A stretch of DNA of 64,000 nt from positions 7,755,001 through 7,819,000 of the forward strand of contig NZ_CP121650.1 in the NCBI RefSeq assembly GCF_029714405.1. The letters are read 5' to 3'. Under the pieces are notes generated by a model. It made no database searches. It was not told where the DNA came from and saw nothing but the letters and a program-made list of their open reading frames with translations. How positions within the stretch are numbered: the first letter of the stretch is position 1; each line of letters begins with the position of its first letter. The translations under genes were made by a program, and so were the position numbers. This document shows, one piece after another, positions 1 to 64,000 of this stretch. The DNA comes from Bradyrhizobium sp. CB82 (GTDB lineage Bacteria; Pseudomonadota; Alphaproteobacteria; Rhizobiales; Xanthobacteraceae).

Positions 1-1093
1 CCCACCCCCGGAGCATCGGATTGATCAAGTTTATCACTCGTTCAACCGGTTGCGACCGGTGTCGGCGGAACACCTCTTTGAGCGCCCGCACCAGTGCCGT
101 CCGCTTTTGAGCTAGCTTGGGCGTGTAATGCGGCCGCATCGCTCCGCTTAGTCCGCGGAAGTAGCGGAACTCAAAGCCCAGGAACCCAAAGCACTCACCG
201 CGCTCAAGGTCCACTGTGCGGCTCTTTTCATCATTGATTTCCACCTGCAGCTTGGCGAACTCCTCCCGGAGTCGTTTGGTCACGGCTCCAATCAGCCAGT
301 CATGACGCTTGTAGGCGTCGATCAAGACCACCAGGTCGTCAGCGAATCGCGCGTATTCGACGTAGGTGTACTTGCCGTTGCGGGTGACTTCCCGCGCTCG
401 CTCCAGCATCCTGTCCACCTCATTGAGGTAGAGATTACTGAGTAAAGGCGAGATCACACCGCCCTGCGGAACGCCCTTCTTGCCTGAGGCTTTCAGCATC
501 ATCTTTAGGAGATGCAGTATATGCGCGTCATCAACCCGCCGCGCCACTTTCTCCAACAGCCGGTCATGCCGGACATGGTCAAAGTAGGCCCGCAGGTCAA
601 TGTCGAGAATCCGCGTCTTCCGTTGGACTATCGCTTCAGCCACACGCTTGATGGCGCCATGTGCTGTCCGTTTGGGCCGATATCCATACGACCCCGGTTG
701 AAAGTCAGCCTCGAACACAGGCTCGAGGATGAGCTTGAGCGCCCCTTGCACCACTCTGTCGCGGATCGCCGGAATCGAGAGGACACGGACTTTGCCCCCG
801 TCCTTCGGTATCTCCTGCCTCCGCGCGGGAAGTGGCTGGTAGGTGCGCCCGATCAGTTCGTCCCGTAACTGCTCAAGCAGAGCTTCCACGCCTTGCGTCT
901 CAATGGCCTCGAAGGTGACGCCGTCTATTCCCGGTGCTCCATCGTTCTCTTTGGCCATCTCATACGCAGCGCGCAGGGTCTCCATCTTGCAGACGTGGAC
1001 GTATAGTCCCCAGAACCGCCAGGACAGTTCAGCCTTTGCCTTGACGTATATTCTCCGCCTCAGGTCCTGCAAATCAATGGACGCCTTTGTCAT
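1..1093 (-). CDS. Group II intron reverse transcriptase/maturase (intron B), 3' end outside window
   Basis: The reverse strand is open for 364 codons from the ATG at 1093 to the left edge. It encodes an LtrA-type protein: an N-terminal RT-0 region, PLPARR and IPKDGGKVRVL, the palm motif VPQGGVISPLLSN, the catalytic YARFADDLVV (a YxDD variant, FADD) and a thumb/X region ending near NPMLRGW at the edge. The protein splices and reverse-transcribes its own intron. Unlike most intron ORFs in this window it shows no frameshift. It belongs to an intron whose 5' end lies inside the domain V of another intron. The C-terminus and the intron's own domain V lie beyond position 1. Confidence 0.85.
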   Translation of the reverse strand, partial: MTKASIDLQDLRRRIYVKAKAELSWRFWGLYVHVCKMETLRAAYEMAKENDGAPGIDGVTFEAIETQGVEALLEQLRDELIGRTYQPLPARRQEIPKDGGKVRVLSIPAIRDRVVQGALKLILEPVFEADFQPGSYGYRPKRTAHGAIKRVAEAIVQRKTRILDIDLRAYFDHVRHDRLLEKVARRVDDAHILHLLKMMLKASGKKGVPQGGVISPLLSNLYLNEVDRMLERAREVTRNGKYTYVEYARFADDLVVLIDAYKRHDWLIGAVTKRLREEFAKLQVEINDEKSRTVDLERGECFGFLGFEFRYFRGLSGAMRPHYTPKLAQKRTALVRALKEVFRRHRSQPVERVINLINPMLRGW

Positions 1094-1603
1094 CTCGTCC
1101 TTGCCTTCCCTATGTTGGAGACATTGCAAATGGCAGGGTTCCTTGGCTCCACGGATATTACTCCGCTTCATTGCTACTCCGGACCCGGCCGCCACCCTCT
1201 CGTCTTCGGCCGACTTCCCGGTTTCGCCGGTTATACGGCCTACCTTGCTCCGACGATTTCGCGTCGGGACGAGGAGGGCTTCTCCAGTTGCTCAGCATGT
1301 CCTTGTCACCGTGCTGTCGCTTCCACCCCGCCGAGGTGAACATCCGTATCGGTCAGTGTTCAGTTGCTCATGCTGCCCTCGCCCTCCGGTTGAAGGCTCG
1401 GCCCCCGGGGATACTCACTTTCGAGGCCACAACGCGTTCACTTTTATTACGGCCCGATGACTCGTAGCCTCCCCTGGGGAGACTTTGTCGATAGGCTTCA
1501 GAGTTTCAGTTTCCATCACTTCTGCTATCCAAACTACGGGGCTCTGACTTCTACCCCGGCAGGTTTGTCTCCTGCTGAACATGCCAGCCTTCGCTGGACA
1601 CAC
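1..1603 (-). mobile_element. Group II intron B, inserted in domain V of intron A'
   Basis: Reading leftward, domain V of the left intron A' begins GAGCCGTATGCG and should close as TACGGTTC. Instead, after CGGTT the sequence turns into GTGTGTCC, which fits the GUGYG 5' end of a group II intron, at 1603. The 510 bases between 1603 and the RT start would be intron domains I-IV. An alternative 5' end is the GTGCG about 12 bases upstream. The 3' end is outside the window. Confidence 0.7.
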
Positions 1604-3808
1604 AACCGGACGCGCACCTTTCAGCGCATACGGCTCTCTGTTCAAGCTTGGCCCATGGCCATAGCAACATCATGGTAGTGCGAGGTGACAGTGCTGGGGG
1701 CTTCTTTTCGGAAGATGTCGGGATTTTCCTCCGGATTGCGCCATCGGAACTGCGCTTTCGAACTTGAGACACGCCGGTAAAGTGCTTTTCCGTGTGGCCC
1801 ACCGCGTTCATTTCGACCAAACGCCGCAGAATGGCCGCGAGCCGGAGGTGGTGACGATCGGCGAATTGCTGCCGAACAAGTACCGGCGGGGCAACGAGTG
1901 AACACGCCCTCCCGCATCGTCACGCCCGAGCGCCGCAGCGACGATGTCGGCGATACCGCGCAGGCAAGCGCAACTTCGCAGCGCTCTTCGACCTAAAGCG
2001 CCGCGCCGTTTCGATCGAGGTGGCGCCGCCGCCGGAGGTGACGAGGTAGATCGCGCCGCGGAACTGCTCGAAACACGAGCCAGGTTTTCGCCTTGCCCGG
2101 CTCCGGGGGTCGGTACCATTTCCGCATCAAAGGTTTGATGCGAGATCGGTATTTGTGCCCCAGCCAATGCGCCATTTTCCAGAATACGATGTCGATGCGC
2201 CGGAACATGTGCGCGGTGAAGGCGGTGAACTTGTAGAGCGCTGCCCATCCCGCCAGTTGACGGTTCAGGCCGGCGATCATGTCGACCGTCCTGATTGCCG
2301 GAAACGGTTTCAGTGAGCCTGCGAACAAACCCCTTCGCCTTTTCCTTGGGTATCGTTGTGACGACGGACATGCGCCCGTGCGACCCTCGCTTGCGAATGA
2401 TCCTGTGCCCCAGAAAGACGAAGCCGTCATTGACGTCGGTGATATGGGTTTTCTCCATATTCAGCATCAATTTAAGGTTGCCTTCCAGAAAGGCGCGGCA
2501 TTCCTCGGCCCAGCTTGATGCCGAAGTTCCATGCCCAGCGGTCCTTGCGGGCCTTGTCGCTCAGGTATTTCGCCTCCAGCCACGCATCGAACTCATCGAG
2601 CATGATGTTGGACAAGAGCGGTGCAGCACGCCACCTTGCGGAACACCCTCGCTGGAGGCTGTAAACAGGTCACGGTCGATGTGACCTGCCTTCAGGAACC
2701 GCCAGCGAAGATCAACAAACCGCCCATCCTGCACTCGTCGCCGCACACATCTGATAAGTAGCCGGTGATGGACCGTGTCGAAGTAGCTTGCCAGATCACC
2801 TTCGATGATCCAGCGGCCCCTCGTCATGTCGGCTCCATCCTGGAGCTGTATCTTCAGGGTGCGGACGGCATGGTGCACGCTTCGTTCAGGCCGGAAGCCA
2901 TAGGATAGGCGATGGAAGTCGCTTTCCCAGATTGGCTCCATGGCCATGAGCATGGCTCGTTGGACGATGCGATCCGTCAGAGTCGGAATACCCAGTGGGC
3001 GTAGCTTGCCGTTGGTTTTCGGGGCGATAACTCTCGTCCAGCAGGATTTTCCGCGGGTCATCCAGATGCTGATCCAATCTGACCTGCAGTCGTTGCTTAT
3101 CTATTCCGTCGATGCCCGGTGTTCGTGCGCCACTCGACGCCAGAACAATCCGAACGGCCTCGGCAAGCCACCTCATTCGGTCAGGTAGTTTGCAGTCCAA
3201 GCAGTTTGAACTGTTCCCCTTCGCTTTCCCTGCCGCGGACTACTACGGGCGGACTACTACGGAAACTCCGCCAGCATGGTGGACATCAGGGTCAACTCCC
3301 TTGCGACGCAAAGCATCCTGGGCATTTCATCATGCCCTCCCTCGTTCATATGCTGGACGTCATCGTATTGGTGAGGCTGCCGGTCGCAGACTTTTCCCTT
3401 GCTTTCCGCAAGTCGATGCCGATCCCATGCTCTGGCTGCGTTCTCCCCATGACCCCTCGCGAGCGTCCTTACATCTGGGCCCGCGTTCGGATGCCGGCCG
3501 TCCTATCTGTCCGGGAACATCATCAGCATTCCAGCTGTTAAGTCGTGTAGACGGAGGCGACATTTCAGCCCTCAGATGCGGGTGAACCGGTTCGTGTTCC
3601 TCAACCTTCCAATACTTCAGCCGCGGGGACCATCTCGGCTTAACGGCTTCGCCTCAATCCCCTTTACCTGCGGGCTACGTCACCCTGCCAGTTGACGACA
3701 GGTCACCGCCGCTTGGGCTCATGTCCCCGCACAGCAGAGGAAAAGTCATTGTTTTCTCCTTTCTCTTTTGCATTCCAGTCATACGCGCTTCCCAAATGTG
3801 GTGCGCAC
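1604..3808 (-). mobile_element. Group II intron A' (decayed inverted copy of intron A)
   Basis: The 5' boundary is exact: the IS3 orfB exon ends GACATCACCTACA at 3809 and the intron begins GTGCGCACC at 3808, the same site used by intron A at 9305. The body matches 9305-11532 in inverted orientation, with many substitutions, deletions in the RT gene and about 250 bases of foreign sequence near 1830-2080. Domain V lies near 1603-1645 and is interrupted by intron B, so the element is dead or at best trans-dependent. Confidence 0.85.
1660..3188 (-). pseudogene. Group II intron RT pseudogene (intron A')
   Basis: This is homologous to the 505-residue RT of intron A but broken in at least five places. 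About 35 N-terminal codons are deleted before WLAEA. A stretch around QPVKRIYI is lost. A base is missing before the PLLSN motif. Roughly 50 codons including the catalytic YADD are deleted (the reading joins AAGCTGGGCC to GAGGAATGCC). A 250-base insertion near 1830-2080 splits the C-terminal part. The inserted piece reads GELLPNKYRRGNE on the plus strand and was not identified. The gene cannot encode an active RT. Confidence 0.85.
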
Positions 3809-4171
3809 TGTAGGTGATGTCAATCGCCTAGACCTGGTCGGGCGTGTGATCTCGATCCCGCGCAGCAGATACGGATAGATCTTGTGTCCAGGCTCTGGCT
3901 TGGTGGTACGCGGCCGGCGGTAGAGCGCCTTTATGCCCATCCGCCGCATCAGCGTTCTAACATGCCGGCGGCCGATCTTGCATCCCTCAGCAACCAACAG
4001 GCCTCGCAACATTCGCGAACCGGCGAAAGGAAACTCCAGATGCAGCCGGTCGAGCCGTCGCATGATCGCGAGGTCTGCGGGCGACACCGGGCGTGGTCGA
4101 TAATAGACACCGCCACGGCTGATCTTCAAAACTTCCGCCTGTTTCGGCAGGTCGTGCTCACGGTCGATCAT
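3809..4171 (-). pseudogene. IS3-family orfB, 5' exon (left copy)
   Basis: This is the N-terminal 120 residues of an IS3-family DDE transposase (MIDREHDLPKQAEVLKISRG, HTH_21 region, [11 protein letters not shown]). It stops where group II intron A' is inserted. Compared with the right copy it lacks two residues after DLP and has a frameshift just before VWAMDIT. The second exon would lie left of the window, beyond introns A' and B. Confidence 0.85.
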
Positions 4172-4225
4172 CGCTTTGCGCTCAGCAGGCCGGCCTTGCT
4201 GAGCGCTCCTTCTACAAAACTAGTC

Positions 4226-5822
4226 TCGGCACTGCGCACCCCCTGTGGGATAGAAAGGGGTGGCTGCTAGACTGCGGGCGGAAGGGAGCGGCCGTTATGA
4301 TTTTGGTGGCATGTCACCCCGTTAAAAAACATGGTCCATGGGTTGTTGCGCACTTGAGAGTGGTGACGCCATCCGGCGATCCGGTTTAGGAATCTGAGCA
4401 ATAGCGCAGCCCAGCCCTTCCGCTGTCGTCAGCAGGAGGATTGGAGATGAACCGGAAAAGATCGAAACCCAAGATCGACCGCATGATGCCGATGATCCAT
4501 CCGAACGCGGCGGCCATCGACGTTGGGGCGACCATGCACATGGCTGCCGTAAGGGCAGATCGCACGCTTGAGCCCGTGCGCAGCTTAGGAACCTTCACGA
4601 CCGATCTACATCGCCTGGTGAATTGGTTCAGGGAATGCAGCGTCGAGACGGTCGTTATGGAATCGACCAGCGTCTACTGGATTTCAATTTTCGAAATCCT
4701 CGACGCCCGTGGCTTTGCCGTGTTCCTCGTCAATGCGCGCGATGCCAAACACGTGCCCGGACGCAAGACCGACGTCAGAGATGCACAGTGGCTACAGCGG
4801 CTTCATTCCTACGGTCTGCTTCGTGCCAGCTTTCGGCCCAAAGGCCAGATCGCCGAGCTGCGAGCGTACGTACGTGAGCGCGAGCGTCCGCTAGAGTATG
4901 CGGCTTCACATATCCAGCATATGCAAAAGGCGCTGACGGAGACGAATCTTCAGCTCCACCACGTCGTTGCCGACATCACCGGGGCGACTGGTCTGCGGAT
5001 CATCCGCGCGATCCTCGCCGGCGAGCATGCCCCCAAAGCGCTGGCGCACTTGCGCGATTACCGATGCCACGCCAGTGCTGAGACGATCGAGAAGGCGCTC
5101 ACCGGCAGCTACCGCTCCGAGCACCTGTTTGCGCTGGAGCAGGCACTCGCCCTCTACGACGCTTACCGCGAGAAGGTGTCTGCCTGCGACGCCCGGATCG
5201 AAACCGTATTGAAGGAGCTCAGCATCTGTCGCGGTCGCAGATGGGATTCGTTGCTGCCCCAAGCCGGGCGAGATCCGATCAAGCGAACGGACTGGCCTTC
5301 GATGTCCGCGCGGCACTCTTCACGTTGCTCGGAAAGGACATCACCCAGATCGACGGCCTCGGCCCCTATCTCTCGCTGAAGCTGATCGCTGATGTGGGGA
5401 GGACCTCTCCGCGTGGGCAAGTGCAAAACACTTCACCTCACGGCTAGGCTTGGCGCCGAGCAATAAGATCTCCGGCAGGAAGGTGCTCTCGTCACGAACA
5501 CGCCGTTTCGGGAGCCGGGCCGCAGCGCTCCTGCGCCTAGCCGCCGTAACTGTTGGACGGACCGACACCGCACTGGGCGCGTTCTACCGGCGGCTCTCCG
5601 CACGCATCGGCAAGGCCAAGGCGGTGACCGCCACAGCGCGCAAGATTGCCGTGCTGTTCTATAACGCTGTGCGTCACGGAATGGAGTACGTCGATCCCGG
5701 CGCATCGTTCTATGAGACCCGCTATCGCACGCAGGTGATTGATAATCTGCATCGACGCGCCAAGGTGTTCGGCTTTGTTCTCAAGCCCATGGAGCCGACA
5801 GCCAGCGCAGCCGTTTCTTAAG
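4226..5822 (+). mobile_element. IS110-family element between IS3 orfA and orfB (left copy)
   Basis: The element is bounded by IS3 sequence on both sides: the orfA tail (GAGAACAATTC) at 5823 and the orfB leader encoding LEGALSKAGLLSAKR at 4170-4220. It carries the transposase pseudogene 4447-5821 and about 220 bases of 5' non-coding DNA, which in IS110 elements specifies the bridge RNA. It sits at the same position of the IS3 element as the right-hand copy. Confidence 0.8.
4447..5821 (+). pseudogene. IS110-family transposase, frameshifted
   Basis: The N-terminal DEDD (RuvC-like) domain is clear: AAIDVGATMH, VMESTSVYW, PGRKTDVRDAQWLQ. After about 260 codons the frame shifts near 5235-5280 and again near 5445. 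The C-terminal serine-containing domain continues in other frames to FGFVLKPMEP. Start chosen at 4447, behind AGGAGGATTGGAG. The intact relative is at 7271-8656, so this copy is inactive. Confidence 0.85.
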
Positions 5823-6085
5823 GAATTGTTCTCCGGCGTCAGCTCGCCGATCTTGGCATGCAGCATTTTTACGTCCACCGCGGGCTCGCTCGTTCTGTTG
5901 CCACCGTCAGGACCAAATAACTCGGCCGCCGCTTCCTGAAGCTGTGACTTCCACTGCGTGATCTGGTTCCGGTGCACGTCGAAATGCTCAGCCAGCTGGG
6001 CCAGCGTCATCTCATCCTTGATCGCGGCTAACGCCACCTTCGCCTTGAATGCCAGTGCGTGGTGCCGACGGGTTCGTCTGCTCAT
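5823..6085 (-). pseudogene. IS3-family orfA (left copy), interrupted by IS110
   Basis: HTH_8-type orfA product beginning MSRRTRRHHALAFKAKVALA behind AGGAGAGACG. It is read through the helix-turn-helix (LAEHFDVHRNQITQWKSQLQ) to GELTPENNS, where the IS110 insertion truncates the leucine-zipper end. It is about 88 residues and nearly identical to the right copy at 7008. Confidence 0.85.
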
Positions 6086-6172
6086 CGTCTCTCCTGATTC
6101 GCGGGACAATCTTGCCCGCCGTCAGGCAGAAACTCCACTTATCGCCCTGTCTAGAATTCCGGAGCCAGCTCT

Positions 6173-6540
6173 GACCTCGGCTTTTGCAACCTTACGAAAG
6201 GATTGTCGCTATTCAGCTCACCATCTCATTATCTTCCAATTCATTCAGATCAACGAGTGCTTTGCTTCCAGCTTTGTTCGCATCTTTGCAGCAAACACGG
6301 GTCGAGCGAGTTACTGAAGCAGTCTATGTACGCCGCTGCAGTCAGTTATCGGTCGACTTAAAGATCGCGAGTCACGCCGCTTCCAGCGAGAACAGCCGGT
6401 ATCGAAGCGCGAGACCTGCGGTTCCTCGCCCTCCCTCCCTCCTTGTCTTCGACGAGATTGCCTACCTCCCGATCCCGATACGCGGCTGATCCCCGAACCA
6501 TAGTCGCCGTCACATAGGGAAATTTGAAAGCCCATTCTCA
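6173..6540. other. Spacer with istB remnant
   Basis: Sequence between the two IS3 copies. At about 6440-6490 the plus strand reads LLVFDEIAYLPI, matching the Walker B segment of IS21 helper IstB, then stops. The rest shows no recognisable gene. Confidence 0.45.
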
Positions 6541-6920
6541 CGGAAAGTTCGCTCCGTTGACAGCATGCATGCCAAAGGCCGCCCGTTCGTCACCCATGTG
6601 AAGGCGCTGCCTGCCAACCCCTATGATGGCCATACACTCGAGACTGTGATCCCGGAGATGGAGGCGCCGATCGGCAACATCATCGAACGCATGTTGCTCG
6701 ACAAAGGCTACCGCGGTCACAATGACCCGCCCGAGTATAAGTTCACGGTGTTCATCTCAGGGCAGAAGCGGCGAGTGACGCCCAAGATCAAGCGCGAGAT
6801 GCGCCGTCGCCCGGCATCGAGCCGGTCATCGGCCATCTCAAATCCGAACATCGGATGAGCCGGAACTATCTCTGGCACCGCCAGGGCGATGCTGTTCTCG
6901 CCGCCGCCGGCTACAACTTC
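6541..6920 (+). pseudogene. IS5-family transposase, C-terminal part, interrupted by IS3
   Basis: Reads GRPFVTHVKALPANPYDGHTL, LLDKGYRGHN, VFISGQKRRVTPKIKRE, typical of the C-terminal half of rhizobial IS5-family transposases. A frame slip near 6805 moves the EPVIGHLKSEH motif to another frame. At 6920, after the codons for AAGYNF, an IS3-family element begins. The reading resumes at 12082 with RGLIRWLELLL. The N-terminal half is missing. Confidence 0.8.
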
Positions 6921-7007
6921 AGAGCTGGCTCCGGAAATCTGGACAGGGCGATAAGTGGAGTTTCTGCCTGACGGCGGGCAAGATTGTCCCGCGAATCAGG
7001 AGAGACG

Positions 7008-7271
7008 ATGAGCAGACGAGCCCGCCGGCAGCACGCACCGGCATTCAAGGCCAAGGTGGCGTTAGCGGCGATCAAGGGCGAGATGACGCTGGCCCAGCTG
7101 GCTGAGCATTTCGACGTGCACCCGAACCAGATCACGCAGTGGAAGTCCCAGCTTCAGGAAGCGGCGGCCGAGGTATTTGGTCCTGGCGGTGGCAACAGAA
7201 CGAGCGAGCCCGCGGTGGACGTGAAAACGCTGCACGCCAAGATCGGGGAGCTGACGCTGGAGAACGATTCC
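7008..7271 (+). pseudogene. IS3-family orfA (right copy), interrupted by IS110
   Basis: Starts at the ATG behind AGGAGAGACG and encodes a helix-turn-helix (LAEHFDVHPNQITQWKSQLQ) followed by the coiled segment IGELTLENDS. The IS110 element enters here. The missing tail (FLEGALSKAGLLSAKR) is on the far side at about 8888-8936, overlapping the orfB start as in intact IS3 elements, where -1 frameshifting fuses orfA and orfB. Confidence 0.85.
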
Positions 7272-8888
7272 TAAGAAACGGCAGCAGCGCCAGCTTCGGG
7301 CTCCAAGGGCTGGAGAACAAACCCGAATGCCTTGGCACGCCGATGCAGATTGTTGACGACCCGCGTGCGGTAGCGTGTCTCATAGGATGAGGCTCCCGGA
7401 TCGACATACTCCGTTCCGTGCCGAACAGCGTTGTAGAACAGCACAGCGATCTTGCGCGCTGTAGCGGTCACTGCCTTAGCTTTCCCGACGCGGGACGAGA
7501 GTCGCCTGTAAAAGGCGCCGAGCGCCGTATCGGTGCGTCCGACGGTGACGGCAGCGAGGCGCAGAAGAGCCGCGGCTCGACCGCCGGATCGGCGCGTTCG
7601 TGACGAGAGTAATTTCCCGCCGGAGACCTTATTGCTCGGAGCCAACCCCAGCCAGGAGGTAAAATGTTTTTCACTTGGCCATGAGGTGAGGTCATCGCCG
7701 CATTCAGCGATCAGCTTCAGCGAGACGTAAGGACCGAGGCCGTCGATCGTAGTGATGTCCCTTCCGAGCAGCGCGAACAGCGCCGCGCGGACGTCAAAAG
7801 CCAGAGCGTTCGCCTGATCGGTTCTGTTCTGACGCCGCGAGGCCGACGGAACTGTCCCATGACCACGCCCGCGATGGATGCTCAGTTCCTTCAACACGGC
7901 TTCGATCCGTTCGTCGCAGGCAGATGTCTTCTCGTGGTAAGCGTCGTAAAGGGCGAGTGCTTGCTCGAGTGCAAACAGATGCTCGGTGCGATAGTTCCCG
8001 GTGAGGGCCTTCGCGATCGTCTCGGCACTGGAGCGGCAACTGTAATGGCGTAAGCCCGCCAGCGCCTCGGGGTCGCGCTCGCCAGCAAGGATCGCGCGTA
8101 TGATGCGCAGGCCGGTCGCGCCGGTGATGTCGGCGACGACGTGGTGGAGTTGAAGATTCATCTCGGTCAGTGCCTTCTGCATGTGCTGGATGTGTGAGGC
8201 AGCGTGCTCCAGCAGGCGCTCGCGTTGACGCACGTAGGCTCGCAGCTCGGCAATCTGCCCTTTGGGCCGAAAGCTGGCCCGCAGCAACCCAAACGAATGG
8301 AGCCGCTGCAGCCACTGCACATCGCTGACATCGGTCTTGCGCCCGGGCACGTGCTTGGCATCGCGCGCGTTGACAAGGAATACCGTAAACCCGCGGGCAT
8401 CGAGAAGTTCGAAAATCGGAATCCAGTAGACGCTGGTCGATTCCATGACGACCGTCTCGACGCCGCATTCCGTAAACCAGTCTACCAGCCGATGGAGATC
8501 GACCGTGAAGGTGCCAAAGCTGCGTTCTGGCTCAGGTGCGGCATCTGCCCCTACGGCTGCCATATGCATGGTTGCGCCAACGTCGATGGCAGCCGCGTTC
8601 GGGTGCACGGTGGGCATCGTACGGTCCGCCCTGGACTTCGATCTTTTGTAGTTCATCTCCGATCCTCCTGCTGACATAGCGGAAGGGCTGAGCTGCGCAA
8701 ATTATTCAGATTCCTAAACGGGATCGCCGAGACGGCGTCACCACTGTCAAGTTCGCAACAGCCCATGGACCAGGTTTTTTAACGGGGTGCAATTGCCTCC
8801 AAAATCATAACGGCCGCTCCCTTCCGGGCGCAGTCTAGCGTCAACCCGTTTCTACCCCTACACGGGGCGCGCGGCGCCGTGACTAGTT
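7270..8888 (-). mobile_element. IS110-family element, right copy
   Basis: Inserted in the orfA/orfB overlap of the IS3 element: the left side breaks after GAGAACGATT and the right side resumes at TTTTTTAGAAGG. It holds one intact transposase and about 230 bases of 5' leader. Unlike DDE elements, IS110 elements have no long terminal inverted repeats, and none are seen. Confidence 0.8.
7271..8656 (-). CDS. IS110-family transposase (DEDD), intact
   Basis: 461 residues; start chosen at the ATG preceded by AGGAGGATCGGAG. N-terminal DEDD_Tnp_IS110 domain with AAIDVGATMH, VMESTSVYW and PGRKTDVSDVQW, giving the acidic residues that bind metal. The C-terminal Tnp_20 domain holds IDGLGPYVSLKLIAECG and the region with the conserved serine, ending FGFVLQPLEPEAGAAAVS. 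The full length lacks the frameshifts of its twin at 4447. It may be the active source for the copies at 4226 and 22768. IS110 recombinases use a bridge RNA encoded in the element's non-coding end; that RNA was not folded here. Confidence 0.9.
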   Translation of the reverse strand: MNYKRSKSRADRTMPTVHPNAAAIDVGATMHMAAVGADAAPEPERSFGTFTVDLHRLVDWFTECGVETVVMESTSVYWIPIFELLDARGFTVFLVNARDAKHVPGRKTDVSDVQWLQRLHSFGLLRASFRPKGQIAELRAYVRQRERLLEHAASHIQHMQKALTEMNLQLHHVVADITGATGLRIIRAILAGERDPEALAGLRHYSCRSSAETIAKALTGNYRTEHLFALEQALALYDAYHEKTSACDERIEAVLKELSIHRGRGHGTVPSASRRQNRTDQANALAFDVRAALFALLGRDITTIDGLGPYVSLKLIAECGDDLTSWPSEKHFTSWLGLAPSNKVSGGKLLSSRTRRSGGRAAALLRLAAVTVGRTDTALGAFYRRLSSRVGKAKAVTATARKIAVLFYNAVRHGTEYVDPGASSYETRYRTRVVNNLHRRAKAFGFVLQPLEPEAGAAAVS

Positions 8889-8934
8889 TTTTAGAAGGCG
8901 CGCTCAGCAAAGCCGGCCTGCTGAGCGCAAAGCG

Positions 8935-9304
8935 ATGATCGACCGTGAGCACGACCTGCCGATCACGAAACAGGCGGAAGTTTTGAAGATCAGCCGTGGC
9001 AGTGTCTATTATCTACCACGTCCGGTGTCGCCCGCCGACCTCGCGATCATGCGACGGCTCGACCGGCTGCACCTGGAGTTTCCTTTCGCCGGTTCGCGAA
9101 TGTTGCGAGACCTGCTGGCTGCCGAGGGGTGCAAGATCGGCCGCCGGCATGTCAAAACGCTGATGCGGCGGATGGGGATAGAGGCGCTCTACCGCCGGCC
9201 GCGCACCACCAAGCCCGAACCCGGGCACAAGATCCATCCGTATCTGCTGCGCGGCATGGAGATCACACGCCCAAACCAGGTCTGGGCGATGGACATCACC
9301 TACA
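8935..9304 (+). pseudogene. IS3-family orfB, exon 1 (split by group II intron)
   Basis: N-terminal half of the transposase: the HTH region (TKQAEVLKISRGSVYY), GSRMLRDLLAAEG, then the start of the rve core at [11 protein letters not shown], carrying the first catalytic Asp. The intron enters inside the Tyr/Ile codons (exon ends ATCACCTACA). Joining 9304 to 11568 restores MDITYIPMARGFVYLAVVLD without a gap, so accurate RNA splicing would regenerate a transposase. Confidence 0.9.
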
Positions 9305-9978
9305 GTGCGCCTCGCCCCACAGTTGGGGAAGCGTATGACTGGAATGCAAAAGAGAAAGGAGGACTGAGAAAAAAAAATATGACTTGTTCCCTGCTGTGAG
9401 GGGACATGAGCCCAAGCGGCGGTGACCTGTCGTCAACTGGCAGGGTGACGTAGCCCGCAGGTAAAGGGGATTGAGGCGAAGCCGTTAAGCCGAGATGGTC
9501 CCCGAGGCTGAAGTATTGGAAGGTTGAGGAACACGAACCGGTTTACCCGCATCTAAGGGCTGAAATGTCGCCTCCGTCTACACGGCTTAACAGGTGGAAT
9601 GCTGATGATGTCGCCGGACAGTTATGACGGCGTGCATCCGAACGCGAGCCCAGATGTAAGACGCTCGCGAGGGGTCATGGGGAGAACGCAGCCAGACCAT
9701 GGCATCGGCATCGACTTGCGGAAAGCAAGGGAAAAGACTGCGACCGGCAGCCTCACCAATACGATGACGTCCAGCATATGAACGAGGGAAGGCATGATGG
9801 AATGCCCACGATGCTTTGCGTCGCAAGGGAGTTGACCCTGATGTCCATCATGCTGGCGGAGTTCTCGTAGTAGTCCGCGGCAGGGAAAACCTGCCACATG
9901 GCGAAGGGGAACAGTTCAAACTGCTTGGAGTGCAAACTACCTGACCGAATGAGGTGAAGACCTTTGATAATCAGTGAA

Positions 9979-11493
9979 ATGCAGCACAAGCTCGCGACAT
10001 GGGCCGAGAGCGATCCGAACCGAAGGTTCGATCGCCTCCTTCGGCTGATTGCCAACCGGGAATGGCTTGCCGAGGCCGCTCGGATTGTTCTGGCGTCAAG
10101 TGGCGCACGAACATCGGGCATCGACGGAATAGATAAGCAACGACTGCAGGTCAGATTGGATCAGCATCTGGATGACCTGCGGAAAAGCCTGCTGGACGAG
10201 AGTTATCGCCCCCAGCCGGTGAAGCGGATCTATATCCCGAAAACCAACGGCAAGCTACGCCCACTGGGTATTCCGACTCTGACGGATCGCATCGTCCAAC
10301 GAGCCATGCTCATGGCCATAGAGCCACTCTGGGAAAGCGACTTCCATCGCCTATCCTATGGCTTCCGGCCTGAACGGAGCGTGCACCATGCCGTCCGCAC
10401 CGTGAAGATACAGCTTCAGGATGGAGCCGACACGACGAGGGGCCGTTGGATCATCGAAGGTGATCTGGCAAGCTACTTCGACACGGTCCATCACCGGCTG
10501 CTTATCAGATGCGTGCGGCGACGAGTGCAGGATGGGCGGTTTGTTGATCTTCTCTGGCGGTTCCTGAAGGCAGGTCACATTGACCGTGACCTGTTTACAG
10601 CCTCCAGCGAGGGTGTTCCGCAAGGTGGCGTGCTGTCACCGCTCTTGTCCAACATCATGCTCCATGAGTTCGATGCGTGGCTGGAGGCGAAATACCTGAG
10701 CGACAAGGCCCGCAAGGACCGCTGGGCATGGAACTTTGGCATCAAGCTGGGCCGCCCTATTACGGTTCGAGAGAACCGGCAATGGAAGCCGGCGGTTGCT
10801 TATTGCCGATACGCTGACGACTTTGTCGTGATCGTAAAAGGGACCAAAGCTCAAGCAGAGGAAATCCGCGAGGAATGCCGCGCCTTTCTGGAAGGCAAGC
10901 TGAAATTGATGCTGAATATGGAGAAAACCCATATCACCCACGTCAATGACGGCTTCGTCTTTCTGGGGCACAGGATCATTCGCAAGCGAGGGTCGCACGG
11001 ACGCATGTCCGTTGTCACAACGATACCCAAGGAAAAGGCGAAGGGGTTTGTTCGCAGGCTCACTGAAACCCTTTCCGGCAATCATAGTGTCAGCACGGTC
11101 GACATGATCGCAGGCCTGAACCGCCAACTGGCGGGATGGGCAGCGTTCTACAAGTTCACCGACTTCACCGCGTACGTATTCCGGCACATCGACCATGTCG
11201 TATTCTGGAAAATGGCACATTGGCTGGGGCACAAATACCGATCTCGCATCAAACCTTTGATGCGGAAATGGTACCGAACCCCGGAACCGGGCAAGGCGAA
11301 AACCTGGCTCGTGTTTGGTCGGAATGAACGCGGCGGGACCAACGGAAAAGCACTTTACCGGCTTGTCTCAAGCCCGAAGGCGCAGTTCCGGTGGCGCAAT
11401 CCGGAGGAAAATCCATACATCCTCCGAAAGGAAGCCCGCAGCACTGTCACCTCGCACTATCATGATGTTGCTATGGCCATGGGCCAAGCTTGA
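9979..11493 (+). CDS. Group II intron RT/maturase (intron A), intact
   Basis: 504 residues from the ATG at 9979 (an in-frame TTG lies 15 bases upstream). RT motifs in order: GIDGIDKQRL, RIYIPKTNGKLRPLGIPTL, SYGFRPERSVHHA, the palm GDLASYFDTV, GVPQGGVLSPLLSN, and the catalytic YCRYADDFVV. The X/maturase domain follows (LNRQLAGWAAFYKFTDFTA, WKMAHWLGHKYRSRIKP). No HNH endonuclease domain is visible, as in RmInt1-like introns that retrohome by using replication forks. The C-terminus ends just before domain V, and no frameshift is seen. This is the best candidate for a mobile intron in the window. Confidence 0.9.
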   Translation: MQHKLATWAESDPNRRFDRLLRLIANREWLAEAARIVLASSGARTSGIDGIDKQRLQVRLDQHLDDLRKSLLDESYRPQPVKRIYIPKTNGKLRPLGIPTLTDRIVQRAMLMAIEPLWESDFHRLSYGFRPERSVHHAVRTVKIQLQDGADTTRGRWIIEGDLASYFDTVHHRLLIRCVRRRVQDGRFVDLLWRFLKAGHIDRDLFTASSEGVPQGGVLSPLLSNIMLHEFDAWLEAKYLSDKARKDRWAWNFGIKLGRPITVRENRQWKPAVAYCRYADDFVVIVKGTKAQAEEIREECRAFLEGKLKLMLNMEKTHITHVNDGFVFLGHRIIRKRGSHGRMSVVTTIPKEKAKGFVRRLTETLSGNHSVSTVDMIAGLNRQLAGWAAFYKFTDFTAYVFRHIDHVVFWKMAHWLGHKYRSRIKPLMRKWYRTPEPGKAKTWLVFGRNERGGTNGKALYRLVSSPKAQFRWRNPEENPYILRKEARSTVTSHYHDVAMAMGQA

Positions 11494-11498
11494 ACAGA

Positions 11499-11532
11499 GA
11501 GCCGTATGCGCTGAAAGGTGCACGTACGGTTC
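11499..11532 (+). ncRNA. Group II intron A domain V
   Basis: GAGCCGTATGCG pairs with CGTACGGTTC around a GAAA tetraloop: the 34-nt catalytic hairpin. The same hairpin recurs at about 54142-54180 (with a small change) and, interrupted, at 1603-1645 on the minus strand. Confidence 0.85.
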
Positions 11533-11567
11533 GGGGAGGAGAAGCGCGCTCGCGCTTCTTACTCCAC

Positions 11568-12025
11568 TCCCGATGGCGCGCGGCTTCGTCTATCTCGCGG
11601 TGGTGCTCGACTGGTTCAGCCGCCGGGTGCTGTCGTGGCGCGTCTCGATCACGATGGAAGCCGCATTCTGCGTCGAGACGCTGGAGGACGCTCTCGCTCG
11701 CCACGGCAAGCCGGACATCTTCAACACCGACCAGGGCTCGCAGTTCACGGGCGCCGCGTTCACCGGCGTGCTCGCCAGTCATGGCATCGCCATCAGCATG
11801 GACGGCCGAGGCGCCTGGCGCGACAACGTGTTCGTCGAGCGGCTGTGGCGCAGCGTCAAATACGAAGAGGTCTATCTGCGCGCCTACGACACCGTGTCCG
11901 ACGCCCGCGCCTCGATCGGCCGATACCTCGCCTTTTACAATGGCCGGCGTCCCCACTCGAGCCTTGACGGCGGCACCCCGGATCAAGCTTACTTCAGCCC
12001 GCTGCCGTTCCGCGCGGCAGCCTAA
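11568..12025 (+). pseudogene. IS3-family orfB, exon 2
   Basis: Second half of the rve/DDE domain: LAVVLDWFSRRVLSWRVS, IFNTDQGSQFTGAAF (second Asp), SMDGRGAWRDNVFVERLWRSVKYEEVYL (catalytic Glu), YNGRRPHSSLDGGTPDQAYF, stop at 12025. It is open throughout and continuous with exon 1 apart from the intron. Confidence 0.9.
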
Positions 12026-12081
12026 CTCTGGCAGAAGCTCCACTTATCGACGCGGAATTGCTGTTCAGACAACCGGGGCCA

Positions 12082-12180
12082 GCTCACTTCCGTGGCCTCA
12101 TCCGCTGGCTGGAGCTCTTGTTGCACCAAATCCTCGTCCTGCTCATGCTCCGACTTCACCTCGCCCCGAGCTGAAGTGCG
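12082..12180 (+). pseudogene. IS5-family transposase tail (continues from 6920)
   Basis: After the duplicated ACTTC the frame reads RGLIRWLELLLHQILVLL to LAPS and a stop, which completes the AAGYNF end seen at 6920. It is the outermost shell of the nested insertion. Confidence 0.75.
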
Positions 12181-12884
12181 GGTTCTTCACGGACGACTTT
12201 TTAGTTTCGATACATCACACGGACGCTCTGACGCAGTGCACTTGTGGCACCTAACAGCATCTCCGCAGAAACCGTTTCCGGTCTGATGTAAGCTCGGACT
12301 CACGCATGAACTATCCATCAAACCTGCGGTCCGTCAGGACCTCATTTCAGAACCCTGAGAGCGAGGCACTGGTAAAATGACAAGGCGCCTAGAAATGCGT
12401 GCATGGTCACCGATCGAGTTGGTGCCCTCCATACAGAAGCAGTGCCTCATTGCGCCGCGCGGTGCGTCGACCATTGGGCTCGGTCGCGTGGTCGCGAGAC
12501 ACGCTCAGGACCTATTTGCAATTCACCTATTGCTTGAGAAACCAAAATGCCTTCGCTTGCTTCCACAATGAGATCGTCAGCGTGACGCCCCTTAAACGAT
12601 GCTGGCTACAGGTTGGTGCTGTGCCCCTGTTTGCCAGAGATCGAGTCGCCAGCACAAAAGTTAGACATCGCGCGATATTATCTCTTTGAAATGGAACTTC
12701 ACAACGATTGACACGACCACCAGAACAGGTCGGTGCTCGTTGCGTGGTGTCGTGCTAGCAGGCCAACATGTGGCAATGAGCTTTAACGATTCATCCCTAT
12801 TTAAGCCGATGAGGCGGCATAACGCATTATCACGTGTTCGCGAAGTGCCCCGGAACTCGAAGTTGCGTTATAAGGAGCCAAACT
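12181..12884. other. Upstream region of the asparagine-synthetase-like gene
   Basis: 700 bases with only short unconvincing reading frames. No sigma-54 motif, nod box or clear operator was found. The end of the IS5 remnant lies near 12190. A sequence TTGACA occurs at 12708 without a matching -10. The AAGGAG at 12871 is the ribosome binding site of the next gene. Confidence 0.5.
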
Positions 12885-14711
12885 ATGTGTGGCATCTGTG
12901 GATGGATTGACTTCGATCGTGACCTGGGAGGTCCCGAGGCGCGACGCGAGCTTGCTAACATGACTGCCACCATGGCTTATCGCGGCCCGGACGACGAGGG
13001 GACTTGGATCGACGGACCTGCGGCGCTGGGACACCGCCGCCTAGCAATCATCGACATCGAGGGCGGTAGCCAGCCAATGACGCTCCAGGAGGACGGCAGA
13101 CCCATGTTGGTACTCGTCTATACAGGCGAGACGTATAACTACAGCGAGCTGCGTCAACGGCTCGCCGGCTTAGGTCATCGATTCGACACGAGCAGTGACA
13201 CCGAGGTGGTTCTGCACGCCCACAGCGAGTGGGGCCACCGAGATCCGCGCGGCGCCGTGAATGAACTAAATGGGATGTTCGCCTACGCAATTTGGGATAC
13301 CGCCAAACGCGAACTGCTTCTCATACGCGACCGGCTCGGCATCAAGCCGCTTTACTATTACCCTACACAGCATGGAGTATTGTTCGGCTCCGAGCCAAAG
13401 GCAATCCTCGCCAATGGTCTTGCGGAACGAATCATGGACGCAGACGGGCTTCGTCGCGCCCTATGCTCCTTCGCAGACCCGCACAACGCCGTTTTCCGGG
13501 GCATGCATGAGGTACAGCCCGGCCATATCGTCCGCGTGAGCCGCGATGGCATCCAGCAGATGGCCTACTGGCAGCTCAGCGACAGCGGGCACACCGATGA
13601 CTTGCCTACCACCGTTCGGCGCGTCCGCGAGCTGCTCGACGACACGATCCAACGGCAGCTCATCGCGGACGTACCGCTGTGCACGCTCTTGTCGGGCGGG
13701 CTTGACTCCTCGGCCATGACCGCACTGGCCGCGCGCTTCAGCGACGAGCGGATCCGGTCATTCGCCCTCGACTTCGTCGGCTACACCGACAACTTTATCC
13801 CCGGCCCGATGTGCGCCACACCCGATGGGCCGTACGTGCAGGAGGTCTCGAAGTTCGTTGGTACGGACCACACGGACATTACGTTGTCCGCGGACGAACT
13901 CATGGACGCGAATGTGCGAGCCGCCACCCTCCATGCCCGCGACTTGCCGTTCACCATGGGCGACATCGACAGCTCTCTTTATCTCCTGTTTAAGGCAATC
14001 CGGCAACATGCGACGGTGGCTCTGTCCGGGGAGTCGGCCGACGAGCTTTTCGGCGGTTACTGCTGGTTTCACGATCCCGCGTTCGTTCAGGCGGACAAAT
14101 TTCCATGGTCCGGCGGCACGTGGTATGACACTGACCAATATCTGGACCCGGACCTCGTCGAGAACCTCGACCTCCCACGCTATCTCGACGAGCAGTACCG
14201 CAAGGCACTCGCAGAAGTACCCGCCCTGACCGGGCCGGCCTCTACCGATCCGCATGAGCGTCGCATGCGCGAGGTCTGCTACCTCGCTCTCACACGCTTC
14301 CTTCCGATGCTGCTCGACCGCAAGGACCGGCTAAGTATGGCTTCGGGTCTCGAGGTGCGGGTCCCCTACTGCGACCACCGCCTTGTCGAGTACGTGTTTA
14401 CTATCCCGTGGGCCCAAAAGACTTTCGACGGGCGCGAGAAGAGCCTCCTGCGGGCCGCCACCGCGAATCTGCTGCCGCGGTCGGTGGTGCAGCGGGTCAA
14501 GAGCGGGTATCCGGCTATTCAGGATCCGATCTACGCCACAATGCTGCGCAGACGGTTCACCGCGCTGCTAAATGATCGCACTGCGGCGGTAGCACCACTG
14601 CTGTCCGTCGACGGCTCCCGTGCGTTGCTCGACGCAAACATCTGGCAGGTGGAGCGTATCCTGGCCCTTCAGGATTTCCTGACCGATTACAACGTGAGCC
14701 TTAGGGTTTGA
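12885..14711 (+). CDS. Asparagine synthetase-like glutamine amidotransferase (AsnB family)
   Basis: 608 residues. The start is fixed by the MCGICG end: Cys2 becomes the N-terminal glutaminase nucleophile. AAGGAG lies 8 bases upstream. Class II glutaminase domain: RGPDDEG 33-39, GHRRLAIID 49-57. The oxyanion-hole motif normally NGE is TGE here (80-82). The synthetase domain has the PP-loop SGGLDSS 270-276 and SGESADELFGGY. Family members use glutamine, ATP and aspartate to make asparagine, or amidate or cyclise other carboxylates. The gene is isolated between two IS nests, with no housekeeping neighbours, so a specialised biosynthetic role is plausible. True asparagine synthesis cannot be excluded. 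Confidence 0.88.
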   Translation: MCGICGWIDFDRDLGGPEARRELANMTATMAYRGPDDEGTWIDGPAALGHRRLAIIDIEGGSQPMTLQEDGRPMLVLVYTGETYNYSELRQRLAGLGHRFDTSSDTEVVLHAHSEWGHRDPRGAVNELNGMFAYAIWDTAKRELLLIRDRLGIKPLYYYPTQHGVLFGSEPKAILANGLAERIMDADGLRRALCSFADPHNAVFRGMHEVQPGHIVRVSRDGIQQMAYWQLSDSGHTDDLPTTVRRVRELLDDTIQRQLIADVPLCTLLSGGLDSSAMTALAARFSDERIRSFALDFVGYTDNFIPGPMCATPDGPYVQEVSKFVGTDHTDITLSADELMDANVRAATLHARDLPFTMGDIDSSLYLLFKAIRQHATVALSGESADELFGGYCWFHDPAFVQADKFPWSGGTWYDTDQYLDPDLVENLDLPRYLDEQYRKALAEVPALTGPASTDPHERRMREVCYLALTRFLPMLLDRKDRLSMASGLEVRVPYCDHRLVEYVFTIPWAQKTFDGREKSLLRAATANLLPRSVVQRVKSGYPAIQDPIYATMLRRRFTALLNDRTAAVAPLLSVDGSRALLDANIWQVERILALQDFLTDYNVSLRV

Positions 14712-15309
14712 GACGGCGGAACACACATAAGCTGTGAATGCCGCTACGAATTTCTTCAGATATGACGAGGTATACTTCACCAGGCGGGTTTCGGCGCATC
14801 AGCGCGTGAGATGATCTTGTTTCCCATTTTTGGGTTGGCCGTCCCGCGGCGCTTGTGCTGAGATTGGCGCGGCAATAGCTTTGAGTATCCGTGCTCTGCC
14901 CTGGCGAAGCCATAGAGCCTTCGATTTGGCGTGGTGGCAGCGGTTGTGACCGCGGCATCGCCGAATTCCTCAGCCTACTCGGCAAATCCGATGTCCGCTA
15001 GCCATAGCGCTGCGTTCATAGCGGGCGTTGGCCGGCTGGAAAGCAAAAATGGATCACCTCGTTGTGGCCGATGAAGTCGAGCCGCGCGAGAGCAACAATC
15101 CAGTTCTTGGCTACGCAAGTGTGGAATGAGAACTCAAGTCGAGTCGGCGCGCGTTTTGATGGTCGAAGCGGACCGCAGCGCCGTCTTTGCTCTGCCGGTT
15201 CCCATGCATCGCGACGCCCACATCGCAACAGCCAAACTTTGGCAGAAGCGCCGCTTTCTTGCTGAGCGCAGTCTAAAGCTTGATGGCATTAGGTTCGATA
15301 GCCTGAATT
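14712..15309. other. Non-coding or degenerate stretch after asnB-like gene
   Basis: No recognisable gene. The minus frame that runs through 15134-15310 is only read-through beyond the IS630 remnant. Confidence 0.4.
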
Positions 15310-15775
15310 TTTTGAGATAGTTGGCGCATTCGTCTGGGGTGAAGGTATCAAGTGCCTGGCCGATTGCGGCGCAAACCGCATCGACGGTTCGCGCGGCAGC
15401 TTTGCGGAGCAGGTGCTTGAGCTTGGCAAAGATCTGTTCGATCGGGTTCAGGTCGGGCGAGTATTTTGGCAGGAAGAAGAGTTTGGCGCCGGCGGAACGA
15501 ATGAGCTGGCGCACGAGCTTGCTTTTGTGGCTGCCGAGATTGTCCATGACCACGATGTCGCCGGGACGAAGGGTCGGCAGAAGAACCTTCTCGACATAGG
15601 TCCGAAAGCTCACGCCGTCGATCGGCCCCTCGATGAACCATGGCGCATCGATCCGGTCATGGCGCAGGGCTGCCAGGAAGGTCATGGTCTTCCAGCGCCC
15701 GTGGGGCACCTTGGCAGGGAGGCTGCGCGCGCGCGGTGCCCATCCCCGCAAGGGAGCCATGTCGGGCCTGGTCCA
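15310..15775 (-). pseudogene. IS630-family transposase, C-terminal exon
   Basis: Reads TWTRPDMAPLRGWAPRARSL, the conserved IS630 DDE segment IVVMDNLGSHKSKLVRQLI, and YSPDLNPIEQIFAKLKHLLRKAAARTV to ECANYLKKF, then decays. The first exon base is at 15775, directly behind the 3' end of intron C. This target (the IS630 MAPLRGW segment) resembles that of RmInt1, which inserts in an IS630-family element of Sinorhizobium (established). The N-terminal half of the same transposase type lies at 23150-23518 on the same strand. Confidence 0.85.
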
Positions 15776-17330
15776 GGGGTGAGTAGGCCGGAGGATTTTC
15801 ACCCCCGGCACCGGGTCACCGGAGGCGGTCGCCCGCCCCCGGTTCCCACAGAACGTGGCGTGCGGATTTCCCGCACCGACGCTCTTCGACAGTTGGTTCA
15901 CAGCACTGCAAGCGCCTGCAGCTCCCGATAAGCGCAGCTTAGGCTTCAGCACCGGTGTCCGTTCTTTGATTTGGTGGAAGGCGTCCCAAGTGAGGCGACG
16001 ACCCGCCCAGCTGCGGCTGCACAACATCTTGCGCCAGTAACGCTCGACGACCCGATAGACTTTTACGAGGCTCCGGAGATTTCCGGCGACACCGTAATAG
16101 CCATAGTGGCCGCGCAGGACGACGTTGATTTCATCGGCCTGGTCACTGATCTTGTAATGCCGTATTCGCCGCATCAGCTCCTGCAGAGACATAAGGCTGC
16201 GCTTTAGCCGAGATTTCTCGGTACGCATCCCAACCTTGAAGTTGCCTCGTTGGTTTCGCGTGCAATAGAGCGTTAGACCCAGAAAGTAGATTGTTTCCGG
16301 GCGGTTTCTGCCGCGTTTGCCCGCGTGTCTTTGCGCGAACCGACCAAACTCGACCAACTTGGTCTTGGTCGGCTCTAGAGTGAGGCCGAACTTCCCCAAC
16401 CGAAGACGCAAGGCCTCCTGTACGCGGATGGCGTCCGATCGATATTGGAAGCAGATCACAAAGTCGTCGATATAGCGCACCAGTCGGGCTTCGCCCCGCA
16501 ACCGGCCCTTCACCACGCGTTCGAACCAGAGGTCGAGAACGTAATGAAGGTAGAGGTTGCTCAAAAGCACACTGATCGATCCGCCTTGTGGCGTTCCTTG
16601 TTCGCTCGGATGCACCGCTCCGTCTTCCAAGACACCCGCTTTCAACCAGCGCCGGATCAAGCTGATCAGGCGCGGTTCGACAAACCGGAGGACCCAATCA
16701 TGATCGAGACTCCCGAAGAAGTTCTTCAAATCCGCCTCCAACACCCAGCTGATCATGCCGCCGGCGATGACCTCATTGAGGGTCGCCAAGGCGTGATGGG
16801 CGCTGAGCTTCGGCCTGCCGCCGAACGAGCAGGGCAAGAAGTCCTGCTCGTAGATGGCGGACAACACCGCAGCCGTGCTGCGCTGGAGCGCCCGGTCGGC
16901 GACAGTTGGAACCCCGAGGGGCGCTTCTCCGTCTTACCGGGCTTGGGGATATAGACACGCCGAATGTTCGGCGCCCGATATCCCTGTCGGTGGATGGATT
17001 GGAGCATCGGCTCGATCCATCCGTCGAAGCTCTCCTCGCCGCCTCCACCGTCTGTCCGTCCACCCCGGCGGCGGAGCGCTTCGGAATCTGTAATAGATTC
17101 TTTTGCACTCGATCGCGCGTGATGTGATGGGCCAACGAGGTGAAGCAAAGATTTGGCTCGCGCCGAGCTTTCACTGCTATTTGTTCAAGTTTCGTTTCCA
17201 TGGTCAGCTGATCTTCTCTTAGAATAGAAGGCCGTGACTCCCGTTGAATGGAGCCCATGTCGCCCAAGAACAATTCAACTACCGCTGACCGCTTCCCCAT
17301 GTAGTCGGCTCTCCCGACCTCCGAGTGTCG
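15776..17330 (-). mobile_element. Group II intron C, 5' truncated
   Basis: Domain V is at 15851-15884 (GTGCGGGAAATCCGCAC stem) and the 3' end is near 15776. The 5' side shares sequence with the corresponding part of intron E (CTCGGAG...GGGA.AGCCG) but begins mid-domain at about 17320-17330, where it abuts the 3' end of intron D. Roughly the first 350 bases of the intron are therefore missing. Confidence 0.7.
15898..17201 (-). pseudogene. Group II intron RT pseudogene (intron C)
   Basis: The N-terminus METKLEQIAVKARREPNLCF and GVDGQTVEAA at 17201-17050 is followed by two frameshifts, at about 17045 and 16870. From there to 15930 the frame is open, with DLKNFFGSLDHDWVL, EQGTPQGGSISVLLSN and the catalytic YIDDFVICFQ. 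An extra base near 15930 bypasses the normal stop (ELQALAVL), which opens the frame through domain V into the IS630 exon and makes a 577-codon artefact. Same intron class as E. Confidence 0.85.
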
Positions 17331-19762
17331 GGTCGGGGGAGGCGCCCATTGAAGGGCTTGCCTCCGCCCGCCGCTCAAACGGCTCGTGCAGTTTTCCCGC
17401 AAGCCGCTTTCATGAATGGGCTTTCGTGATCTGAAGTGAAGGGATCAGTGAGACAAGGCCAACTAGCTTGAACTCCGCACGCAGCCGTTGGGTGGGATAT
17501 TTCTTCCAGCCTGCGTTCCGCCACCGCTTGGCGCGGTGCGACCACAGCCGGCGGACTATCCACCCGTCCAGCTGGTGGAAGCGTGTCCTGACCCGGGAGC
17601 GACAGTAGTAGTGTCCCCATCCTCGGATGATCGGTTGATCGCATTGATCAATTCGCCCAGACGCAGAGGTATACGCCTCTTGGTCAAGGCCCTGATCTGA
17701 TCCTTGAATCGGTCCACCGACTTCTGTGTGGGAATGGCATAGAGATTCTGCCGGTTCAGTTTGGATTTGATCCGGTCGTGGGCCAGTTTAAACTGTCCTT
17801 TCCCACGTTGGATTTTGAATCCGAGAAACTCGAAGCCTTGCGCAATGTGCACAATCCGGGTCTTCTCCCGGTTGAGCGTCACACCGAGCTCTTCGAGAAT
17901 CTTTTCTGCTCGGGCCAAGACGTTTTGCGCCTCAGCTCGAGTCCGACAGGTCACAACCCAGTCGTCCGCCCATCGCGTGAGCTGGTATCCATGTCGCCTC
18001 ATCTCCTTATCGAAGGGAGTCAGCAGGATGTTGCTCAGCATCGGCGAAACGACACCCCCTTGCGGGGTTCCCTGTGGCGTTTCAAACCTCCGGCCCTTGT
18101 CTTCGTAGCCTGCCTTGAGAGTTTGCTGAATTAGCTTCAGCACTCTGCTGTCGGCGATCTGCTTTCCAACCAGAGTCAGGAGTTTGTCGTGATCGACAGA
18201 CCCGAAATAATCTTTCAGATCCGCATCTACGATCCACTCGTTTCCAGCCTGTATTTCGCGCCAGATCTTGGTCAGCGCATCGGCTGTCTTTCGACCCTTC
18301 CGATACCCAAAACTGCTGGGATCAAAGACCTTCTCAAAGATCGGCTCTAAGCGATTGGCCAGTGCCTGTTGGCACACTCGATCATAGATCGAGGGTATGC
18401 CCAAAGGTCTGGTCTTGCCGGGGGCTCCTCTTTTCGGGATCTCCAACCGTCGCACAGGCAGCGGCTGATAGGTGTCGTCGCGGAGCTCTCGATGCAGCCG
18501 TTCTAGATTTGCTTCCAGATTGGCCTCGAATTCTTCGATCGTGATCCTATCGGTTCCGCTTGCCCCTCGATTGGCGCGAACGCGCTCCCACGCAAGGTGC
18601 AAGTTCTTGCGTGCGTAAACCTTGTCCACCAGAGAGTGGACCTTCTGCTTCTGACCTTCGAGCGTCAGATAATCGGACAGTCTCCTGGAAGCGTGTCGTT
18701 CGGGTTTTTCACAAAGGGAACTTTCCATCTGCACGCTCCTTTCTCATCAGCCTCAATTGATCCTTGCTCGATCCATTCACGAACGTCCTTCCCCGGACCA
18801 CTCTCGATCCGCCGTTTCCGGTCACGCGAGTTATTCGTTTCGCGCTTCAGGTACCGTTACGTTCTCCGACTCCTGCCTCAGCATCACTTCCCACTTCGTT
18901 TGCGCTTATAGGGTCGTTTACCCGGATTTGGGCCGGGACTGATGCAGGTCTCCTGGGGTCACACATGAATCTTCCGTATCGTGCCGCCAGCAAACACCTT
19001 GGTGCGATGGGTGAATGAGTAGTGCCTTCGTCCCAATAGTGCGGACTCGACCTTGCCCCATCTTTGGCCGACCTGTTCATCGTCGGGGTGGCCCCCATTG
19101 ATTACAGCCCGATACTTCTCCTCAAACCCTTCGGATTCCGGATCGCTCCGGACACCCTGTCCTCCGGGATACGCCGAGCAACTGGCTCCAGGTCCGTCTT
19201 GGCTGTTTCCGGCTTTCGCCTGCGTGCCCGTTTAGACTTCTCCATACCCTCTTGCTCTCCCGGCCAGCGAGGCATTACCCCCGCTTTTGGATACAGCGCC
19301 CCTCATCCGAGCGCCGAGGGGACTTCAACCCCAATGATTCATGCGCTGCCCAGCGCACACTATCAGTCAGTCTGACTTCCACCCGGTCATCAGACCCTTC
19401 TCACCTCATCGGCTTGGCAGGTCCTACAAGTTTGCGCTTGAACCGGATGGATCTCCCTTGTTCACGTTGCTTCCTTTGGTTGCATGCTGGCGGTACGAAC
19501 CCCGGGAGCACCTCAGCCCCGCTCGCGATGACGCGGGTTGCGATTCCGCCTTCCCCTTTGAGAGACAGGGTCGGCTACTCCGATCACGTTCGATTTCGGG
19601 GCTATCTTCCCGTTCACTTGATTCCGGCCTGCAACCTCCCTGTCTACGCTTCGTAGCGGCCGTTACCGGACGCCACGCAAGACTCGGTTCGCGGCTGCTC
19701 GCTAGGCTTTGCCGCGGCCGTCATCGCAGACGGCAGACTTCAACGCGCTTGCAAGGCGCAAC
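17325..19762 (-). mobile_element. Group II intron D
   Basis: The RT gene is 17410-18728. Domain V is at about 17375-17408 (AGCGGCTTGC...GCACGAGCCGTT) followed by a domain VI-like stem. The likely 5' end is a TTGCGCC (cf. GTGCGCC) at about 19762, directly after domain V of intron E, so D appears inserted at the 3' end of E. The boundary is approximate. 18729-19762 holds intron domains and no other gene. Confidence 0.6.
17410..18728 (-). pseudogene. Group II intron RT (intron D), one frameshift near C-terminus
   Basis: MESSLCEKPERHASRR, NRGASGTDRITIEEFE, LEIPKRGAPGKTRPLGIPS, SSFGYRKGRKTADAL, DADLKDYFGSVDHDKLL, GTPQGGVVSPMLSN, RWADDWVVTCRT (catalytic ADD), GFEFLGFKIQRGKG. After NAIN a single missing C at about 17636 shifts the frame. 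With it restored the protein would read NPIIRGWGHYYCRSRVRTRF to ITKAHS and stop at 17410. The RT core is intact. The lost part is the maturase thumb end, so activity is doubtful. Confidence 0.85.
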
Positions 19763-21635
19763 CCAAGCAGAACCCGGCGTGCAGATTTCCCGCACCGGGC
19801 TCCCCAGATGATCATTCGCGAAGAGCGCCTCATCACACCGTCGGATGCAAGTTTCGAGCGAACGGAAGCTCGAACCACGGGCGGTCGCCCAATTGTGCCC
19901 AACTCAGCCGGCGGCGTTGGCCGCGGCGTTGTAGGGCTTGCTTCCACTGTCGCTGGGTTTCAATGCGGATCCAGCTCAGCCTACGGTCGCAGTGGTGCAG
20001 AGCGAAATATGGTAGAAGCCTCGCAGCATCACCGTTAGGTGTTGTTGCTGTTCGCGTCTCTTCCAGTGCCGATGCTCGAGCAGCCACTCGCGGGTACGAG
20101 CGAGGAACTTTCTGCAGCTCTTGGTGCTGGGGATACGGATCAGGGCGAACCGCCCGCTCCGGTCCACCCCACAGACATGCTTGAAGCCAAGAAATTCAAA
20201 TGTCTCCGGCCTCTGTCCGTGCTTGCCCCGCATGGTGGCAGCAAAGCGTCCAAAGAGTAGCAGCCGAGTCTTGTCCTCGGCCAGCTCCAGATTGAACTGC
20301 GCGAACCGCTCCTCCAACTGGCGCTGGAAGTTCTGCGCATCGTCCTGGAACTGGAAGCACCCCACGAAGTCATCGGCAAAACGCACCAGATATGCCTCGC
20401 CTCGACACGGTGGTTTGAACTTCTTCGCAAACCAAAGATCGAGCGTAAAGTGCAAGTACAGATTACTGAGCACAGGCGATATCGGGCCCCCTTGCGGAGT
20501 CCCTTCCCTGGCTGGAAGGAAGATCCCGTCTTGCAGTGCCCCGGCCTTCAGCCATTTTGATATCAGCTGAAGGATGATCGGGTCGGCAATCCGGTGAGCC
20601 ACCATCCGGCGTAGCCACTGATGATCAATGCGGGTGAAGTAGCTGCGGATATCGGCCTCGAACACATGGCTAACCTTCTTTGTCACGATATGCCGGCGCA
20701 GAGCCTGCAAGGCATGATGAGGATTTCGCCCTGGTCGAAAGCCGTAACTGCAATCGAGGAAATCGGCTTCGAACACAGACTCGAGAATGCGCGCGACCGC
20801 CCGCTGCAGCAGCCGGTCAGCGACAGTGGGAATCCCCAATGGTCGCGTTCCGACTTTGCCCGGCCCTTTGGGTATCTCGACCCGCCGAACCGGCGGCGCG
20901 CGGTACGTGCCTTCTTTGAGCTGTGCACAGATCTCCTCGACCCGCTTCTCGCAAACTGTTTGGTGCTTTGCCCGTCGACGCCACTAGCTGCGTCCCGGTT
21001 CATCATTCGCCAAGTTTCCTTGAGGAACGCCGGTATCAGCAAGTGGGCCAACGAGGTGAAACGCACCTCTCGGTCCAGTTTGGCTTTCTTCGCTATCTGA
21101 CCCAGTTTCGTTGACATCAGAATCCTGCCTCTGTGCGTGCGGGTAATGTTTCCCTGCGGTCAGTCTTCATCTGCTTCGCCGCTTCCGCCTGTACGCGGCT
21201 TTCCCGCGCTCCGAGTACTACCAGCGAATCCGACTTCCACTGCAGCGTCTGCCTTTCTCAGTAATGATCCATATCGTCCGGCATACTCGGCGTGCTTCCG
21301 CTGCGCACCGAGACCACAGTGGATATCTCAGGTTCCTTGATACTTCCTTCTCCGAACGTGCCGTGCGCTCTGACCCCGCCGCAGTCTCCAGCCACCTCGC
21401 CTTTGACGGTGACCTACTTTTGCCTTCCAGCCACTACGACTCTGTCGGCCTGCGGATTCCTATCTTTATGAGGCTGACCCGCTTCACTTGCATTACGGCC
21501 CGCGCGTCGCTCTGCCTACCTTAGCTCATGTCGTTACCTCCATAAGCCCAAGGCTCGATTCCCGGTGGGGCGGCTCTTCCCCTTGGCGGGGCGGGAATTT
21601 CACCCGCTGGAAGCATCAGGCTTGGCCTGACGCAC
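19763..21635 (-). mobile_element. Group II intron E, inserted in the RT gene of intron F
   Basis: 5' end at 21635: the RT frame of intron F (NLFLHYG) breaks and GTGCGTCAGG begins, a GUGYG start. Domain V is at about 19763-19803 (GCCCGGTGCGGGAAATCTGCACGCCGGGTTC). Between are 518 bases of 5' domains and the RT gene. Intron D follows directly. Confidence 0.75.
19833..21117 (-). pseudogene. Group II intron RT pseudogene (intron E)
   Basis: Start MSTKLGQIAKKAKLDREVRF at 21117. A one-base deletion near 20945 shifts the frame before EEICAQLKEGTY. The second segment is open from there with RVEIPKGPGKVGTRPLGIPTV, DCSYGFRPGRNPHHAL, EADIRSYFTRIDHQWL, EGTPQGGPISPVLSN and the catalytic FADDFVGCFQ. A second shift near 20010 moves the tail to LHHCDRRLSWIRIETQ...LHPTV. 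Two frameshifts make it inactive, although the motifs are well kept, so the decay is recent. Confidence 0.85.
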
Positions 21636-22293
21636 CATAGTGGAGAAAGAGATTCGCCATCAGCGGTGATACCACCGAGCCCTGCGGCGTGCCCTTCTCT
21701 CGGGGTTCAGGGGTGCCGTCTTCCAGTTGAACGGGAGCTTTAAGCCACCGTTCAATGTACAACAACGCCCAAGCGCAGTCCGTGTGCTTCCGAATCGCCT
21801 TGAGCAAAAGCTCATGCGATATCGAGTCAAAATATGCCCGAATGTCGAGATCGAGCACGAAGGGATGCCGCCAGCATCGCTGGCGAGCAACCCCAACGGC
21901 ATCGAGCGCCGATTTTCCGGGTCGATATCCGAACGAGTCTGGATGAAAGTGTTTCTCCAAATCCGGCTCCAGATATCCTTTGACGACCGCCTGAGCAACG
22001 CGATCCGACACCGTAGGAATTCCTAGCGGCCTCTTCCCGCCGTCGCGCTTGTCGATCTGCACACGCTTGACCGGCGGTGGAAAGTAGCTGCCCGAAGGCA
22101 TTCGATTCCAGAGCTTGTACAGATTGCTCTGCAAGTCTGCCTCGAACACCTCGATCGATTGCTCGTCCACACCGGCTGCGCCCCGATTTGCTTTAACCCG
22201 TTTGTACGCCTCCCAAACCCAGCGCTTGGGGATGTCATACGGCTTTGCTTGACCCAAAAGAGTCCTCCCGTTTCCGGTTGTTCTTCCAATCAA
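21636..22293 (-). pseudogene. Group II intron RT, N-terminal half (intron F)
   Basis: Open for about 219 codons: QAKPYDIPKRWVWEAYKRVK, NRGAAGVDEQSIEVFE, RVQIDKRDGGKRPLGIPTV, DSFGYRPGKSALDAVG, DLDIRAYFDSISHELL, KGTPQGSVVSPLMANLFLHY. It ends at the intron E insertion, before the YADD motif. The true start is uncertain: TTG at 22293, or another non-ATG codon nearer AKPYDIP. Confidence 0.8.
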
Positions 22294-22767
22294 GCGGGAC
22301 AGTGCCGTGCCTTCGCTCCGCCACCATTACAGTGTCTTCGTCACTACTACACACGGCTCCGTCCCTGCATCGTGCATTGGTACTCAGACTCTTGTGGGGC
22401 TTCCACTTGAACCATTCCCTTGGCATCGCGATACAGGTTCCCACGTTCCGCACAGAAGCCTGAACCGAGGTCACGCCACCTCGCCTGCCGGACGCCGCCT
22501 GAGCCGTAAACAGGTATCGCTCAGACTGATCCCAAGATAACGACTACCCCTTGGTTTTGACGTCTTCCCTACGCTTTCGACAGTTCTTCGGTGGTTCGCT
22601 TGCGCTCGTCTCCTCGATCCTTACCTGACAGAGTCTTGCTCTGCCTTTTCCGGTCTCGCTCACCACCTCGACCATTGGGCCGAAGCAGCAGCCGGTGATT
22701 TGAACCCTGATCCTGCAACCCGAGTTCGAGGGGCCCACCCCCATCTTCTGTGCAGCAAGGGCCGCAC
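21636..22767 (-). mobile_element. Group II intron F, 5' part, inserted in IS110
   Basis: 5' end at 22767: the IS110 frame (LIDWFVE) breaks at GACTGGTTTGTAGA and GTGCGGCCC begins. The 480 bases before the RT are domains I-IV. The intron is cut at 21635 by intron E, and its 3' half was not found in the window. Confidence 0.8.
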
Positions 22768-22955
22768 TCTACAAACCAGTCAATCAGCCGATACAGATCA
22801 GTTGTGAAGGTACCGAAGCTGCGTACCGGCTCAGGTGTGCGATCTGCATTCACGGCGGCCATGTGCATCGTGGCCCCGACGTCGATCGCGGCCGCATTTG
22901 GATGCACCACCGACATCGTGCCGCGACCCTGGTTCTTCGATTTATTCCGACGCAT
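22768..22955 (-). pseudogene. IS110-family transposase, N-terminal fragment
   Basis: Start ATG at 22955 behind GGGAGGATTGGCA. Reads MRRNKSKNQGRG, AAIDVGATMHMAAV, SFGTFTTDLYRLIDWFVE, closely related to 7271-8656, then is cut by intron F. Its leader up to about 23140 also matches the leaders of the other two copies. The C-terminal part is absent. Confidence 0.85.
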
Positions 22956-23149
22956 TGCCAATCCTCCCGTGAGAACGGAAGGGCTGGGCTGTGCTGATGA
23001 TCAATTTCCTAAACGGGATCGCCTGATGGCGTCACCACTCTTACGCGCGCAACAACCCATGGACCATGTTTTTTGCGGGGTAACCTGCCACCAAAAAGCC
23101 GCCGGCCCCTCCCTTCCGCCACGAGAATAGACCTCAGCCGTTCCTACGC

Positions 23150-23518
23150 CCACAGGCGGACGCTATGCGAGATGGTCTTTTTGAAGCTGAGCTTCTCGGC
23201 ATGCACGAAGTCCCACACCGACTGGTAGTCGACCTTCAGGCCGCGACCGGCAAGCTCGGCAACGAGACCGCGTATGGTGAAATCGCCGTCCTTGATCCGC
23301 TGCGACAGCCAGATCGCGTGATCTCCCGAAACCGCCTTCGGCTTGTGACCGCCCATCTGGCCCGGAATAACGCTGCCGGTCTCATCGACCCGCTTGATCC
23401 AACCAATTGCGGTGCTGATCGCAACCCCAAACTGCTTGGCTGCCTGATTGCGGGACATCCCGCCCTCAATCGCCGCCACCACGCGTTTGCGAAGATCCAG
23501 AGAGTAAGGCTTGCCCAT
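23150..23518 (-). pseudogene. IS630-family transposase, N-terminal part
   Basis: MGKPYSLDLRKRVVAAIEGG, HTH NQAAKQFGVAISTAIGWIKR, GHKPKAVSGDHAIWLS, DYQSVWDFVHAEKLSFKKT. At about 23150 an IS110 element begins. The remainder of this type of transposase is at 15310-15775 on the same strand, so both pieces probably come from one IS630 copy split by 7.4 kb of later insertions. Confidence 0.8.
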
Positions 23519-23569
23519 CCATGCTGGCCTCCGTCCAGCCAGCATGGTGAATCAGAAACATGATGATTT

Positions 23570-23661
23570 GGGAAATCTTGAGGGTTCTATGAGGTCGCAC
23601 GCTACGACAGAGCGCGCGGCTGGCCTTTGCCCGCGACCTCATAGAACCCTCAAGATTTCCC
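23570..23661. repeat. Perfect 29-bp inverted repeat, 34-base loop
   Basis: Arms 23570-23598 and 23633-23661 are exact reverse complements (arm starts GGGAAATCTTGAGGG, ends TATGAGGTCGC). The flanks are also inverted over TGAATCA (23548-23554 and about 23680). It lies between IS630 and IS5 remnants and may be two identical IS ends facing each other. Confidence 0.85.
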
Positions 23662-23785
23662 TTGCAAACTTGATTTGTGATTCACTCGCCTTTGACAGCT
23701 TTGGCGAGAGGGTCGATGCGGCCACGGGAGCGGAGCGACAGTCGAGCAGAATCTTTTTCGGTCGCGGCTCGATCAGATCATTGAC

Positions 23786-24462
23786 ATGAAGCATCCGCTG
23801 GTGGCGCTGGGACGCACGGTGGATTGGAGCTTCCCGGAGAAGCGGTTCGGCGAGGTTTACACGGATGATCCCCGTCGCCCGCCGCTGGCGGCGCGCTTGA
23901 TGGCGGGTCCGGCCATCCTCAAGCACACCTACGACGTGTCCGACGAGATGTTGTGCGAGCGCTGGGTCGAGAACCCCTATTACCAATACTTCTGTGGCGA
24001 GGAGTTCTTCCAGCATCGGTTGGTGTTCGATCGCTCGTCGCTGACGCGTTGGCGCAACCGCACGGCGAGAAGCGGCTGGCCGCGCTGATCCAGGAGAGCC
24101 TGTCGGTTGCTACCAAGACCAAGGCGATCAAGCCCTCCGAACTGTCGCGGGTCATCGTCGACACCACGGTCCAGCCCAAGAACGTGACGTTCAGGGTTTT
24201 CATTTTCGGCCAGAAGCGAGGAATGACGCCCCCGATCAAACGCGAACTGCGCCGCAGGGCTGCCGTCGATCCGGTCATCGGCCATCTCAAATCCGAACAC
24301 CGGATGGGCCGCAACTACCTGTGGCACCGCCAGGGCGATGCCATCAATGCCATCCTCGCCGCCGCCGGCTACAACTTCCGCCGCATCATCCGGTGGCTGG
24401 CGCTCTTGTTGCGCCAACTCCTCGTCCAACTCACCGCTCGAATTCAGTTCATTCCAGCCTGA
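23786..24462 (+). pseudogene. IS5-family transposase with internal deletion and frameshift
   Basis: N-terminal part MKHPLVALGRTVDWSFPEKR to YYQYFCGEEFFQHRLVFDRSSLTRWR, then a frameshift near 24050 (ADALAQPHGEKRLAALIQES) and an in-frame deletion joining PKNVT directly to FRVFIFGQKRGMTPPIKRE, removing most of the middle third. The C-terminus DPVIGHLKSEHRMGRNYLWH...AAGYNFRRIIRWLALLL is intact. Same family as 6541-6920 and 63070-63440. Confidence 0.8.
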
Positions 24463-24560
24463 AATCCACGTTCTTCACATGGTGTAATCGCGGCTGACGT
24501 CTTCTTGAGAACACGAGGATCGGTACGATCGGCGTCAGCAAATCGAAAAGGAGCCGCGCT

Positions 24561-25587
24561 ATGAAGCAGTACGTTGGTCTGGACATCTCTATGGAAGAAA
24601 CCAGCATTTGCGTTTTGGATCAGGCCGGCGGCGTGACATTCGAAGGTTGTGCGCCGACCAATCCGGAGGCGATCGCTAAGCTCCTGCGGCGTCACGCAGG
24701 CAATGCTGAGCGAATCGTTTTTGAAACGGGCTCGCTATCCAATTGGTTTTGGCATCAACTCAGGGCACTGGGCTTTCCGGTGATTTGCCTTGATGCGCGT
24801 CACGCCAACGCGGCGTTATCGATGTGCATCAACAAGTCGGATCAGAACGATGCCAAGGGGTTGGCTGAAATGGCCCGCATGGGATGGTACCGGGAAGCTG
24901 CCGTGAAAGGGGGCGGAGAGCTGGAAAACTCGTTCGATGCTGGCGGCACGAACCAAGCTGGTGAATCTACGGCGAGATATTGACAACCAAATGTGCGGTC
25001 TGTGCAAGGGGTTAGGAATAGTACTCGGCAAGGCCGGCTCGACCAACCTGGCTCGTAAAGTGGACGCCGTGCTTGCTGAAGCGCCGGATTTGCAAGATAT
25101 TTTCGCACCGCTGCCGCTTGCCCAGTCCTGTTTGACTGAACAAATCGAGAAGTTCGATCGACAACTCATGGCAGTGGCAAAAGGCGACCAAATTGTTCGG
25201 CGAATGATGACCGTTCCCGGTGTCGGTCCCCTGACTGCCCTGTCCTTCGTCGTTACCATCGACGACCCCAATCGCTTCAGACATTCCGCCGACGTGGGCG
25301 CCTATCTAGGCCTGACACCAAGACGTTATCAATCCGGTGAGATGGATCGCACTGGCCGCATCTCCAAGCGCGGCAACCGCCAGATGCGAACTTATTTGTT
25401 CGAGGCCGCGAACGTCCTGCTGACCGTTGTCAGGCGAGGTTCTGCGCTCAAGCGCTGGGGCAGCAAACTGGCCAAACGCATCGGCACCAAGAAGGCCAAG
25501 GTTGCCGTCGCTCGCAAAATGGCTGTCATCCTCCATGCCATCTGGACTGATGGCACCGAATTCCAGGCAGAGATGCGCACCGCATGA
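24561..25587 (+). pseudogene. IS110-family transposase (second type), frameshifted
   Basis: MKQYVGLDISMEETSICVLD, VFETGSLSNWFWHQL, INKSDQNDAKGLAEMARMGWY give the DEDD domain. An extra G in the run at about 24905 shifts the frame. The remainder SMLAARTKLVNLRRDIDNQ, MMTVPGVGPLTALSFV, GAYLGLTPRRYQSGE, HAIWTDGTEFQ is open to 25587. A single-base lesion, so inactivation is recent. Confidence 0.85.
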
Positions 25588-25924
25588 ACCAGTCTTAAAC
25601 CAACCCGGATCCGCCTTCGGCGGAACAAGCGTCCCTGCCGGGACGATGGTGTGGGCAATCTCGAAGTCGTCCCTGCGGGCTTTACGCACCGCGCTCTTAA
25701 CATCGGGATGCCGCACCTCTTGAACGCCATCATGCGGCGCTCCGGCATAGAGACGACCGCGGAAAGAACCATGAACCCGGCAGCGGATCATTTTTGTCTA
25801 TCGGGGTTGACATCGTGCCCGAGCCATTTCGAACTCGCGCTCCCTGGCACGAGGATCACGCGTATGGAATACGCAACAAGAAATTAGCTAGATCTTTGTA
25901 TTCGACCCGATCCTTGAGCATGTA
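25588..25924. other. IS110 3' flank and truncated end of next IS110
   Basis: No gene. 25605-25760 looks like the non-coding tail of the IS110 element at 24561. 25890-25924 still reads (minus) the last codons of the next IS110 transposase, YMLKDRVEYKDLA, beyond its premature stop. Confidence 0.5.
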
Positions 25925-27007
25925 TCAAGCGGCATTGAGCATTGAGGCGCCGACCGCGAGAATGGCTTTTTTGGCGCCGCGGCGAGCTTTGAGGCGGAGG
26001 AACTGGGCCTGCAGGTAGCTACCCTTGACGCGGACCGCGGCCCAGGCGGCTGTGACTAGGGCGGTTTTGAGCCACGGTGTCCCTTTGCGGGTGCGAGTCG
26101 AGCGCCGTTTACCGGCGCTCTCGTCATTTCTGGGGCACATTGTCGCCCAGGACAGCAAGTGCCCGGCAGTGGGAAAGCGCGCCATGTCGACGCCGATCTC
26201 CGCCACCAAGACGTGCGCGGTGAGCTCACTCACCCCCGGCATCGTCGTGAGCAGGCGGGCGCACTCCTCGATCGGCGCCAAGGTTTTTCCCACGTCGGCA
26301 TCCACCGTCGCGAGAGCTTGTTGGAGCGAGTCGATGAGCCGCAAGTGCAGCCTGAGCAAGCGTCGGTGAGGCGCGCTGATGCGGCCGTGCAGGGCTTGGA
26401 TAAGCTCGGCGCGTTTCTTGCGCGCGTTCCCTCGTGCCAGATCGGCCAGGCGCTCGGGGTCGGTTTCCCCTGCAATCAGGGCGTTGAGGATCGCTCGGCC
26501 GCTGTGCCCCAGGACATCCGAGAGCACGCTCCCAAGCTTGATGTTGGCATCCTCCAGCGTCTTCTGGTTGCGCAAGGAGTGTTGCGAGACCTCGCGCACC
26601 AGTTGCTTGCGGGTCCGTGTCAGGTCCCTCAATTCCTGGATCGGCTTGGGCGGCACGAAGCTCGCGCTGATCAGCCCATGGGCCAACAAGTCCGCAATCC
26701 AGGCCGCATCATTCACATCGGTCTTGCGCCCCGGTACGTTCTTGATGTGCTGCGCATTGGCCAGCACCAGTTCGAAATGCTCCTCCAGCAAATGCCACAC
26801 GGGCTTCCAGTACACCCCCGTCGCCTCCATCGCCACGTGGGTGACGGCGTGCGAGCTCAGCCACTCCTGAAGTTCGATCAAGGCCCCTGTCGTCGTGGCA
26901 AAGCTGCGCGTTTCATCCACCGCCGGCTCGCTCACGCAACGCACACGCGCCATCACCATGTCTTTGTGCACATCCAACCCTGCACAGCGCGGATACAGTA
27001 TTTCCAT
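25925..27007 (-). CDS. IS110-family transposase (third type), premature stop
   Basis: 360 codons from ATG at 27007 (AGGGAGATTC upstream). DEDD domain: PRCAGLDVHKDMVMA, HVAMEATGVYWKPVW, NVPGRKTDVNDAAWIADLL. C-terminal Tnp_20: TTMPGVSELTAHVLVAEIGVD, RKGTPWLKTALVTAAWAAVRVKGSYLQAQFLRLKARRGAKKAILAVGASMLNAA, then TGA. In-frame sequence beyond the stop still matches the family for about a dozen codons, and the element is cut near 25890. Both catalytic domains are present, so residual activity is possible but unlikely. Confidence 0.8.
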   Translation of the reverse strand: MEILYPRCAGLDVHKDMVMARVRCVSEPAVDETRSFATTTGALIELQEWLSSHAVTHVAMEATGVYWKPVWHLLEEHFELVLANAQHIKNVPGRKTDVNDAAWIADLLAHGLISASFVPPKPIQELRDLTRTRKQLVREVSQHSLRNQKTLEDANIKLGSVLSDVLGHSGRAILNALIAGETDPERLADLARGNARKKRAELIQALHGRISAPHRRLLRLHLRLIDSLQQALATVDADVGKTLAPIEECARLLTTMPGVSELTAHVLVAEIGVDMARFPTAGHLLSWATMCPRNDESAGKRRSTRTRKGTPWLKTALVTAAWAAVRVKGSYLQAQFLRLKARRGAKKAILAVGASMLNAA

Positions 27008-27604
27008 GAATCTCCCTCCATAACCGTCTGGCGGCGGGAGAGACCCCTGTCGTCGAAATCTATTAACCGTGCTCCGGGGCCTTGGCCCATGGCAACAATT
27101 CGCGGTGCTCGCAGGGCCTCGGGTCCAACTAGCTAACGGGCTCATAGCACCAAGCAACGGCCGACCTCGTTCCCGCCAGCACCAGCATATGCCGCAGCGG
27201 ACGAAAAAAATCCAACCCGCTTCTGGTCTCGCGGTCGCACGCAGCGGGATGGGGAACTAGCTAGAAAAGGTTATTGCGTCTAGCCAAAACCGAATCCAAC
27301 TCTCATCTGTGGGAAATCCTTGTGGTTTAGCTACGCGATTTCTAGGCGCACCATAGGTTGTACTGACTATCTCGTTCTCGCAAACGCTGGCCTACACTCG
27401 AAGGCGACCTAGTCGAGATCCTATGGACGGCAATCTTTTTGTAAGTTCGAAGATCATGTAGATGCGACCAGCAAGCTCGATATGGCGGCGGCGTGCTTGG
27501 CTAACGCCAGTACCTTTCGATCCTACGCTGCCGCGCGGCAATCAGGATGGAATCGCGTATTGCCGCATGTAGCGATGTTCCCGATCGACCTATTGTTGCC
27601 TCAT
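27008..27604. other. IS110 leader and unassigned sequence
   Basis: The first 60-100 bases are the 5' leader of the IS110 at 25925. The rest shows no gene, promoter or repeat I could support. Confidence 0.4.
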
Positions 27605-29206
27605 CTATTTTGCTCCCCAGCCAGGGAGCGAAGACGGTCGCGCAACTGGTGGGCATTTCGAGCGCGCCGATGTCGCGCTCGGTCCTCGACCGAGCGCTTG
27701 CAAAGCCAACAGACCGGTGATGATTCGATCACGTCGGTTTGTGCTGCGTTTTCCCGGGAGATAAACAACAGTGCTCGCTGCGCCACGATTTGAGACGACG
27801 TTGAAGACTTCGGAGTACTTTGCTCGGGTAGACCCAGGGCATTCTGCCTGAAGCTTGCAGAGGAGTTCGCTGCCGGTTCGCCACGGCTCGGCCTCGAACC
27901 ATTCGCGCAGCTGTCGCGTAGCCTTGACGAGCGGATCAGGGCGTCGTCGCTCACGCTTCGGCTTCGCAATTGGCCTGTCGGTCGGGCGGACCGCTCCTTC
28001 TTTCCACGCGATTCGCAAGCTCGACAAACACTGTTCGATCGGTGGCGCCGCAGTTGGATGGCTTGCTGGGGCGGCGTCGGTGAGACTGGCCAACTTCTCC
28101 TGCACGGCTCCGATATCGCGCAGTAAGGCGACCGGATCCATCGGGCATAAATTTCATTGACGCGGGCGCGGACGGCATCAGGTGTTCTTGCTTCGGCAAC
28201 CAGCCGCTGATGTGGGGTCGCGGGGACGCTATACGTTTTGTGGACACGCGCTCCGTCGCGCTCATTTCGTATTAATTTGAACAATGGCTGGAAAAAGTTC
28301 ACGAACAAGCGGGCCGAATGATAAAGCTGCGCCAGCAAAGCAGCCGCTTCGAGCCCCTCGAATCGAGGGTAGCCGACCATTCGGCGGACCGCCGCGCCGT
28401 TCTTCTGCTCGACAAAGGCCTGATCGTTCTTGCGATAGGGGCGACAGCGCGTGAAGACGATGTCAGCCTGTTCGCAATATTCTTGGTCTCATTCATGAAC
28501 ACAGAGTCGTTGGCGGTGTCCAGACCCAGGAGCGCAAACGGTAGCTGTTTACGAAGCTCGGCCAGAACCGTGCTCAACAACCTCTGTTCGCGCACCAGAA
28601 GTGGCGCGCATTCGGTCCAGCCGATCGCGATGTCCGTGAGAACGAGCGTCTGGACGAAGCTACCCCGCGCCGAAGGACCGCTGTGAGCGACAAGATCGGC
28701 CTCGACGAAATCGGGCGCAGGATCTCCCCAATCCGCTGAAGTACGAACAGGGATGCTGCGTCGCAGAGCACTTGCTACAGAGCGACGGCGCAGCCGGCCG
28801 CTTTGCTCACGATACTTCGAAGCGCCCGGTCGATCGTCGCCGCACTCATCGACGATAGTGTGGCCCGAACCTCTGGCGTCAGGTCGATATGGCCGTGCCG
28901 CTCCATCGACTCAATCAAGATCGGCAGCAGGACCTAGACGCTTGCCGCACACCCGGTCTGCGGCCCCCCAAAGCAGTATCAGCGCATTCTCTCGGCGTCT
29001 TGGTAAATCCGCCGACGATTACGGCGGCCCGCTGTCTGCTCGCCTGGATCGCAGCGCAGCAACCGCATCGCATGCTTCCGATGTAGGCCCGTAATCGCGA
29101 CGAACTCGTCGAGAATATGCCCCTTATCGACGCGGCTCGATGTCCTGTAGCGCGGCGCCAAAGCAGACCTCAGTTCCTTGCGCGTCGCCATGCTCAATCG
29201 CCTCAT
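27605..29206 (-). pseudogene. Integrase-core transposase, heavily frameshifted
   Basis: Pieces of one long DDE/integrase-type protein read in several minus frames: an N-terminal HTH region EFVAITGLHRKHAMRLLR (about 29080), the core REQRLLSTVLAELRKQLPFALLGLDTANDSVFMNE (about 28560), EQKNGAAVRRMVGYPRFEGLEAAALLAQLY and FFQPLFKLIRNERDGARV (about 28300), and a C-terminal domain MDPVALLRDIGAVQEKLASL (28141) to 27605. At least three frame changes. A remnant of the same family is at 53475-53740. Confidence 0.7.
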
Positions 29207-29619
29207 CGTTGCCCCTGCGCTCCCTTGCGATTGGGCAGCAATTTACGTGAGGCAACAACTCAGCATTCAGGAACATTTCGGGCGACGCAATGCGGCTTCC
29301 CACCCAGGTTGTCGCGCTATTCTATCCCGAAAATCGCTCACCGGCTATTGATCCTCCGTTGCCGAACGCATCGATAGTGACAAATCGCCATAGGCAATAT
29401 CACAGTCGAGCAAATGTTCATATTTGGCGGTCACCCAGTCTCCGGACTGGGTGTTCGCATGAGCATGCTCGAATGATCCAGATTAATGTCATAGACGCTG
29501 AAGCTGCAGGCGCGCTCCCGCGGCCTCGGAGGTCACGAAGATCATCGACGGGACTCGCATCCTTACCGAGATGGGAGTTCGTCGACCTGCTGTCGTAGTG
29601 CGACGTTCTGTGTTCAGCC
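29207..29619. other. Intergenic, no gene seen
   Basis: Short frames only, with no codon bias. A small dyad GTCTCCGGACTGGG... near 29440 was not strong enough to call. Confidence 0.4.
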
Positions 29620-29635
29620 TGTCGTGTTTAAGACG
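29620..29635 (+). promoter_or_regulatory. Possible NifA upstream activator sequence
   Basis: TGT-CGTG-T-TTAAG-ACG fits the NifA site TGT-N4-T-N5-ACA with one mismatch in the last base. It ends 96 bases before the -24 element, inside the usual 80-150-base range. Confidence 0.4.
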
Positions 29636-29730
29636 TCTATGTTCGGAACCCGACTGTTGAGGGCGCAGGTATTCCGCCGTGCCGGCGCGAAACACATCGT
29701 TTTTTCCGTCTCGCTCGCACCTCCTCTGTT

Positions 29731-29746
29731 GGCACGCCGATTGCTT
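29731..29746 (+). promoter_or_regulatory. Sigma-54 (RpoN) -24/-12 promoter
   Basis: TTGGCACGCCGATTGCTT matches the consensus TGGCACG-N4-TTGCW exactly, with GG (29732) and GC (29744) separated by ten bases. Transcription would start near 29757, about 380 bases before the ATP-grasp gene. In rhizobia such promoters need an enhancer-binding activator such as NifA. Which activator acts here is inference. Confidence 0.8.
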
Positions 29747-29749
29747 GAT

Positions 29750-30135
29750 ACCCGGAAAGAATCTTGCGACCGTAGTCTTCTCACGGCCTTCGGCCGAGGG
29801 GGTCATATGAGCCTTGCTCGCACGATCGAAGTCAATGCAGCGGCTTTGGTTCCTAGTCGCGTCTGGAGGCAGGCTGCGAGGCTGGTCACATCCAGATGGT
29901 GCTTAAACTGGACACGGCAGTGGTGTACTCGCGCTGGACGGTGTTGGTCGCGTGCCATTAGATGCTGCCGGCTAATCCTACTGATCAATAAGTGTTTTGA
30001 TTTTCGCATCTTCGAGGGAGCAAATCCACTCGCAAGCTGGCCGCCCCGATCGGCGGGCGCGCAGAATCCAGTCGAGCTGCTCCCCAGATCCGAGCGAATG
30101 AAGTTAACAATGGGCAAACATCCAGGGAGTACCTC
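29750..30135 (+). other. Leader between sigma-54 promoter and ATP-grasp gene
   Basis: 386 bases. An open frame 29807-30145 has a possible ribosome site (GAGGGGG) and overlaps the next start by ten bases, but its Trp/Cys/Arg-rich translation does not look like a protein. AGGGAG at about 30124 is the ribosome site of the next gene. Confidence 0.4.
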
Positions 30136-31143
30136 ATGCGGGTAGCAGTCGTGTGGAACGAGGAGCCGATCGAGATCAATCTACCCGGTCGGCCTACTCT
30201 GGAAGATCACCGCGCGGCGGTTAAAAGCGTAGTGGCCGCTCTACAAGAGAGTGGCCACGAGACGCTGCTGTGCGGGGGCGATAAAGGAATGCTCGCTACA
30301 CTCGAGCGATTCATGCCACCCGATCCGCAAGCCCGCCCCTCCGGAATGGTCTTCAATATGGCATACGGAAGTAAGGGCGAGTGGCGTTGCAGCCAGGTTC
30401 CGACCCTTCTTGAGATGGCCGGCATTCCGTACACCGGACGGAGTCCGCTCGGGGCTGCGCTGGAGCTCGACAAGGTCATCACCAAGAAGCTCATCCGCGA
30501 TGACGGCGTGCCGACGCCGAACTTTCGGGTGATGCGTTGCGGCACCGAAAGCACCGGTGACCTGCGATTCCCGCTGATAGTGAAGCCACGTCACGGGTTC
30601 AACAGCTTTGGATTACAACTCATAAATGAGCCTAGCGGTCTGAGCCAAGCCGTAGAAACCATCGTCACGCAATATGCGCAGGATGCACTTGTGGAAGAAT
30701 ACATCGAGGGGCGGGAAATCAGCATCTGCCTGCTGGGAAACGAAGAGCTCGAAGTGTTGCCTCCGGTGGAGCACGACTTCGGCAACCGCGAGACTCGTCT
30801 TATCACCTCGGAAGACAAGCATTATATGGCGGTCGCGGGACCACAGAAGATTTGCCCAGCGCGAATCGGGAGTGGGCTTGCGACGATGCTCCGGGATATT
30901 TCGGTTGCGACCTTCCGCGCCTGCCTTGGCCGGGACTTCGCCCGTGTTGACCTCCGGATCGACCGCTCCGGCCAGCCTTTTGTCCTCGAGATCAATTTCA
31001 GCCCGTCACTCTATGATAAGCACTCTTACGTCCGGGCTGCGACGACCGGCGGATACAGCTTCTCAACCTTGGTCAATCACATCCTAGATCTCGCCCACAC
31101 GCGGTATTTCGGAATCGGCATCTCAAGGCAGAACGCGCGCTGA
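30136..31143 (+). CDS. ATP-grasp ligase, D-alanine-D-alanine ligase-like
   Basis: 335 residues; ATG with AGGGAG six bases upstream. Domains: an N-terminal Rossmann-like part (1-95, including GEWRCSQVPTLLEMAGIPYTG), then ATP-grasp with LIVKPRHG (147-154), the adenine-contact segment VEEYIEGREI (177-185), VDLRID (261-266) and the metal-binding EINFSPSLY (275-283). True Ddl enzymes have ExNxxPG at this last motif. Here SPS replaces the P-G, and the omega-loop differs, so the substrate is probably not two D-alanines. The protein should join a carboxylate to an amine through an acyl-phosphate. It lies behind a sigma-54 promoter and before an RpiR regulator; no cell-wall genes are near. Confidence 0.85.
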   Translation: MRVAVVWNEEPIEINLPGRPTLEDHRAAVKSVVAALQESGHETLLCGGDKGMLATLERFMPPDPQARPSGMVFNMAYGSKGEWRCSQVPTLLEMAGIPYTGRSPLGAALELDKVITKKLIRDDGVPTPNFRVMRCGTESTGDLRFPLIVKPRHGFNSFGLQLINEPSGLSQAVETIVTQYAQDALVEEYIEGREISICLLGNEELEVLPPVEHDFGNRETRLITSEDKHYMAVAGPQKICPARIGSGLATMLRDISVATFRACLGRDFARVDLRIDRSGQPFVLEINFSPSLYDKHSYVRAATTGGYSFSTLVNHILDLAHTRYFGIGISRQNAR

Positions 31144-31766
31144 AGCGCGACCGGTGTTCGGCCGTAGGCGGCCGGTGGGCCGTCACTCTGCCGCCCCCGG
31201 GGATTCTCCGATGGCGGCGAAGTGGTGATGCGCCGACGATCGCCAAGGCTTTGATAGAGCCAGTCTCGCAGACTGGGTCGATGATTCCTAGTTGTCTAAA
31301 TTCTTGGATTCCTAGTTGTCTAAATTCTTGCAGCCACTCACATCGCGCGCCCCAGCGAGGCCGGAATTGAGGTCCACTGCGGAGCTATTCTCGGCGCAGG
31401 TGGTCGTCACCTCCAACGGCATCACACATTTGCTTGATCGTGTCACCCCGAGCGCGCCTATCCGCATCCGTGATCTCGCTCAAAATCCCTCTCAAGATGA
31501 ACGAAGCGACCGGCATCGTGGTCCGTCGCAGCGCGGGGATGTCGTCGGCAAGGACACGTGGCACAACTTGGCTCTTCAATTGAGCTTCCGTCGAGAGATG
31601 CCGAGAATCTTCAAGATTTCCAAGCGAATTTCGGTGAGAAGACCATTCGAGAGCACGCAACTTCGAGAAGCGGCAAAATATATCATCGATCCTATCTTCA
31701 TTGTGAGTTCAAGCGAAGATGCGCATTTTGGGCGCTTCTCGGCTCCATCGCGCAAGGTGTATCGCA
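31144..31766. other. Intergenic between ATP-grasp gene and RpiR regulator
   Basis: 623 bases with no convincing gene. A GC-rich dyad at 31150-31180 (CGGCCG...CGGCCG) just after the stop could slow transcription but lacks a T run. A 24-bp tandem repeat is at 31283. Frames at 31316 and 31385 have no family resemblance. Confidence 0.4.
31283..31330. repeat. 24-bp direct tandem repeat, two copies
   Basis: Two perfect, adjacent copies of a 24-base unit beginning GATTCCTAGTTGTC and ending TAAATTCTTG. It is AT-richer than its surroundings and lies upstream of the RpiR gene. Confidence 0.9.
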
Positions 31767-32654
31767 ATGAAATCGCCCGTCACAGGCGTCATTAAGGACA
31801 ACTATCAGCTGATGCCAGGGCAGATGAAGGTCGTCGCACGTTGGCTGCTCGATCATCCGACGGAGGTCGCGTTGCTGTCCATGAGGGAGCAGGCGCGCCG
31901 AGCCGGCGTATCTCCCGCGACGTTCACACGTCTTGCACAGCGACTCGGCTTCGATGGTTTTGATAGGTTGAAGGAGAAATTCGCAGACACCATTAGAGAA
32001 CGGCCAGAAAGCTTCGCTGGGCGTGTAGAGGAGCTGCTGGCACGATGCGAGGCCGAGGGCGATGCCGCCCTCATTGGTGATACGATCGATGCCTTGAATG
32101 GCCATTTGAGCGACCTCGCCAATCCATCCACGATTGCGGCGCTGGCAGCAGCCGCCGATGTTATGGTAGAGGCGCGAAACATTTTTTGTCTCGGCCTCCG
32201 CTCAAGCTTTCCCGCAGCTTATCTGGTACATTATGTCGGCTCAATGCTCGGCTTGCCCACGGTACTGATCGAGGGAGTGGGCGGAACGCCCAATGATGCG
32301 CTCCGGTCTGTCGGTCCAAGAGAGGTTTTACTGGCGGTTACAGTTAGCCCGTACACGCGCTATACAGTTCGTGCTGCCGAGTTCGCGGTTTCACGCGGTG
32401 CAAAACTGGTCGCGTTGACGGATAGTGAACTTTCTCCGATCTGCCAGCTTGCTGCAGTCCTGATTCGCGTTCGGACCGAAACGCCTTCATTTTTCGATAC
32501 CATGACCCCCTCGTTCGCTGCGGCCGAGTGTCTCGTGGAACTCATCGCGGCCAAGCGCGGGAGTCGCGCGCTTGAAGCGTTGGCTGCCAACGAAGCACAT
32601 CTCGTAGCATTCGATAATCATGTCCTGCAGAAGTCGCACAGGCGCGAGCTGTGA
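31767..32654 (+). CDS. MurR/RpiR-family transcriptional regulator
   Basis: 295 residues. Start at 31767 (MKSPVTGVIKDNY), the usual beginning for the family. The N-terminal RpiR helix-turn-helix (about 1-80: PGQMKVVARWLLDHPTEVALLSMREQARRAGVSPATFTRLAQRLGF) is followed by a SIS sugar-phosphate-binding fold (about 115-260: VEARNIFCLGLRSSFPAAYLV, LLAVTVSPYTRYTVRAAEFAVSRGAKLVALTDS). Family members bind phosphosugars or other phosphorylated ligands and usually control neighbouring catabolic genes. The nearest intact gene is the ATP-grasp ligase 620 bases upstream on the same strand. The target is unknown. Confidence 0.88.
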   Translation: MKSPVTGVIKDNYQLMPGQMKVVARWLLDHPTEVALLSMREQARRAGVSPATFTRLAQRLGFDGFDRLKEKFADTIRERPESFAGRVEELLARCEAEGDAALIGDTIDALNGHLSDLANPSTIAALAAAADVMVEARNIFCLGLRSSFPAAYLVHYVGSMLGLPTVLIEGVGGTPNDALRSVGPREVLLAVTVSPYTRYTVRAAEFAVSRGAKLVALTDSELSPICQLAAVLIRVRTETPSFFDTMTPSFAAAECLVELIAAKRGSRALEALAANEAHLVAFDNHVLQKSHRREL

Positions 32655-32834
32655 TCGACAGGGACGGAGCCGCTGGCTCTCATTTTGCTGCGAGGATGGC
32701 ACATCTCAAGGCTTGGCTGTTCGCGTCCTCGCGCCGTGGCGGGCGGTCTTTGCGATGGTGACCGGCAACTCGCTAGTAGGGTCGGATGACTGGCTGTCAC
32801 CAAACTGGTTCGAGACGCCACGTAGCACGAGACG

Positions 32835-33085
32835 GTGAACCTCCGTGCTCTCGTGGAGAACGCCACCAGACGCCGACGTGCTGCGCAAGATGATTAGCTT
32901 TGCAGCACGTCGCCGGTGGGCTGGAACTCGCTGGACTGACCTGTGCGACCTACGGCGAGAAGAGCGCCCACGGCTCATTGGCTCCCGTGACCCGATTGGC
33001 AGACTCGCGGCGCGGTGGAACTGCGCAATTCTCGCCCCACCGCACCGGTGCGTAATCCACCACAAACGCCTCGTCCGCTGGGATG
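32835..33085 (+). pseudogene. IS256-family transposase, N-terminal remnant
   Basis: Across frames: VNLRALVE, TPPDADVLRKMISFAA, then GLTCATYGEKSAHGSLA-like pieces, the usual start of IS256 (Mutator) transposases. Frameshifted twice within 250 bases. Confidence 0.6.
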
Positions 33086-33259
33086 AACCATGAACCGCAA
33101 CCTCCAGATTGATACCAATTTCGATGATATCCATGGCAAGCCTTCTTTGCCTAATCGAGCCTCGCACTTTGCGGCCCAGGCGACTGTTTGGGTTCAATGG
33201 ACTACCGGACGGGGCACCTCTCTCACCCTCGGGCACGTTCTTCTGCGCGCGAGGGAATG

Positions 33260-33730
33260 CCGGCACGGCCAGAACAAGACACCACGTCAGGACTATCGCG
33301 AATTCGGTCTGCATTGCGCAACAAATCGCCGGCGCGCCGGGTCAAGGCGAAGCTGTATGACGACCACAACCTGGCGCGCGATAGAACGAGACGTGGGCAA
33401 TGGACTTCGTCCACGATCAGGGAACGACGACCGGGGCGACCGGTCACAAGCTCGATCCGAGCAGCGAGTTCCTGCCGCGCGATCTTGACGTATCAACGCG
33501 GCGCCGCGCCGGACTTCTCTCGGCCCGGCAACGCGTTCATTGAAGCCTTACGGACGCTTTCGGGCGAATGCCTCCACACTCATTAGTTCCTGTGTCCTTG
33601 CTGACGTCCAGAAAAAGCGGAGACTTGGCGCAAATACCACAACGACGAACGGCCAGAGGGGGCGATTGGCAATCGCCCGCCGGGTTTGCTGCAAATTCAC
33701 GTTTGGCGCAACGAGGCCGCCAACGTGATC
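33260..33730 (+). pseudogene. IS3-family orfB remnant (ISRj-like type)
   Basis: Pieces RNKSPARRVKAKLYDDHN, GSEFLPRDLD, YQRGAAPDFSRPGNAFIEA and, in another frame, ADVQKK...NDERPEGAIGNRPPGLLQIHVWRNEAANVI-like sequence. These are the DDE core and tail of an IS3-family orfB with several frame changes. Same subtype as the remnant at 59440-60120. Confidence 0.65.
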
Positions 33731-33802
33731 AGAGGCGAAACACTCTAGTTCCGAATGGTCCACAATTTCGTCTCGTGCAAACGGCCCGCATTTTGTGGTT
33801 CG

Positions 33803-34099
33803 CTAAGTGAAGGTGCGCAGACGCAGAATGGCCGTGACCTTGCCCCCAAGTTTTATCCAGTCCTGGGTTCGCCCCCGGCTGTTGGATTTGCCCGATTCGG
33901 CGGTAGTAGCGACGGGAGCTGGCGCGGAGCCCTCGGCATAGCGCAGCGCCAGATCCCGGCGCGGATGGCATGTGAAGGCGAACTCAACGGCGTTTTCCAT
34001 CCGAGCCGCGAGTGGTCGTGCATCGTTGTAATCGGCCCGCCAGCATCCGAGCGTGACGCGGGCCTGGGCCAGCGACCTGAACAGCGTCTCGTTCAACAA
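33803..34099 (-). pseudogene. IS3-family orfB, C-terminal remnant (another subtype)
   Basis: LNETLFRSLAQARVTLGCWRADYNDARP at 34097-34010 is the typical end of an IS3 orfB (the LNE...W..YN..RPH region). It is followed by a degenerate tail rich in Ala/Pro/Thr (YAEGSAPAPVATTAE). Truncated upstream by the IS110 at 34199. Confidence 0.6.
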
Positions 34100-34198
34100 T
34101 TCATCCCGCAGCCGGCCGTTGATGGGGAAGACGGCCCCGCTCCCTCGGCGCCGGCGCTATGCTGGCGATATCCGTAGCGCTAACAGGAGCAAATCATC

Positions 34199-35221
34199 AT
34201 GGAAATCGCGGCAATTGGGTTGGATATTTCGAAGCACGTATTTCACGTTCATGCAGTTGATGCCCAAGGGCAGGTGACCGATCGCCAACGCCTCCGGCGC
34301 GGCGAGATAGTCTGCTTCTTCTCCTCGCTGTCGCCCTGCCTGGTTGGGATAGAGGCTTGCGCCACCGCCCATTATTGGGCACGCGAGATTCAGCGGTTTG
34401 GGCATGACGTGAGATTGATACCGCCAGCATATGTGAAGCCCTATGTGCGGCGAGGAGCAAAGAACGACGCCGCTGATGCGGCCGCAATCTGCGAAGCAGT
34501 TACCCGCCCCAACATGAGGTTTGTTCCCATCGAGAGCGTCGAGAACCAGGGTTTCTTGATGCTTCATCGTGCGAGAGGCCTGCTGGTCCGCCAAAGAACC
34601 ATGACGGCTTGCGCTATTCGAGCTCACTTTGCTGAGTTCGGAATCACTGTAGGACAGGGCCGTCAAAGGGTGGATGGTCTAGTGGACTTGTTGGATGACG
34701 AGAAGCTGGCGCTACCTACCACTGCCCGTATGGCACTGGCTGCTCTTGTGAACCAACTGAAAGAGTTGGACCGGCAGGTCGAAGCCATCGAGCGAGAGCT
34801 GGCTCAGATCCATAGTGCAAATCCGATGGCGAAGTTACTTTCCTCTATTCCCGGCATCGGCCCCATAACGGCCACGGCTCTCGCCGCGACCGTGCCGAAC
34901 CCGACCATATTCCGCTCCGGGCGAGAGTTCGCGGCCTGGCTTGGCCTGAAGCCCAAACAGAATTCCACCGGCGGGAAGGACCGGCTCGGCCGGATAACGA
35001 AACAGGGCGATTCCTATCTCAGGCACTTGCTTGTCATCGGAGCACGCAACGTCGTTCGGTATCCAAAGGCCCGGTCCCGGGTTGGAGGTGGCTCAATCGA
35101 AGCTCTGCTTGAACGGCGTCGGCCCATGATCGTTGCTATCGCTGTCGCCAACAAATTGGCTCGGATCATCTGGGCAATGATGACGACCGGTGAATTCTAT
35201 CGGCCTAAGCTCGCGGCCTGA
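34199..35221 (+). CDS. IS110-family (IS1111-like) transposase, intact
   Basis: 340 residues; ATG behind AGGAGCAAATCATC. DEDD domain: AIGLDISKHVFHVH, LVGIEACATAHYWAREI, RRGAKNDAADAAAICEA. Tnp_20 domain: SSIPGIGPITATALAA, FAAWLGLKPKQNSTGGKDRLGRITKQGDSYLRHLLVIGA, full C-terminus IWAMMTTGEFYRPKLAA. No lesions. About 200 bases of non-coding tail follow (to about 35430), inserted in an IS3 remnant. A partial copy is at 44930-45468. Confidence 0.9.
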   Translation: MEIAAIGLDISKHVFHVHAVDAQGQVTDRQRLRRGEIVCFFSSLSPCLVGIEACATAHYWAREIQRFGHDVRLIPPAYVKPYVRRGAKNDAADAAAICEAVTRPNMRFVPIESVENQGFLMLHRARGLLVRQRTMTACAIRAHFAEFGITVGQGRQRVDGLVDLLDDEKLALPTTARMALAALVNQLKELDRQVEAIERELAQIHSANPMAKLLSSIPGIGPITATALAATVPNPTIFRSGREFAAWLGLKPKQNSTGGKDRLGRITKQGDSYLRHLLVIGARNVVRYPKARSRVGGGSIEALLERRRPMIVAIAVANKLARIIWAMMTTGEFYRPKLAA

Positions 35222-35429
35222 GCTGCCGCGAATTCTGGCCACCTTAAGGTGTGAGGGCAGATGACAGCGTGATGGAAACCGGCGGAGCTGGGGATCGAGA
35301 AAGCCCGAAGAGCTTTAAGCGCAACAAGCGCGACCCGTTGATGAGGCCTCGATCCGCGATCTCCATCAGGGCCAGCGGCCATGCTATCGGTCGCAATGAC
35401 AGGCCGTATACATGAACGCACCCGACCGA

Positions 35430-36376
35430 TATCCAGAATGCTGTAAAAACCTCTTGCACCCCTCGATGAAGGCATTCTGGATGGGCTTGCCCGGCACGAT
35501 GTAACGCCATGCGACACGGCTCTGACCGGCCCGTGTCAGGATGGCGTTGCTGGTGAACTCGCTGCCGTTGTCGCTGACTACCATCTTCGGCCTGCCGTGT
35601 TCCATCACCAGCCGGTCCAGCTCCCGCGCCACGCGGGTGCCGGAGAGCGAGGTGTCGGCTACCAGCGCCAGGCACTCGCGGGTGCAATTATCGACCACGG
35701 TGACGATACGGAAGCGGCGGCCATCGGTGAGCTGATCCGATACGAAGTCAAGCGATCAGCGGTCGTTCGGCGCCATCGCCACCGTCATTGGCGCCCGGGT
35801 CCCGATCGCCCGCTTGCGGCCGCCGCGGCGGCGCACCGCAAGCCTCTCTTCCCGCTAGAGCCGGAACAGCTTCTTGTGGTTGATCAGATAGCCTTCCCGC
35901 TTGAGCAGAACGTGGAGGGCCGATAGCCGAAGCGACGGCGCTCCTGGGCGATCGCCCTCATGCGCTGGCGAAGGCCGGGTTCGTCCGCCTGGGGTTGTCT
36001 GGCACCTCATGGACATGCAGCAGCAGCCGATGGCTTTACACGCCCGCCGTTCGCTCATCCTGAAGGCGCCTCGGAGATGCGCGACAGCTTTCCGCTTGGC
36101 TGCGGGCGTCACCATTTCTTTCCCAAAAGGTCCTTCAAGGCGGCGTTGTCCAGCATGGCGTCGGCCAGCAGCCGTTTCAGCCGCGTGTTCTCGTCCTCCA
36201 GCGTCTTCAGCCGCTTCGCCTCCGACACCTCGATCCCACCGAACTTCGCCTTCCACTTGTAAATGCTGGGCGTCGCTGACGCCCTGCTTGCGGCACAGAT
36301 CGGCGACCGACACGCCGGCCTCATGCTCCTTCAAAATCCCGATGATCTCCTCATCCGAAAAGCGGCTGCGCTCCAT
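35430..36376 (-). pseudogene. IS3-family element remnant (orfA and orfB)
   Basis: orfA starts at 36376 (MERSRFSDEEIIGILKEHEAG) and shifts frame near 36275 (SIYKWKAKFGGIEVSEAKRLK on another frame, to LLGKKW). orfB (VTPAAKRKAVAHLRGAFRMSERRA) is frameshifted near 36000 and has stops. Its DDE core reads VVDNCTRECLALVADTSLSG, VVSDNGSEFTSNAIL, YIVPGKPIQNAFIEG and is cut near 35430 by the tail of the IS110 at 34199. Confidence 0.8.
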
Positions 36377-36404
36377 CCTCTGGTCCTTGTGGGCCAGAAC
36401 GAAC

Positions 36405-36600
36405 TTCAAACTGGGTTATGCCCCTGCGGCAAGGTCAGCCGCGTTGTCTCGATCGCGGTGGGAGTTAACGGTCATCGCTGTCGATTCTCGGCATGGACAC
36501 TGCCACGTCCGAGTCCGAGACGTTCTGGTCCGGATTCTTTCGGAAGCTTGCCCGGCGCGGCCTGCGCGCGGCGGGCAAAGATCACCGCGGTCGAGCAACA
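36405..36600 (+). pseudogene. IS256-family transposase, internal remnant
   Basis: In two frames: RVVSIAVGVN and SESETFWSGFFRKLARRGLR, characteristic of the central catalytic region of IS256 transposases. No more of the gene is present. 36600-36800 has no identifiable content. Confidence 0.6.
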
Positions 36601-36804
36601 GATCGGTCTCGAGTGCGGAGTGTGCCGCGACAATCTTAGTTCGGCAGGCTCCCACACCCGGAGGAACGGCGGCGCCATCCACCGAGGACTGCGGTGTCGA
36701 GCCGGAATGGCCGCCACCGCCCCCTTGGTGGTGCCAATGAGGCGGCGGGGCTTTCGTAGTTCACGCGCTCTGAGTCGGTAATCAGCATTGCGTGCCCTTA
36801 GATC

Positions 36805-37899
36805 TCATCCTTCGGGCAAATCGTCCAACCAGCAGGCAGCCTCCACGTGCGGGCGGGAGAAGATCTTTCCGACCTTTCCGAGAGCTTTGTTTTGGTGATA
36901 TCGCATATACACGCGGTCATCGTCCCCAAGATCGAGGATCTCGATCTTCCCTGTGTAATGAGACATAATGTATTTGAATGTTTTTTGGATTCCACTGAGA
37001 CGTTGATTGATTCCGCGGGTAATCTCCAGTCCGCGGCGGAGTGAAACCTGAAAGTGCGATGCGCCCTTCACCGGCCTCGCCTGAAAAAGATAGTAAGGGC
37101 GCACTCCAATTTGGTGACATTTGGCAAAGGTCGCCGCCAGGATCTCGGGATCATCGTTGACTTTCGCGAGAAGCACGGACTGGTTGAGGAATTGGACGCC
37201 CTGTGCACGTAAAGAGCGCACTTTGCGCTCGGCATCGATCGAAATCTCACCAACGTGATCGAAATGTGTGACGATTACTGCAGTCTTACCTGCCTCATGG
37301 ATTCGTTGGAACAAAGCCGGTAGAGCGGAATCCTCAAACCGGTTTGGGGCAAAGGCGATCATTTTTGTGCCGAATCGAATTGATTCTAAATGTCGGATCG
37401 GCAGCAGATAATCAAGAATTCTATTGAGCTTAATGGTGCTGAGCACGAAAGGGTCACCTCCTGATAGCAGCACGTTCGTAATCTCGATATGGCCGCCGAT
37501 ATATCGCGCAACCTGAGCAAAATCGGGTGCAGCTTCATCGGAGTCCTTGCCTACGATACGTTTGCGAAAGCAATAACGGCAATATGAAGCGCAACGATCC
37601 GTCACCAGCAACAACGCGGTCTGAGCGTATTTGTGCTGGAGTCCGGGCATGACCGTGTTGTCGTACTCGCCGCTCGTATCCAGACTGCCGGGACTCTCAA
37701 ACTCCTCGACTGATGGCTCCACAATGCGTTTAAGCTGGTCGTAGTAACTGCCGGTGGTAATCTGTTCGTGGTAAGCTCTTGTGACATGATGCCGCGTGAT
37801 GTTGTTGACTTTCAGTTCATCATTGGTAACCACGAACGTCCCTTCGATGAACTTCATGAATTGTTCTGTAGAATGCAGCGGATTAACTGTGCTTGTCAT
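36805..37899 (-). CDS. KamA-family radical SAM protein, lacking the PLP-lysine motif
   Basis: 364 residues; ATG with AAGGAGCAGCA before it. The radical-SAM cluster motif CxxxCxxC is Cys103, Cys107, Cys110 (CASYCRYC). LLSGGDPFVLS, FDHVGEI, QSVLLAKVNDD and RPYYLFQARPVKGASHF match lysine 2,3-aminomutases. The segment that carries the PLP lysine in KamA (PGGGGK, before the YVLSQS strand) is absent: LSGIQ runs straight into KTFKYIMSHYTGKIEI. The fold and cluster are kept, but ordinary PLP-dependent 2,3-amino migration is unlikely unless another lysine serves. It may make a beta-amino acid or perform other radical chemistry. IS256 debris downstream, no operon partner. Confidence 0.85.
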   Translation of the reverse strand: MTSTVNPLHSTEQFMKFIEGTFVVTNDELKVNNITRHHVTRAYHEQITTGSYYDQLKRIVEPSVEEFESPGSLDTSGEYDNTVMPGLQHKYAQTALLLVTDRCASYCRYCFRKRIVGKDSDEAAPDFAQVARYIGGHIEITNVLLSGGDPFVLSTIKLNRILDYLLPIRHLESIRFGTKMIAFAPNRFEDSALPALFQRIHEAGKTAVIVTHFDHVGEISIDAERKVRSLRAQGVQFLNQSVLLAKVNDDPEILAATFAKCHQIGVRPYYLFQARPVKGASHFQVSLRRGLEITRGINQRLSGIQKTFKYIMSHYTGKIEILDLGDDDRVYMRYHQNKALGKVGKIFSRPHVEAACWLDDLPEG

Positions 37900-39105
37900 T
37901 GCTGCTCCTTGTTATAGCGGACGAGCTGCATTGGTACGGCGATTTACTCACTGATGTTACAGCATCAACAATGGATGGAAACCTACCTACTCTGGCGAGG
38001 AATATTGGCCCCCGGTATTCCAGGAATATTGGCGCGTAGCAAATACAATAGGGCGGCAGAGCGCTCCCGGGCGGTAGTGGAGCCGGTCGGCGCAGCTTGG
38101 GCCAGATGATGTCGTCGGTCCAGTTCGACGAGTTCACCACACGCTGTCGCCCATGATTTCGCTCGAGACGATAAAGATCAAATGCTCTTCGACGCGAACA
38201 TGTGGCGTCGATGTGCGCCATCATGCATGCGCGATTCTGCGGGGTGTACCACGCGCTGTGAGCGAGCGGAGATCAATACCGAAGCTCTGCCGCGAAGCCC
38301 GCGACAGCTGAAGTTATCTATATCATGCAACCATCTCGGAGCATCGCCCCGCTGAGAACGCGAATTGGCGGCACGCAGCGTCTCAAGGGCTCGAACCGAG
38401 ACTTTTGTACAACATTGTACGTATACCTGCTCAAATATCAGCTCTGACGAGCCTAGCCTGCTCACAGTAGCTGAAGACGCACGACGATCAGGGCTGCGTA
38501 GACAGCCGCCGCAATTGTCAGGCCAACCGAGACATCAAAGGAAGCGGCACCAGCCTGTCTTTCGGTCCGCGCAGGCGGCGTAATGCTCCGCACGGCATCA
38601 GTGACAGAGACGCTCGCTCTAATCAAAAGGCTTTGCAGCGAGTCCGCCCCTCGCGTCGGCATCGCGGATCGATTCTCAGAAACACCTCGGCGATGTCAAG
38701 AGAGGCGATCACCGCAAATGACGGGATTGTGATGATTACAATAGCGCCGCGCACCGCGGCGGGGGCCTGCGCTGGCCTGGCTCAACGGATCTATTGCGCA
38801 GGCGGTCAGGCCGAAAACTTGATCAACCTGTACAAGTGCCAAATCGACTCCAGCTGCCGCTGGACATTTGCCAGCTTGGCCCGTCTGGTCCCCCACACCG
38901 CCGCCTATTGGGTCGCGCTCATCGTACACGACAAGTGCACAGAGCGCCGCTCGTCATCTCGATCGCGTCAAACGCGTTCCCCACATGCGCCCCAAATTGC
39001 AAAGAAACCGTGTTACAATCTGCCGACTCTACATGGGACGCAAATGTGCAACTCTTCACGCGTGTACTCATCTCACCCATAAGCGCACGAAACTTTGAAT
39101 TTAGG
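37900..39105. other. 1.2-kb region upstream of the KamA-like gene, no gene called
   Basis: GGAATATTGGC occurs twice (about 38000 and 38022). TTGTACA-N2-TTGTACG at 38405-38421 looks like an operator half-site pair. The minus frame 38662-38462 ends in a hydrophobic stretch (SVGLTIAAAVYAALIVV) but has no recognisable family. No sigma-54 element found here. Confidence 0.4.
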
Positions 39106-39732
39106 AAAGCCGTTGTCCAGCTAGTTCCGCAATGCTTCAAGGAATGTAGATGGAGTGTAGCCAGGACGTTTCGGAATGGTTTCGTGCTGAGCGCGGACGG
39201 CTGGGCACCAAGGGGGATGATCCGTCGGATCGGGAAAGAACTCGGCGAACCAGCCCTTCAGCTTCTGCTTCAAGAGGCGCTTGATCGGCGCGTAGAAAAT
39301 CTCCTCTTCTGCCGGGTTGGAGGAACGCGATATCGCTGTTTTCGGCGCGCACGCCGGCATTCCTCGGGGTCGCCGCCGTCGTCGAATATCATGTTCGGGC
39401 CGCCGCCGTTATTCCAGTCGAACAGCTTATCGGAGTAGTCCTGGGTAGTTCTCGGTGAGCGCCTCGCCCTTCGCGGCGACCACCGGAATGCGCGCACGGC
39501 GATCGCGGCAGCGGCACGGTCCTCCGTCGAATAGACTTACAGGAGATCCAGCCGATGTCTGCGCCGAGCTCAACCAGGGTATCGAACCGCGATCTGAATT
39601 GGCATGTGCAGAGCGGCGATATGCGCGCCCTTGAGCGGCTGCTTCGGACCAAACTCTCGGATTGCCACCAGGCCGAGCATTTCGGCCTCGGCGAGCGAAA
39701 TGTCCTTGACGATTTACTTTGTGAAGCCTGTT
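39106..39732 (-). pseudogene. Adenosylhomocysteinase (ahcY) pseudogene, N-terminal half
   Basis: Read across frames: [93 protein letters not shown]. These are successive blocks of SAH hydrolase, the enzyme that removes S-adenosylhomocysteine, but with stops, frameshifts and a missing GRKELDI-like segment. About 200 of the usual 470 residues remain. SAH hydrolase normally serves methylation; here it cannot function. Confidence 0.8.
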
Positions 39733-40109
39733 AGTTTCTGTTCCTATCGTAGAATGCGGCGCTGCACACATCCGAGATTGCCCGTGCTCTCGTAGAGCGC
39801 ACACAGCGCATTACGCCGCATCAGTACGGCAAATCCGGCGAGGCTCCCCTGTGTCACGCCAAAGTCGTGCCTCGAAGCCCCAACACGCGTGACCGCAATA
39901 GTCGTGCTCGCGATTTTCGTGGACATAGCGACGCACGCCACTGCCTCGCGTCGCAGATCTTGGAAAGCTTCAACGCTATGCATGTAAGGCCCCCCGCTTA
40001 CGAATCAAGCCCGATAGAGAGCGTGTCTTGTACGGCTCAGTCATTAGCGAGCGCCGCTCTTCGGAAAGCAGCGACAACCCTGCTTGGACCCCTGGGCGCT
40101 TCGCAGGCT
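39733..40109. other. Unassigned sequence between ahcY pseudogene and aldolase
   Basis: A minus frame 39983-39744 (MHSVEAFQDLRREAVACVAM...) is open for 79 codons but matches nothing I recognise. No ribosome site of note. Confidence 0.35.
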
Positions 40110-41177
40110 TCAATGAAGTTCTTGTACCAGATCATCATGGTTTGCCGCCTGCAGGACCGATCGGATAGCGTTTGCGGCCTCATCGACGTCGTCATCGCTA
40201 ATAAGATAGTGGAGGACAGCTCGAATGATCCCTTGGCGGAGCGAGCCCATCCGCACGCCGCTCTGCAACAGCGCAGACAAGAATTCTCGGGTCGATAGGT
40301 CGTCCCGCTCAAGCCGAAAGAACACCATGTTCGTCTCGATGACCGGAGGGTCGAGGCAGATGCCGGGAATGGCGCTAATCCTCTCTGCCAGCAGCTGCGC
40401 ACGCCGATGGTCTTCGATCAGCCGGTCCACCATAGTTTGAAGCGCCACGACACCTGCGCTGGCCATGATGCCGGCTTGGCGAAGGCCGCCTCCCAGGAGC
40501 TTCCGATAGCGCCTCACTCGCTCCATGAAGGGTCGCGTTCCGCACACCATGGAGCCGAATGGCGCGGCGAGTCCTTTCGATAGGCTGAACATGATGGAGT
40601 CGACGTCCTCCGCCATTTCCGCTGGCATCCTCTTCGAGGCAATCGCCGCGTTGAAGATGCGGGCGCCATCAAGATGGAGCGGCAAATCATGCTCGTCAGC
40701 AAGCGCGCGCACCTCCTTGATATAAGACGCAGGCAGAATCCGCCCGCCGCGTTGACATTGGGGATTTTCCAGCACGATGACGCCCGGCGGCGCGCACTGG
40801 TAATCGCTATTGTCGCGGATCGCCGCGCGCAGCTCATCCAACGATAGCCGCCCGTCAAATTCTGTCGCAACCGGGTGCAGAACGAGGCCGCCCACAACCG
40901 AAACGCTACCGGCTTCGAAATCGTATAGATCGGAACGATCGCCGACGATCACTTCTTGGCCACGGTGACAATGCGCCAGCAACGCGGTAAGGTTTCCCTG
41001 GCATCCGCTCGACACGAAAGCTGCATCTTCCTTACCGAGCATGTCCGCCGCCAATGATTCCAGGCGGTTTACCGTCGGGTCTTCCCCGTAACCGGAGTCG
41101 CCCACCTCCGCTTTGAACATGGCGTGCCGCATCTCCTGGGTGGGGACCGTTACAGTATCGCTAAGCAGATCGATCAT
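40110..41177 (-). CDS. Low-specificity L-threonine aldolase family, PLP-dependent
   Basis: 355 residues; ATG with GGAGAGAAG directly upstream. Fold-type I features: SDTVT at 6-10, YGEDPTVNRLE, HLDGARIFNA (168-177), and the PLP lysine in SLSKGLAAPFGS (Lys201). The family cleaves L-threonine or allo-threonine to glycine and acetaldehyde, or works backwards to build beta-hydroxy amino acids. Length and motifs are complete. It lies 343 bases after the SDR gene on the same strand and could be a distal member of that transcription unit. Some family members act on phenylserine or hydroxylysine derivatives, so the substrate is not fixed by sequence. Confidence 0.88.
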   Translation of the reverse strand: MIDLLSDTVTVPTQEMRHAMFKAEVGDSGYGEDPTVNRLESLAADMLGKEDAAFVSSGCQGNLTALLAHCHRGQEVIVGDRSDLYDFEAGSVSVVGGLVLHPVATEFDGRLSLDELRAAIRDNSDYQCAPPGVIVLENPQCQRGGRILPASYIKEVRALADEHDLPLHLDGARIFNAAIASKRMPAEMAEDVDSIMFSLSKGLAAPFGSMVCGTRPFMERVRRYRKLLGGGLRQAGIMASAGVVALQTMVDRLIEDHRRAQLLAERISAIPGICLDPPVIETNMVFFRLERDDLSTREFLSALLQSGVRMGSLRQGIIRAVLHYLISDDDVDEAANAIRSVLQAANHDDLVQELH

Positions 41178-41520
41178 CTTCTCTCCACATTTGGCGTTTG
41201 GCGATCAATGTTTGAGACAGACCTTCGGCGCGTTCGGCCTCGATCCAGCAGAAGGCACGCGACAAATGTAGTGACCAGTGCAGCAAGCAAAATCTGCTAT
41301 CTCATCGTCATCGCTGACCAATGGCAATATTTCTTTACTCATCCGCAATCTATCGCGTCCATAAATGGGTCACGACGCAGACTTTGCAAATGTCTGGTAC
41401 GGGAACCAACCCAATCGGGACTGCGTGTCAACGATTTGAAAGGCCAGTTCGCCAGGCATCGTAATCTCGCGGATTTCTGTCAGGACACCAATTGCATGAC
41501 AAAGGGAGAGCCTCGCGTGG
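41178..41520. other. Intergenic between aldolase and SDR genes
   Basis: 343 bases without a gene. No -24/-12 promoter or terminator recognised. GGAGAG at about 41184 is the aldolase ribosome site. Confidence 0.45.
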
Positions 41521-42309
41521 TCACAAGATGAGATGCATGCCGCAATCAATGCGCACGCATTCGCCGGTCATGTTGCTCGATGCCGGGCTGGCGAGAAAGC
41601 AGACGAGCTGTGCTATGTCCTCAGCGGTCGAGACAACCTTAAGCGGCACACGCGCCAGCACTGCATCGCGGACCTGCCGGGCACCTGCCTCGCCACGGCC
41701 CTTAGTGAACCAGGGGGTATCGATATAGTCGGGACAAACCGTGTTGACGCGAATGGAGGGCGCCAGCGCCCGCGCCAGCGGCAGCGTCATGGCATTCAGC
41801 GCGCCCTTGCTCGCCGAGTACGCGACCGATGAGCTGCCACCGCTGATGGCTGCCACGGAGGAGACGTTTACTACCGCGGCCGGCCGTCCGGTCACTCTGG
41901 CGCCGGCCTCAAGCAGCGATCGCGCCGCACGGATCATCTGGTATGGCCCGATCGTATTGACGGCATAGATGCGCTGAAAATCCTCCGCCGAGAGGCCGCC
42001 AAGATCCTGATGCGGGACATGTTTTGTGATCCCAGCATTGTTAACAAGCACATCGAGCCGCCCCCAGGGCTCGGCAGCCGCGACGATCTTCCTACAATCC
42101 TCATCGCTCGAGACGTCGCCCTGCACCACCACGACCTCGGGAGCGCCCGACTTGCGGCAGGCTTCGGCTGTGGCCTCCGCTGCCTTCCGGCTGTTCGAAT
42201 AGTTTACTACGATGCGCGCCCCGCCTTTGGCCCAGAGGCCCGCGGTTGCCGCTCCAAGCCCCGACGCCGAACCAGTCACGATCGCGCACAATCCATCCTT
42301 CGACATCAT
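41521..42309 (-). CDS. Short-chain dehydrogenase/reductase
   Basis: 262 residues from ATG at 42309 (a second ATG follows directly; AAGAGGGA upstream). A longer frame to 42351 has no ribosome site. NAD(P)-binding TGSASGLG (12-19), NNAG (90-93), active-site Ser near 150, Tyr164 and Lys168 in YSASK, and IRVNTVCPDYIDTPW. The C-terminal cap with LASPASSNMTGECVRIDCG is typical of classical 3-oxoacyl or sugar/amino-alcohol dehydrogenases. It follows the broken carnitine dehydrogenase by 72 bases on the same strand and probably shares the sigma-54 transcript. Substrate unknown; a beta-hydroxy or beta-keto acid would fit the neighbours. Confidence 0.88.
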   Translation of the reverse strand: MMSKDGLCAIVTGSASGLGAATAGLWAKGGARIVVNYSNSRKAAEATAEACRKSGAPEVVVVQGDVSSDEDCRKIVAAAEPWGRLDVLVNNAGITKHVPHQDLGGLSAEDFQRIYAVNTIGPYQMIRAARSLLEAGARVTGRPAAVVNVSSVAAISGGSSSVAYSASKGALNAMTLPLARALAPSIRVNTVCPDYIDTPWFTKGRGEAGARQVRDAVLARVPLKVVSTAEDIAQLVCFLASPASSNMTGECVRIDCGMHLIL

Positions 42310-42381
42310 TCCCTCTTCTTGAATATTCAAGCCGCATGTTATCGATGGCACGCCATATCGCGCGGCAGAACGCGCGCAGGC

Positions 42382-43366
42382 TCACAAAATCTCCATTTCA
42401 TAGCATATACACGGTCCGCTGCCGGCGTTGATGTTGACCAGCATCTCCTCGCCCGGGGGCCGCAGGCCCTTCGTCACCCGCTCGCGTGAGCAGGTGGAAG
42501 AGCTGACGGCGCTTGTCGTTCGCGGACCTGCGTGAGTACCTGGATGCGGTCGCCGGCGCACAATTCCCGCGGAAGGAAAAGCTGCGTTTCGACCGCGTGG
42601 TAAGTGCCGAAATTTGAGCGGTACTCGCGGTCGACGCCGATGCAAGGAGCAGAGTGTCGGTGGCAATGCCGCAGAGCCGGAGACAGCAGCCCTCAGTCAG
42701 GCCGCCGTTGTAGTCGATCCCGTCAGACGGTATCAGTCGCGTTGGCATCCACAGCGAGCCGGGGCTATTAGGGAGCTGCGGAAAGCGGCCGCGCACCGAG
42801 CGTCTGGCCCGTGCCGTATGTCTGTGAGTGGAGGCCCCGCAGCACGGCCAGCAAGCAATCGTGGCGCTTCTGTTCGAGCTTAGGGAAGACAGGTTCTCGG
42901 CTCGAACGCCTGACTGCTCGGCAAGTTTGTCCAGAACGGCATCGGTGAGTTCGGGCCGGTCGGTGAGCGTCGACCATGAGCACTTCAGCTGGGGTTCCCA
43001 TTTCTCGATGAACTGGTGGATGGCCGTCCCGTTGCTGCCGATACGCAAGGGACTAATGAGCGCCCGGCCCAGCCCGAAGGAACATCGGACCGTGCCATGT
43101 ATCTCCTGCACCGCGTCCAGATCGTCGTGCGCCAACCACAACGCGTTGCGCAACATCGACTGCGGCAGTCGGTTTGCGATGAACACCTCCACGTCTTTGC
43201 GCATCGCGCGAGGATCCCCCCTGGTCAGCATCTCGGGCGCGGCGCGCTCTCTGGCGCACAGTTTAACCAGCGGCAGCAGATACACCGGCTTGAACGGGTG
43301 CGGAACGAGCGGCCGCTCGTGGTCTTGCATTTCCCCTTGCAGCAACAGGAAGGAACTCTTAGGCAT
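42382..43366 (-). pseudogene. Carnitine 3-dehydrogenase/thioesterase fusion pseudogene
   Basis: The open part reads HPFKPVYLLPLVKLCARERAAP, VEVFIANRLPQSMLRNALWLAHDDLDAVQEI, SFGLGRALISP, then in another frame EQKRHDCLLAVLRGLHSQTYGTGQTL. This is the C-terminal domain of a 3-hydroxyacyl-CoA-type dehydrogenase as in L-carnitine dehydrogenase. The hot-dog thioesterase half follows in pieces (YHAVETQLFLPRELCAGDRIQVLTQV, EEMLVNINAGSGP). The whole NAD-binding Rossmann domain (about 120 residues) is gone and at least three frameshifts are present. It is 13 bases downstream of BKACE, which in alphaproteobacteria pairs with this enzyme in carnitine degradation. Confidence 0.78.
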
Positions 43367-43401
43367 GAACTTTGATCTCTTAGGAATGAACTTTGAGAGC
43401 G
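43360..43401. repeat. 21-bp tandem duplication at BKACE stop
   Basis: CTCTTAGGCATGAACTTTGA and CTCTTAGGAATGAACTTTGA stand side by side with one base different. The right copy includes the BKACE stop codon; the left copy holds the ATG of the following pseudogene. Confidence 0.8.
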
Positions 43402-44270
43402 AGCTTCTCGCGGACCTCATCCGCGCTCATAACCCGCACCTCAATCCGGTCGAGAATTTCTATTGCCCGCTGCACGAGCTCGGAGTTACTCGCCAGTCGC
43501 CCGCGGCAGAGGTACAGGTTGTCCTCCAACCCCACCCGCACGTTTGCGCCAAGCAATGGTGCCAATGCCGCATACGGGAGCTGCATTCGTCCAATCGAAA
43601 AGGCCGAGTAGATGGCGGAGGGCGGGAGACGGTGCACTAGCGCCATCAGCGTGGTCGGATCGGCGGGCGCGCCATAGGGAATCCCCATGCACAGCTGGAT
43701 CAATGGCGGATCCTCGATCAACCCCTCCCTGATCAAATCGTGCACCATCACGAGATCACCGGTATCGAACACCTCGAGCTCGGGATGCACACCGAGCTCT
43801 TGCAGGCGTGCTGCCATCGCGCGCACCGTCGCGGGCGTGTTGACCGAGATCAACTCGCTGCTGCTGCCATAGTTCAAGGTCCCGCAATCTAACGTGCAGA
43901 TTTCGGGGCGCAGCTCTTCGACATGCAGCAGCCGCTCAAGCACGCCCGCCATGTCCGTCCCCGCCGCCAGCGGCAGTGGAGATTCCGCCCCGCCCAGTAC
44001 TAGAGCGCAGCCCATTCCCGTGGTCAGGTTGATTACCGGATTCACATCCGACTTCCGAATGCGCTGCACCACTTCCCGATAGAGCGCCGGATCCCGCGAA
44101 CCCCGCCCCGTCTCAGGATCACGCACGTGGATGTGCAGCACCGCCGCCCCTGCCCGCGCCGCCTCGATCGCTGAGTCGGCGATCTGCTCCGGGGTTACTG
44201 GCACATTCGTATATTTCGGTCTATTTCCACCGCCCGTAAGGGCACACGTGATAAACACTTCGGAAATCAT
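43380..44270 (-). CDS. Beta-keto acid cleavage enzyme (BKACE, DUF849), probably dehydrocarnitine type
   Basis: 296 residues. Start ATG at 44270 preceded by AAAGGAGAAGTGG, although the frame extends further. Zn ligands His46 and His48 in LHIHVRDPETG and Glu249 in VGLEDNLY. TIM-barrel features INLTTGMG, TLDCGTLNYG, EVFDTGDLVMV, QLCMGIPYGAP are full. BKACE enzymes condense a beta-keto acid with acetyl-CoA, releasing acetoacetate and a new acyl-CoA. In 3-keto-5-aminohexanoate cleavage enzyme a Glu at position 14 holds the amino group. Here that position is Gly (LTGGGN), arguing against the lysine-fermentation substrate. The adjacent carnitine-dehydrogenase remnant suggests dehydrocarnitine. First gene of a BKACE-(dehydrogenase)-SDR unit behind a sigma-54 promoter. 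Confidence 0.87.
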   Translation of the reverse strand: MISEVFITCALTGGGNRPKYTNVPVTPEQIADSAIEAARAGAAVLHIHVRDPETGRGSRDPALYREVVQRIRKSDVNPVINLTTGMGCALVLGGAESPLPLAAGTDMAGVLERLLHVEELRPEICTLDCGTLNYGSSSELISVNTPATVRAMAARLQELGVHPELEVFDTGDLVMVHDLIREGLIEDPPLIQLCMGIPYGAPADPTTLMALVHRLPPSAIYSAFSIGRMQLPYAALAPLLGANVRVGLEDNLYLCRGRLASNSELVQRAIEILDRIEVRVMSADEVREKLALKVHS

Positions 44271-44444
44271 CCACTTCTCCTTTCGCTGAAAGCTTGACCT
44301 GTCCGAAGCCAACCAGACGGGTTCATGTCATGATGTCGATTTTGGAGCGTCAGCGCATTGGCCAGGATCAGTCGACCACGTCTCATCGGAACTCCTGACC
44401 AAAGGCCCGTGGCGAACACCTTGGCCAGGCAGGCCTTAATTCCA
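44271..44444 (-). other. 5' leader of BKACE transcript
   Basis: About 160 bases between the predicted sigma-54 start (near 44433) and the BKACE ATG. No upstream reading frame of note. Confidence 0.5.
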
Positions 44445-44459
44445 GCAATCCGCGTGCCA
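44445..44459 (-). promoter_or_regulatory. Sigma-54 (RpoN) -24/-12 promoter
   Basis: The minus strand reads GTGGCACGCGGATTGCTGG: TGGCACG-N4-TTGCT, a perfect match, with GG and GC ten bases apart. It points at BKACE 175 bases away. A good TGT-N10-ACA NifA site was not found between 44470 and 44620, so the activator is open. Confidence 0.8.
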
Positions 44460-44929
44460 CTCGGGGAATCCTATGCGGAGCTGCCTCAGGAGACGTGCAA
44501 CTAACAGCCCGCTCTTGGAATGACGCTGCGGGCTGTCGGAGTTCCGTCCTTGCCGTAGTAAACCGAACACGGAGTGCACGCTATCGGATCGCCCTATCCG
44601 CGCTTGAACGCTGCTTGATGATGATGCCCCTCGGCATCATGACATTCTGGCTGGTGGTGCGTTGATGCAGCGGCTCAAGCTGTGTTCTTTTTTAAGTGGC
44701 GCGCTTCTCATCAAAATGCGGTCGCGAGGCGGATTAAGCAGTTGAGGCGCCGCACCGCAAGAGCGCGTAGAGCCTTAGCCCATCTGACTGAATAGTTGGG
44801 AATTCCCAATCAAGGTCTGTGAGTGCTTCAAACTGCTCGCCGGGGCCGGAGCCCGGCGAGCATGGAGGAACCGCTGTCTATGAATCTTCGAACGTTTGAT
44901 CTTGCCCTCAAGTCTCCAATCCTGAGCTC
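44460..44929. other. Region upstream of sigma-54 promoter with two hairpins
   Basis: No gene. ACAGCCCGC (44504) pairs with GCGGGCTGT (44528-44536) and ATGATGCC (about 44625) pairs with GGCATCAT after a CCTC loop. Neither is followed by a T run, so they are not called terminators. Confidence 0.5.
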
Positions 44930-45468
44930 GGCCGCCATTCGGGCTCGCTTTGCTGAGTTCGGAATCATTGTCGGACAAGGCCGGCAACGGGTGGATGGTC
45001 TGGTGGACTTGTTGGATGACGAGGGGCTGACGCTACCGGCCCATGCCCGCATCGCACTAGCCGTTCTTGTGATCCAACTGAAGGAATTGGACCGGCACGT
45101 CGAGGCCATCGAGCGCGAGCTGGCTCAGATCCAGCGAGTAAATCCGATGGCGAAGTTGCTGTCCTTGATTACCGGCATCGGTCCCATAACCGCCGCGGCT
45201 CTCGCCGCAACCGCGCCCGACGCGACCATGTTCGGCTCCGGGCGAGAGTTCGCCGCTGGGCTGGGCCTGACGCCTAAGCAGAATTCCACCGACGGGAAGG
45301 ACCGGCTCGGCCGCATAACCAAACAGGGCGATTCCTATCTCAGGCACTTGCTTGTCATCGGAGCCCGCAACGTCGTTCGGTACCCAAAGGCACGCTCCCG
45401 GGTTGGAAGCGGTTGGATCGAAGCCCTGCTTGAACGGCGTCGGCCCATGGTCGTCGCCATCGCCGTTG
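44930..45468 (+). pseudogene. IS110-family transposase, central fragment
   Basis: Reads AAIRARFAEFGIIVGQGRQRVDGLVDLLDD, LITGIGPITAAALAA, LTPKQNSTDGKDRLGRITKQGDSYLRH, ALLERRRPMVVAIAV: the same protein as 34199-35221, lacking the DEDD domain and last 30 residues. Cut at 45468 by an IS701-type fragment. Confidence 0.85.
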
Positions 45469-45816
45469 AGTGGACGCATATTGAGCCGCGACACCAACCG
45501 AGCGTTCACCCTTCTTCGGCATCGCCGTGTCGTCAATAACCAGCACCGCGTCCTTGCCGCCGACAAGCCGGTCGGCCTGATTGAGCAATTCCGATTCCAG
45601 CGGTGCCGCGTCCCAGACACCATCGGCGATGAAATGGTGCAGCTGATCATAGTTGCCCGTTGCCAGGCGTATCGCCATCGGCTGAACGCTTTTGCGGTCG
45701 CCAGGACCGATCAATCCCGCAACGTATAGGGGGCACATCCGCTGCCGGGACTTATGACCCAACCGATCCAAGAATGGCTTCAGCCAGCGTTCGAGTTCGT
45801 CTTCCCAATCCGCCAT
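45469..45816 (-). pseudogene. IS701-family transposase, N-terminal fragment
   Basis: MADWEDELERWLKPFLDRLGHKSRQRMCPLYVAGLIGPGDRKSVQPMA, YDQLHHFIADGVWDAAPLESELL, AVLVIDDTAMPKKGERSVGVAAQYAS, then cut. About 116 of the usual 400 residues; the first catalytic Asp (VIDDT) is present. Confidence 0.8.
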
Positions 45817-45929
45817 GGTCAGCCCTCCAAGAGCCGACCACCCATGAATCATTGAAAAATCGATTCGAGAATCCCAATAAATCAGCGGAATCTAATAATC
45901 TGCCAAAGTAGTGCTAGCCTAAGAGCCGT

Positions 45930-46310
45930 GATCCATCCATGACGCGGAAGTCTGCGTAAAGTGGACATGATATGGACCGGCGAGCGAGCCACGTTTAATC
46001 TGGGGAATGACGTAGTTACGATGATATGGAGATCGAGCCCTTGAACGTGCGCATCAATCTCTTCTAAACACTTCAAGAACTCGATTGCCTTGGGGGCGCT
46101 TGAAGCATTTGCCGATAACGAGCCCGAGGCGACATCGAGCGCGGCAAAGAGCGAGGTCGTACCATGCCGCACATCGCTGTACGTACGGCGCTCCGGCCCG
46201 CCGGGCGTCATGGCAAGACCGGCCGCTCGCGATCGAGCGCCTGAATCCTACTTTTCTCATCGATGCTGAGGACAAGAGCTCGGTTCGGTGAGGATAGGCA
46301 AAGCATATCG
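45930..46310 (-). pseudogene. IS630-family transposase, internal remnant
   Basis: GGPERRTYSDVRHGTTSLFAALDVASGSL, AIEFLKCLEEIDAHVQGLDLHIIV on one frame and upstream pieces on another. This is the DDE segment of an IS630 subtype that differs from those at 15310 and 52000. The first Asp region and the tail are degraded. Confidence 0.7.
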
Positions 46311-46430
46311 CGCCGCTTGAACGAATAGCGGGTGCTCTACGACCCATCTGATGAGGTGTGAACTGCTCCCTGTTTTGACCGGACACCGGCGTTAGGCGGA
46401 GGAGCTAGGCCTAGTCCTAGGCATACGCCT

Positions 46431-46818
46431 ATGTCCGAGACGTTTTCAAAGGTGGAAGTCATCACCGGCGTTGCCCGCCGGCGACGGTTTACGACGGAGC
46501 AGAAGCTCCTGGTCGTTAACGAGACGCTGCAACCGGGCATGTCGATCAGCTATGTTGCCCGTCCATGGGCTCTCCCCGAGCCTGGTCTTCCGATGGAGGC
46601 GGCTGATGAGCGAAGGGGGCAAGGAAGCAGTGCGGGCGGATGAGGATGTGGTCGCCGCATCGGAGGTCCGGCGGCTGGAGGAACGGGTTCGGGACCTCGA
46701 ACGCATGCTCGGCCGCAAGACCCTGGAGGTCGAGATCCTCAAGGAGGCTCTTGACCTTGCGCGGGTAAAAAAACCGACCTTGCTGTCGCGATCGCAAGCG
46801 CCGGAGGATACCCCGTGA
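46431..46818 (+). pseudogene. IS3 (IS2-like) orfA with one frameshift
   Basis: MSETFSKVEVITGVARRRRFTTEQKLLVV, HTH PGMSISYVAR. An extra C near 46563 shifts the frame, and HGLSPSLVFRWRRLMSEGGKEAV continues on the next frame with a long leucine-zipper helix (VRRLEERVRDLERMLGRKTLEVEILKEAL). Ends at 46818 and overlaps orfB. Confidence 0.85.
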
Positions 46819-47647
46819 AGCGGATCGCAGAGACCCTCGGGGTGGCCCGCTCCAACCTGGTTGAGCGAGTTGACGGCAAGCGTCCGAAGCGCGGTCCCCA
46901 GATCCGCGCCGGGGATGTGGAGCTCACGTCTGATATCCGGCGCCTGGTGGACGCCCGGCCGAGCTATGGATACCGGCGGATCGCCGCGCTCCTCAAGCGC
47001 GCGCGGCGACCCGCCGGCCACGATCCCGTCAACGCCAAGCGCGTCTACCGGCTGATGAAGAAGGGCGGCTTGTTGCTGGCTCAGGGCGCCGCATCCCGCG
47101 GGCCCATGATGGAACGATCATGACGAGCCATTCCAACGAGCGTTGGTGTTCGGACGCGCTGGAGTTCACCTGCTGGAATGGCGAAATCGTGCGGGTTGCC
47201 TTTGCCCTGGACAGCCATGACCGCGAGGTCATCAGCTGGGTGGCCACAACGGCCGGGATCTCCGGCGAGATGATCCGGAACATGATGGTCCACTGTGTCG
47301 AGCAGCGGTTCGGCGACATGCGCGCTCCACGCAAGGTGCAATGGCTGAGCGACAATGGCTCCATCTTCGCTGCCTATCGCACCCTTGAGATCGCCGCGGC
47401 CCTGAACCTCGAACCTTGCTTCACGCCGGTCGAAAGCCGCGAGAGCAACGGCATGGTCGAGGCGTTCGTGAAGACCTTCAAGCGCGACCATGTTCGTGTC
47501 AACCCGATCCCCGATGCGCGCACCGCGCTGCTGCGGATCGACCACTGGATGGAGGATTACAACTCAGAACACCCGCATTCCCGGCTGGGCTACCGCTCGC
47601 CGCGGGAGTACATTGCATCACTCAAACCAGCCGAGTGTCCGGTCTAA
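46815..47647 (+). pseudogene. IS3 (IS2-like) orfB with one frameshift
   Basis: MKRIAETLGVARSNLVERVDG, RPSYGYRRIAALLKR, NAKRVYRLMKKGGLLL, then a one-base shift near 47095. The core continues NERWCSDALEFTCWNGEIVRVAFALDSHDREVISW (first Asp region), WLSDNGSIFAA, SRESNGMVEAFVKTFKRDHV (Glu), LGYRSPREYIASL. All three catalytic residues survive. Confidence 0.85.
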
Positions 47648-47804
47648 CGGGGTCAACTCCAGGTGTCGGAGCCTTGCTGGTGTCGCCGCTAAACAAAGGG
47701 GGCAGATTTGACGCTTTTAAGTGTTTTAACATCAGCTCGATAGACTGACTTTTGGACTTAATAGAGAACCCCCTATATTTTACGGCGCAGCTTTGCTCGT
47801 CAGT

Positions 47805-50246
47805 CTAAGCAGGCCTTCTTTGTTGTTGCGAGCTTCCTTCGGGAAGTACATTTGTACCGATGATTCCCTCCCTCGCTAATTGCGCCATCGCTGCGTCAGA
47901 CAAGCCAAGAAGTCCCGATAAAACCTCTATGTTGTGCTGTCCCAACGTCGGCGCTGCAGCGCGGATAGGATAGGGCTCAGAACCTTCGCGAATCGGCAAT
48001 GATAGCTGCGGATGCCGGCCTATGAAAGCGCGTTCGACTTCCTGCAGAAACGCACGCGACTGGAGATGTCGATCCTCGAGCAGATCAATTGGCAGACGGG
48101 CTACGCCGGCGGCAACGCCTGCGGCTTGTAACTCATACATGGCCAGATCGGCGTCCCGAGTGAGTGTCCATGCTTCAATGCCTCTCTCGAGAACATCTTC
48201 GATGCTCCGACGAATTTCCTCGGATTTGAGCGACGGGTCCGCGGCCCAGTCAGGGCGGCCAATTACGTGGGCAAGCCTGTGCCACATGTTTTCGTTCGTC
48301 GCGGCTACCATGATCCAATTGTCTTCACCGGCGCATCGGAAGCAGCCATGCGGCACGAATTGCGGATGCCGATTGCCAAGCCTTCTCAGCGACGTGCTGT
48401 CGAGTGAATGAGCGGTGATCCACGGCGCCGCAAATGGCATCATGCATTCGATCTGGGCAAGATCGATGAACTGTCCCTGCCCTGTGTTGCGGGCGTGGAT
48501 CAGGGCGACCAGAACTGCAGCGCAGCCGTTTAACCCACCGACGGCATCCCCAAACGCAATGTGGCTCATCACTGGTGGGCCGTCGGCATTTCCGATCACG
48601 CTTGGTAATCCTGAACCCTGCTCGAGAGTCGAGCCGTAGGCCCGGCAATCGCGATTGACGCTATTTGCGCCAAACGCTGACATTGACATCATGACTAGCC
48701 GCGGGTTAAGCGTTTTTAGTACGTCATAACCAAGTCCGAACTTCGGAAGCACATCGACCGAATAATTGTCGACGACAATATCAGCTCTCGCCACAAGCCG
48801 TTTGGCGAGAGCAAGGCCCTGCTGCCGCGTGAGGTCGAGCGTGATTCCGCGCTTGTTGCGGTTCATAGTACAGAACCGCACTAGCTTTTCGTACATCTGC
48901 GCATCGATATAGGCCCGCCCTCGATCAACGCCGCGCCACCAGTCTGGATATTGGATAGCCTCAACCTTGATGACGTCCGCTCCGAGATCAGCCAGCGTGC
49001 GCGTACACAACGGACCTGCCCAACCCATCGAGAAGTCGATGACCCGAATTCCCTGCAATGGCGGCCGGGTCGTGTCGATACGGCTGGGTGATGGCAACCC
49101 AGTGCCGGCCAGATCTCTTGGCATATTCTGCGCGCTCTGCCGCTCGCCGAGGGCGGGAACCTTTCCGCCCCGACGCGGCGGCGTCAATGTCAACCGTTGC
49201 GCCGAACCGACCGCTAAGCCCTCCTCTTCGCCAAGCCAGACAGGCACAATCGCCCCTCGCACTTTCTTCTCCATGTCCTGGAGCAAATCGGATATTTCCG
49301 GGACTGGCACGATCGGTATCCTTCGTTTTCGCCCATCTGCGAACCATTCCTGGGCAGTCCGCGACTTCAACCTCGGCGTAAACGCTTGTTCAATCTGTTC
49401 CAGGTTTTTCAGACGATCTTCGCCGAGGACCAAAGCGGACTGATCACGCAATTCCGATAGGCCGAGCATGTCACAGAATGCCCGCCATTGTGCCGGTGTT
49501 GCCACCGTAACGCCGAGCCAACCCTTTCTGGTTTCGTAAATGCCAACCGGAGAGCCTGGCCAAAAACGGTTAATGCCGATCCGACGCATCACGTCACCGT
49601 GCGCAAACGCCTCTGACATGAGATACTCACTGAGAGAAAGGCTGGATTCGAAAATACTGAGCGACCACGACCGTCCCCCTCCGCCTTGCGCCTGCGCAAC
49701 CACCGAGGAAGCCGCGGCAATGAATCCCCACAGGCCGGCAAGGATGCCCGTTTGGAAATCCGGTGCGTGCATCGGCGGGCCCTCGACGGGGCCAACCAAG
49801 CTGATAAGGCCGGCAAGCGCGCGAACGGTTGAATCCGTTGCGGCAAATCCAGAATAGGGCCCCTTCGGGCCGAACCAGCTCCCTTGAAGGCAAATCAACC
49901 CAGGACGGAGCTGCCGGATCGCGGCCAAATCAATGAACGGGCAGTCTGCGGGATCGACGTCGCGACCATCGATCAGAATGTCACAGTCCTCGATTAACGC
50001 TGTCAGTCGTCTGCTTGCCTGTCGTGCGATGGGATCGATTACGATGCTTGACTTGTTGAAGTTCAGAAAAGCGAACCAGGCGCTCTGCGCGCTCGGCGTG
50101 AGTGGCAGGCTTCTTCTAAGTGGATCCCCTTTTGGCGGCTCGATCTTCAGAACATCGGCACCAAAATCTGCGAACAGTCGCGCACAATAACTGGTTGATG
50201 CCGAGCTACCGATTTCGACCACCCGCAGATGCGACAACACTCCCAT
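47805..50246 (-). CDS. Tandem class III CoA-transferase (CaiB/BaiF family, two domains)
   Basis: 813 residues; the ATG at 50246 has GGAGG six bases upstream and gives MGVLSHLRVVEIGS, the usual family start. An ATG four codons earlier lacks a ribosome site. Two full CoA-transferase III domains lie in one chain: about 1-375 (RLFADFGADVLKIEPPKGDP, GPYSGFAATD, HAPDFQTGILAG) and about 395-790 (RVIDFSMGWAGPLCTRTLADLGADVIKVE, NRNKRGITLDL, SHIAFGDAVGGLNG). Each has the Asp that forms the acyl-aspartate intermediate in formyl-CoA transferase. Such proteins move CoA between carboxylates such as carnitine, succinate or aryl acids. Single gene, no operon partner; a donor-acceptor pair fitting the BKACE or MaoC products is possible but unproven. 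Confidence 0.9.
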   Translation of the reverse strand: MGVLSHLRVVEIGSSASTSYCARLFADFGADVLKIEPPKGDPLRRSLPLTPSAQSAWFAFLNFNKSSIVIDPIARQASRRLTALIEDCDILIDGRDVDPADCPFIDLAAIRQLRPGLICLQGSWFGPKGPYSGFAATDSTVRALAGLISLVGPVEGPPMHAPDFQTGILAGLWGFIAAASSVVAQAQGGGGRSWSLSIFESSLSLSEYLMSEAFAHGDVMRRIGINRFWPGSPVGIYETRKGWLGVTVATPAQWRAFCDMLGLSELRDQSALVLGEDRLKNLEQIEQAFTPRLKSRTAQEWFADGRKRRIPIVPVPEISDLLQDMEKKVRGAIVPVWLGEEEGLAVGSAQRLTLTPPRRGGKVPALGERQSAQNMPRDLAGTGLPSPSRIDTTRPPLQGIRVIDFSMGWAGPLCTRTLADLGADVIKVEAIQYPDWWRGVDRGRAYIDAQMYEKLVRFCTMNRNKRGITLDLTRQQGLALAKRLVARADIVVDNYSVDVLPKFGLGYDVLKTLNPRLVMMSMSAFGANSVNRDCRAYGSTLEQGSGLPSVIGNADGPPVMSHIAFGDAVGGLNGCAAVLVALIHARNTGQGQFIDLAQIECMMPFAAPWITAHSLDSTSLRRLGNRHPQFVPHGCFRCAGEDNWIMVAATNENMWHRLAHVIGRPDWAADPSLKSEEIRRSIEDVLERGIEAWTLTRDADLAMYELQAAGVAAGVARLPIDLLEDRHLQSRAFLQEVERAFIGRHPQLSLPIREGSEPYPIRAAAPTLGQHNIEVLSGLLGLSDAAMAQLAREGIIGTNVLPEGSSQQQRRPA

Positions 50247-50975
50247 CAAGGCCTCCATTTTGATAGTCTGAATTATGGTCTATTGCGCGATGCGGGGCAC
50301 GGCACACTGCCTGCTTGCAATCGGCCATAAGCTGGAGGCGCCAGAACCGAACGCAGAGTCTTTTCCAACGCTGTCTTCTGGGCGAACTCGCCGACCTGTA
50401 GATGCGACAAGATATGGAGGTGCCGTCGGCGCACGCTCTGCAACTTTGTTGCTGCAACGCCCTCCGTCGGCGCCGGCAACCAGGCGGTAGCTAATGCTCC
50501 AGCCTCTGGCCTCCGAATTGGGCCATGCCGCGCCTGAAGAAAGAACGAAAGCCCGCATCGTGAGACGTGCAACGATTTCTCCACGTTATTGCTCATTGTA
50601 CCGGCTGAGCCGCATCATCGCTCAGATCGTCAGCCGATCCTACGCCATTAGCAAGTGATCGAGGCACTACCTACTCTGGTGAGGAGATTTAGTATAGTTG
50701 AGAGCTGAGAAAGACTATTGGACGGTATTGGCATTCAACTGCGGCATTGAGCGATGGCCGAGTCAGTTCGCCTCGGTCTCTCGATCGGCGTGCGGTGTGG
50801 GTGAGGCCGGCTTGTAATCGGTAACGATCACGCGATCGTCGACCTACAGTTGTGCGCAGAGAAGGTCCGCCCGCACGATGACAGGCCGATGCCCTTCGTA
50901 CGATGATCACCACGTCTCGGCGGCGCAACCGATCTAGAGGGGTCCTTCTCGCAAGCCGGGCGCGGACGGTGGCGC
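50247..50975. other. Intergenic upstream of CoA-transferase gene
   Basis: No gene recognised and no sigma-54 element. CTACCTACTCTGGTGAGGA at 50667-50685 also occurs, with one change, at 37983-38001 upstream of the KamA-like gene. Confidence 0.4.
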
Positions 50976-51185
50976 ATCGAGAAGTAATGATGCGTCGATC
51001 GTCATCGCGCGCCGGGCCGGTCTGGTTCGTCGGCAGATGTGGCTCAATCTGAGCCCACTGCTTGTCGTTGAGCCAGAACAGTCCTTTGCGCATCGAAGTC
51101 CCCCGATCATCAGCGGTATCATTCACATGCTTCAGTGCGGCGCACGCTGGCGCGACTGCCCGCCCGATTATGGTATCCCTTTCGA
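50976..51185. pseudogene. IS5-family (IS427-like) remnant, rearranged
   Basis: Minus strand from ATG at 51093: MRKGLFWLNDKQWAQIEPHLP, GPARDDDRRIIT. The next piece of the same protein, ISGIIHMLQCGARWRDCPPDYG, is read on the plus strand at about 51100-51170. The two halves now face in opposite directions, so the remnant was inverted internally. Confidence 0.65.
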
Positions 51186-51284
51186 TTCACTTAGATTAGA
51201 TTAGGGTCTGTACCTAATTAGCGAACTCTGATTCCCTCGCGCCGAGTTGATTCGATGCGCCTGCAGGGGCGGAGGCCGGCAGGG

Positions 51285-51989
51285 ATGTCGAAGGCTCTTT
51301 TCGCTGGACGCGTTCGGGTTCTGACCGCGGTTTTGGCGGGCGCAGCACACCGAGAGGCGGACGAACTGTATGGGGTGCGGGCGGCGAGTGTAAGCCGGCT
51401 GCGGACGCGCGAACGCTAGCGGGGGCGACGCGCATCGAGAAGCCCTTCGTGGAGATCGGCGGTCCAGTTGCATTGAGGCGCACACGGAGAAGAGGCTTGC
51501 GATGCACGGTCATTGGAAGGGCACAACCTTCGTCGCGCGAATCATCTCGGCCGGCATTATCGCCCCTGGGTCCGCGATCAAATTCAATAAGGCGTGTACC
51601 TGTCACTACGCAAAGGATGACCAGATGACATCAGATTGCAAAAGGCGTCTACCAACCGGTGCGCAGCTGTCGGCGTGCGATCCGGCCGGATGCGTGCGTT
51701 TCGAGCCGGGAGAGGATGTCGACCGCGGATAGTGCGGAACCGGGGCGAGCCATTCTTGGATCATAAGAACGTAGGGGTCGAGCATCGATGGCCGATGTGG
51801 ACAGGCTTACGCCTTACATACGGTGCCGATGAATGACGCGGATCGTGGCCGCGAGTAGGAGCAAGCCGCTCGCGACACGCGCGCCCTCCATTCTCACCTG
51901 AGGCAATATGGGTGGCAATTTTCTATGTCGCCTGAAGAACTGGCAATCGAACGCCGCTCGACAGCTGATTAGCAGCGCGGAGCTCACAC
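51285..51989 (+). pseudogene. IS630-family remnant with internal deletion
   Basis: MSKALFAGRVRVLTAVLAGAAHREADELYGVRAASVSRLRT is an IS630 N-terminal helix-turn-helix. After stops, HGHWKGTTFVARIISAGIIAP (about 51500-51570) is the segment normally some 100 residues later. From 51600 to the next IS at 51990 nothing is recognisable. Confidence 0.6.
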
Positions 51990-51999
51990 TAGTGGTTTA

Positions 52000-53130
52000 T
52001 CACAGTGGTTTTGACTCTTTGGAGGTCGTTGGATAGGCGCGGCGGAGTTTGGCGCGGGCTTTGTCGGTTGTGAACATCCACTTGATGCGTTGTCGGGTTT
52101 TATTTCGCGGCCGTTGCCATGCAGCGATCTCGTTTCGGAGCCTTTTGGGGTCGTCGATGCGACGGCCGAGACATTGACGCTGCAGCACGCTGATCTCGCA
52201 CTCGACCATGTTGAGCCAACTTGCGTGTTTCGGGGTGTAGTGGAATTCGAGGCGGCGCAGGATGCGACGGGCCTCGGCAGGCGCAAATGCTTGATACAGC
52301 GCGCCGGCGGTATGAATCGACAGATTGTCCTGAACGACACGGATGCAGGCGGCGTCGGGATAATGGATGTCGACGAGTTCACGCATGCAGTGCGCGTAGT
52401 CCACGTCGGCGCGGCGGTCTGTAACCTTGACGTTGCGCCAGCCACGATGCGGGTCGAAGGTAACGAAGAGATTGACGGTGCCGTTGCGGCGGTACTCGTA
52501 ATCGTAGCGCTCGCGCTGTCCCGGCTCGGCTGGAATCGGCTGACGGACCTCGCCGATGAGCTGGACGGGGGTCTCGTCGAAGCAGACCAGCGGCCGGACG
52601 GGATCCGGCGCCTCGGCGTAGAGGTCGAGCACGTCCTCCATGCGGGCGACGTATTCGCCATCGACATGGGGGATGCACCACATGTCCCTGCGCCATGGCT
52701 TGAGGTCGTTCTCGGCCAGCCGGCGACGCACGGTCTCGCCCGACAGGCTGTCATGATCGGTGAGCTTGACGATCGTGTCGGCCAGCAGCGTCAGCGTCCA
52801 ACGTTTGCGGTCGGCGGGCGGCTTGGCGCATGCCGTCGCCACCAGCAGGGCCTCCTCCCTGCCGGTCAGCTTGCGCTCTGCGCCCGGACGCGGCTCCTCG
52901 CTCAAGGCCCGCTCCAGATTGCCTTCCACGAAGCGGCGCTTGGTCCGGCCGACGCTGGACAGGCTGACCCGGACGGTTCGGACAATCTCCGCGTCGCAAC
53001 TACCGGCATCGGCCGCCAGCAAAATCTGCGCCCGCTTGAGCTTGCGGGCGGCATGCTTGCCGCCGCCGCGCATCGCCGTCAGTTCGTCCCGCTCGATTTG
53101 GCTCAATTCGACCCGATAACGTACATTCAT
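52000..53130 (-). CDS. IS630-family transposase, intact
   Basis: 376 residues. HTH region CDAEIVRTVRVSLSSVGRTKRRFVEG with a long linker, then the DDE core: VCFDETPVQLIGE (first Asp), VVQDNLSIHTAGAL (second Asp), HASWLNMVECEISVLQRQCLGRRI (Glu). No lesions. The mobile copy is bounded by good terminal repeats, so it may be active. It differs from the other IS630 types in the window. Confidence 0.92.
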   Translation of the reverse strand: MNVRYRVELSQIERDELTAMRGGGKHAARKLKRAQILLAADAGSCDAEIVRTVRVSLSSVGRTKRRFVEGNLERALSEEPRPGAERKLTGREEALLVATACAKPPADRKRWTLTLLADTIVKLTDHDSLSGETVRRRLAENDLKPWRRDMWCIPHVDGEYVARMEDVLDLYAEAPDPVRPLVCFDETPVQLIGEVRQPIPAEPGQRERYDYEYRRNGTVNLFVTFDPHRGWRNVKVTDRRADVDYAHCMRELVDIHYPDAACIRVVQDNLSIHTAGALYQAFAPAEARRILRRLEFHYTPKHASWLNMVECEISVLQRQCLGRRIDDPKRLRNEIAAWQRPRNKTRQRIKWMFTTDKARAKLRRAYPTTSKESKPL

Positions 53131-53168
53131 GCTTCGCCTCCTTGTCGGAGGCCCGGACGAATCCAGCG

Positions 53169-53450
53169 ATGAGTCAAAAATCAGGCACGCGCTTCACGGA
53201 GAAGCAGGGGCACTACCTGGCCTTTATCTACACCTACGCGCACATGTTCGGACGCCCACCCGCCGAAACCGACATGCAGCGCCATTTCCGCGTCAGCCCG
53301 CCGTCGGTCCACCAGATGATCGTCACCCTCGAACGAAACGGCTTCATTCGCCGTCAGCCCGGTGTTCCCCGGAGCATCGAGATTCTTTTGCCACCCGAAA
53401 ACTTGCTCATCCTCGAATGGCTCGGCATCAAAACGTCAAAATCACTGTGA
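53169..53450 (+). CDS. LexA-type winged-helix protein inside the IS630 element
   Basis: 93 residues from ATG at 53169, divergent from the transposase. Reads FTEKQGHYLAFIYTYAHMFGRPPAETDMQRHF, HTH PPSVHQMIVTLERNGFIRRQPGVPRSIEILLP, as in the LexA N-terminal DNA-binding domain, without the peptidase domain. It ends ten bases before the terminal repeat. Position and direction suggest a regulator of the divergent transposase promoter or an accessory DNA-binding protein; that is inference. Confidence 0.75.
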   Translation: MSQKSGTRFTEKQGHYLAFIYTYAHMFGRPPAETDMQRHFRVSPPSVHQMIVTLERNGFIRRQPGVPRSIEILLPPENLLILEWLGIKTSKSL

Positions 53451-53474
53451 TGAACTACTAGGTGCCGACGCACG

Positions 53475-53740
53475 CTCCGTGTCCTGGATTCCAATCGCGA
53501 CAAGTGTCCTTGCCCAATCACCGCAAGCCGCTGCTCGCTACTGCGCTGCTCGCCCTCGCCAAGCTCTCGGGCAAAGGCTACCAAATCAATCTGCCGTGGT
53601 GCGGCCGTTATCCCTGGCATTCCAGCCCGCTCATCGAGGCGGTTCCCTAGTTCGTTTTGTGCCTCGCGCATGCTTGCCAGCAATACTACCGGATCAAGCG
53701 TGCAGTAGATCTCTCGCAGCTTGCGCTTCGATGGTGACCA
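53475..53740 (-). pseudogene. Integrase-core transposase, C-terminal remnant
   Basis: RKLREIYCTLDPVVLLASMREAQNELGNRLDERAG is the end of the protein family seen decayed at 27605-29206. Cut on one side by the IS630 and on the other by a group II intron fragment. Confidence 0.5.
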
Positions 53741-53744
53741 TGAT

Positions 53745-54221
53745 CTTGCCAAGGTCGATATGGTGGACCGCCTGAACCGCCAACTGCGGGGCCGGGCGGC
53801 CTTCTACAAGTACACGGACTTCACTGCAACCACGTTCCGGCACGTCGATCATGTCGTGTTCTGGAAAATGGCGCACTGGCTGGCGAGAAAGTGTCGGAGC
53901 CGCATCAAACCATTGATGCGGAGCTGGTATCGAGCACCAGTCGCTGGGCAGGCCAAGACCTGGTTTGTCCACGGGGTCAGGGAACGAGGCCATCGTGTCG
54001 GGAAAGCATTGCACCGATTGGTTTCCATTCCAAAGGGGCAGTTCCGATGGTGAATCCGGAAGCAAATCCCTACATCTTCAGGGAGGAGCCCAGGAAGACC
54101 ATTACCTCGCGATATCAGGATGTCGCAATGGCTATGGGCCAGACCTGAACGGAGAGCCGTATGCGCTGAAAGGTGCCCGTACGGTTCGGGGAGGAGAAGC
54201 GCTTATGCGCTTCTTACTCCA
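53745..54221 (+). pseudogene. Group II intron 3' fragment (RT C-terminus and domain V)
   Basis: Same type as intron A: VDRLNRQLRGRAAFYKYTDFTATTFRHVDHVVFWKMAHWLARK, then a frameshift near 54050 (NPEANPYIFREE...DVAMAMGQT). Domain V (GAGCCGTATGCG...CGTACGGTTC) is at about 54150-54190 and the domain VI stem to 54221. The RT core and 5' domains are absent. Confidence 0.85.
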
Positions 54222-54385
54222 TTGACACTTCTATAACAGCAGGCGTCCCCATTCGAGTCTTGACGGCAGCACGCCGGATCAAGCCTAGTTCACCTCGCTG
54301 CCACTCCGCATGGCCGCCTAACCCCGGCACAGGCTCCACCTATCGACGCGGAAACTAAGTTCAGACAACCGGGACCAGCTCTGGG
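54222..54385 (+). pseudogene. IS3 orfB tail and terminal repeat (third copy)
   Basis: Right after the intron fragment, another frame gives RRPHSSLDGSTPDQA and LPLRMAA, the end of the orfB seen at 11568-12025, then CTCCACCTATCGACGCGGAA and the terminal repeat GTTCAGACAACCGGGACCAGCTC. About 100 codons of exon 2 are deleted. Confidence 0.8.
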
Positions 54386-54753
54386 ATCTCTCGTCCGCTT
54401 CGTCATCACAGCCCGTCAGAAAGGCGATGACGCGCCGGCTGCACTCCTTTGAAAGTGAAATTCGTACTCCTTACGATCCGGATCGCATCCACGATGCTGC
54501 TGCCGAGAAAAGGCGCCAAGCCGCATACCAAACAATCCTTCGCGATCGCTCGACGGTGCTATGGTTGCGATAAGTGGCCACGCGACTTCGCCCTGCTTGA
54601 TTTGGTAGCTACCCAAGCGAGGCAGCCTGGTGATTTAGTTCGTTGGAACCAAGGGCCGAACGAGCTGCCCATAAGATTTGTACAGAGACCTGCAGTCCAG
54701 CCGCTAAGCCTGACGGCGAGCGGGCGCAGCTGAGCGGTCGGAACACATTAACA
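54386..54753. other. Upstream region of the oxoamine synthase gene
   Basis: 368 bases. A plus frame 54449-54733 has no family resemblance. No sigma-54 element, and no strong ribosome site before 54754. Confidence 0.4.
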
Positions 54754-56031
54754 ATGAAGAATGAAATGCAACAGCCGATCGCTCCCACCGAAGGCGGTCG
54801 CCCAAGTGGACTGTTTCGGAACACTGCCCACGCGATCAGCGAGAGCAGGCCATATTTCGATACAGTCCCGATCGCTAGTCTCATGGCCGCCCATGGACGC
54901 TCTGCGACCGGATGCGCTGTTGCCTGGGGCAACGGTCTACTTGACGGCTGTCCGCGTGTGATTGATTTTGCGCGATGCTCTTACCTTGGCCTCGACAATC
55001 ATCCGATGATCGTCGCCGGAGCAATCGAGGCGATCGAGTCGCATCGGTCATTGCATTGGCCCAGCGCCCGGACGCGACTCAATTTCGATCTTCTGGGAGA
55101 GCTTGAAGAAGGCCTCTCTGAGATTTTTCGCGCCCGTGTGCTCGCTTTTTCCAGTGGCATGCTCGCCAATCTGGGGGCGATGCCCATCCTTGCTTCGGGT
55201 CAATTGACGGGCGGCAGGAGGCCGCTCATCGTGTTCGATCGATCTGCACGCATCTCGCTTGCCTATCACAAGCCGTTGGCGACTGATGAAACCCGGGTGA
55301 AAGCGATCTTGCACAACGACCTAGACGCTCTTGAACGCTTGTGCCGCGAAAATCCCGTGGTGGCCTATGTGTGCGATGGTGTTTACTCCATGGGAGGCTA
55401 TTCACCGATGAAGGAACTGCGTCAGCTCCAGGAACGGTATGGTCTCTTTCTCTATATTGACGATGCTCACGGTATATCGATCTTCGGACGCAAAGGCGAA
55501 GGATTTGCTCGCTCTCAGTTTCCTGAAGTGCTCGGTGGCCGAACGATTATAGCAGCCTCTCTCGCCAAGGGATTCGGCGCATCGGGCGGCGTATTGATGC
55601 TTGGAGTGGCGGATCACGAGGCGCTGTTTCGACGATATTCCATTCCGTATGCATTTTCTGAGGCGCCAAATCTTGCTGCAGTTGGTGCGGCGCTTGGGTC
55701 GTGTAAAATTCACCGCTCGGCAGAACTCGGCCGGCGGCAGCGGCGGTTGGCGCAACGGATCCACGTCTTCGACCGTCGCATTGCGACCGCCGAGCAGGGC
55801 AATGCACTTCCGATCAGAAACATCACTGTCGGATCGGAGGCCAATGCGATTGCAATCGCTAGAGGGCTTCTCGACTGCGGCTTCCATACCATCCCAAGTG
55901 TCAGGCATGGAAAGGCGGGACTTTGGTTGTGCATTACAGCGGAGCATGAGGTTCGCGACATAGAGCGACTGTGCGACGCGATCTTGCAAAAAGTAGCCGA
56001 AAGCACGGGAAAGCCGTACCCTCTCAGGTGA
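54754..56031 (+). CDS. Alpha-oxoamine synthase family (8-amino-7-oxononanoate synthase-like), PLP enzyme
   Basis: 425 residues from ATG at 54754. The frame is open back to 54643, but the extra part looks non-coding. Fold-type I: DFARCSYLGLDNHP (71-84), FSSGMLANLGAMP, VCDGVYSMGGYSPMKEL, DDAHG (236-240) and the PLP lysine Lys272 in SLAKGFGASGGV. The family joins an acyl-CoA to an amino acid with loss of CO2, as in biotin, sphingolipid, haem and CqsA-type signal synthesis. The usual GSR...H motif is SARTRLNFDL here, so this is not ordinary BioF. No biotin genes are near. The gene ends 22 bases before a complete IS21 element that may have cut it off from partners. Confidence 0.85.
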   Translation: MKNEMQQPIAPTEGGRPSGLFRNTAHAISESRPYFDTVPIASLMAAHGRSATGCAVAWGNGLLDGCPRVIDFARCSYLGLDNHPMIVAGAIEAIESHRSLHWPSARTRLNFDLLGELEEGLSEIFRARVLAFSSGMLANLGAMPILASGQLTGGRRPLIVFDRSARISLAYHKPLATDETRVKAILHNDLDALERLCRENPVVAYVCDGVYSMGGYSPMKELRQLQERYGLFLYIDDAHGISIFGRKGEGFARSQFPEVLGGRTIIAASLAKGFGASGGVLMLGVADHEALFRRYSIPYAFSEAPNLAAVGAALGSCKIHRSAELGRRQRRLAQRIHVFDRRIATAEQGNALPIRNITVGSEANAIAIARGLLDCGFHTIPSVRHGKAGLWLCITAEHEVRDIERLCDAILQKVAESTGKPYPLR

Positions 56032-56304
56032 TTCTTCCGGGAGAACTGCTAGCTGCGCATTACGACGATCGCGACCACCCGCTACGACGCATCGCGACCA
56101 CCCGCTACCCAGTATGAAGGCGCCGTTGGGCAACACTTGGTGATTCTCAGTATTCTCGCGTGGCGTCAAGCGGGGTGGAGGCGGTCCCCGTAGTCAACAG
56201 GAGGGACCCGCGCGCGCTGCGGAGTGCCCCCACGGCTGACGCAGCGGCGCGCGCGGGAGGTCCCTGTTGACCCACGGGGGCGGCCGGGATGACGGATCTG
56301 CGTG

Positions 56305-57114
56305 TCATTTCTTGGCTCCCCTCGACGGTATGCCATCCGCTGCGGTTGGTGTCGCGGGCTGCGCCAGCGGCTCGATTGCTTCGGCGACTTTGATCTTGCG
56401 CATCGACGGGCCGTCGAGTTCGAGCCGGTAGGCATTGTGGACAATGCGATCCAATATCGCATCGCCAAGAGTGGGCTCGCCAATAACCTCATGCCAAGTT
56501 GCCACGGGGAGTTGGCTGGTGATGAGGATGGAGCCGCGGCCATGACGGTCCTCGACGATCTCCATGAGATCGCGCCGCTGGCTGGCTGAGAGGCGGTCGG
56601 GTCCCCAATCGTCAAGGACGAGCAAATCGACCTTGACCAGCATCCGGAATAGCCGCGCGAAGCGGCCGTCACCGTGGGCGAGATCGAGATCGGCGAACAG
56701 CCGTGGCACGCGGGCGTAGTGGACTGTGTAGCCATCGCGGCAGGCCTTCTGCGCGAGCGCGCAGGATAGCCACGACTTGCCCACGCCGCACGGGCCGCTG
56801 ATCAGCAATCCGCGGTGCTCGGCGATCCAGCGGCACGTTGCCAATTGCTGGAACAGCGCTTTGTCGAGCCGGCGCGGCGTCCGGTAATCGACGTCCTCGA
56901 TTGCGGCTTGGCTGTGACGCAGCCGAGCGGCACGCAGTCGGGTCTGGAAGCGGCGGGTGTTGCGATTGGCGGCCTCGCGGTCGAGCAGCAGCGCCAACCA
57001 TTCGGCGTGCGCGAGATCGCGGGTCTCCTCTTGCGCTTCGAGCTCGACGAAAGCCTGCGCCATGCCGTCGAGCTTGAGCGCTCTGAGCTGGTCGAGGGTG
57101 GGGTGTGTGAGCAT
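56305..57114 (-). CDS. istB: IS21 helper ATPase IstB
   Basis: 269 residues. AAA+ ATPase with Walker A GPCGVGKSWLSCAL, Walker B LLVLDDWGP and sensor region GSILITSQLPVATWHEVIG. It assembles on target DNA and activates IstA. Starts 14 bases after istA stops, behind GAGGAGATGACGACTG. A short alanine/proline tail (AQPATPTAADGIPS) ends the protein. Confidence 0.92.
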   Translation of the reverse strand: MLTHPTLDQLRALKLDGMAQAFVELEAQEETRDLAHAEWLALLLDREAANRNTRRFQTRLRAARLRHSQAAIEDVDYRTPRRLDKALFQQLATCRWIAEHRGLLISGPCGVGKSWLSCALAQKACRDGYTVHYARVPRLFADLDLAHGDGRFARLFRMLVKVDLLVLDDWGPDRLSASQRRDLMEIVEDRHGRGSILITSQLPVATWHEVIGEPTLGDAILDRIVHNAYRLELDGPSMRKIKVAEAIEPLAQPATPTAADGIPSRGAKK

Positions 57115-57128
57115 CAGTCGTCATCTCC

Positions 57129-58664
57129 TCAATGGAAGTAGGTTGGGCCGCGGATATTGTCGTGCGCTATCGCCGGCCCGTCCGCGGACGTTGCAGGCCG
57201 CTGGCGATCGAGGTTGTTCTTCAGGATCGAGTTGACTGAGCTATAGGAGCGCGCACCGATCTCGAGCGCACGACTGCAGGCGGCTTCGAGCCGTTCGCGG
57301 CCATAGCTTTTGGCGAGCCGCAGGATGCCGACGCAGGCGCGGAAGCCTTGCTCGGGATGCGTGCGCTCCTGCAGGATGATCTCGACGAGCGCCGAGGTGT
57401 GGCGCCCGATCTCTTCGGCCTGCCGCCGCAGTCGCTCCGGCGTCCAGTCGGCATAGCGTCGATGGCTCGATGGCATGTGCTCGCGCACCGTCGTGTGCTT
57501 GCGATTCGAGGATGAGCGCACATGGGCGGCGACGCGTTGGCCGCGGTGGAAGACTTCGATCGTGCGTGCGGTGATACGCGCCCAAATCGTCTCGCGCAGC
57601 AACTGGTGCGGCACCGAGTAGTAGTGCTTCTCGATCTCGACGTGGTAGTCGAGCCCGACCCTGCATTCCTTCCATTCGGCAAAAACATAGAGCTCGGCCG
57701 GCAACGGCTTGAGGGCTGGGCGCTCCAGCTCCTCGAAGAGCGCGCGGCGGCTCGCACCGAGGTGCCGCGACATGCGGTCATTGATCTGCGTGACCAGCTC
57801 GGCAATGGCCGCGTTCAATGCCGTGAGCGAGAAGAATTGCCGGTTGCGTAGCTTGGCGATGATGAAGCGGGTCGCGACTTGGACTCCAACTTCGGCCTTA
57901 GCTTTATCCCGAGGCCGATACGGCCGCGCCGGCAGAATTGTGGTGCTGTAGTGAGCCGCCATCTCGGCGTAGCTGCGATTGACCGCCGGTTCATAGAAGC
58001 ACGCTTTGGTGATGCCCGATCGCAGATTGTCGCACACCACCGTCGCCGGAACCCCGCCCATGAATGCAAAAGTGCGCGTGTGCGAACCGATCCAGTCGGA
58101 CAGCCCCTGCGTCCAGCTGGCCTCGGCGTATGTGAGGCTCGATGCACCGAGCACGGCGACGAACAGCTGCGCCGTCATCGCTTCGCCGGTCGATGCGTCG
58201 ATCACCGCAAGCGTCGTGCCGGCGTAATCGACAAACATGCGCTCGCCAGCGACGTGGCTCTGCCGCATGGTCGGCGACAGCCGCGCCTCCCAGGCGCGAT
58301 AGAGTTCACAGTAGCGGCTGATGCCGTAACCATCGGGGTGGACGGCGCGATGCTCCTCCCATAACAGCTGCAGCGTCACCCCCGGCCGGCGCAGTTCGCG
58401 GTGAATAGCCGCCCAGTCCGGCTGCGGCCGCCGATCCTTGGCCACGACCGCAGGCGGCGGGAAGAGCTGGCGCTCCAGAGCTTCGTCACTCAGGCCGTCC
58501 GGCAGCGGCCAGGCGAGGCCGGCACGCCGCGCCCGCCGGATGCACTCCCCGGCGGCCGTCGCGCTCACCCCGAGGCTGGCGGCGATCTTGCGTTTGGACA
58601 TACCGGCTGCGGACAGCCGCAGCACGTCACGGATCTTGCGCATGGGTAATCTCGGTCTAGGCAT
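57129..58664 (-). CDS. istA: IS21 transposase IstA
   Basis: 511 residues. Start chosen at 58664 (MPRPRLPMRKIRDVLRLSAAG); an upstream extension covers the terminal repeats. HTH MSKRKIAASLGVSATAAGECIRR, then the rve domain with GERMFVDYAGTTLAVID (Asp), PATVVCDNLRSGITKA (Asp), RDKAKAEVGVQVATRFII (Glu), and the IstA beta-barrel tail. Intact. Confidence 0.92.
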   Translation of the reverse strand: MPRPRLPMRKIRDVLRLSAAGMSKRKIAASLGVSATAAGECIRRARRAGLAWPLPDGLSDEALERQLFPPPAVVAKDRRPQPDWAAIHRELRRPGVTLQLLWEEHRAVHPDGYGISRYCELYRAWEARLSPTMRQSHVAGERMFVDYAGTTLAVIDASTGEAMTAQLFVAVLGASSLTYAEASWTQGLSDWIGSHTRTFAFMGGVPATVVCDNLRSGITKACFYEPAVNRSYAEMAAHYSTTILPARPYRPRDKAKAEVGVQVATRFIIAKLRNRQFFSLTALNAAIAELVTQINDRMSRHLGASRRALFEELERPALKPLPAELYVFAEWKECRVGLDYHVEIEKHYYSVPHQLLRETIWARITARTIEVFHRGQRVAAHVRSSSNRKHTTVREHMPSSHRRYADWTPERLRRQAEEIGRHTSALVEIILQERTHPEQGFRACVGILRLAKSYGRERLEAACSRALEIGARSYSSVNSILKNNLDRQRPATSADGPAIAHDNIRGPTYFH

Positions 58665-58848
58665 TGCCCCCCGCTCCTTGTGGAAAAGGAGCGAAGCCAT
58701 GCCGATTCGCGGATTACCCAACGGCCTCCATCACACCCGTCCACAGGCTGGTCGCGATCGCCCGGAATGGGTGGTCGCGATCAATCGTAGCGGCTGGTCG
58801 CGATCCATCGTAGCGGGTGGTCGCAATCAATCGTAGCGCGCAGCTAGC

Positions 58849-59439
58849 TCCAGACTCATCAATTCCACCATGAAGCTGCGGCCAGACCGACAGAAGATAA
58901 GTAGTTTCGTGCCATGTCAATAACGACGTGCTATGCACATGCTGAACACTACGACCTGCTTGTAGTGAGCCGCCTGCACGTACCGTTCCGAGATGTTGGA
59001 CCGCAGTGACGCTCCGCTCATCAATGCCAATCGGACGCGGCTGATCTGAACTCGTTTCTCCCCAAATCGTCGGCATGACAGGGGGATAGGATGGGCTGAT
59101 CCAGCGCGTAAAGCATGGCAAGCGAAACGCCGATGGCGACGCGCAGCACTTTTTCAAAGGCGAGCAAGGCAGTCGGATTAGTAATGATTTTTTTAACAGG
59201 AGAGAATCTGGGCGGCTCACGTCGCATTCGAAAAACAGGGGAGCCGCAGTCCGGCGCGCTCCAGTTCTTCTGCGCAATGGATGATTGCCGCTTTCCCGGT
59301 GTGCGCTGCGAGGAGTTTGGTGACTAGAAAATCCGATCGGGACCGCCACGTTTGCCGACTTCCGGCGCATCGGTGGCACGGTCTACGTAGCCATCGTGCT
59401 ACATACACAATGGGAGTGCCGCTCCAGTCGACTGACGGC
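58849..59439. other. Unassigned sequence between IS21 and IS3 remnant
   Basis: A minus frame 59227-59021 contains NPTALLAFEKVLRVAIGVSLAMLYALDQP with one hydrophobic stretch, and other frames here overlap it, but no family is recognisable. Probably decayed. Confidence 0.35.
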
Positions 59440-60120
59440 GAGAAAGGTGCGGTGCTCGGATGGACCAGAACCGCGGAAGTATGACGGGCTTCTACCGACC
59501 GAGATACGACGGCTGAAGAATCTCGAGAACGAGAACGCGAAGTTGAAGAAGTTGGTGCCCGGTTTGTCGCTCGACAAAGGGATTCTGCAGTGATCCGCCG
59601 AAAGTTAGAAGCCTGGCGGGAAGCGCACGCCTCGACGAGGTTTGCAGTGAACGAGAGGTGTCGATCCGCCGGGCCTGCGCGAAGATCGATCTCCTACTGC
59701 AAGTCGCGTCGCTCCGGCTCGGCTGCAACGGATCAAGGAGGTCTGCTATGTCCGCGTCGGCTGCGGCTATCGTCGTGTTCACGTCCGGCTTCGCAATGAG
59801 GGTTGGGGCCATGTCAAGAACAGGACACGCCGCATCTAGCGCGAATTGGGCCTGCAATTACGCAACAAATCGCCGAAGCGTCGGGTCAAGACCAAATTGC
59901 AGGATCATCGCAGGCCTGCAACACGGTCGAACGAGACCTGGGCGATGATTTTATTCACTATCAGGACGGGACAACCTCCGCGAGCTCACGATTGTCGATA
60001 TCTTTTCCTGCTTCTCGCCGGCGCTGCAGCCACGGTTCACCTTCCGCGGCTGAACACCCAGTGGTTCCTCAGCCTTGTGGGACGCCCAGAAACGCTGCGA
60101 GGTGCACTCTTTTTTCCGAA
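59440..60120 (+). pseudogene. IS3-family remnant (orfA tail, orfB pieces)
   Basis: orfA end: YDGLLPTEIRRLKNLENENAKLKKLVPGLSLDKGIL at 59480-59590. orfB pieces in several frames: GCGYRRVHVRLRNEGWGHVK, ELGLQLRNKSPKRRVKTKLQDHRRPATRSNETWAM, LNTQWFLSL. Many frameshifts and deletions. Confidence 0.75.
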
Positions 60121-60136
60121 GCGCGTTCGGAAAGGC

Positions 60137-60997
60137 TCAGTTCAGCAGCGTCTGCCCATGCCTGGCGATTGTAACTTGACGCTCTCGAACATAAGCTTCG
60201 AACGAAACCGAATTGCCATCCTTCCACAGATTAACCGTAATGATCTCGCCCGGGAACACTGGGGCAGTAAAGCGGACACGATGACGATGGAAGGCTGAGG
60301 GATCGTAGTCCGCATACGTCTGCAGTACGGCCCTGCAGGTCAGTCCATACGTGCACATCCCATGGAGAACGGGATTGGGAAAACCGGCCAGACGCGCGAA
60401 TTCCGGATCGCTATGCAAGGGATTTCGATCACCCGACAAACGATAGAGCAGCGCTAGGTCGTGCCGGATCCGTACATCGATGGATCTGTCCGGCGCTCGA
60501 CAGGGTACCTGGTGCGGCTCGGGCATTCCCTCTGATGGTCCGCCAAAACCACCGTCGCCCCTGGCGAAGGTCGAAGAGAGTATAGTAACAATCTTATCGC
60601 CATCGCAATCTCGGACGACGACTTCGTCCTGAATGATGGCGCCTTTCGCCTTGCCCTTGTCGTACACGCCGCGTACGCACGCATCCGCCGTAACGCTGGC
60701 AGCTACAGGTATCGTCTTGTGAAATATGATATCCCGTTCGCCATCAACCGCCATGACGCGGTTCAGGTCGATGACTCCGGGTCGAGCCCCCCAAACGCAG
60801 ACCGAGGCGAATGTCGGAACCACCTTCAGCGCCTTGGGCGTTGCATATACCTCGTTGACAAACTGCAGCTCCCTTTCGTTTAGGGGATCTGAACCCATGC
60901 CGATGCCAAGCGCATAAAGCATCACCTCACGATCGGTCCACGAATAGTTAGCGGCTTGGGTTTTGAGATGGAGTACCGCGGGATAGTCAATTGGCAT
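60137..60997 (-). CDS. MaoC-type (R)-enoyl-CoA hydratase, double hot-dog
   Basis: 286 residues from ATG at 60997 (AAGGAAAGAGCAC upstream); a longer frame has no ribosome site. N-terminal hot-dog (YSWTDREVMLYALGIGMG, VPTFASVCVWGARPG, IIFHKTIPVAASV) and a C-terminal catalytic hot-dog with the hydratase-2 motif LYRLSGDRNPLHSDPEFARLAGF (184-206; Asp190 and His195 catalytic), then VLHGMCTYG. The layout matches eukaryotic-type hydratase 2 and bacterial PhaJ-like proteins, which add water to trans-2-enoyl-CoA to give (R)-3-hydroxyacyl-CoA. Its neighbour 300 bases upstream on the same strand is the LLM monooxygenase. The substrate may be a short or branched acyl-CoA. Confidence 0.9.
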   Translation of the reverse strand: MPIDYPAVLHLKTQAANYSWTDREVMLYALGIGMGSDPLNERELQFVNEVYATPKALKVVPTFASVCVWGARPGVIDLNRVMAVDGERDIIFHKTIPVAASVTADACVRGVYDKGKAKGAIIQDEVVVRDCDGDKIVTILSSTFARGDGGFGGPSEGMPEPHQVPCRAPDRSIDVRIRHDLALLYRLSGDRNPLHSDPEFARLAGFPNPVLHGMCTYGLTCRAVLQTYADYDPSAFHRHRVRFTAPVFPGEIITVNLWKDGNSVSFEAYVRERQVTIARHGQTLLN

Positions 60998-61298
60998 GTG
61001 CTCTTTCCTTATTGCTGTCCCTGGCGTCAGGCAGGGTAGCAGGAGCTGAGTTCGCGCGCTCATGCTGGTTACGCCATCAACGAGCTTCATGAGCCTCCCG
61101 TGTTGCGGAACCCGGGGCTCGATACATGTCCGACGTCGCGCGCGAGAACAGACCTCGGATGTCATGGGGTTGGGCGTGTCGCGCTGCCAGCAGACAGCTC
61201 CGCTGCCGACCTCCGGCCTCCAAAGTTTTTAATTTCGATTATCCAATCCGGCAATGCTTGCAGCGTCAAAGCCTACGGCCGTGATCCTCTGCGCACGT
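60998..61298. other. Intergenic, LLM to MaoC
   Basis: 301 bases with no gene. No terminator seen, so MaoC may be read from the LLM transcript. Confidence 0.4.
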
Positions 61299-62651
61299 TC
61301 ACCGACGAGTACTTACGCCTGCCAGCTCGAACCGATTGAGTGGTCGCTTGAGACAGAGATTCTCTCTTAGTGTTTGTCCGGCATATCTGGACCTGAATTT
61401 GCCTCGTCGTCGCAATTCGGGAATGACAAGATCAACAAAATCTTTGAGTCCGCCGGGAACGGCCGCCGGCATCACATTGAATCCATCAGCGGCACGTTGA
61501 TCAAATCCATCCACCATGACGTTAGCGATTTCGTCTGGCGTTCCAACGACCATGAGCTGGCCTTTGCTGTCCGATACCCAACGGAACAGTTGTCTCCAGG
61601 TGAATCTCTCGCGTACGGCCAAGTCAAGGATCAGCTTCTGAGTACTCTGGATGAAATTCGTCTGCGGTAAAGTCTCCGGGACCAACGAATCGAGGTCCAT
61701 TAAACGTACGTCAAACCCCAGCAAATGCTCGGCCAATCCAATCTCCACGTCGATGTGCGTGTCCGATTGTAATCTTTGAAGCTTCTCAGACGCTTCTTGC
61801 TTAGTCCGCCCGACAATTGGGACAATGCCCGGCATGACGATCACCTGATCGTCCTCCCGCCCCAGTCCGCGGGCCTTCTCCTTGAGAGTTGCGTAATATC
61901 TTTTTGCGTTCTCTAAAAAAGGCGCGGCGGTGAACACGACCTCGCCGACTTCTGCACCGAACTGCATTCCGTCATCCGATGCGCCAGCCTGAACCAACAC
62001 GGGATACCCTTGAGGCGGCCGCGCGATGTTCAGCGGGCCTCTGACCGAGAAATGGTTCCCACGGTGATCAAGCAAATGCAGCTTCGTGGGGTCAGCGAAA
62101 ATACCACTTTGTTTGTCGCGAATGAAAGCGTCGTCTTCCCACGAGTCCCAAAGCCCCTGCACGACTTCTACAAATTCTCTCGCTCGAGCAAAGCGCGCGT
62201 CATGATCTGCTAGCTCGTCATCGCCAAAATTGGGGGCTTCGAACTTCACTTCCGAGATAACAATATTCCAGGCCGCACGTCCTCTCGACAGGTGGTCGAG
62301 TGATGCGAACATGCGTGCAAGATGATATGGCTGGTGGTACGTGGTTGTCGCCGTCCCCACGAGGCCGATGTTCTGTGTTTTCGATGAAAGCGCCGACAAA
62401 AGCGTAATCGGCTCGAACCCATCGTTTCGACCTACGCGAGCTATCTGTAGGTAGTCTCTCTCTGATATGCATGGGCTATCGGCAAGAAATACGAAATGAA
62501 ATGCCGCACCCTCAGCGAGTGCTGTCAGATGAGCATAATGGTCGATATCGACTCCGCCGTTTGCAGGCACGCCGGGAGCGCGCCATGCACCTTCGTGAGC
62601 TCCCGCCTGAGCGAGCAACAGTCCGAGCTTCATTTCATCGTTACGCCGCAT
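61299..62651 (-). CDS. LLM-class flavin monooxygenase (NtaA/SnaA/DszA family)
   Basis: 450 residues. ATG at 62651 with AAGGAAGGTACGAT before it; the open frame extends upstream without a ribosome site. Luciferase-like TIM barrel: MKLGLLLAQAGAHEGAWRAPG, HYAHLTALAEGAAFHFVFLADSP, FEPITLLSALSSKTQNIGLVGTATTTYHQPYHLARMFASLDHLSRGRAAWNIVIS, RPPQGYPVLVQAGASDDGMQFGAEVGEVVFTA. The family uses FMNH2 from a separate reductase and O2 to oxidise organosulfur, nitrilotriacetate, pristinamycin or similar substrates. No flavin reductase lies in the window. Downstream is MaoC. Cytoplasmic. Confidence 0.9.
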   Translation of the reverse strand: MRRNDEMKLGLLLAQAGAHEGAWRAPGVPANGGVDIDHYAHLTALAEGAAFHFVFLADSPCISERDYLQIARVGRNDGFEPITLLSALSSKTQNIGLVGTATTTYHQPYHLARMFASLDHLSRGRAAWNIVISEVKFEAPNFGDDELADHDARFARAREFVEVVQGLWDSWEDDAFIRDKQSGIFADPTKLHLLDHRGNHFSVRGPLNIARPPQGYPVLVQAGASDDGMQFGAEVGEVVFTAAPFLENAKRYYATLKEKARGLGREDDQVIVMPGIVPIVGRTKQEASEKLQRLQSDTHIDVEIGLAEHLLGFDVRLMDLDSLVPETLPQTNFIQSTQKLILDLAVRERFTWRQLFRWVSDSKGQLMVVGTPDEIANVMVDGFDQRAADGFNVMPAAVPGGLKDFVDLVIPELRRRGKFRSRYAGQTLRENLCLKRPLNRFELAGVSTRR

Positions 62652-63069
62652 ATCGTACCTTCCTTGAATTGGACTATTCTCGCGACGGTATTCAACTGGT
62701 GGGTCGCGTTTATTGGCCCTACATGCTTCAACGCTCAACTTTTCGCCGCCAATTCAGATCTCGAAGTGTGCTTTCCGACAGCAGCTGCAGATTCCAAGGA
62801 GCTGAAACGGATGCCATCTCCGACCTGAGCTCGCCTGATTTTTACCTTACGAGCCAGGGCAGCGATCTGGGTCTTAGCGAGGACAGAATGTGGTTGATGT
62901 TGTATGCCGAAGTCCTTGTATTAGTCGCGTCTGACCGGCCGTCCTTTATCGAGCGATAGATGGAATGCTTTCGTTGTCTAGGGCAATTACTAGAATTAGT
63001 AGTGACCGTAAGCGGCCGTCAGTACTTACCTTCAAAACCAAAGTCTGCTAAGCGAACGGTCCGAACGCT
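62652..63069. other. Upstream region of the LLM gene
   Basis: No gene and no sigma-54 promoter seen. Plus frames here are shadows of the LLM gene. Confidence 0.4.
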
Positions 63070-63440
63070 GAGCTGCGGTTGGACGTCCTATTTCGCCGCC
63101 AGTATCCGTTCTTGACGAGCAATTCGGCGGACGATTGAGCCCATCCGGGGGAGCGGCGCCGCAGCTCGCTTTGATGGCACCGAAGACGCCGCGCTTCTGG
63201 CCAGAGATGAAGATTCGGCGGGGATTTTGTGCGTCGTGGCCGCGGTATCCTTTGTCGACATAGGCCCGCTCGATCGCGCAGCCGGTGAGTGTCGTGTGGT
63301 CGATGACGTCCCGCAAGGTGTGACCGTCGTACGGGTTATCGGGTAGCGCCCTGGCGCGCAGCACGAACAGGTCACCGGGAGCACGGCGGTTGTTGGTGAC
63401 GATGGAGGCTTTGACGCCGATCTATGGACCACGCCCGCGT
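63070..63440 (-). pseudogene. IS5-family transposase, C-terminal remnant
   Basis: GVKASIVTNNRRAPGDLFVLRARALPDNPYDGHTLRDVIDHTT, AYVDKGYRGHDAQNPRRIFISGQKRGVFGAIKA, then degraded. Same region as 6541-6920 but a different subtype. Frameshifted at both ends. Confidence 0.75.
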
Positions 63441-63706
63441 TGCAAGAGGAATCGACAAAGGGATGTAGCGGTCTGCGCCAATCTATCCGGCTTCGATTTG
63501 AGGCTCTCGCCTCGAGCCATTATGGATATCCGCCCACTTCTGTCCTCAATAACTCGCCGGCCTCAAGAAGGGCCATGGCGTCGAACCAGGCTTCAGAAGT
63601 GTCGGTGCAACCGTTGCTCCATTCGTCCTTTCCGTCTCGCAAACCTCGGCGGGATATTGTGCCTTTCCGGTTGGACCGTGGGATCTTCTTCCTTCCCGGC
63701 CGTGTC
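63441..63706. other. Non-coding end of the right-hand IS110
   Basis: Sequence between the IS5 remnant and the stop of the IS110 transposase; probably the element's 3' non-coding part. Confidence 0.4.
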
Positions 63707-64000
63707 TTACGCGGCGTGGCCCACGAAGTTGGCGTCGTAATCACGGCCCTTTGCGAGGATACTCCAGGCTAGGCGCGCGAGTTTTGCGGCCAGGGCGACA
63801 ACCAGTACATTCGAGTGGAGCCGCTTGGATGCTGCTTCCAACCAGGCTCCGAAGCCATGCCTGGGCCAACTCTGACGCCTTAGAAGTACGGCTCTGGCCC
63901 CTTGAATGAACAGCGTTCGCAGGTACCGGTTGCCACGCCTCGATATGCGGCCGAGAATGGTTCGATCGCCGGTCGAGATTTGTTTCGCTACGAGGCCAAG
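63707..64000 (-). CDS. IS110-family transposase, C-terminal 97 codons (runs off window)
   Basis: Minus strand open from the edge: LGLVAKQISTGDRTILGRISRRGNRYLRTLFIQGARAVLL, RHGFGAWLEAASKRLHSNVLVVALAAKLARLAWSILAKGRDYD to the stop at 63707. This is the Tnp_20 domain of an IS1111-like transposase. The rest lies to the right. Confidence 0.85.
   Translation of the reverse strand, partial: LGLVAKQISTGDRTILGRISRRGNRYLRTLFIQGARAVLLRRQSWPRHGFGAWLEAASKRLHSNVLVVALAAKLARLAWSILAKGRDYDANFVGHAA

Follow-up and report, generated by a model that had tools for sequence, protein, structure and literature searches.

The window is a stretch of 64,000 nucleotides from Bradyrhizobium sp. CB82, in which the enzyme genes of Table 1 are interspersed with and flanked by remains of IS110, IS21, IS630-type DDE_3 elements and group II intron reverse transcriptases (Pfam/NCBIfam). 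A preliminary description of this DNA had listed the enzyme genes as intact. All of them are real, being long open frames of the stated families (Pfam, NCBIfam), but the alpha-oxoamine synthase (AOS) is lesioned although its frame is open, and the list omitted a truncated carnitine-3-dehydrogenase-like gene in the SDR/BKACE interval, which aligns solely to residues 149–461 of a full relative of 509 amino acids, the N-terminal 148 residues being missing. The AsnB-like frame as listed opens at 12834, but its Met-Cys-Gly start is residue 18 of that frame. Further copies of LLM and AsnB were considered as broken genes and rejected as such, since the stop is codon 4 of the matched span, upstream of the likely start.

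Table 1. Genes and mobile elements of the window, with positions, strands and the families or profiles that they match.
Feature	Position	Strand	Family or profile
AsnB-like glutamine amidotransferase/synthetase	12885–14711	+	PF00733, GATase_7; TIGR01536, 467 bits (cut-off 267)
D-Ala-D-Ala-ligase-like (Ddl-like) ATP-grasp ligase	30136–31143	+	PF07478
RpiR-family regulator	31719–32654	+	HTH_6 and SIS
KamA-family radical SAM enzyme, aminomutase-like	36805–37899	-	TIGR00238, 193 bits, slightly (6 bits) below the cut-off of 199
GntG-type PLP aldolase, threonine aldolase-like	40110–41177	-	NF041359, 423 bits (cut-off 230)
SDR dehydrogenase of the BKACE unit	41521–42351	-	PF13561
Carnitine-3-dehydrogenase/thioesterase-like gene, truncated remnant	42398–43420	-	PRK07531, part of the profile
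BKACE (beta-keto acid cleavage enzyme family)	43380–44312	-	PF05853, 306 bits
Fused double class III (CaiB) CoA-transferase (CoAT)	47805–50258	-	PF02515, two stretches
IS630-type transposase between CoAT and AOS	52000–53130	-	DDE_3 and HTH_32
Alpha-oxoamine synthase (AOS), PRK07505 group	54643–56031	+	NF005697, 432 bits (cut-off 342)
IS21 istB/istA pair between AOS and MaoC	56305–58721	-	PF01695, Mu-transpos_C_2
MaoC-family (R)-hydratase-like enzyme, island paralogue	60137–61165	-	PF01575 and MFE-2_hydrat-2_N
LLM flavin monooxygenase	61299–62738	-	PF00296; likely start near 62651

BKACE covers its Pfam family completely (positions 2–274 of 274) and contains LHIHVRD, whose HxH we take to be the metal motif. 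In KamA, the CX3CX2C cysteines C103, C107 and C110 as well as the C-terminal lysine K318, probably the PLP lysine, are invariant in nine aligned sequences. For nearly all window genes dN/dS lies between 0.09 and 0.27, with 0.44 in one ATP-grasp comparison; the values are 0.18–0.21 for BKACE and 0.13–0.17 for CoAT, and CoAT, BKACE, SDR and MaoC remain under purifying selection.

Linkage and co-occurrence in other islands

In B. uaiense, SDR, BKACE, CoAT, AOS and MaoC are collinear with the window inside 13 kb and stand without the window's IS elements, as neither the IS630-type transposase nor the IS21 pair has a match of at least 150 bp from the collinear stretch. The conservation in other islands, without IS elements, by which the proposed pathway was to be checked was found for AOS, CoAT, BKACE, SDR and MaoC, and more loosely for LLM, which is present in 18 of 80 genomes (E ≤ 1e-180), all of them with nodC, and has a relative (72%) that scores as NtaA/DmoA family. 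Of 29 loci, 23 have CoAT no more than about 10 kb away from AOS, and SDR orthologues of 82–92% identity sit beside BKACE in genomes G034, G042, G043, G044 and G049. BKACE and its SDR sit with CoAT in four members of the window's clade (B. uaiense, CSA112, B. oropedii and G044), and AOS is alongside them too wherever the contig shows it. The AOS tree (support 89) and the CoAT tree (support 100) agree in uniting the same seven loci as a clade.

The sample comprised 80 Bradyrhizobium genomes, and co-occurrence was tested within the 43 other genomes that carry nodC. Orthologue cut-offs were chosen at gaps after the score lists had been seen, except for CoAT, whose identities are continuous with no clear gap. 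Left out were CoAT rows below 72% identity, which were taken to be of chromosomal type, such rows being present in genomes lacking nodC, MaoC rows below 75%, EctB rows below 68% and AOS rows above E 1e-160. For SDR, which like RpiR lay outside this search, the evidence is linkage. At the cut-offs used, orthologues of AOS, CoAT, BKACE, MaoC and LLM occur only in genomes with nodC, bar one AOS carrier (AOS in 15 of 43 genomes with nodC vs. 1 of 36 others; EctB in 24 of 43 vs. 1 of 36). The island MaoC has orthologues of 76–83% in 10 other genomes, distinct from a copy of 59–65% in 77 of the 80. By Fisher tests within the 43 genomes, 34 in all, with p-values that are uncorrected and ignore relatedness, AOS is associated with CoAT (14 of 15 AOS genomes, p 1.9e-6), MaoC (10 of 10 MaoC genomes, p 1.6e-6), BKACE (9 of 10 BKACE genomes, p 7.5e-5) and EctB (14 of 15 AOS genomes, p 2.5e-4), and KamA with BKACE (7 of 10, p 3.5e-4). 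The co-occurrence of several window genes, and their proximity to each other in islands of other Bradyrhizobium, go beyond chance.

The preliminary description had proposed a single pathway of all listed genes, to be judged by their phylogenetic distribution. A shared distribution exists for AOS, CoAT, BKACE and MaoC, and for KamA with BKACE, whereas three genes differ and the single pathway falls with them: at E ≤ 1e-120 the aldolase is found in two copies in its own genome only among the 80, and was rejected as a pathway member; AsnB orthologues (at least 80%) occur in 3 of the 80 genomes, its own included, and show no association with other genes; and ATP-grasp is associated with KamA only.

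A second module includes KamA and ATP-grasp. In Mesorhizobium AR10, KamA adjoins an ATP-grasp orthologue of 72%, with an RpiR orthologue of 75% in the same locus, and about 2.5 kb separate the ATP-grasp orthologue from KamA in G005 and on a plasmid of B. barranii. AsnB, which is 4 kb from ATP-grasp in G019, possibly belongs to this module as well. The division into two modules is blurred by KamA adjoining MaoC in G034, G059 and G079; a partial RpiR orthologue (84%) stands beside MaoC in B. uaiense.

State of the alpha-oxoamine synthase

The AOS has a conserved start near residue 38 and keeps K309 in the motif SLAKGFGASGG, the lysine of which binds PLP; when the best 120 of 658 homologues were aligned, this lysine was lost in 4 of the 119 others. 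In the same alignment the window's conserved C-terminal loop is four residues short and a conserved arginine is replaced by tryptophan. The nearest solved relative by sequence is Alb29 of albogrisin biosynthesis in Streptomyces albogriseolus (PDB 8XHA, E 1e-72), from which the window AOS differs in its organism and in the loss of part of this loop and its arginine. Arginines of the corresponding loop in serine palmitoyltransferase bind the substrate carboxylate, according to one report (PMC11906848), and by analogy the arginine lost in the window would be their equivalent. In B. uaiense and B. oropedii the PLP lysine of AOS is gone, and the frame is still open.

Median dN/dS of AOS is 0.30 in the window's clade vs. 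0.13, counting only pairs with dS of 0.15–1.2 and with groups that had been assigned before the tree, partly by the AOS lesions themselves; the tree later gave these groups as one clade, plus strain 62B, which was outside the groups. CoAT shows no such relaxation. The clade's raised dN/dS points to relaxed constraint, the lesions lie at conserved positions, and the central enzyme of the window looks impaired. The earlier argument that the survival of the genes implies selection is thus borne out by purifying dN/dS for nearly all of them, but not for AOS, the would-be amino-ketone maker. The window AOS itself, with an open frame and dN/dS near 0.27, may act on another substrate.

A fuller cluster in nodulating Bradyrhizobium

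AOS loci elsewhere bring together CoAT, EctB, an enoyl-CoA hydratase (ECH), a GNAT-fold acyltransferase, a HemL-like aminotransferase, AOS, SDR, CoAT and LLM, which we read as the intact form of the window's cluster. In B. cajani all nine genes (CoAT-EctB-ECH-GNAT-HemL-AOS-SDR-CoAT-LLM) are open, and the gaps of at most 0.8 kb are too short to hold a whole IS; gene order and spacing are the same in B. ivorense. No published description of this cluster was found in a literature search whose coverage left out most subscription journals. As a defined gene set, whose marker genes are nearly restricted to nodulating Bradyrhizobium in our sample, its product could be sought in nodules.

EctB, the HemL-like gene, SDR2, ECH and the GNAT gene (F3), five genes that the fuller cluster has, are absent from the window, EctB and F3 being unmatched in its near flanks too, and the first four have none of at least 38% identity in 715 kb of the strain's own island. 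F3 has a relative (62.5%) at 7.995 Mb of the genome, inside the scanned 715 kb, and the genome's sole EctB match (E ≤ 1e-110) is one of 52% at 2.79 Mb. Among the listed genes outside the core, KamA and ATP-grasp are co-located elsewhere, once with RpiR. Nine of the ten other BKACE genomes with nodC carry an island-type EctB too, including B. uaiense, B. oropedii and G043, in the last of which it adjoins CoAT and AOS; BKACE has not displaced EctB, and the loss of EctB is peculiar to the window's genome and G044. With EctB kept by clade mates, the wear may be confined to this strain and not be a trait of its clade.

The fuller cluster resembles the start of ectoine synthesis (EctB with an EctA-type GNAT) in that its EctB scores above the curated cut-off and fold comparison places F3 in the GNAT fold. 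However, F3 has no Pfam match at E 0.001, only weak GNAT/DUF1248 ones, and a profile search against PDB sequences gave chance-level matches only; an ectoine-type pathway in the window was rejected, as EctB and F3 are unmatched there and in the near flanks. In R. tropici CIAT 899 an orphan ectB that lacks the remaining pathway has been described (PMC3557214).

Interpretation of the window

Taken together, we consider it somewhat probable that the window carries a cluster of symbiosis islands in worn and partly repurposed form, together with part of a second module, where derivation from the full cluster is read from midpoint-rooted trees. By family membership, EctB of the full cluster would make 2,4-diaminobutyrate, which, or a similar amine, the GNAT enzyme may acylate; CoA-transferase and hydratase would provide an acyl-CoA, which AOS is predicted to condense with an amino acid, releasing CO2, and SDR and LLM would reduce or oxidise the resulting alpha-amino ketone. 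CoAT, BKACE, SDR and MaoC are under purifying selection in the window, which suggests to us that the function that survives is acyl-CoA handling, probably of 3-hydroxy and 3-keto acids as CoA esters: MaoC would interconvert enoyl- and 3-hydroxyacyl-CoA, SDR would yield a 3-keto acid, BKACE would split it with acetyl-CoA, and CoAT would transfer CoA. KamA, ATP-grasp, RpiR and possibly AsnB might make a peptide or amide. Read in this way, the window illustrates how a cluster wears, the condensing enzyme drifting while the acyl-CoA enzymes stay under selection.

Alternatively, the genes might form a purely catabolic, carnitine-like module, in which dehydrogenase/thioesterase, SDR and BKACE degrade a 3-hydroxy acid imported by an ABC transporter, with AOS as a passenger. 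L-Carnitine catabolism includes BKACE, and in CCBAU 51627 BKACE adjoins a full-length PRK07531-like dehydrogenase-thioesterase, with ABC transporter genes nearby; the tight dN/dS of BKACE and SDR beside a drifting AOS also suits this proposal. However, the full-length relative scores 480 bits where the curated cut-off for carnitine is 592, the gene is partial in the CSA112, G044 and B. uaiense stretches as in the window, and AOS is linked to CoAT too regularly to be a passenger. A carnitine catabolic unit proper was rejected on the truncation and this score, and we regard the catabolic module as unlikely.

A bolder extension, which we think still less likely, holds that the EctB/GNAT/AOS genes of the islands make, in nodules, an acyl alpha-amino ketone linked to diaminobutyrate, that KamA/ATP-grasp modules with peptidases and transporters on elements of the same kind elaborate and reclaim such compounds in a rhizopine-like loop, and that the AOS of the window's clade is non-condensing but kept, as in B. 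uaiense and B. oropedii, where it stays open without the PLP lysine. Rhizopine-type systems place the genes for making and for eating a compound on one symbiotic element; the observations that bear on this here are gene neighbourhoods. A rhizolotine-like product was also considered, but the name was not found in the papers that the literature search covered.

One intact dispersed pathway, in which all listed enzymes jointly make a beta-amino or amino-ketone acyl-CoA that is ligated to a second unit, would suit the purifying selection on most genes, the KamA–MaoC adjacency and genome G076, in which a span of about 7 kb takes in KamA, BKACE, AOS and the remnant of the dehydrogenase, but the differing distributions of aldolase, AsnB and ATP-grasp, the lesions of AOS and the missing genes of the fuller cluster make it improbable. 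A chance heap of unrelated accessory metabolic genes on an IS-rich island, such as symbiosis islands are prone to collect, stands for the aldolase and possibly suits AsnB, but is very improbable for the whole, as the collinearity, clade congruence and co-occurrence in genomes with nodC of AOS, CoAT, BKACE and MaoC, and the linkage of SDR, speak against it.

Returning to the worn cluster and its second module, KamA also invites comparison with lysine fermentation, which runs from KamA to Kce: KamA- and BKACE-family genes are neighbours and co-occur across genomes. However, lysine 2,3-aminomutase proper (KamA, 169 of 525 bits) and the Kce of lysine fermentation (BKACE, 222 of 382 bits) were both rejected, the scores falling below the curated cut-offs, in the latter case an equivalog one. 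A further likeness is KamA with ATP-grasp genes on symbiotic plasmids, as with the KamA, ATP-grasp and RpiR genes of Mesorhizobium AR10. Unlike the plasmid loci, the window has no peptidases or exporters beside KamA, and AsnB is additional. Ectoine degradation, considered from the M20, M24, aminotransferase and ALDH genes near KamA in relatives, was set aside; none of these has a match in the window, and among the PDB matches DoeA is not a nearer relative of the M24 protein than prolidases are. On pHRC017 and in CIAT 899, KamA lies near peptidases and genes annotated as biotin-carboxylase family (ATP-grasp-like).

Gene inventory and distribution among Bradyrhizobium genomes

The window occupies positions 7,755,001-7,819,000 of the main contig of the CB82 genome (10.14 Mb); nodC is about 160 kb away, and the distance to nifH and nifD is 200-225 kb. 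Profile searches of the window recovered the eleven enzymes and regulators of the preliminary description as open frames of the families stated there, together with a truncated carnitine-3-dehydrogenase-like gene, missing from that list, between the SDR and the beta-keto acid cleavage enzyme (BKACE). The alpha-oxoamine synthase (AOS) is an open frame, yet changed at conserved positions. Separately, a single open frame that joins an N-terminal group II intron reverse transcriptase piece to a C-terminal DDE_3 transposase looks as if it came from an IS inserted into the intron.

Nine window genes, nodC and later EctB were searched for in CB82 and 79 other Bradyrhizobium genomes, the SDR and RpiR being left out. 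nodC was above the cut-off in 44 of the 80 genomes, and at the cut-offs used all carriers of the nine genes were nodC+, except the AOS carrier G065, which we take to be B. aeschynomenes, from a group of symbionts nodulating without nod genes. One of the 25 EctB carriers is nodC-.

Window genes: genomes with orthologues (of 80, CB82 included) and dN/dS of the window copy against orthologues
Gene	Genomes	dN/dS
CoA-transferase (CoAT, at least 72%)	20	0.13-0.17
LLM	18	0.14-0.15
AOS	17	0.27
BKACE	11	0.18-0.21
Island MaoC	11	0.09-0.16
KamA	11	0.15-0.21
ATP-grasp	6	0.23-0.44
AsnB	3	0.20
Aldolase	1 (CB82 only)	0.14 (against second CB82 copy)
SDR		0.12-0.16
RpiR		0.20

Co-occurrence and arrangement of the genes

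Co-occurrence was assessed in the 43 other nodC+ genomes by 34 one-sided Fisher tests, with p uncorrected for relatedness or test number. AOS was accompanied by CoAT in 14 of 15 AOS genomes (p = 1.9e-6), and was present in 10/10 MaoC genomes (p = 1.6e-6) and 9/10 BKACE genomes (p = 7.5e-5). Associations were also found for MaoC-CoAT (10/10, p = 4.8e-5), BKACE-MaoC and KamA-BKACE (each 7/10, p = 3.5e-4), MaoC-LLM (8/10, p = 0.0045), and AOS-KamA and BKACE-CoAT (both p = 0.012), while LLM-CoAT (p = 0.03), KamA-MaoC (0.036), AOS-LLM (0.047), KamA-CoAT (0.22), LLM-BKACE (0.34) and KamA-LLM (0.86) were associated weakly or not at all. The proposal that the island carries a conserved gene set, seen elsewhere without the IS elements, was borne out.

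EctB, part of a fuller cluster found elsewhere, followed AOS (14 of 15 AOS genomes, p = 2.5e-4), CoAT (p = 9.7e-4), BKACE and MaoC (both p = 0.014), with p = 0.25 for KamA and 0.26 for LLM. EctB and four further members of this cluster (HemL-like, SDR2, hydratase and GNAT) were not found in the window; a GNAT relative on the same island (62.5%) is 176 kb away, and the sole EctB match in the genome (52%) is at 2.79 Mb. Contrary to the suggestion, the listed genes do not make up one intact pathway. EctB is retained in 9 of the 10 other nodC+ BKACE genomes, and therefore its loss is specific to CB82 and G044 (taken as B. macuxiense BR 10355) rather than clade-wide.

A proposed second module comprises KamA, ATP-grasp, RpiR and possibly AsnB. 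ATP-grasp was associated with KamA (4 of 5 ATP-grasp genomes, p = 0.0075), and in these 43 genomes p was at least 0.22 for ATP-grasp with any other tested gene and at least 0.15 for AsnB with any tested gene. In Mesorhizobium AR10, KamA adjoins the same ATP-grasp as in the window, with RpiR also present (75%). KamA and ATP-grasp are spaced by about 2.5 kb in three Bradyrhizobium genomes (G005, G058 and G072) and a B. barranii plasmid, with no RpiR match in the examined KamA stretch of this plasmid or of G005. On pRspNXC24b, KamA is accompanied by ectB, RpiR and a pair of genes with a biotin-carboxylase-family (ATP-grasp-like) annotation, with nif genes no more than about 20 kb away. The CIAT 899 plasmid carries the same kinds of genes next to nif, scattered across some 35 kb; an orphan ectB in CIAT 899 is noted in PMC3557214. 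In the stretches of pRspNXC24b (L095) and pRtrCIAT899b (L096), LuxR-ectB, then RpiR slightly beyond, flank the nif-acdS region, and KamA, two ATP-grasp-like genes and proB are farther out.

KamA directly adjoins MaoC in G034, G059 and G079 (gap about 70-100 bp) and is at most about 7 kb from BKACE and AOS in G076; therefore, the modules are interwoven and not neatly set apart. The distance between AsnB and ATP-grasp is 4 kb in G019, and in G043 AsnB lies 12 kb from MaoC.

Altered AOS and selection

The window AOS falls inside an 11-row clade (SH-aLRT 95) containing a 7-row subclade (89), and the same genomes as in this subclade form a 7-row CoAT clade (100), with G044 and BR 10355 treated as one genome. 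Three AOS motifs were scored, the PLP lysine, the FFP loop and the Arg; at least one was altered in 10 of the 11 rows of the clade, vs. none of 29 outside. The window AOS is missing four loop residues and has Trp in place of Arg; the PLP lysine position is occupied by Asn in B. uaiense and B. oropedii and by Glu in G052. Among 119 other best AOS homologues, the lysine was lost in four and the Arg in two. Median pairwise dN/dS was 0.297 for AOS of the window type (45 pairs) vs. 0.133 for others (160 pairs), and pairwise CoAT values were 0.182 (21 pairs) vs. 0.157 (79 pairs).

Simple clade-wide decay, however, is opposed by the EctB retention, by BR 10355, a clade member whose AOS has all three motifs, and by the lysine-less AOS frames of B. 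uaiense and B. oropedii, which are open (dN/dS 0.275); none of 1000 neutral simulations gave zero stops (mean 6.4). If the lysine was lost before these two species split, their AOS was retained for a role other than the usual PLP chemistry, possibly as a pseudo-enzyme.

More distant AOS relatives (53-59%) on Sinorhizobium, Mesorhizobium and Rhizobium plasmids (L053, L054 and L056) neighbor a class III aminotransferase, an acetolactate-synthase-like TPP enzyme, SDR, GntR and response regulators, an arrangement other than that of the window.

Predicted chemistry and additional gene copies

The enzyme families are already known, and our literature search found no description of this gene combination. 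Judging from these families, a full cluster in which EctB and a GNAT enzyme act alongside CoA-transferase and hydratase would most likely yield an acylated amino-ketone or amino alcohol. In the window, CoAT, BKACE, SDR and MaoC, all kept by selection, would be able to process 3-hydroxy or 3-keto acids as CoA esters, while the function of the AOS is doubtful. Carnitine itself is unsupported as the substrate, since the intact dehydrogenase relative scores under the curated cut-off.

Further copies of several window genes are present in CB82. At E <= 1e-120, the GntG-type aldolase was matched in 0/79 other genomes.

Coordinates of additional frames and gene copies
Feature	Location	Strand	Remark
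Intron-transposase frame	window 15134-16867	-	577 aa
Second aldolase	CB82 C1:7898022-7899059		80%
Further CoAT, same island	CB82 C1:7478130-7480543		split between frames
Further LLM, same island	CB82 C1:7721980-7723368		74%; seemingly open from likely start
Further AsnB, same island	CB82 C1:8070002-8071840		82%; seemingly open from likely start
Lysine-less AOS, B. uaiense	L101 9939-11222		open, constrained
Lysine-less AOS, B. oropedii	L123 10001-11290		open, constrained
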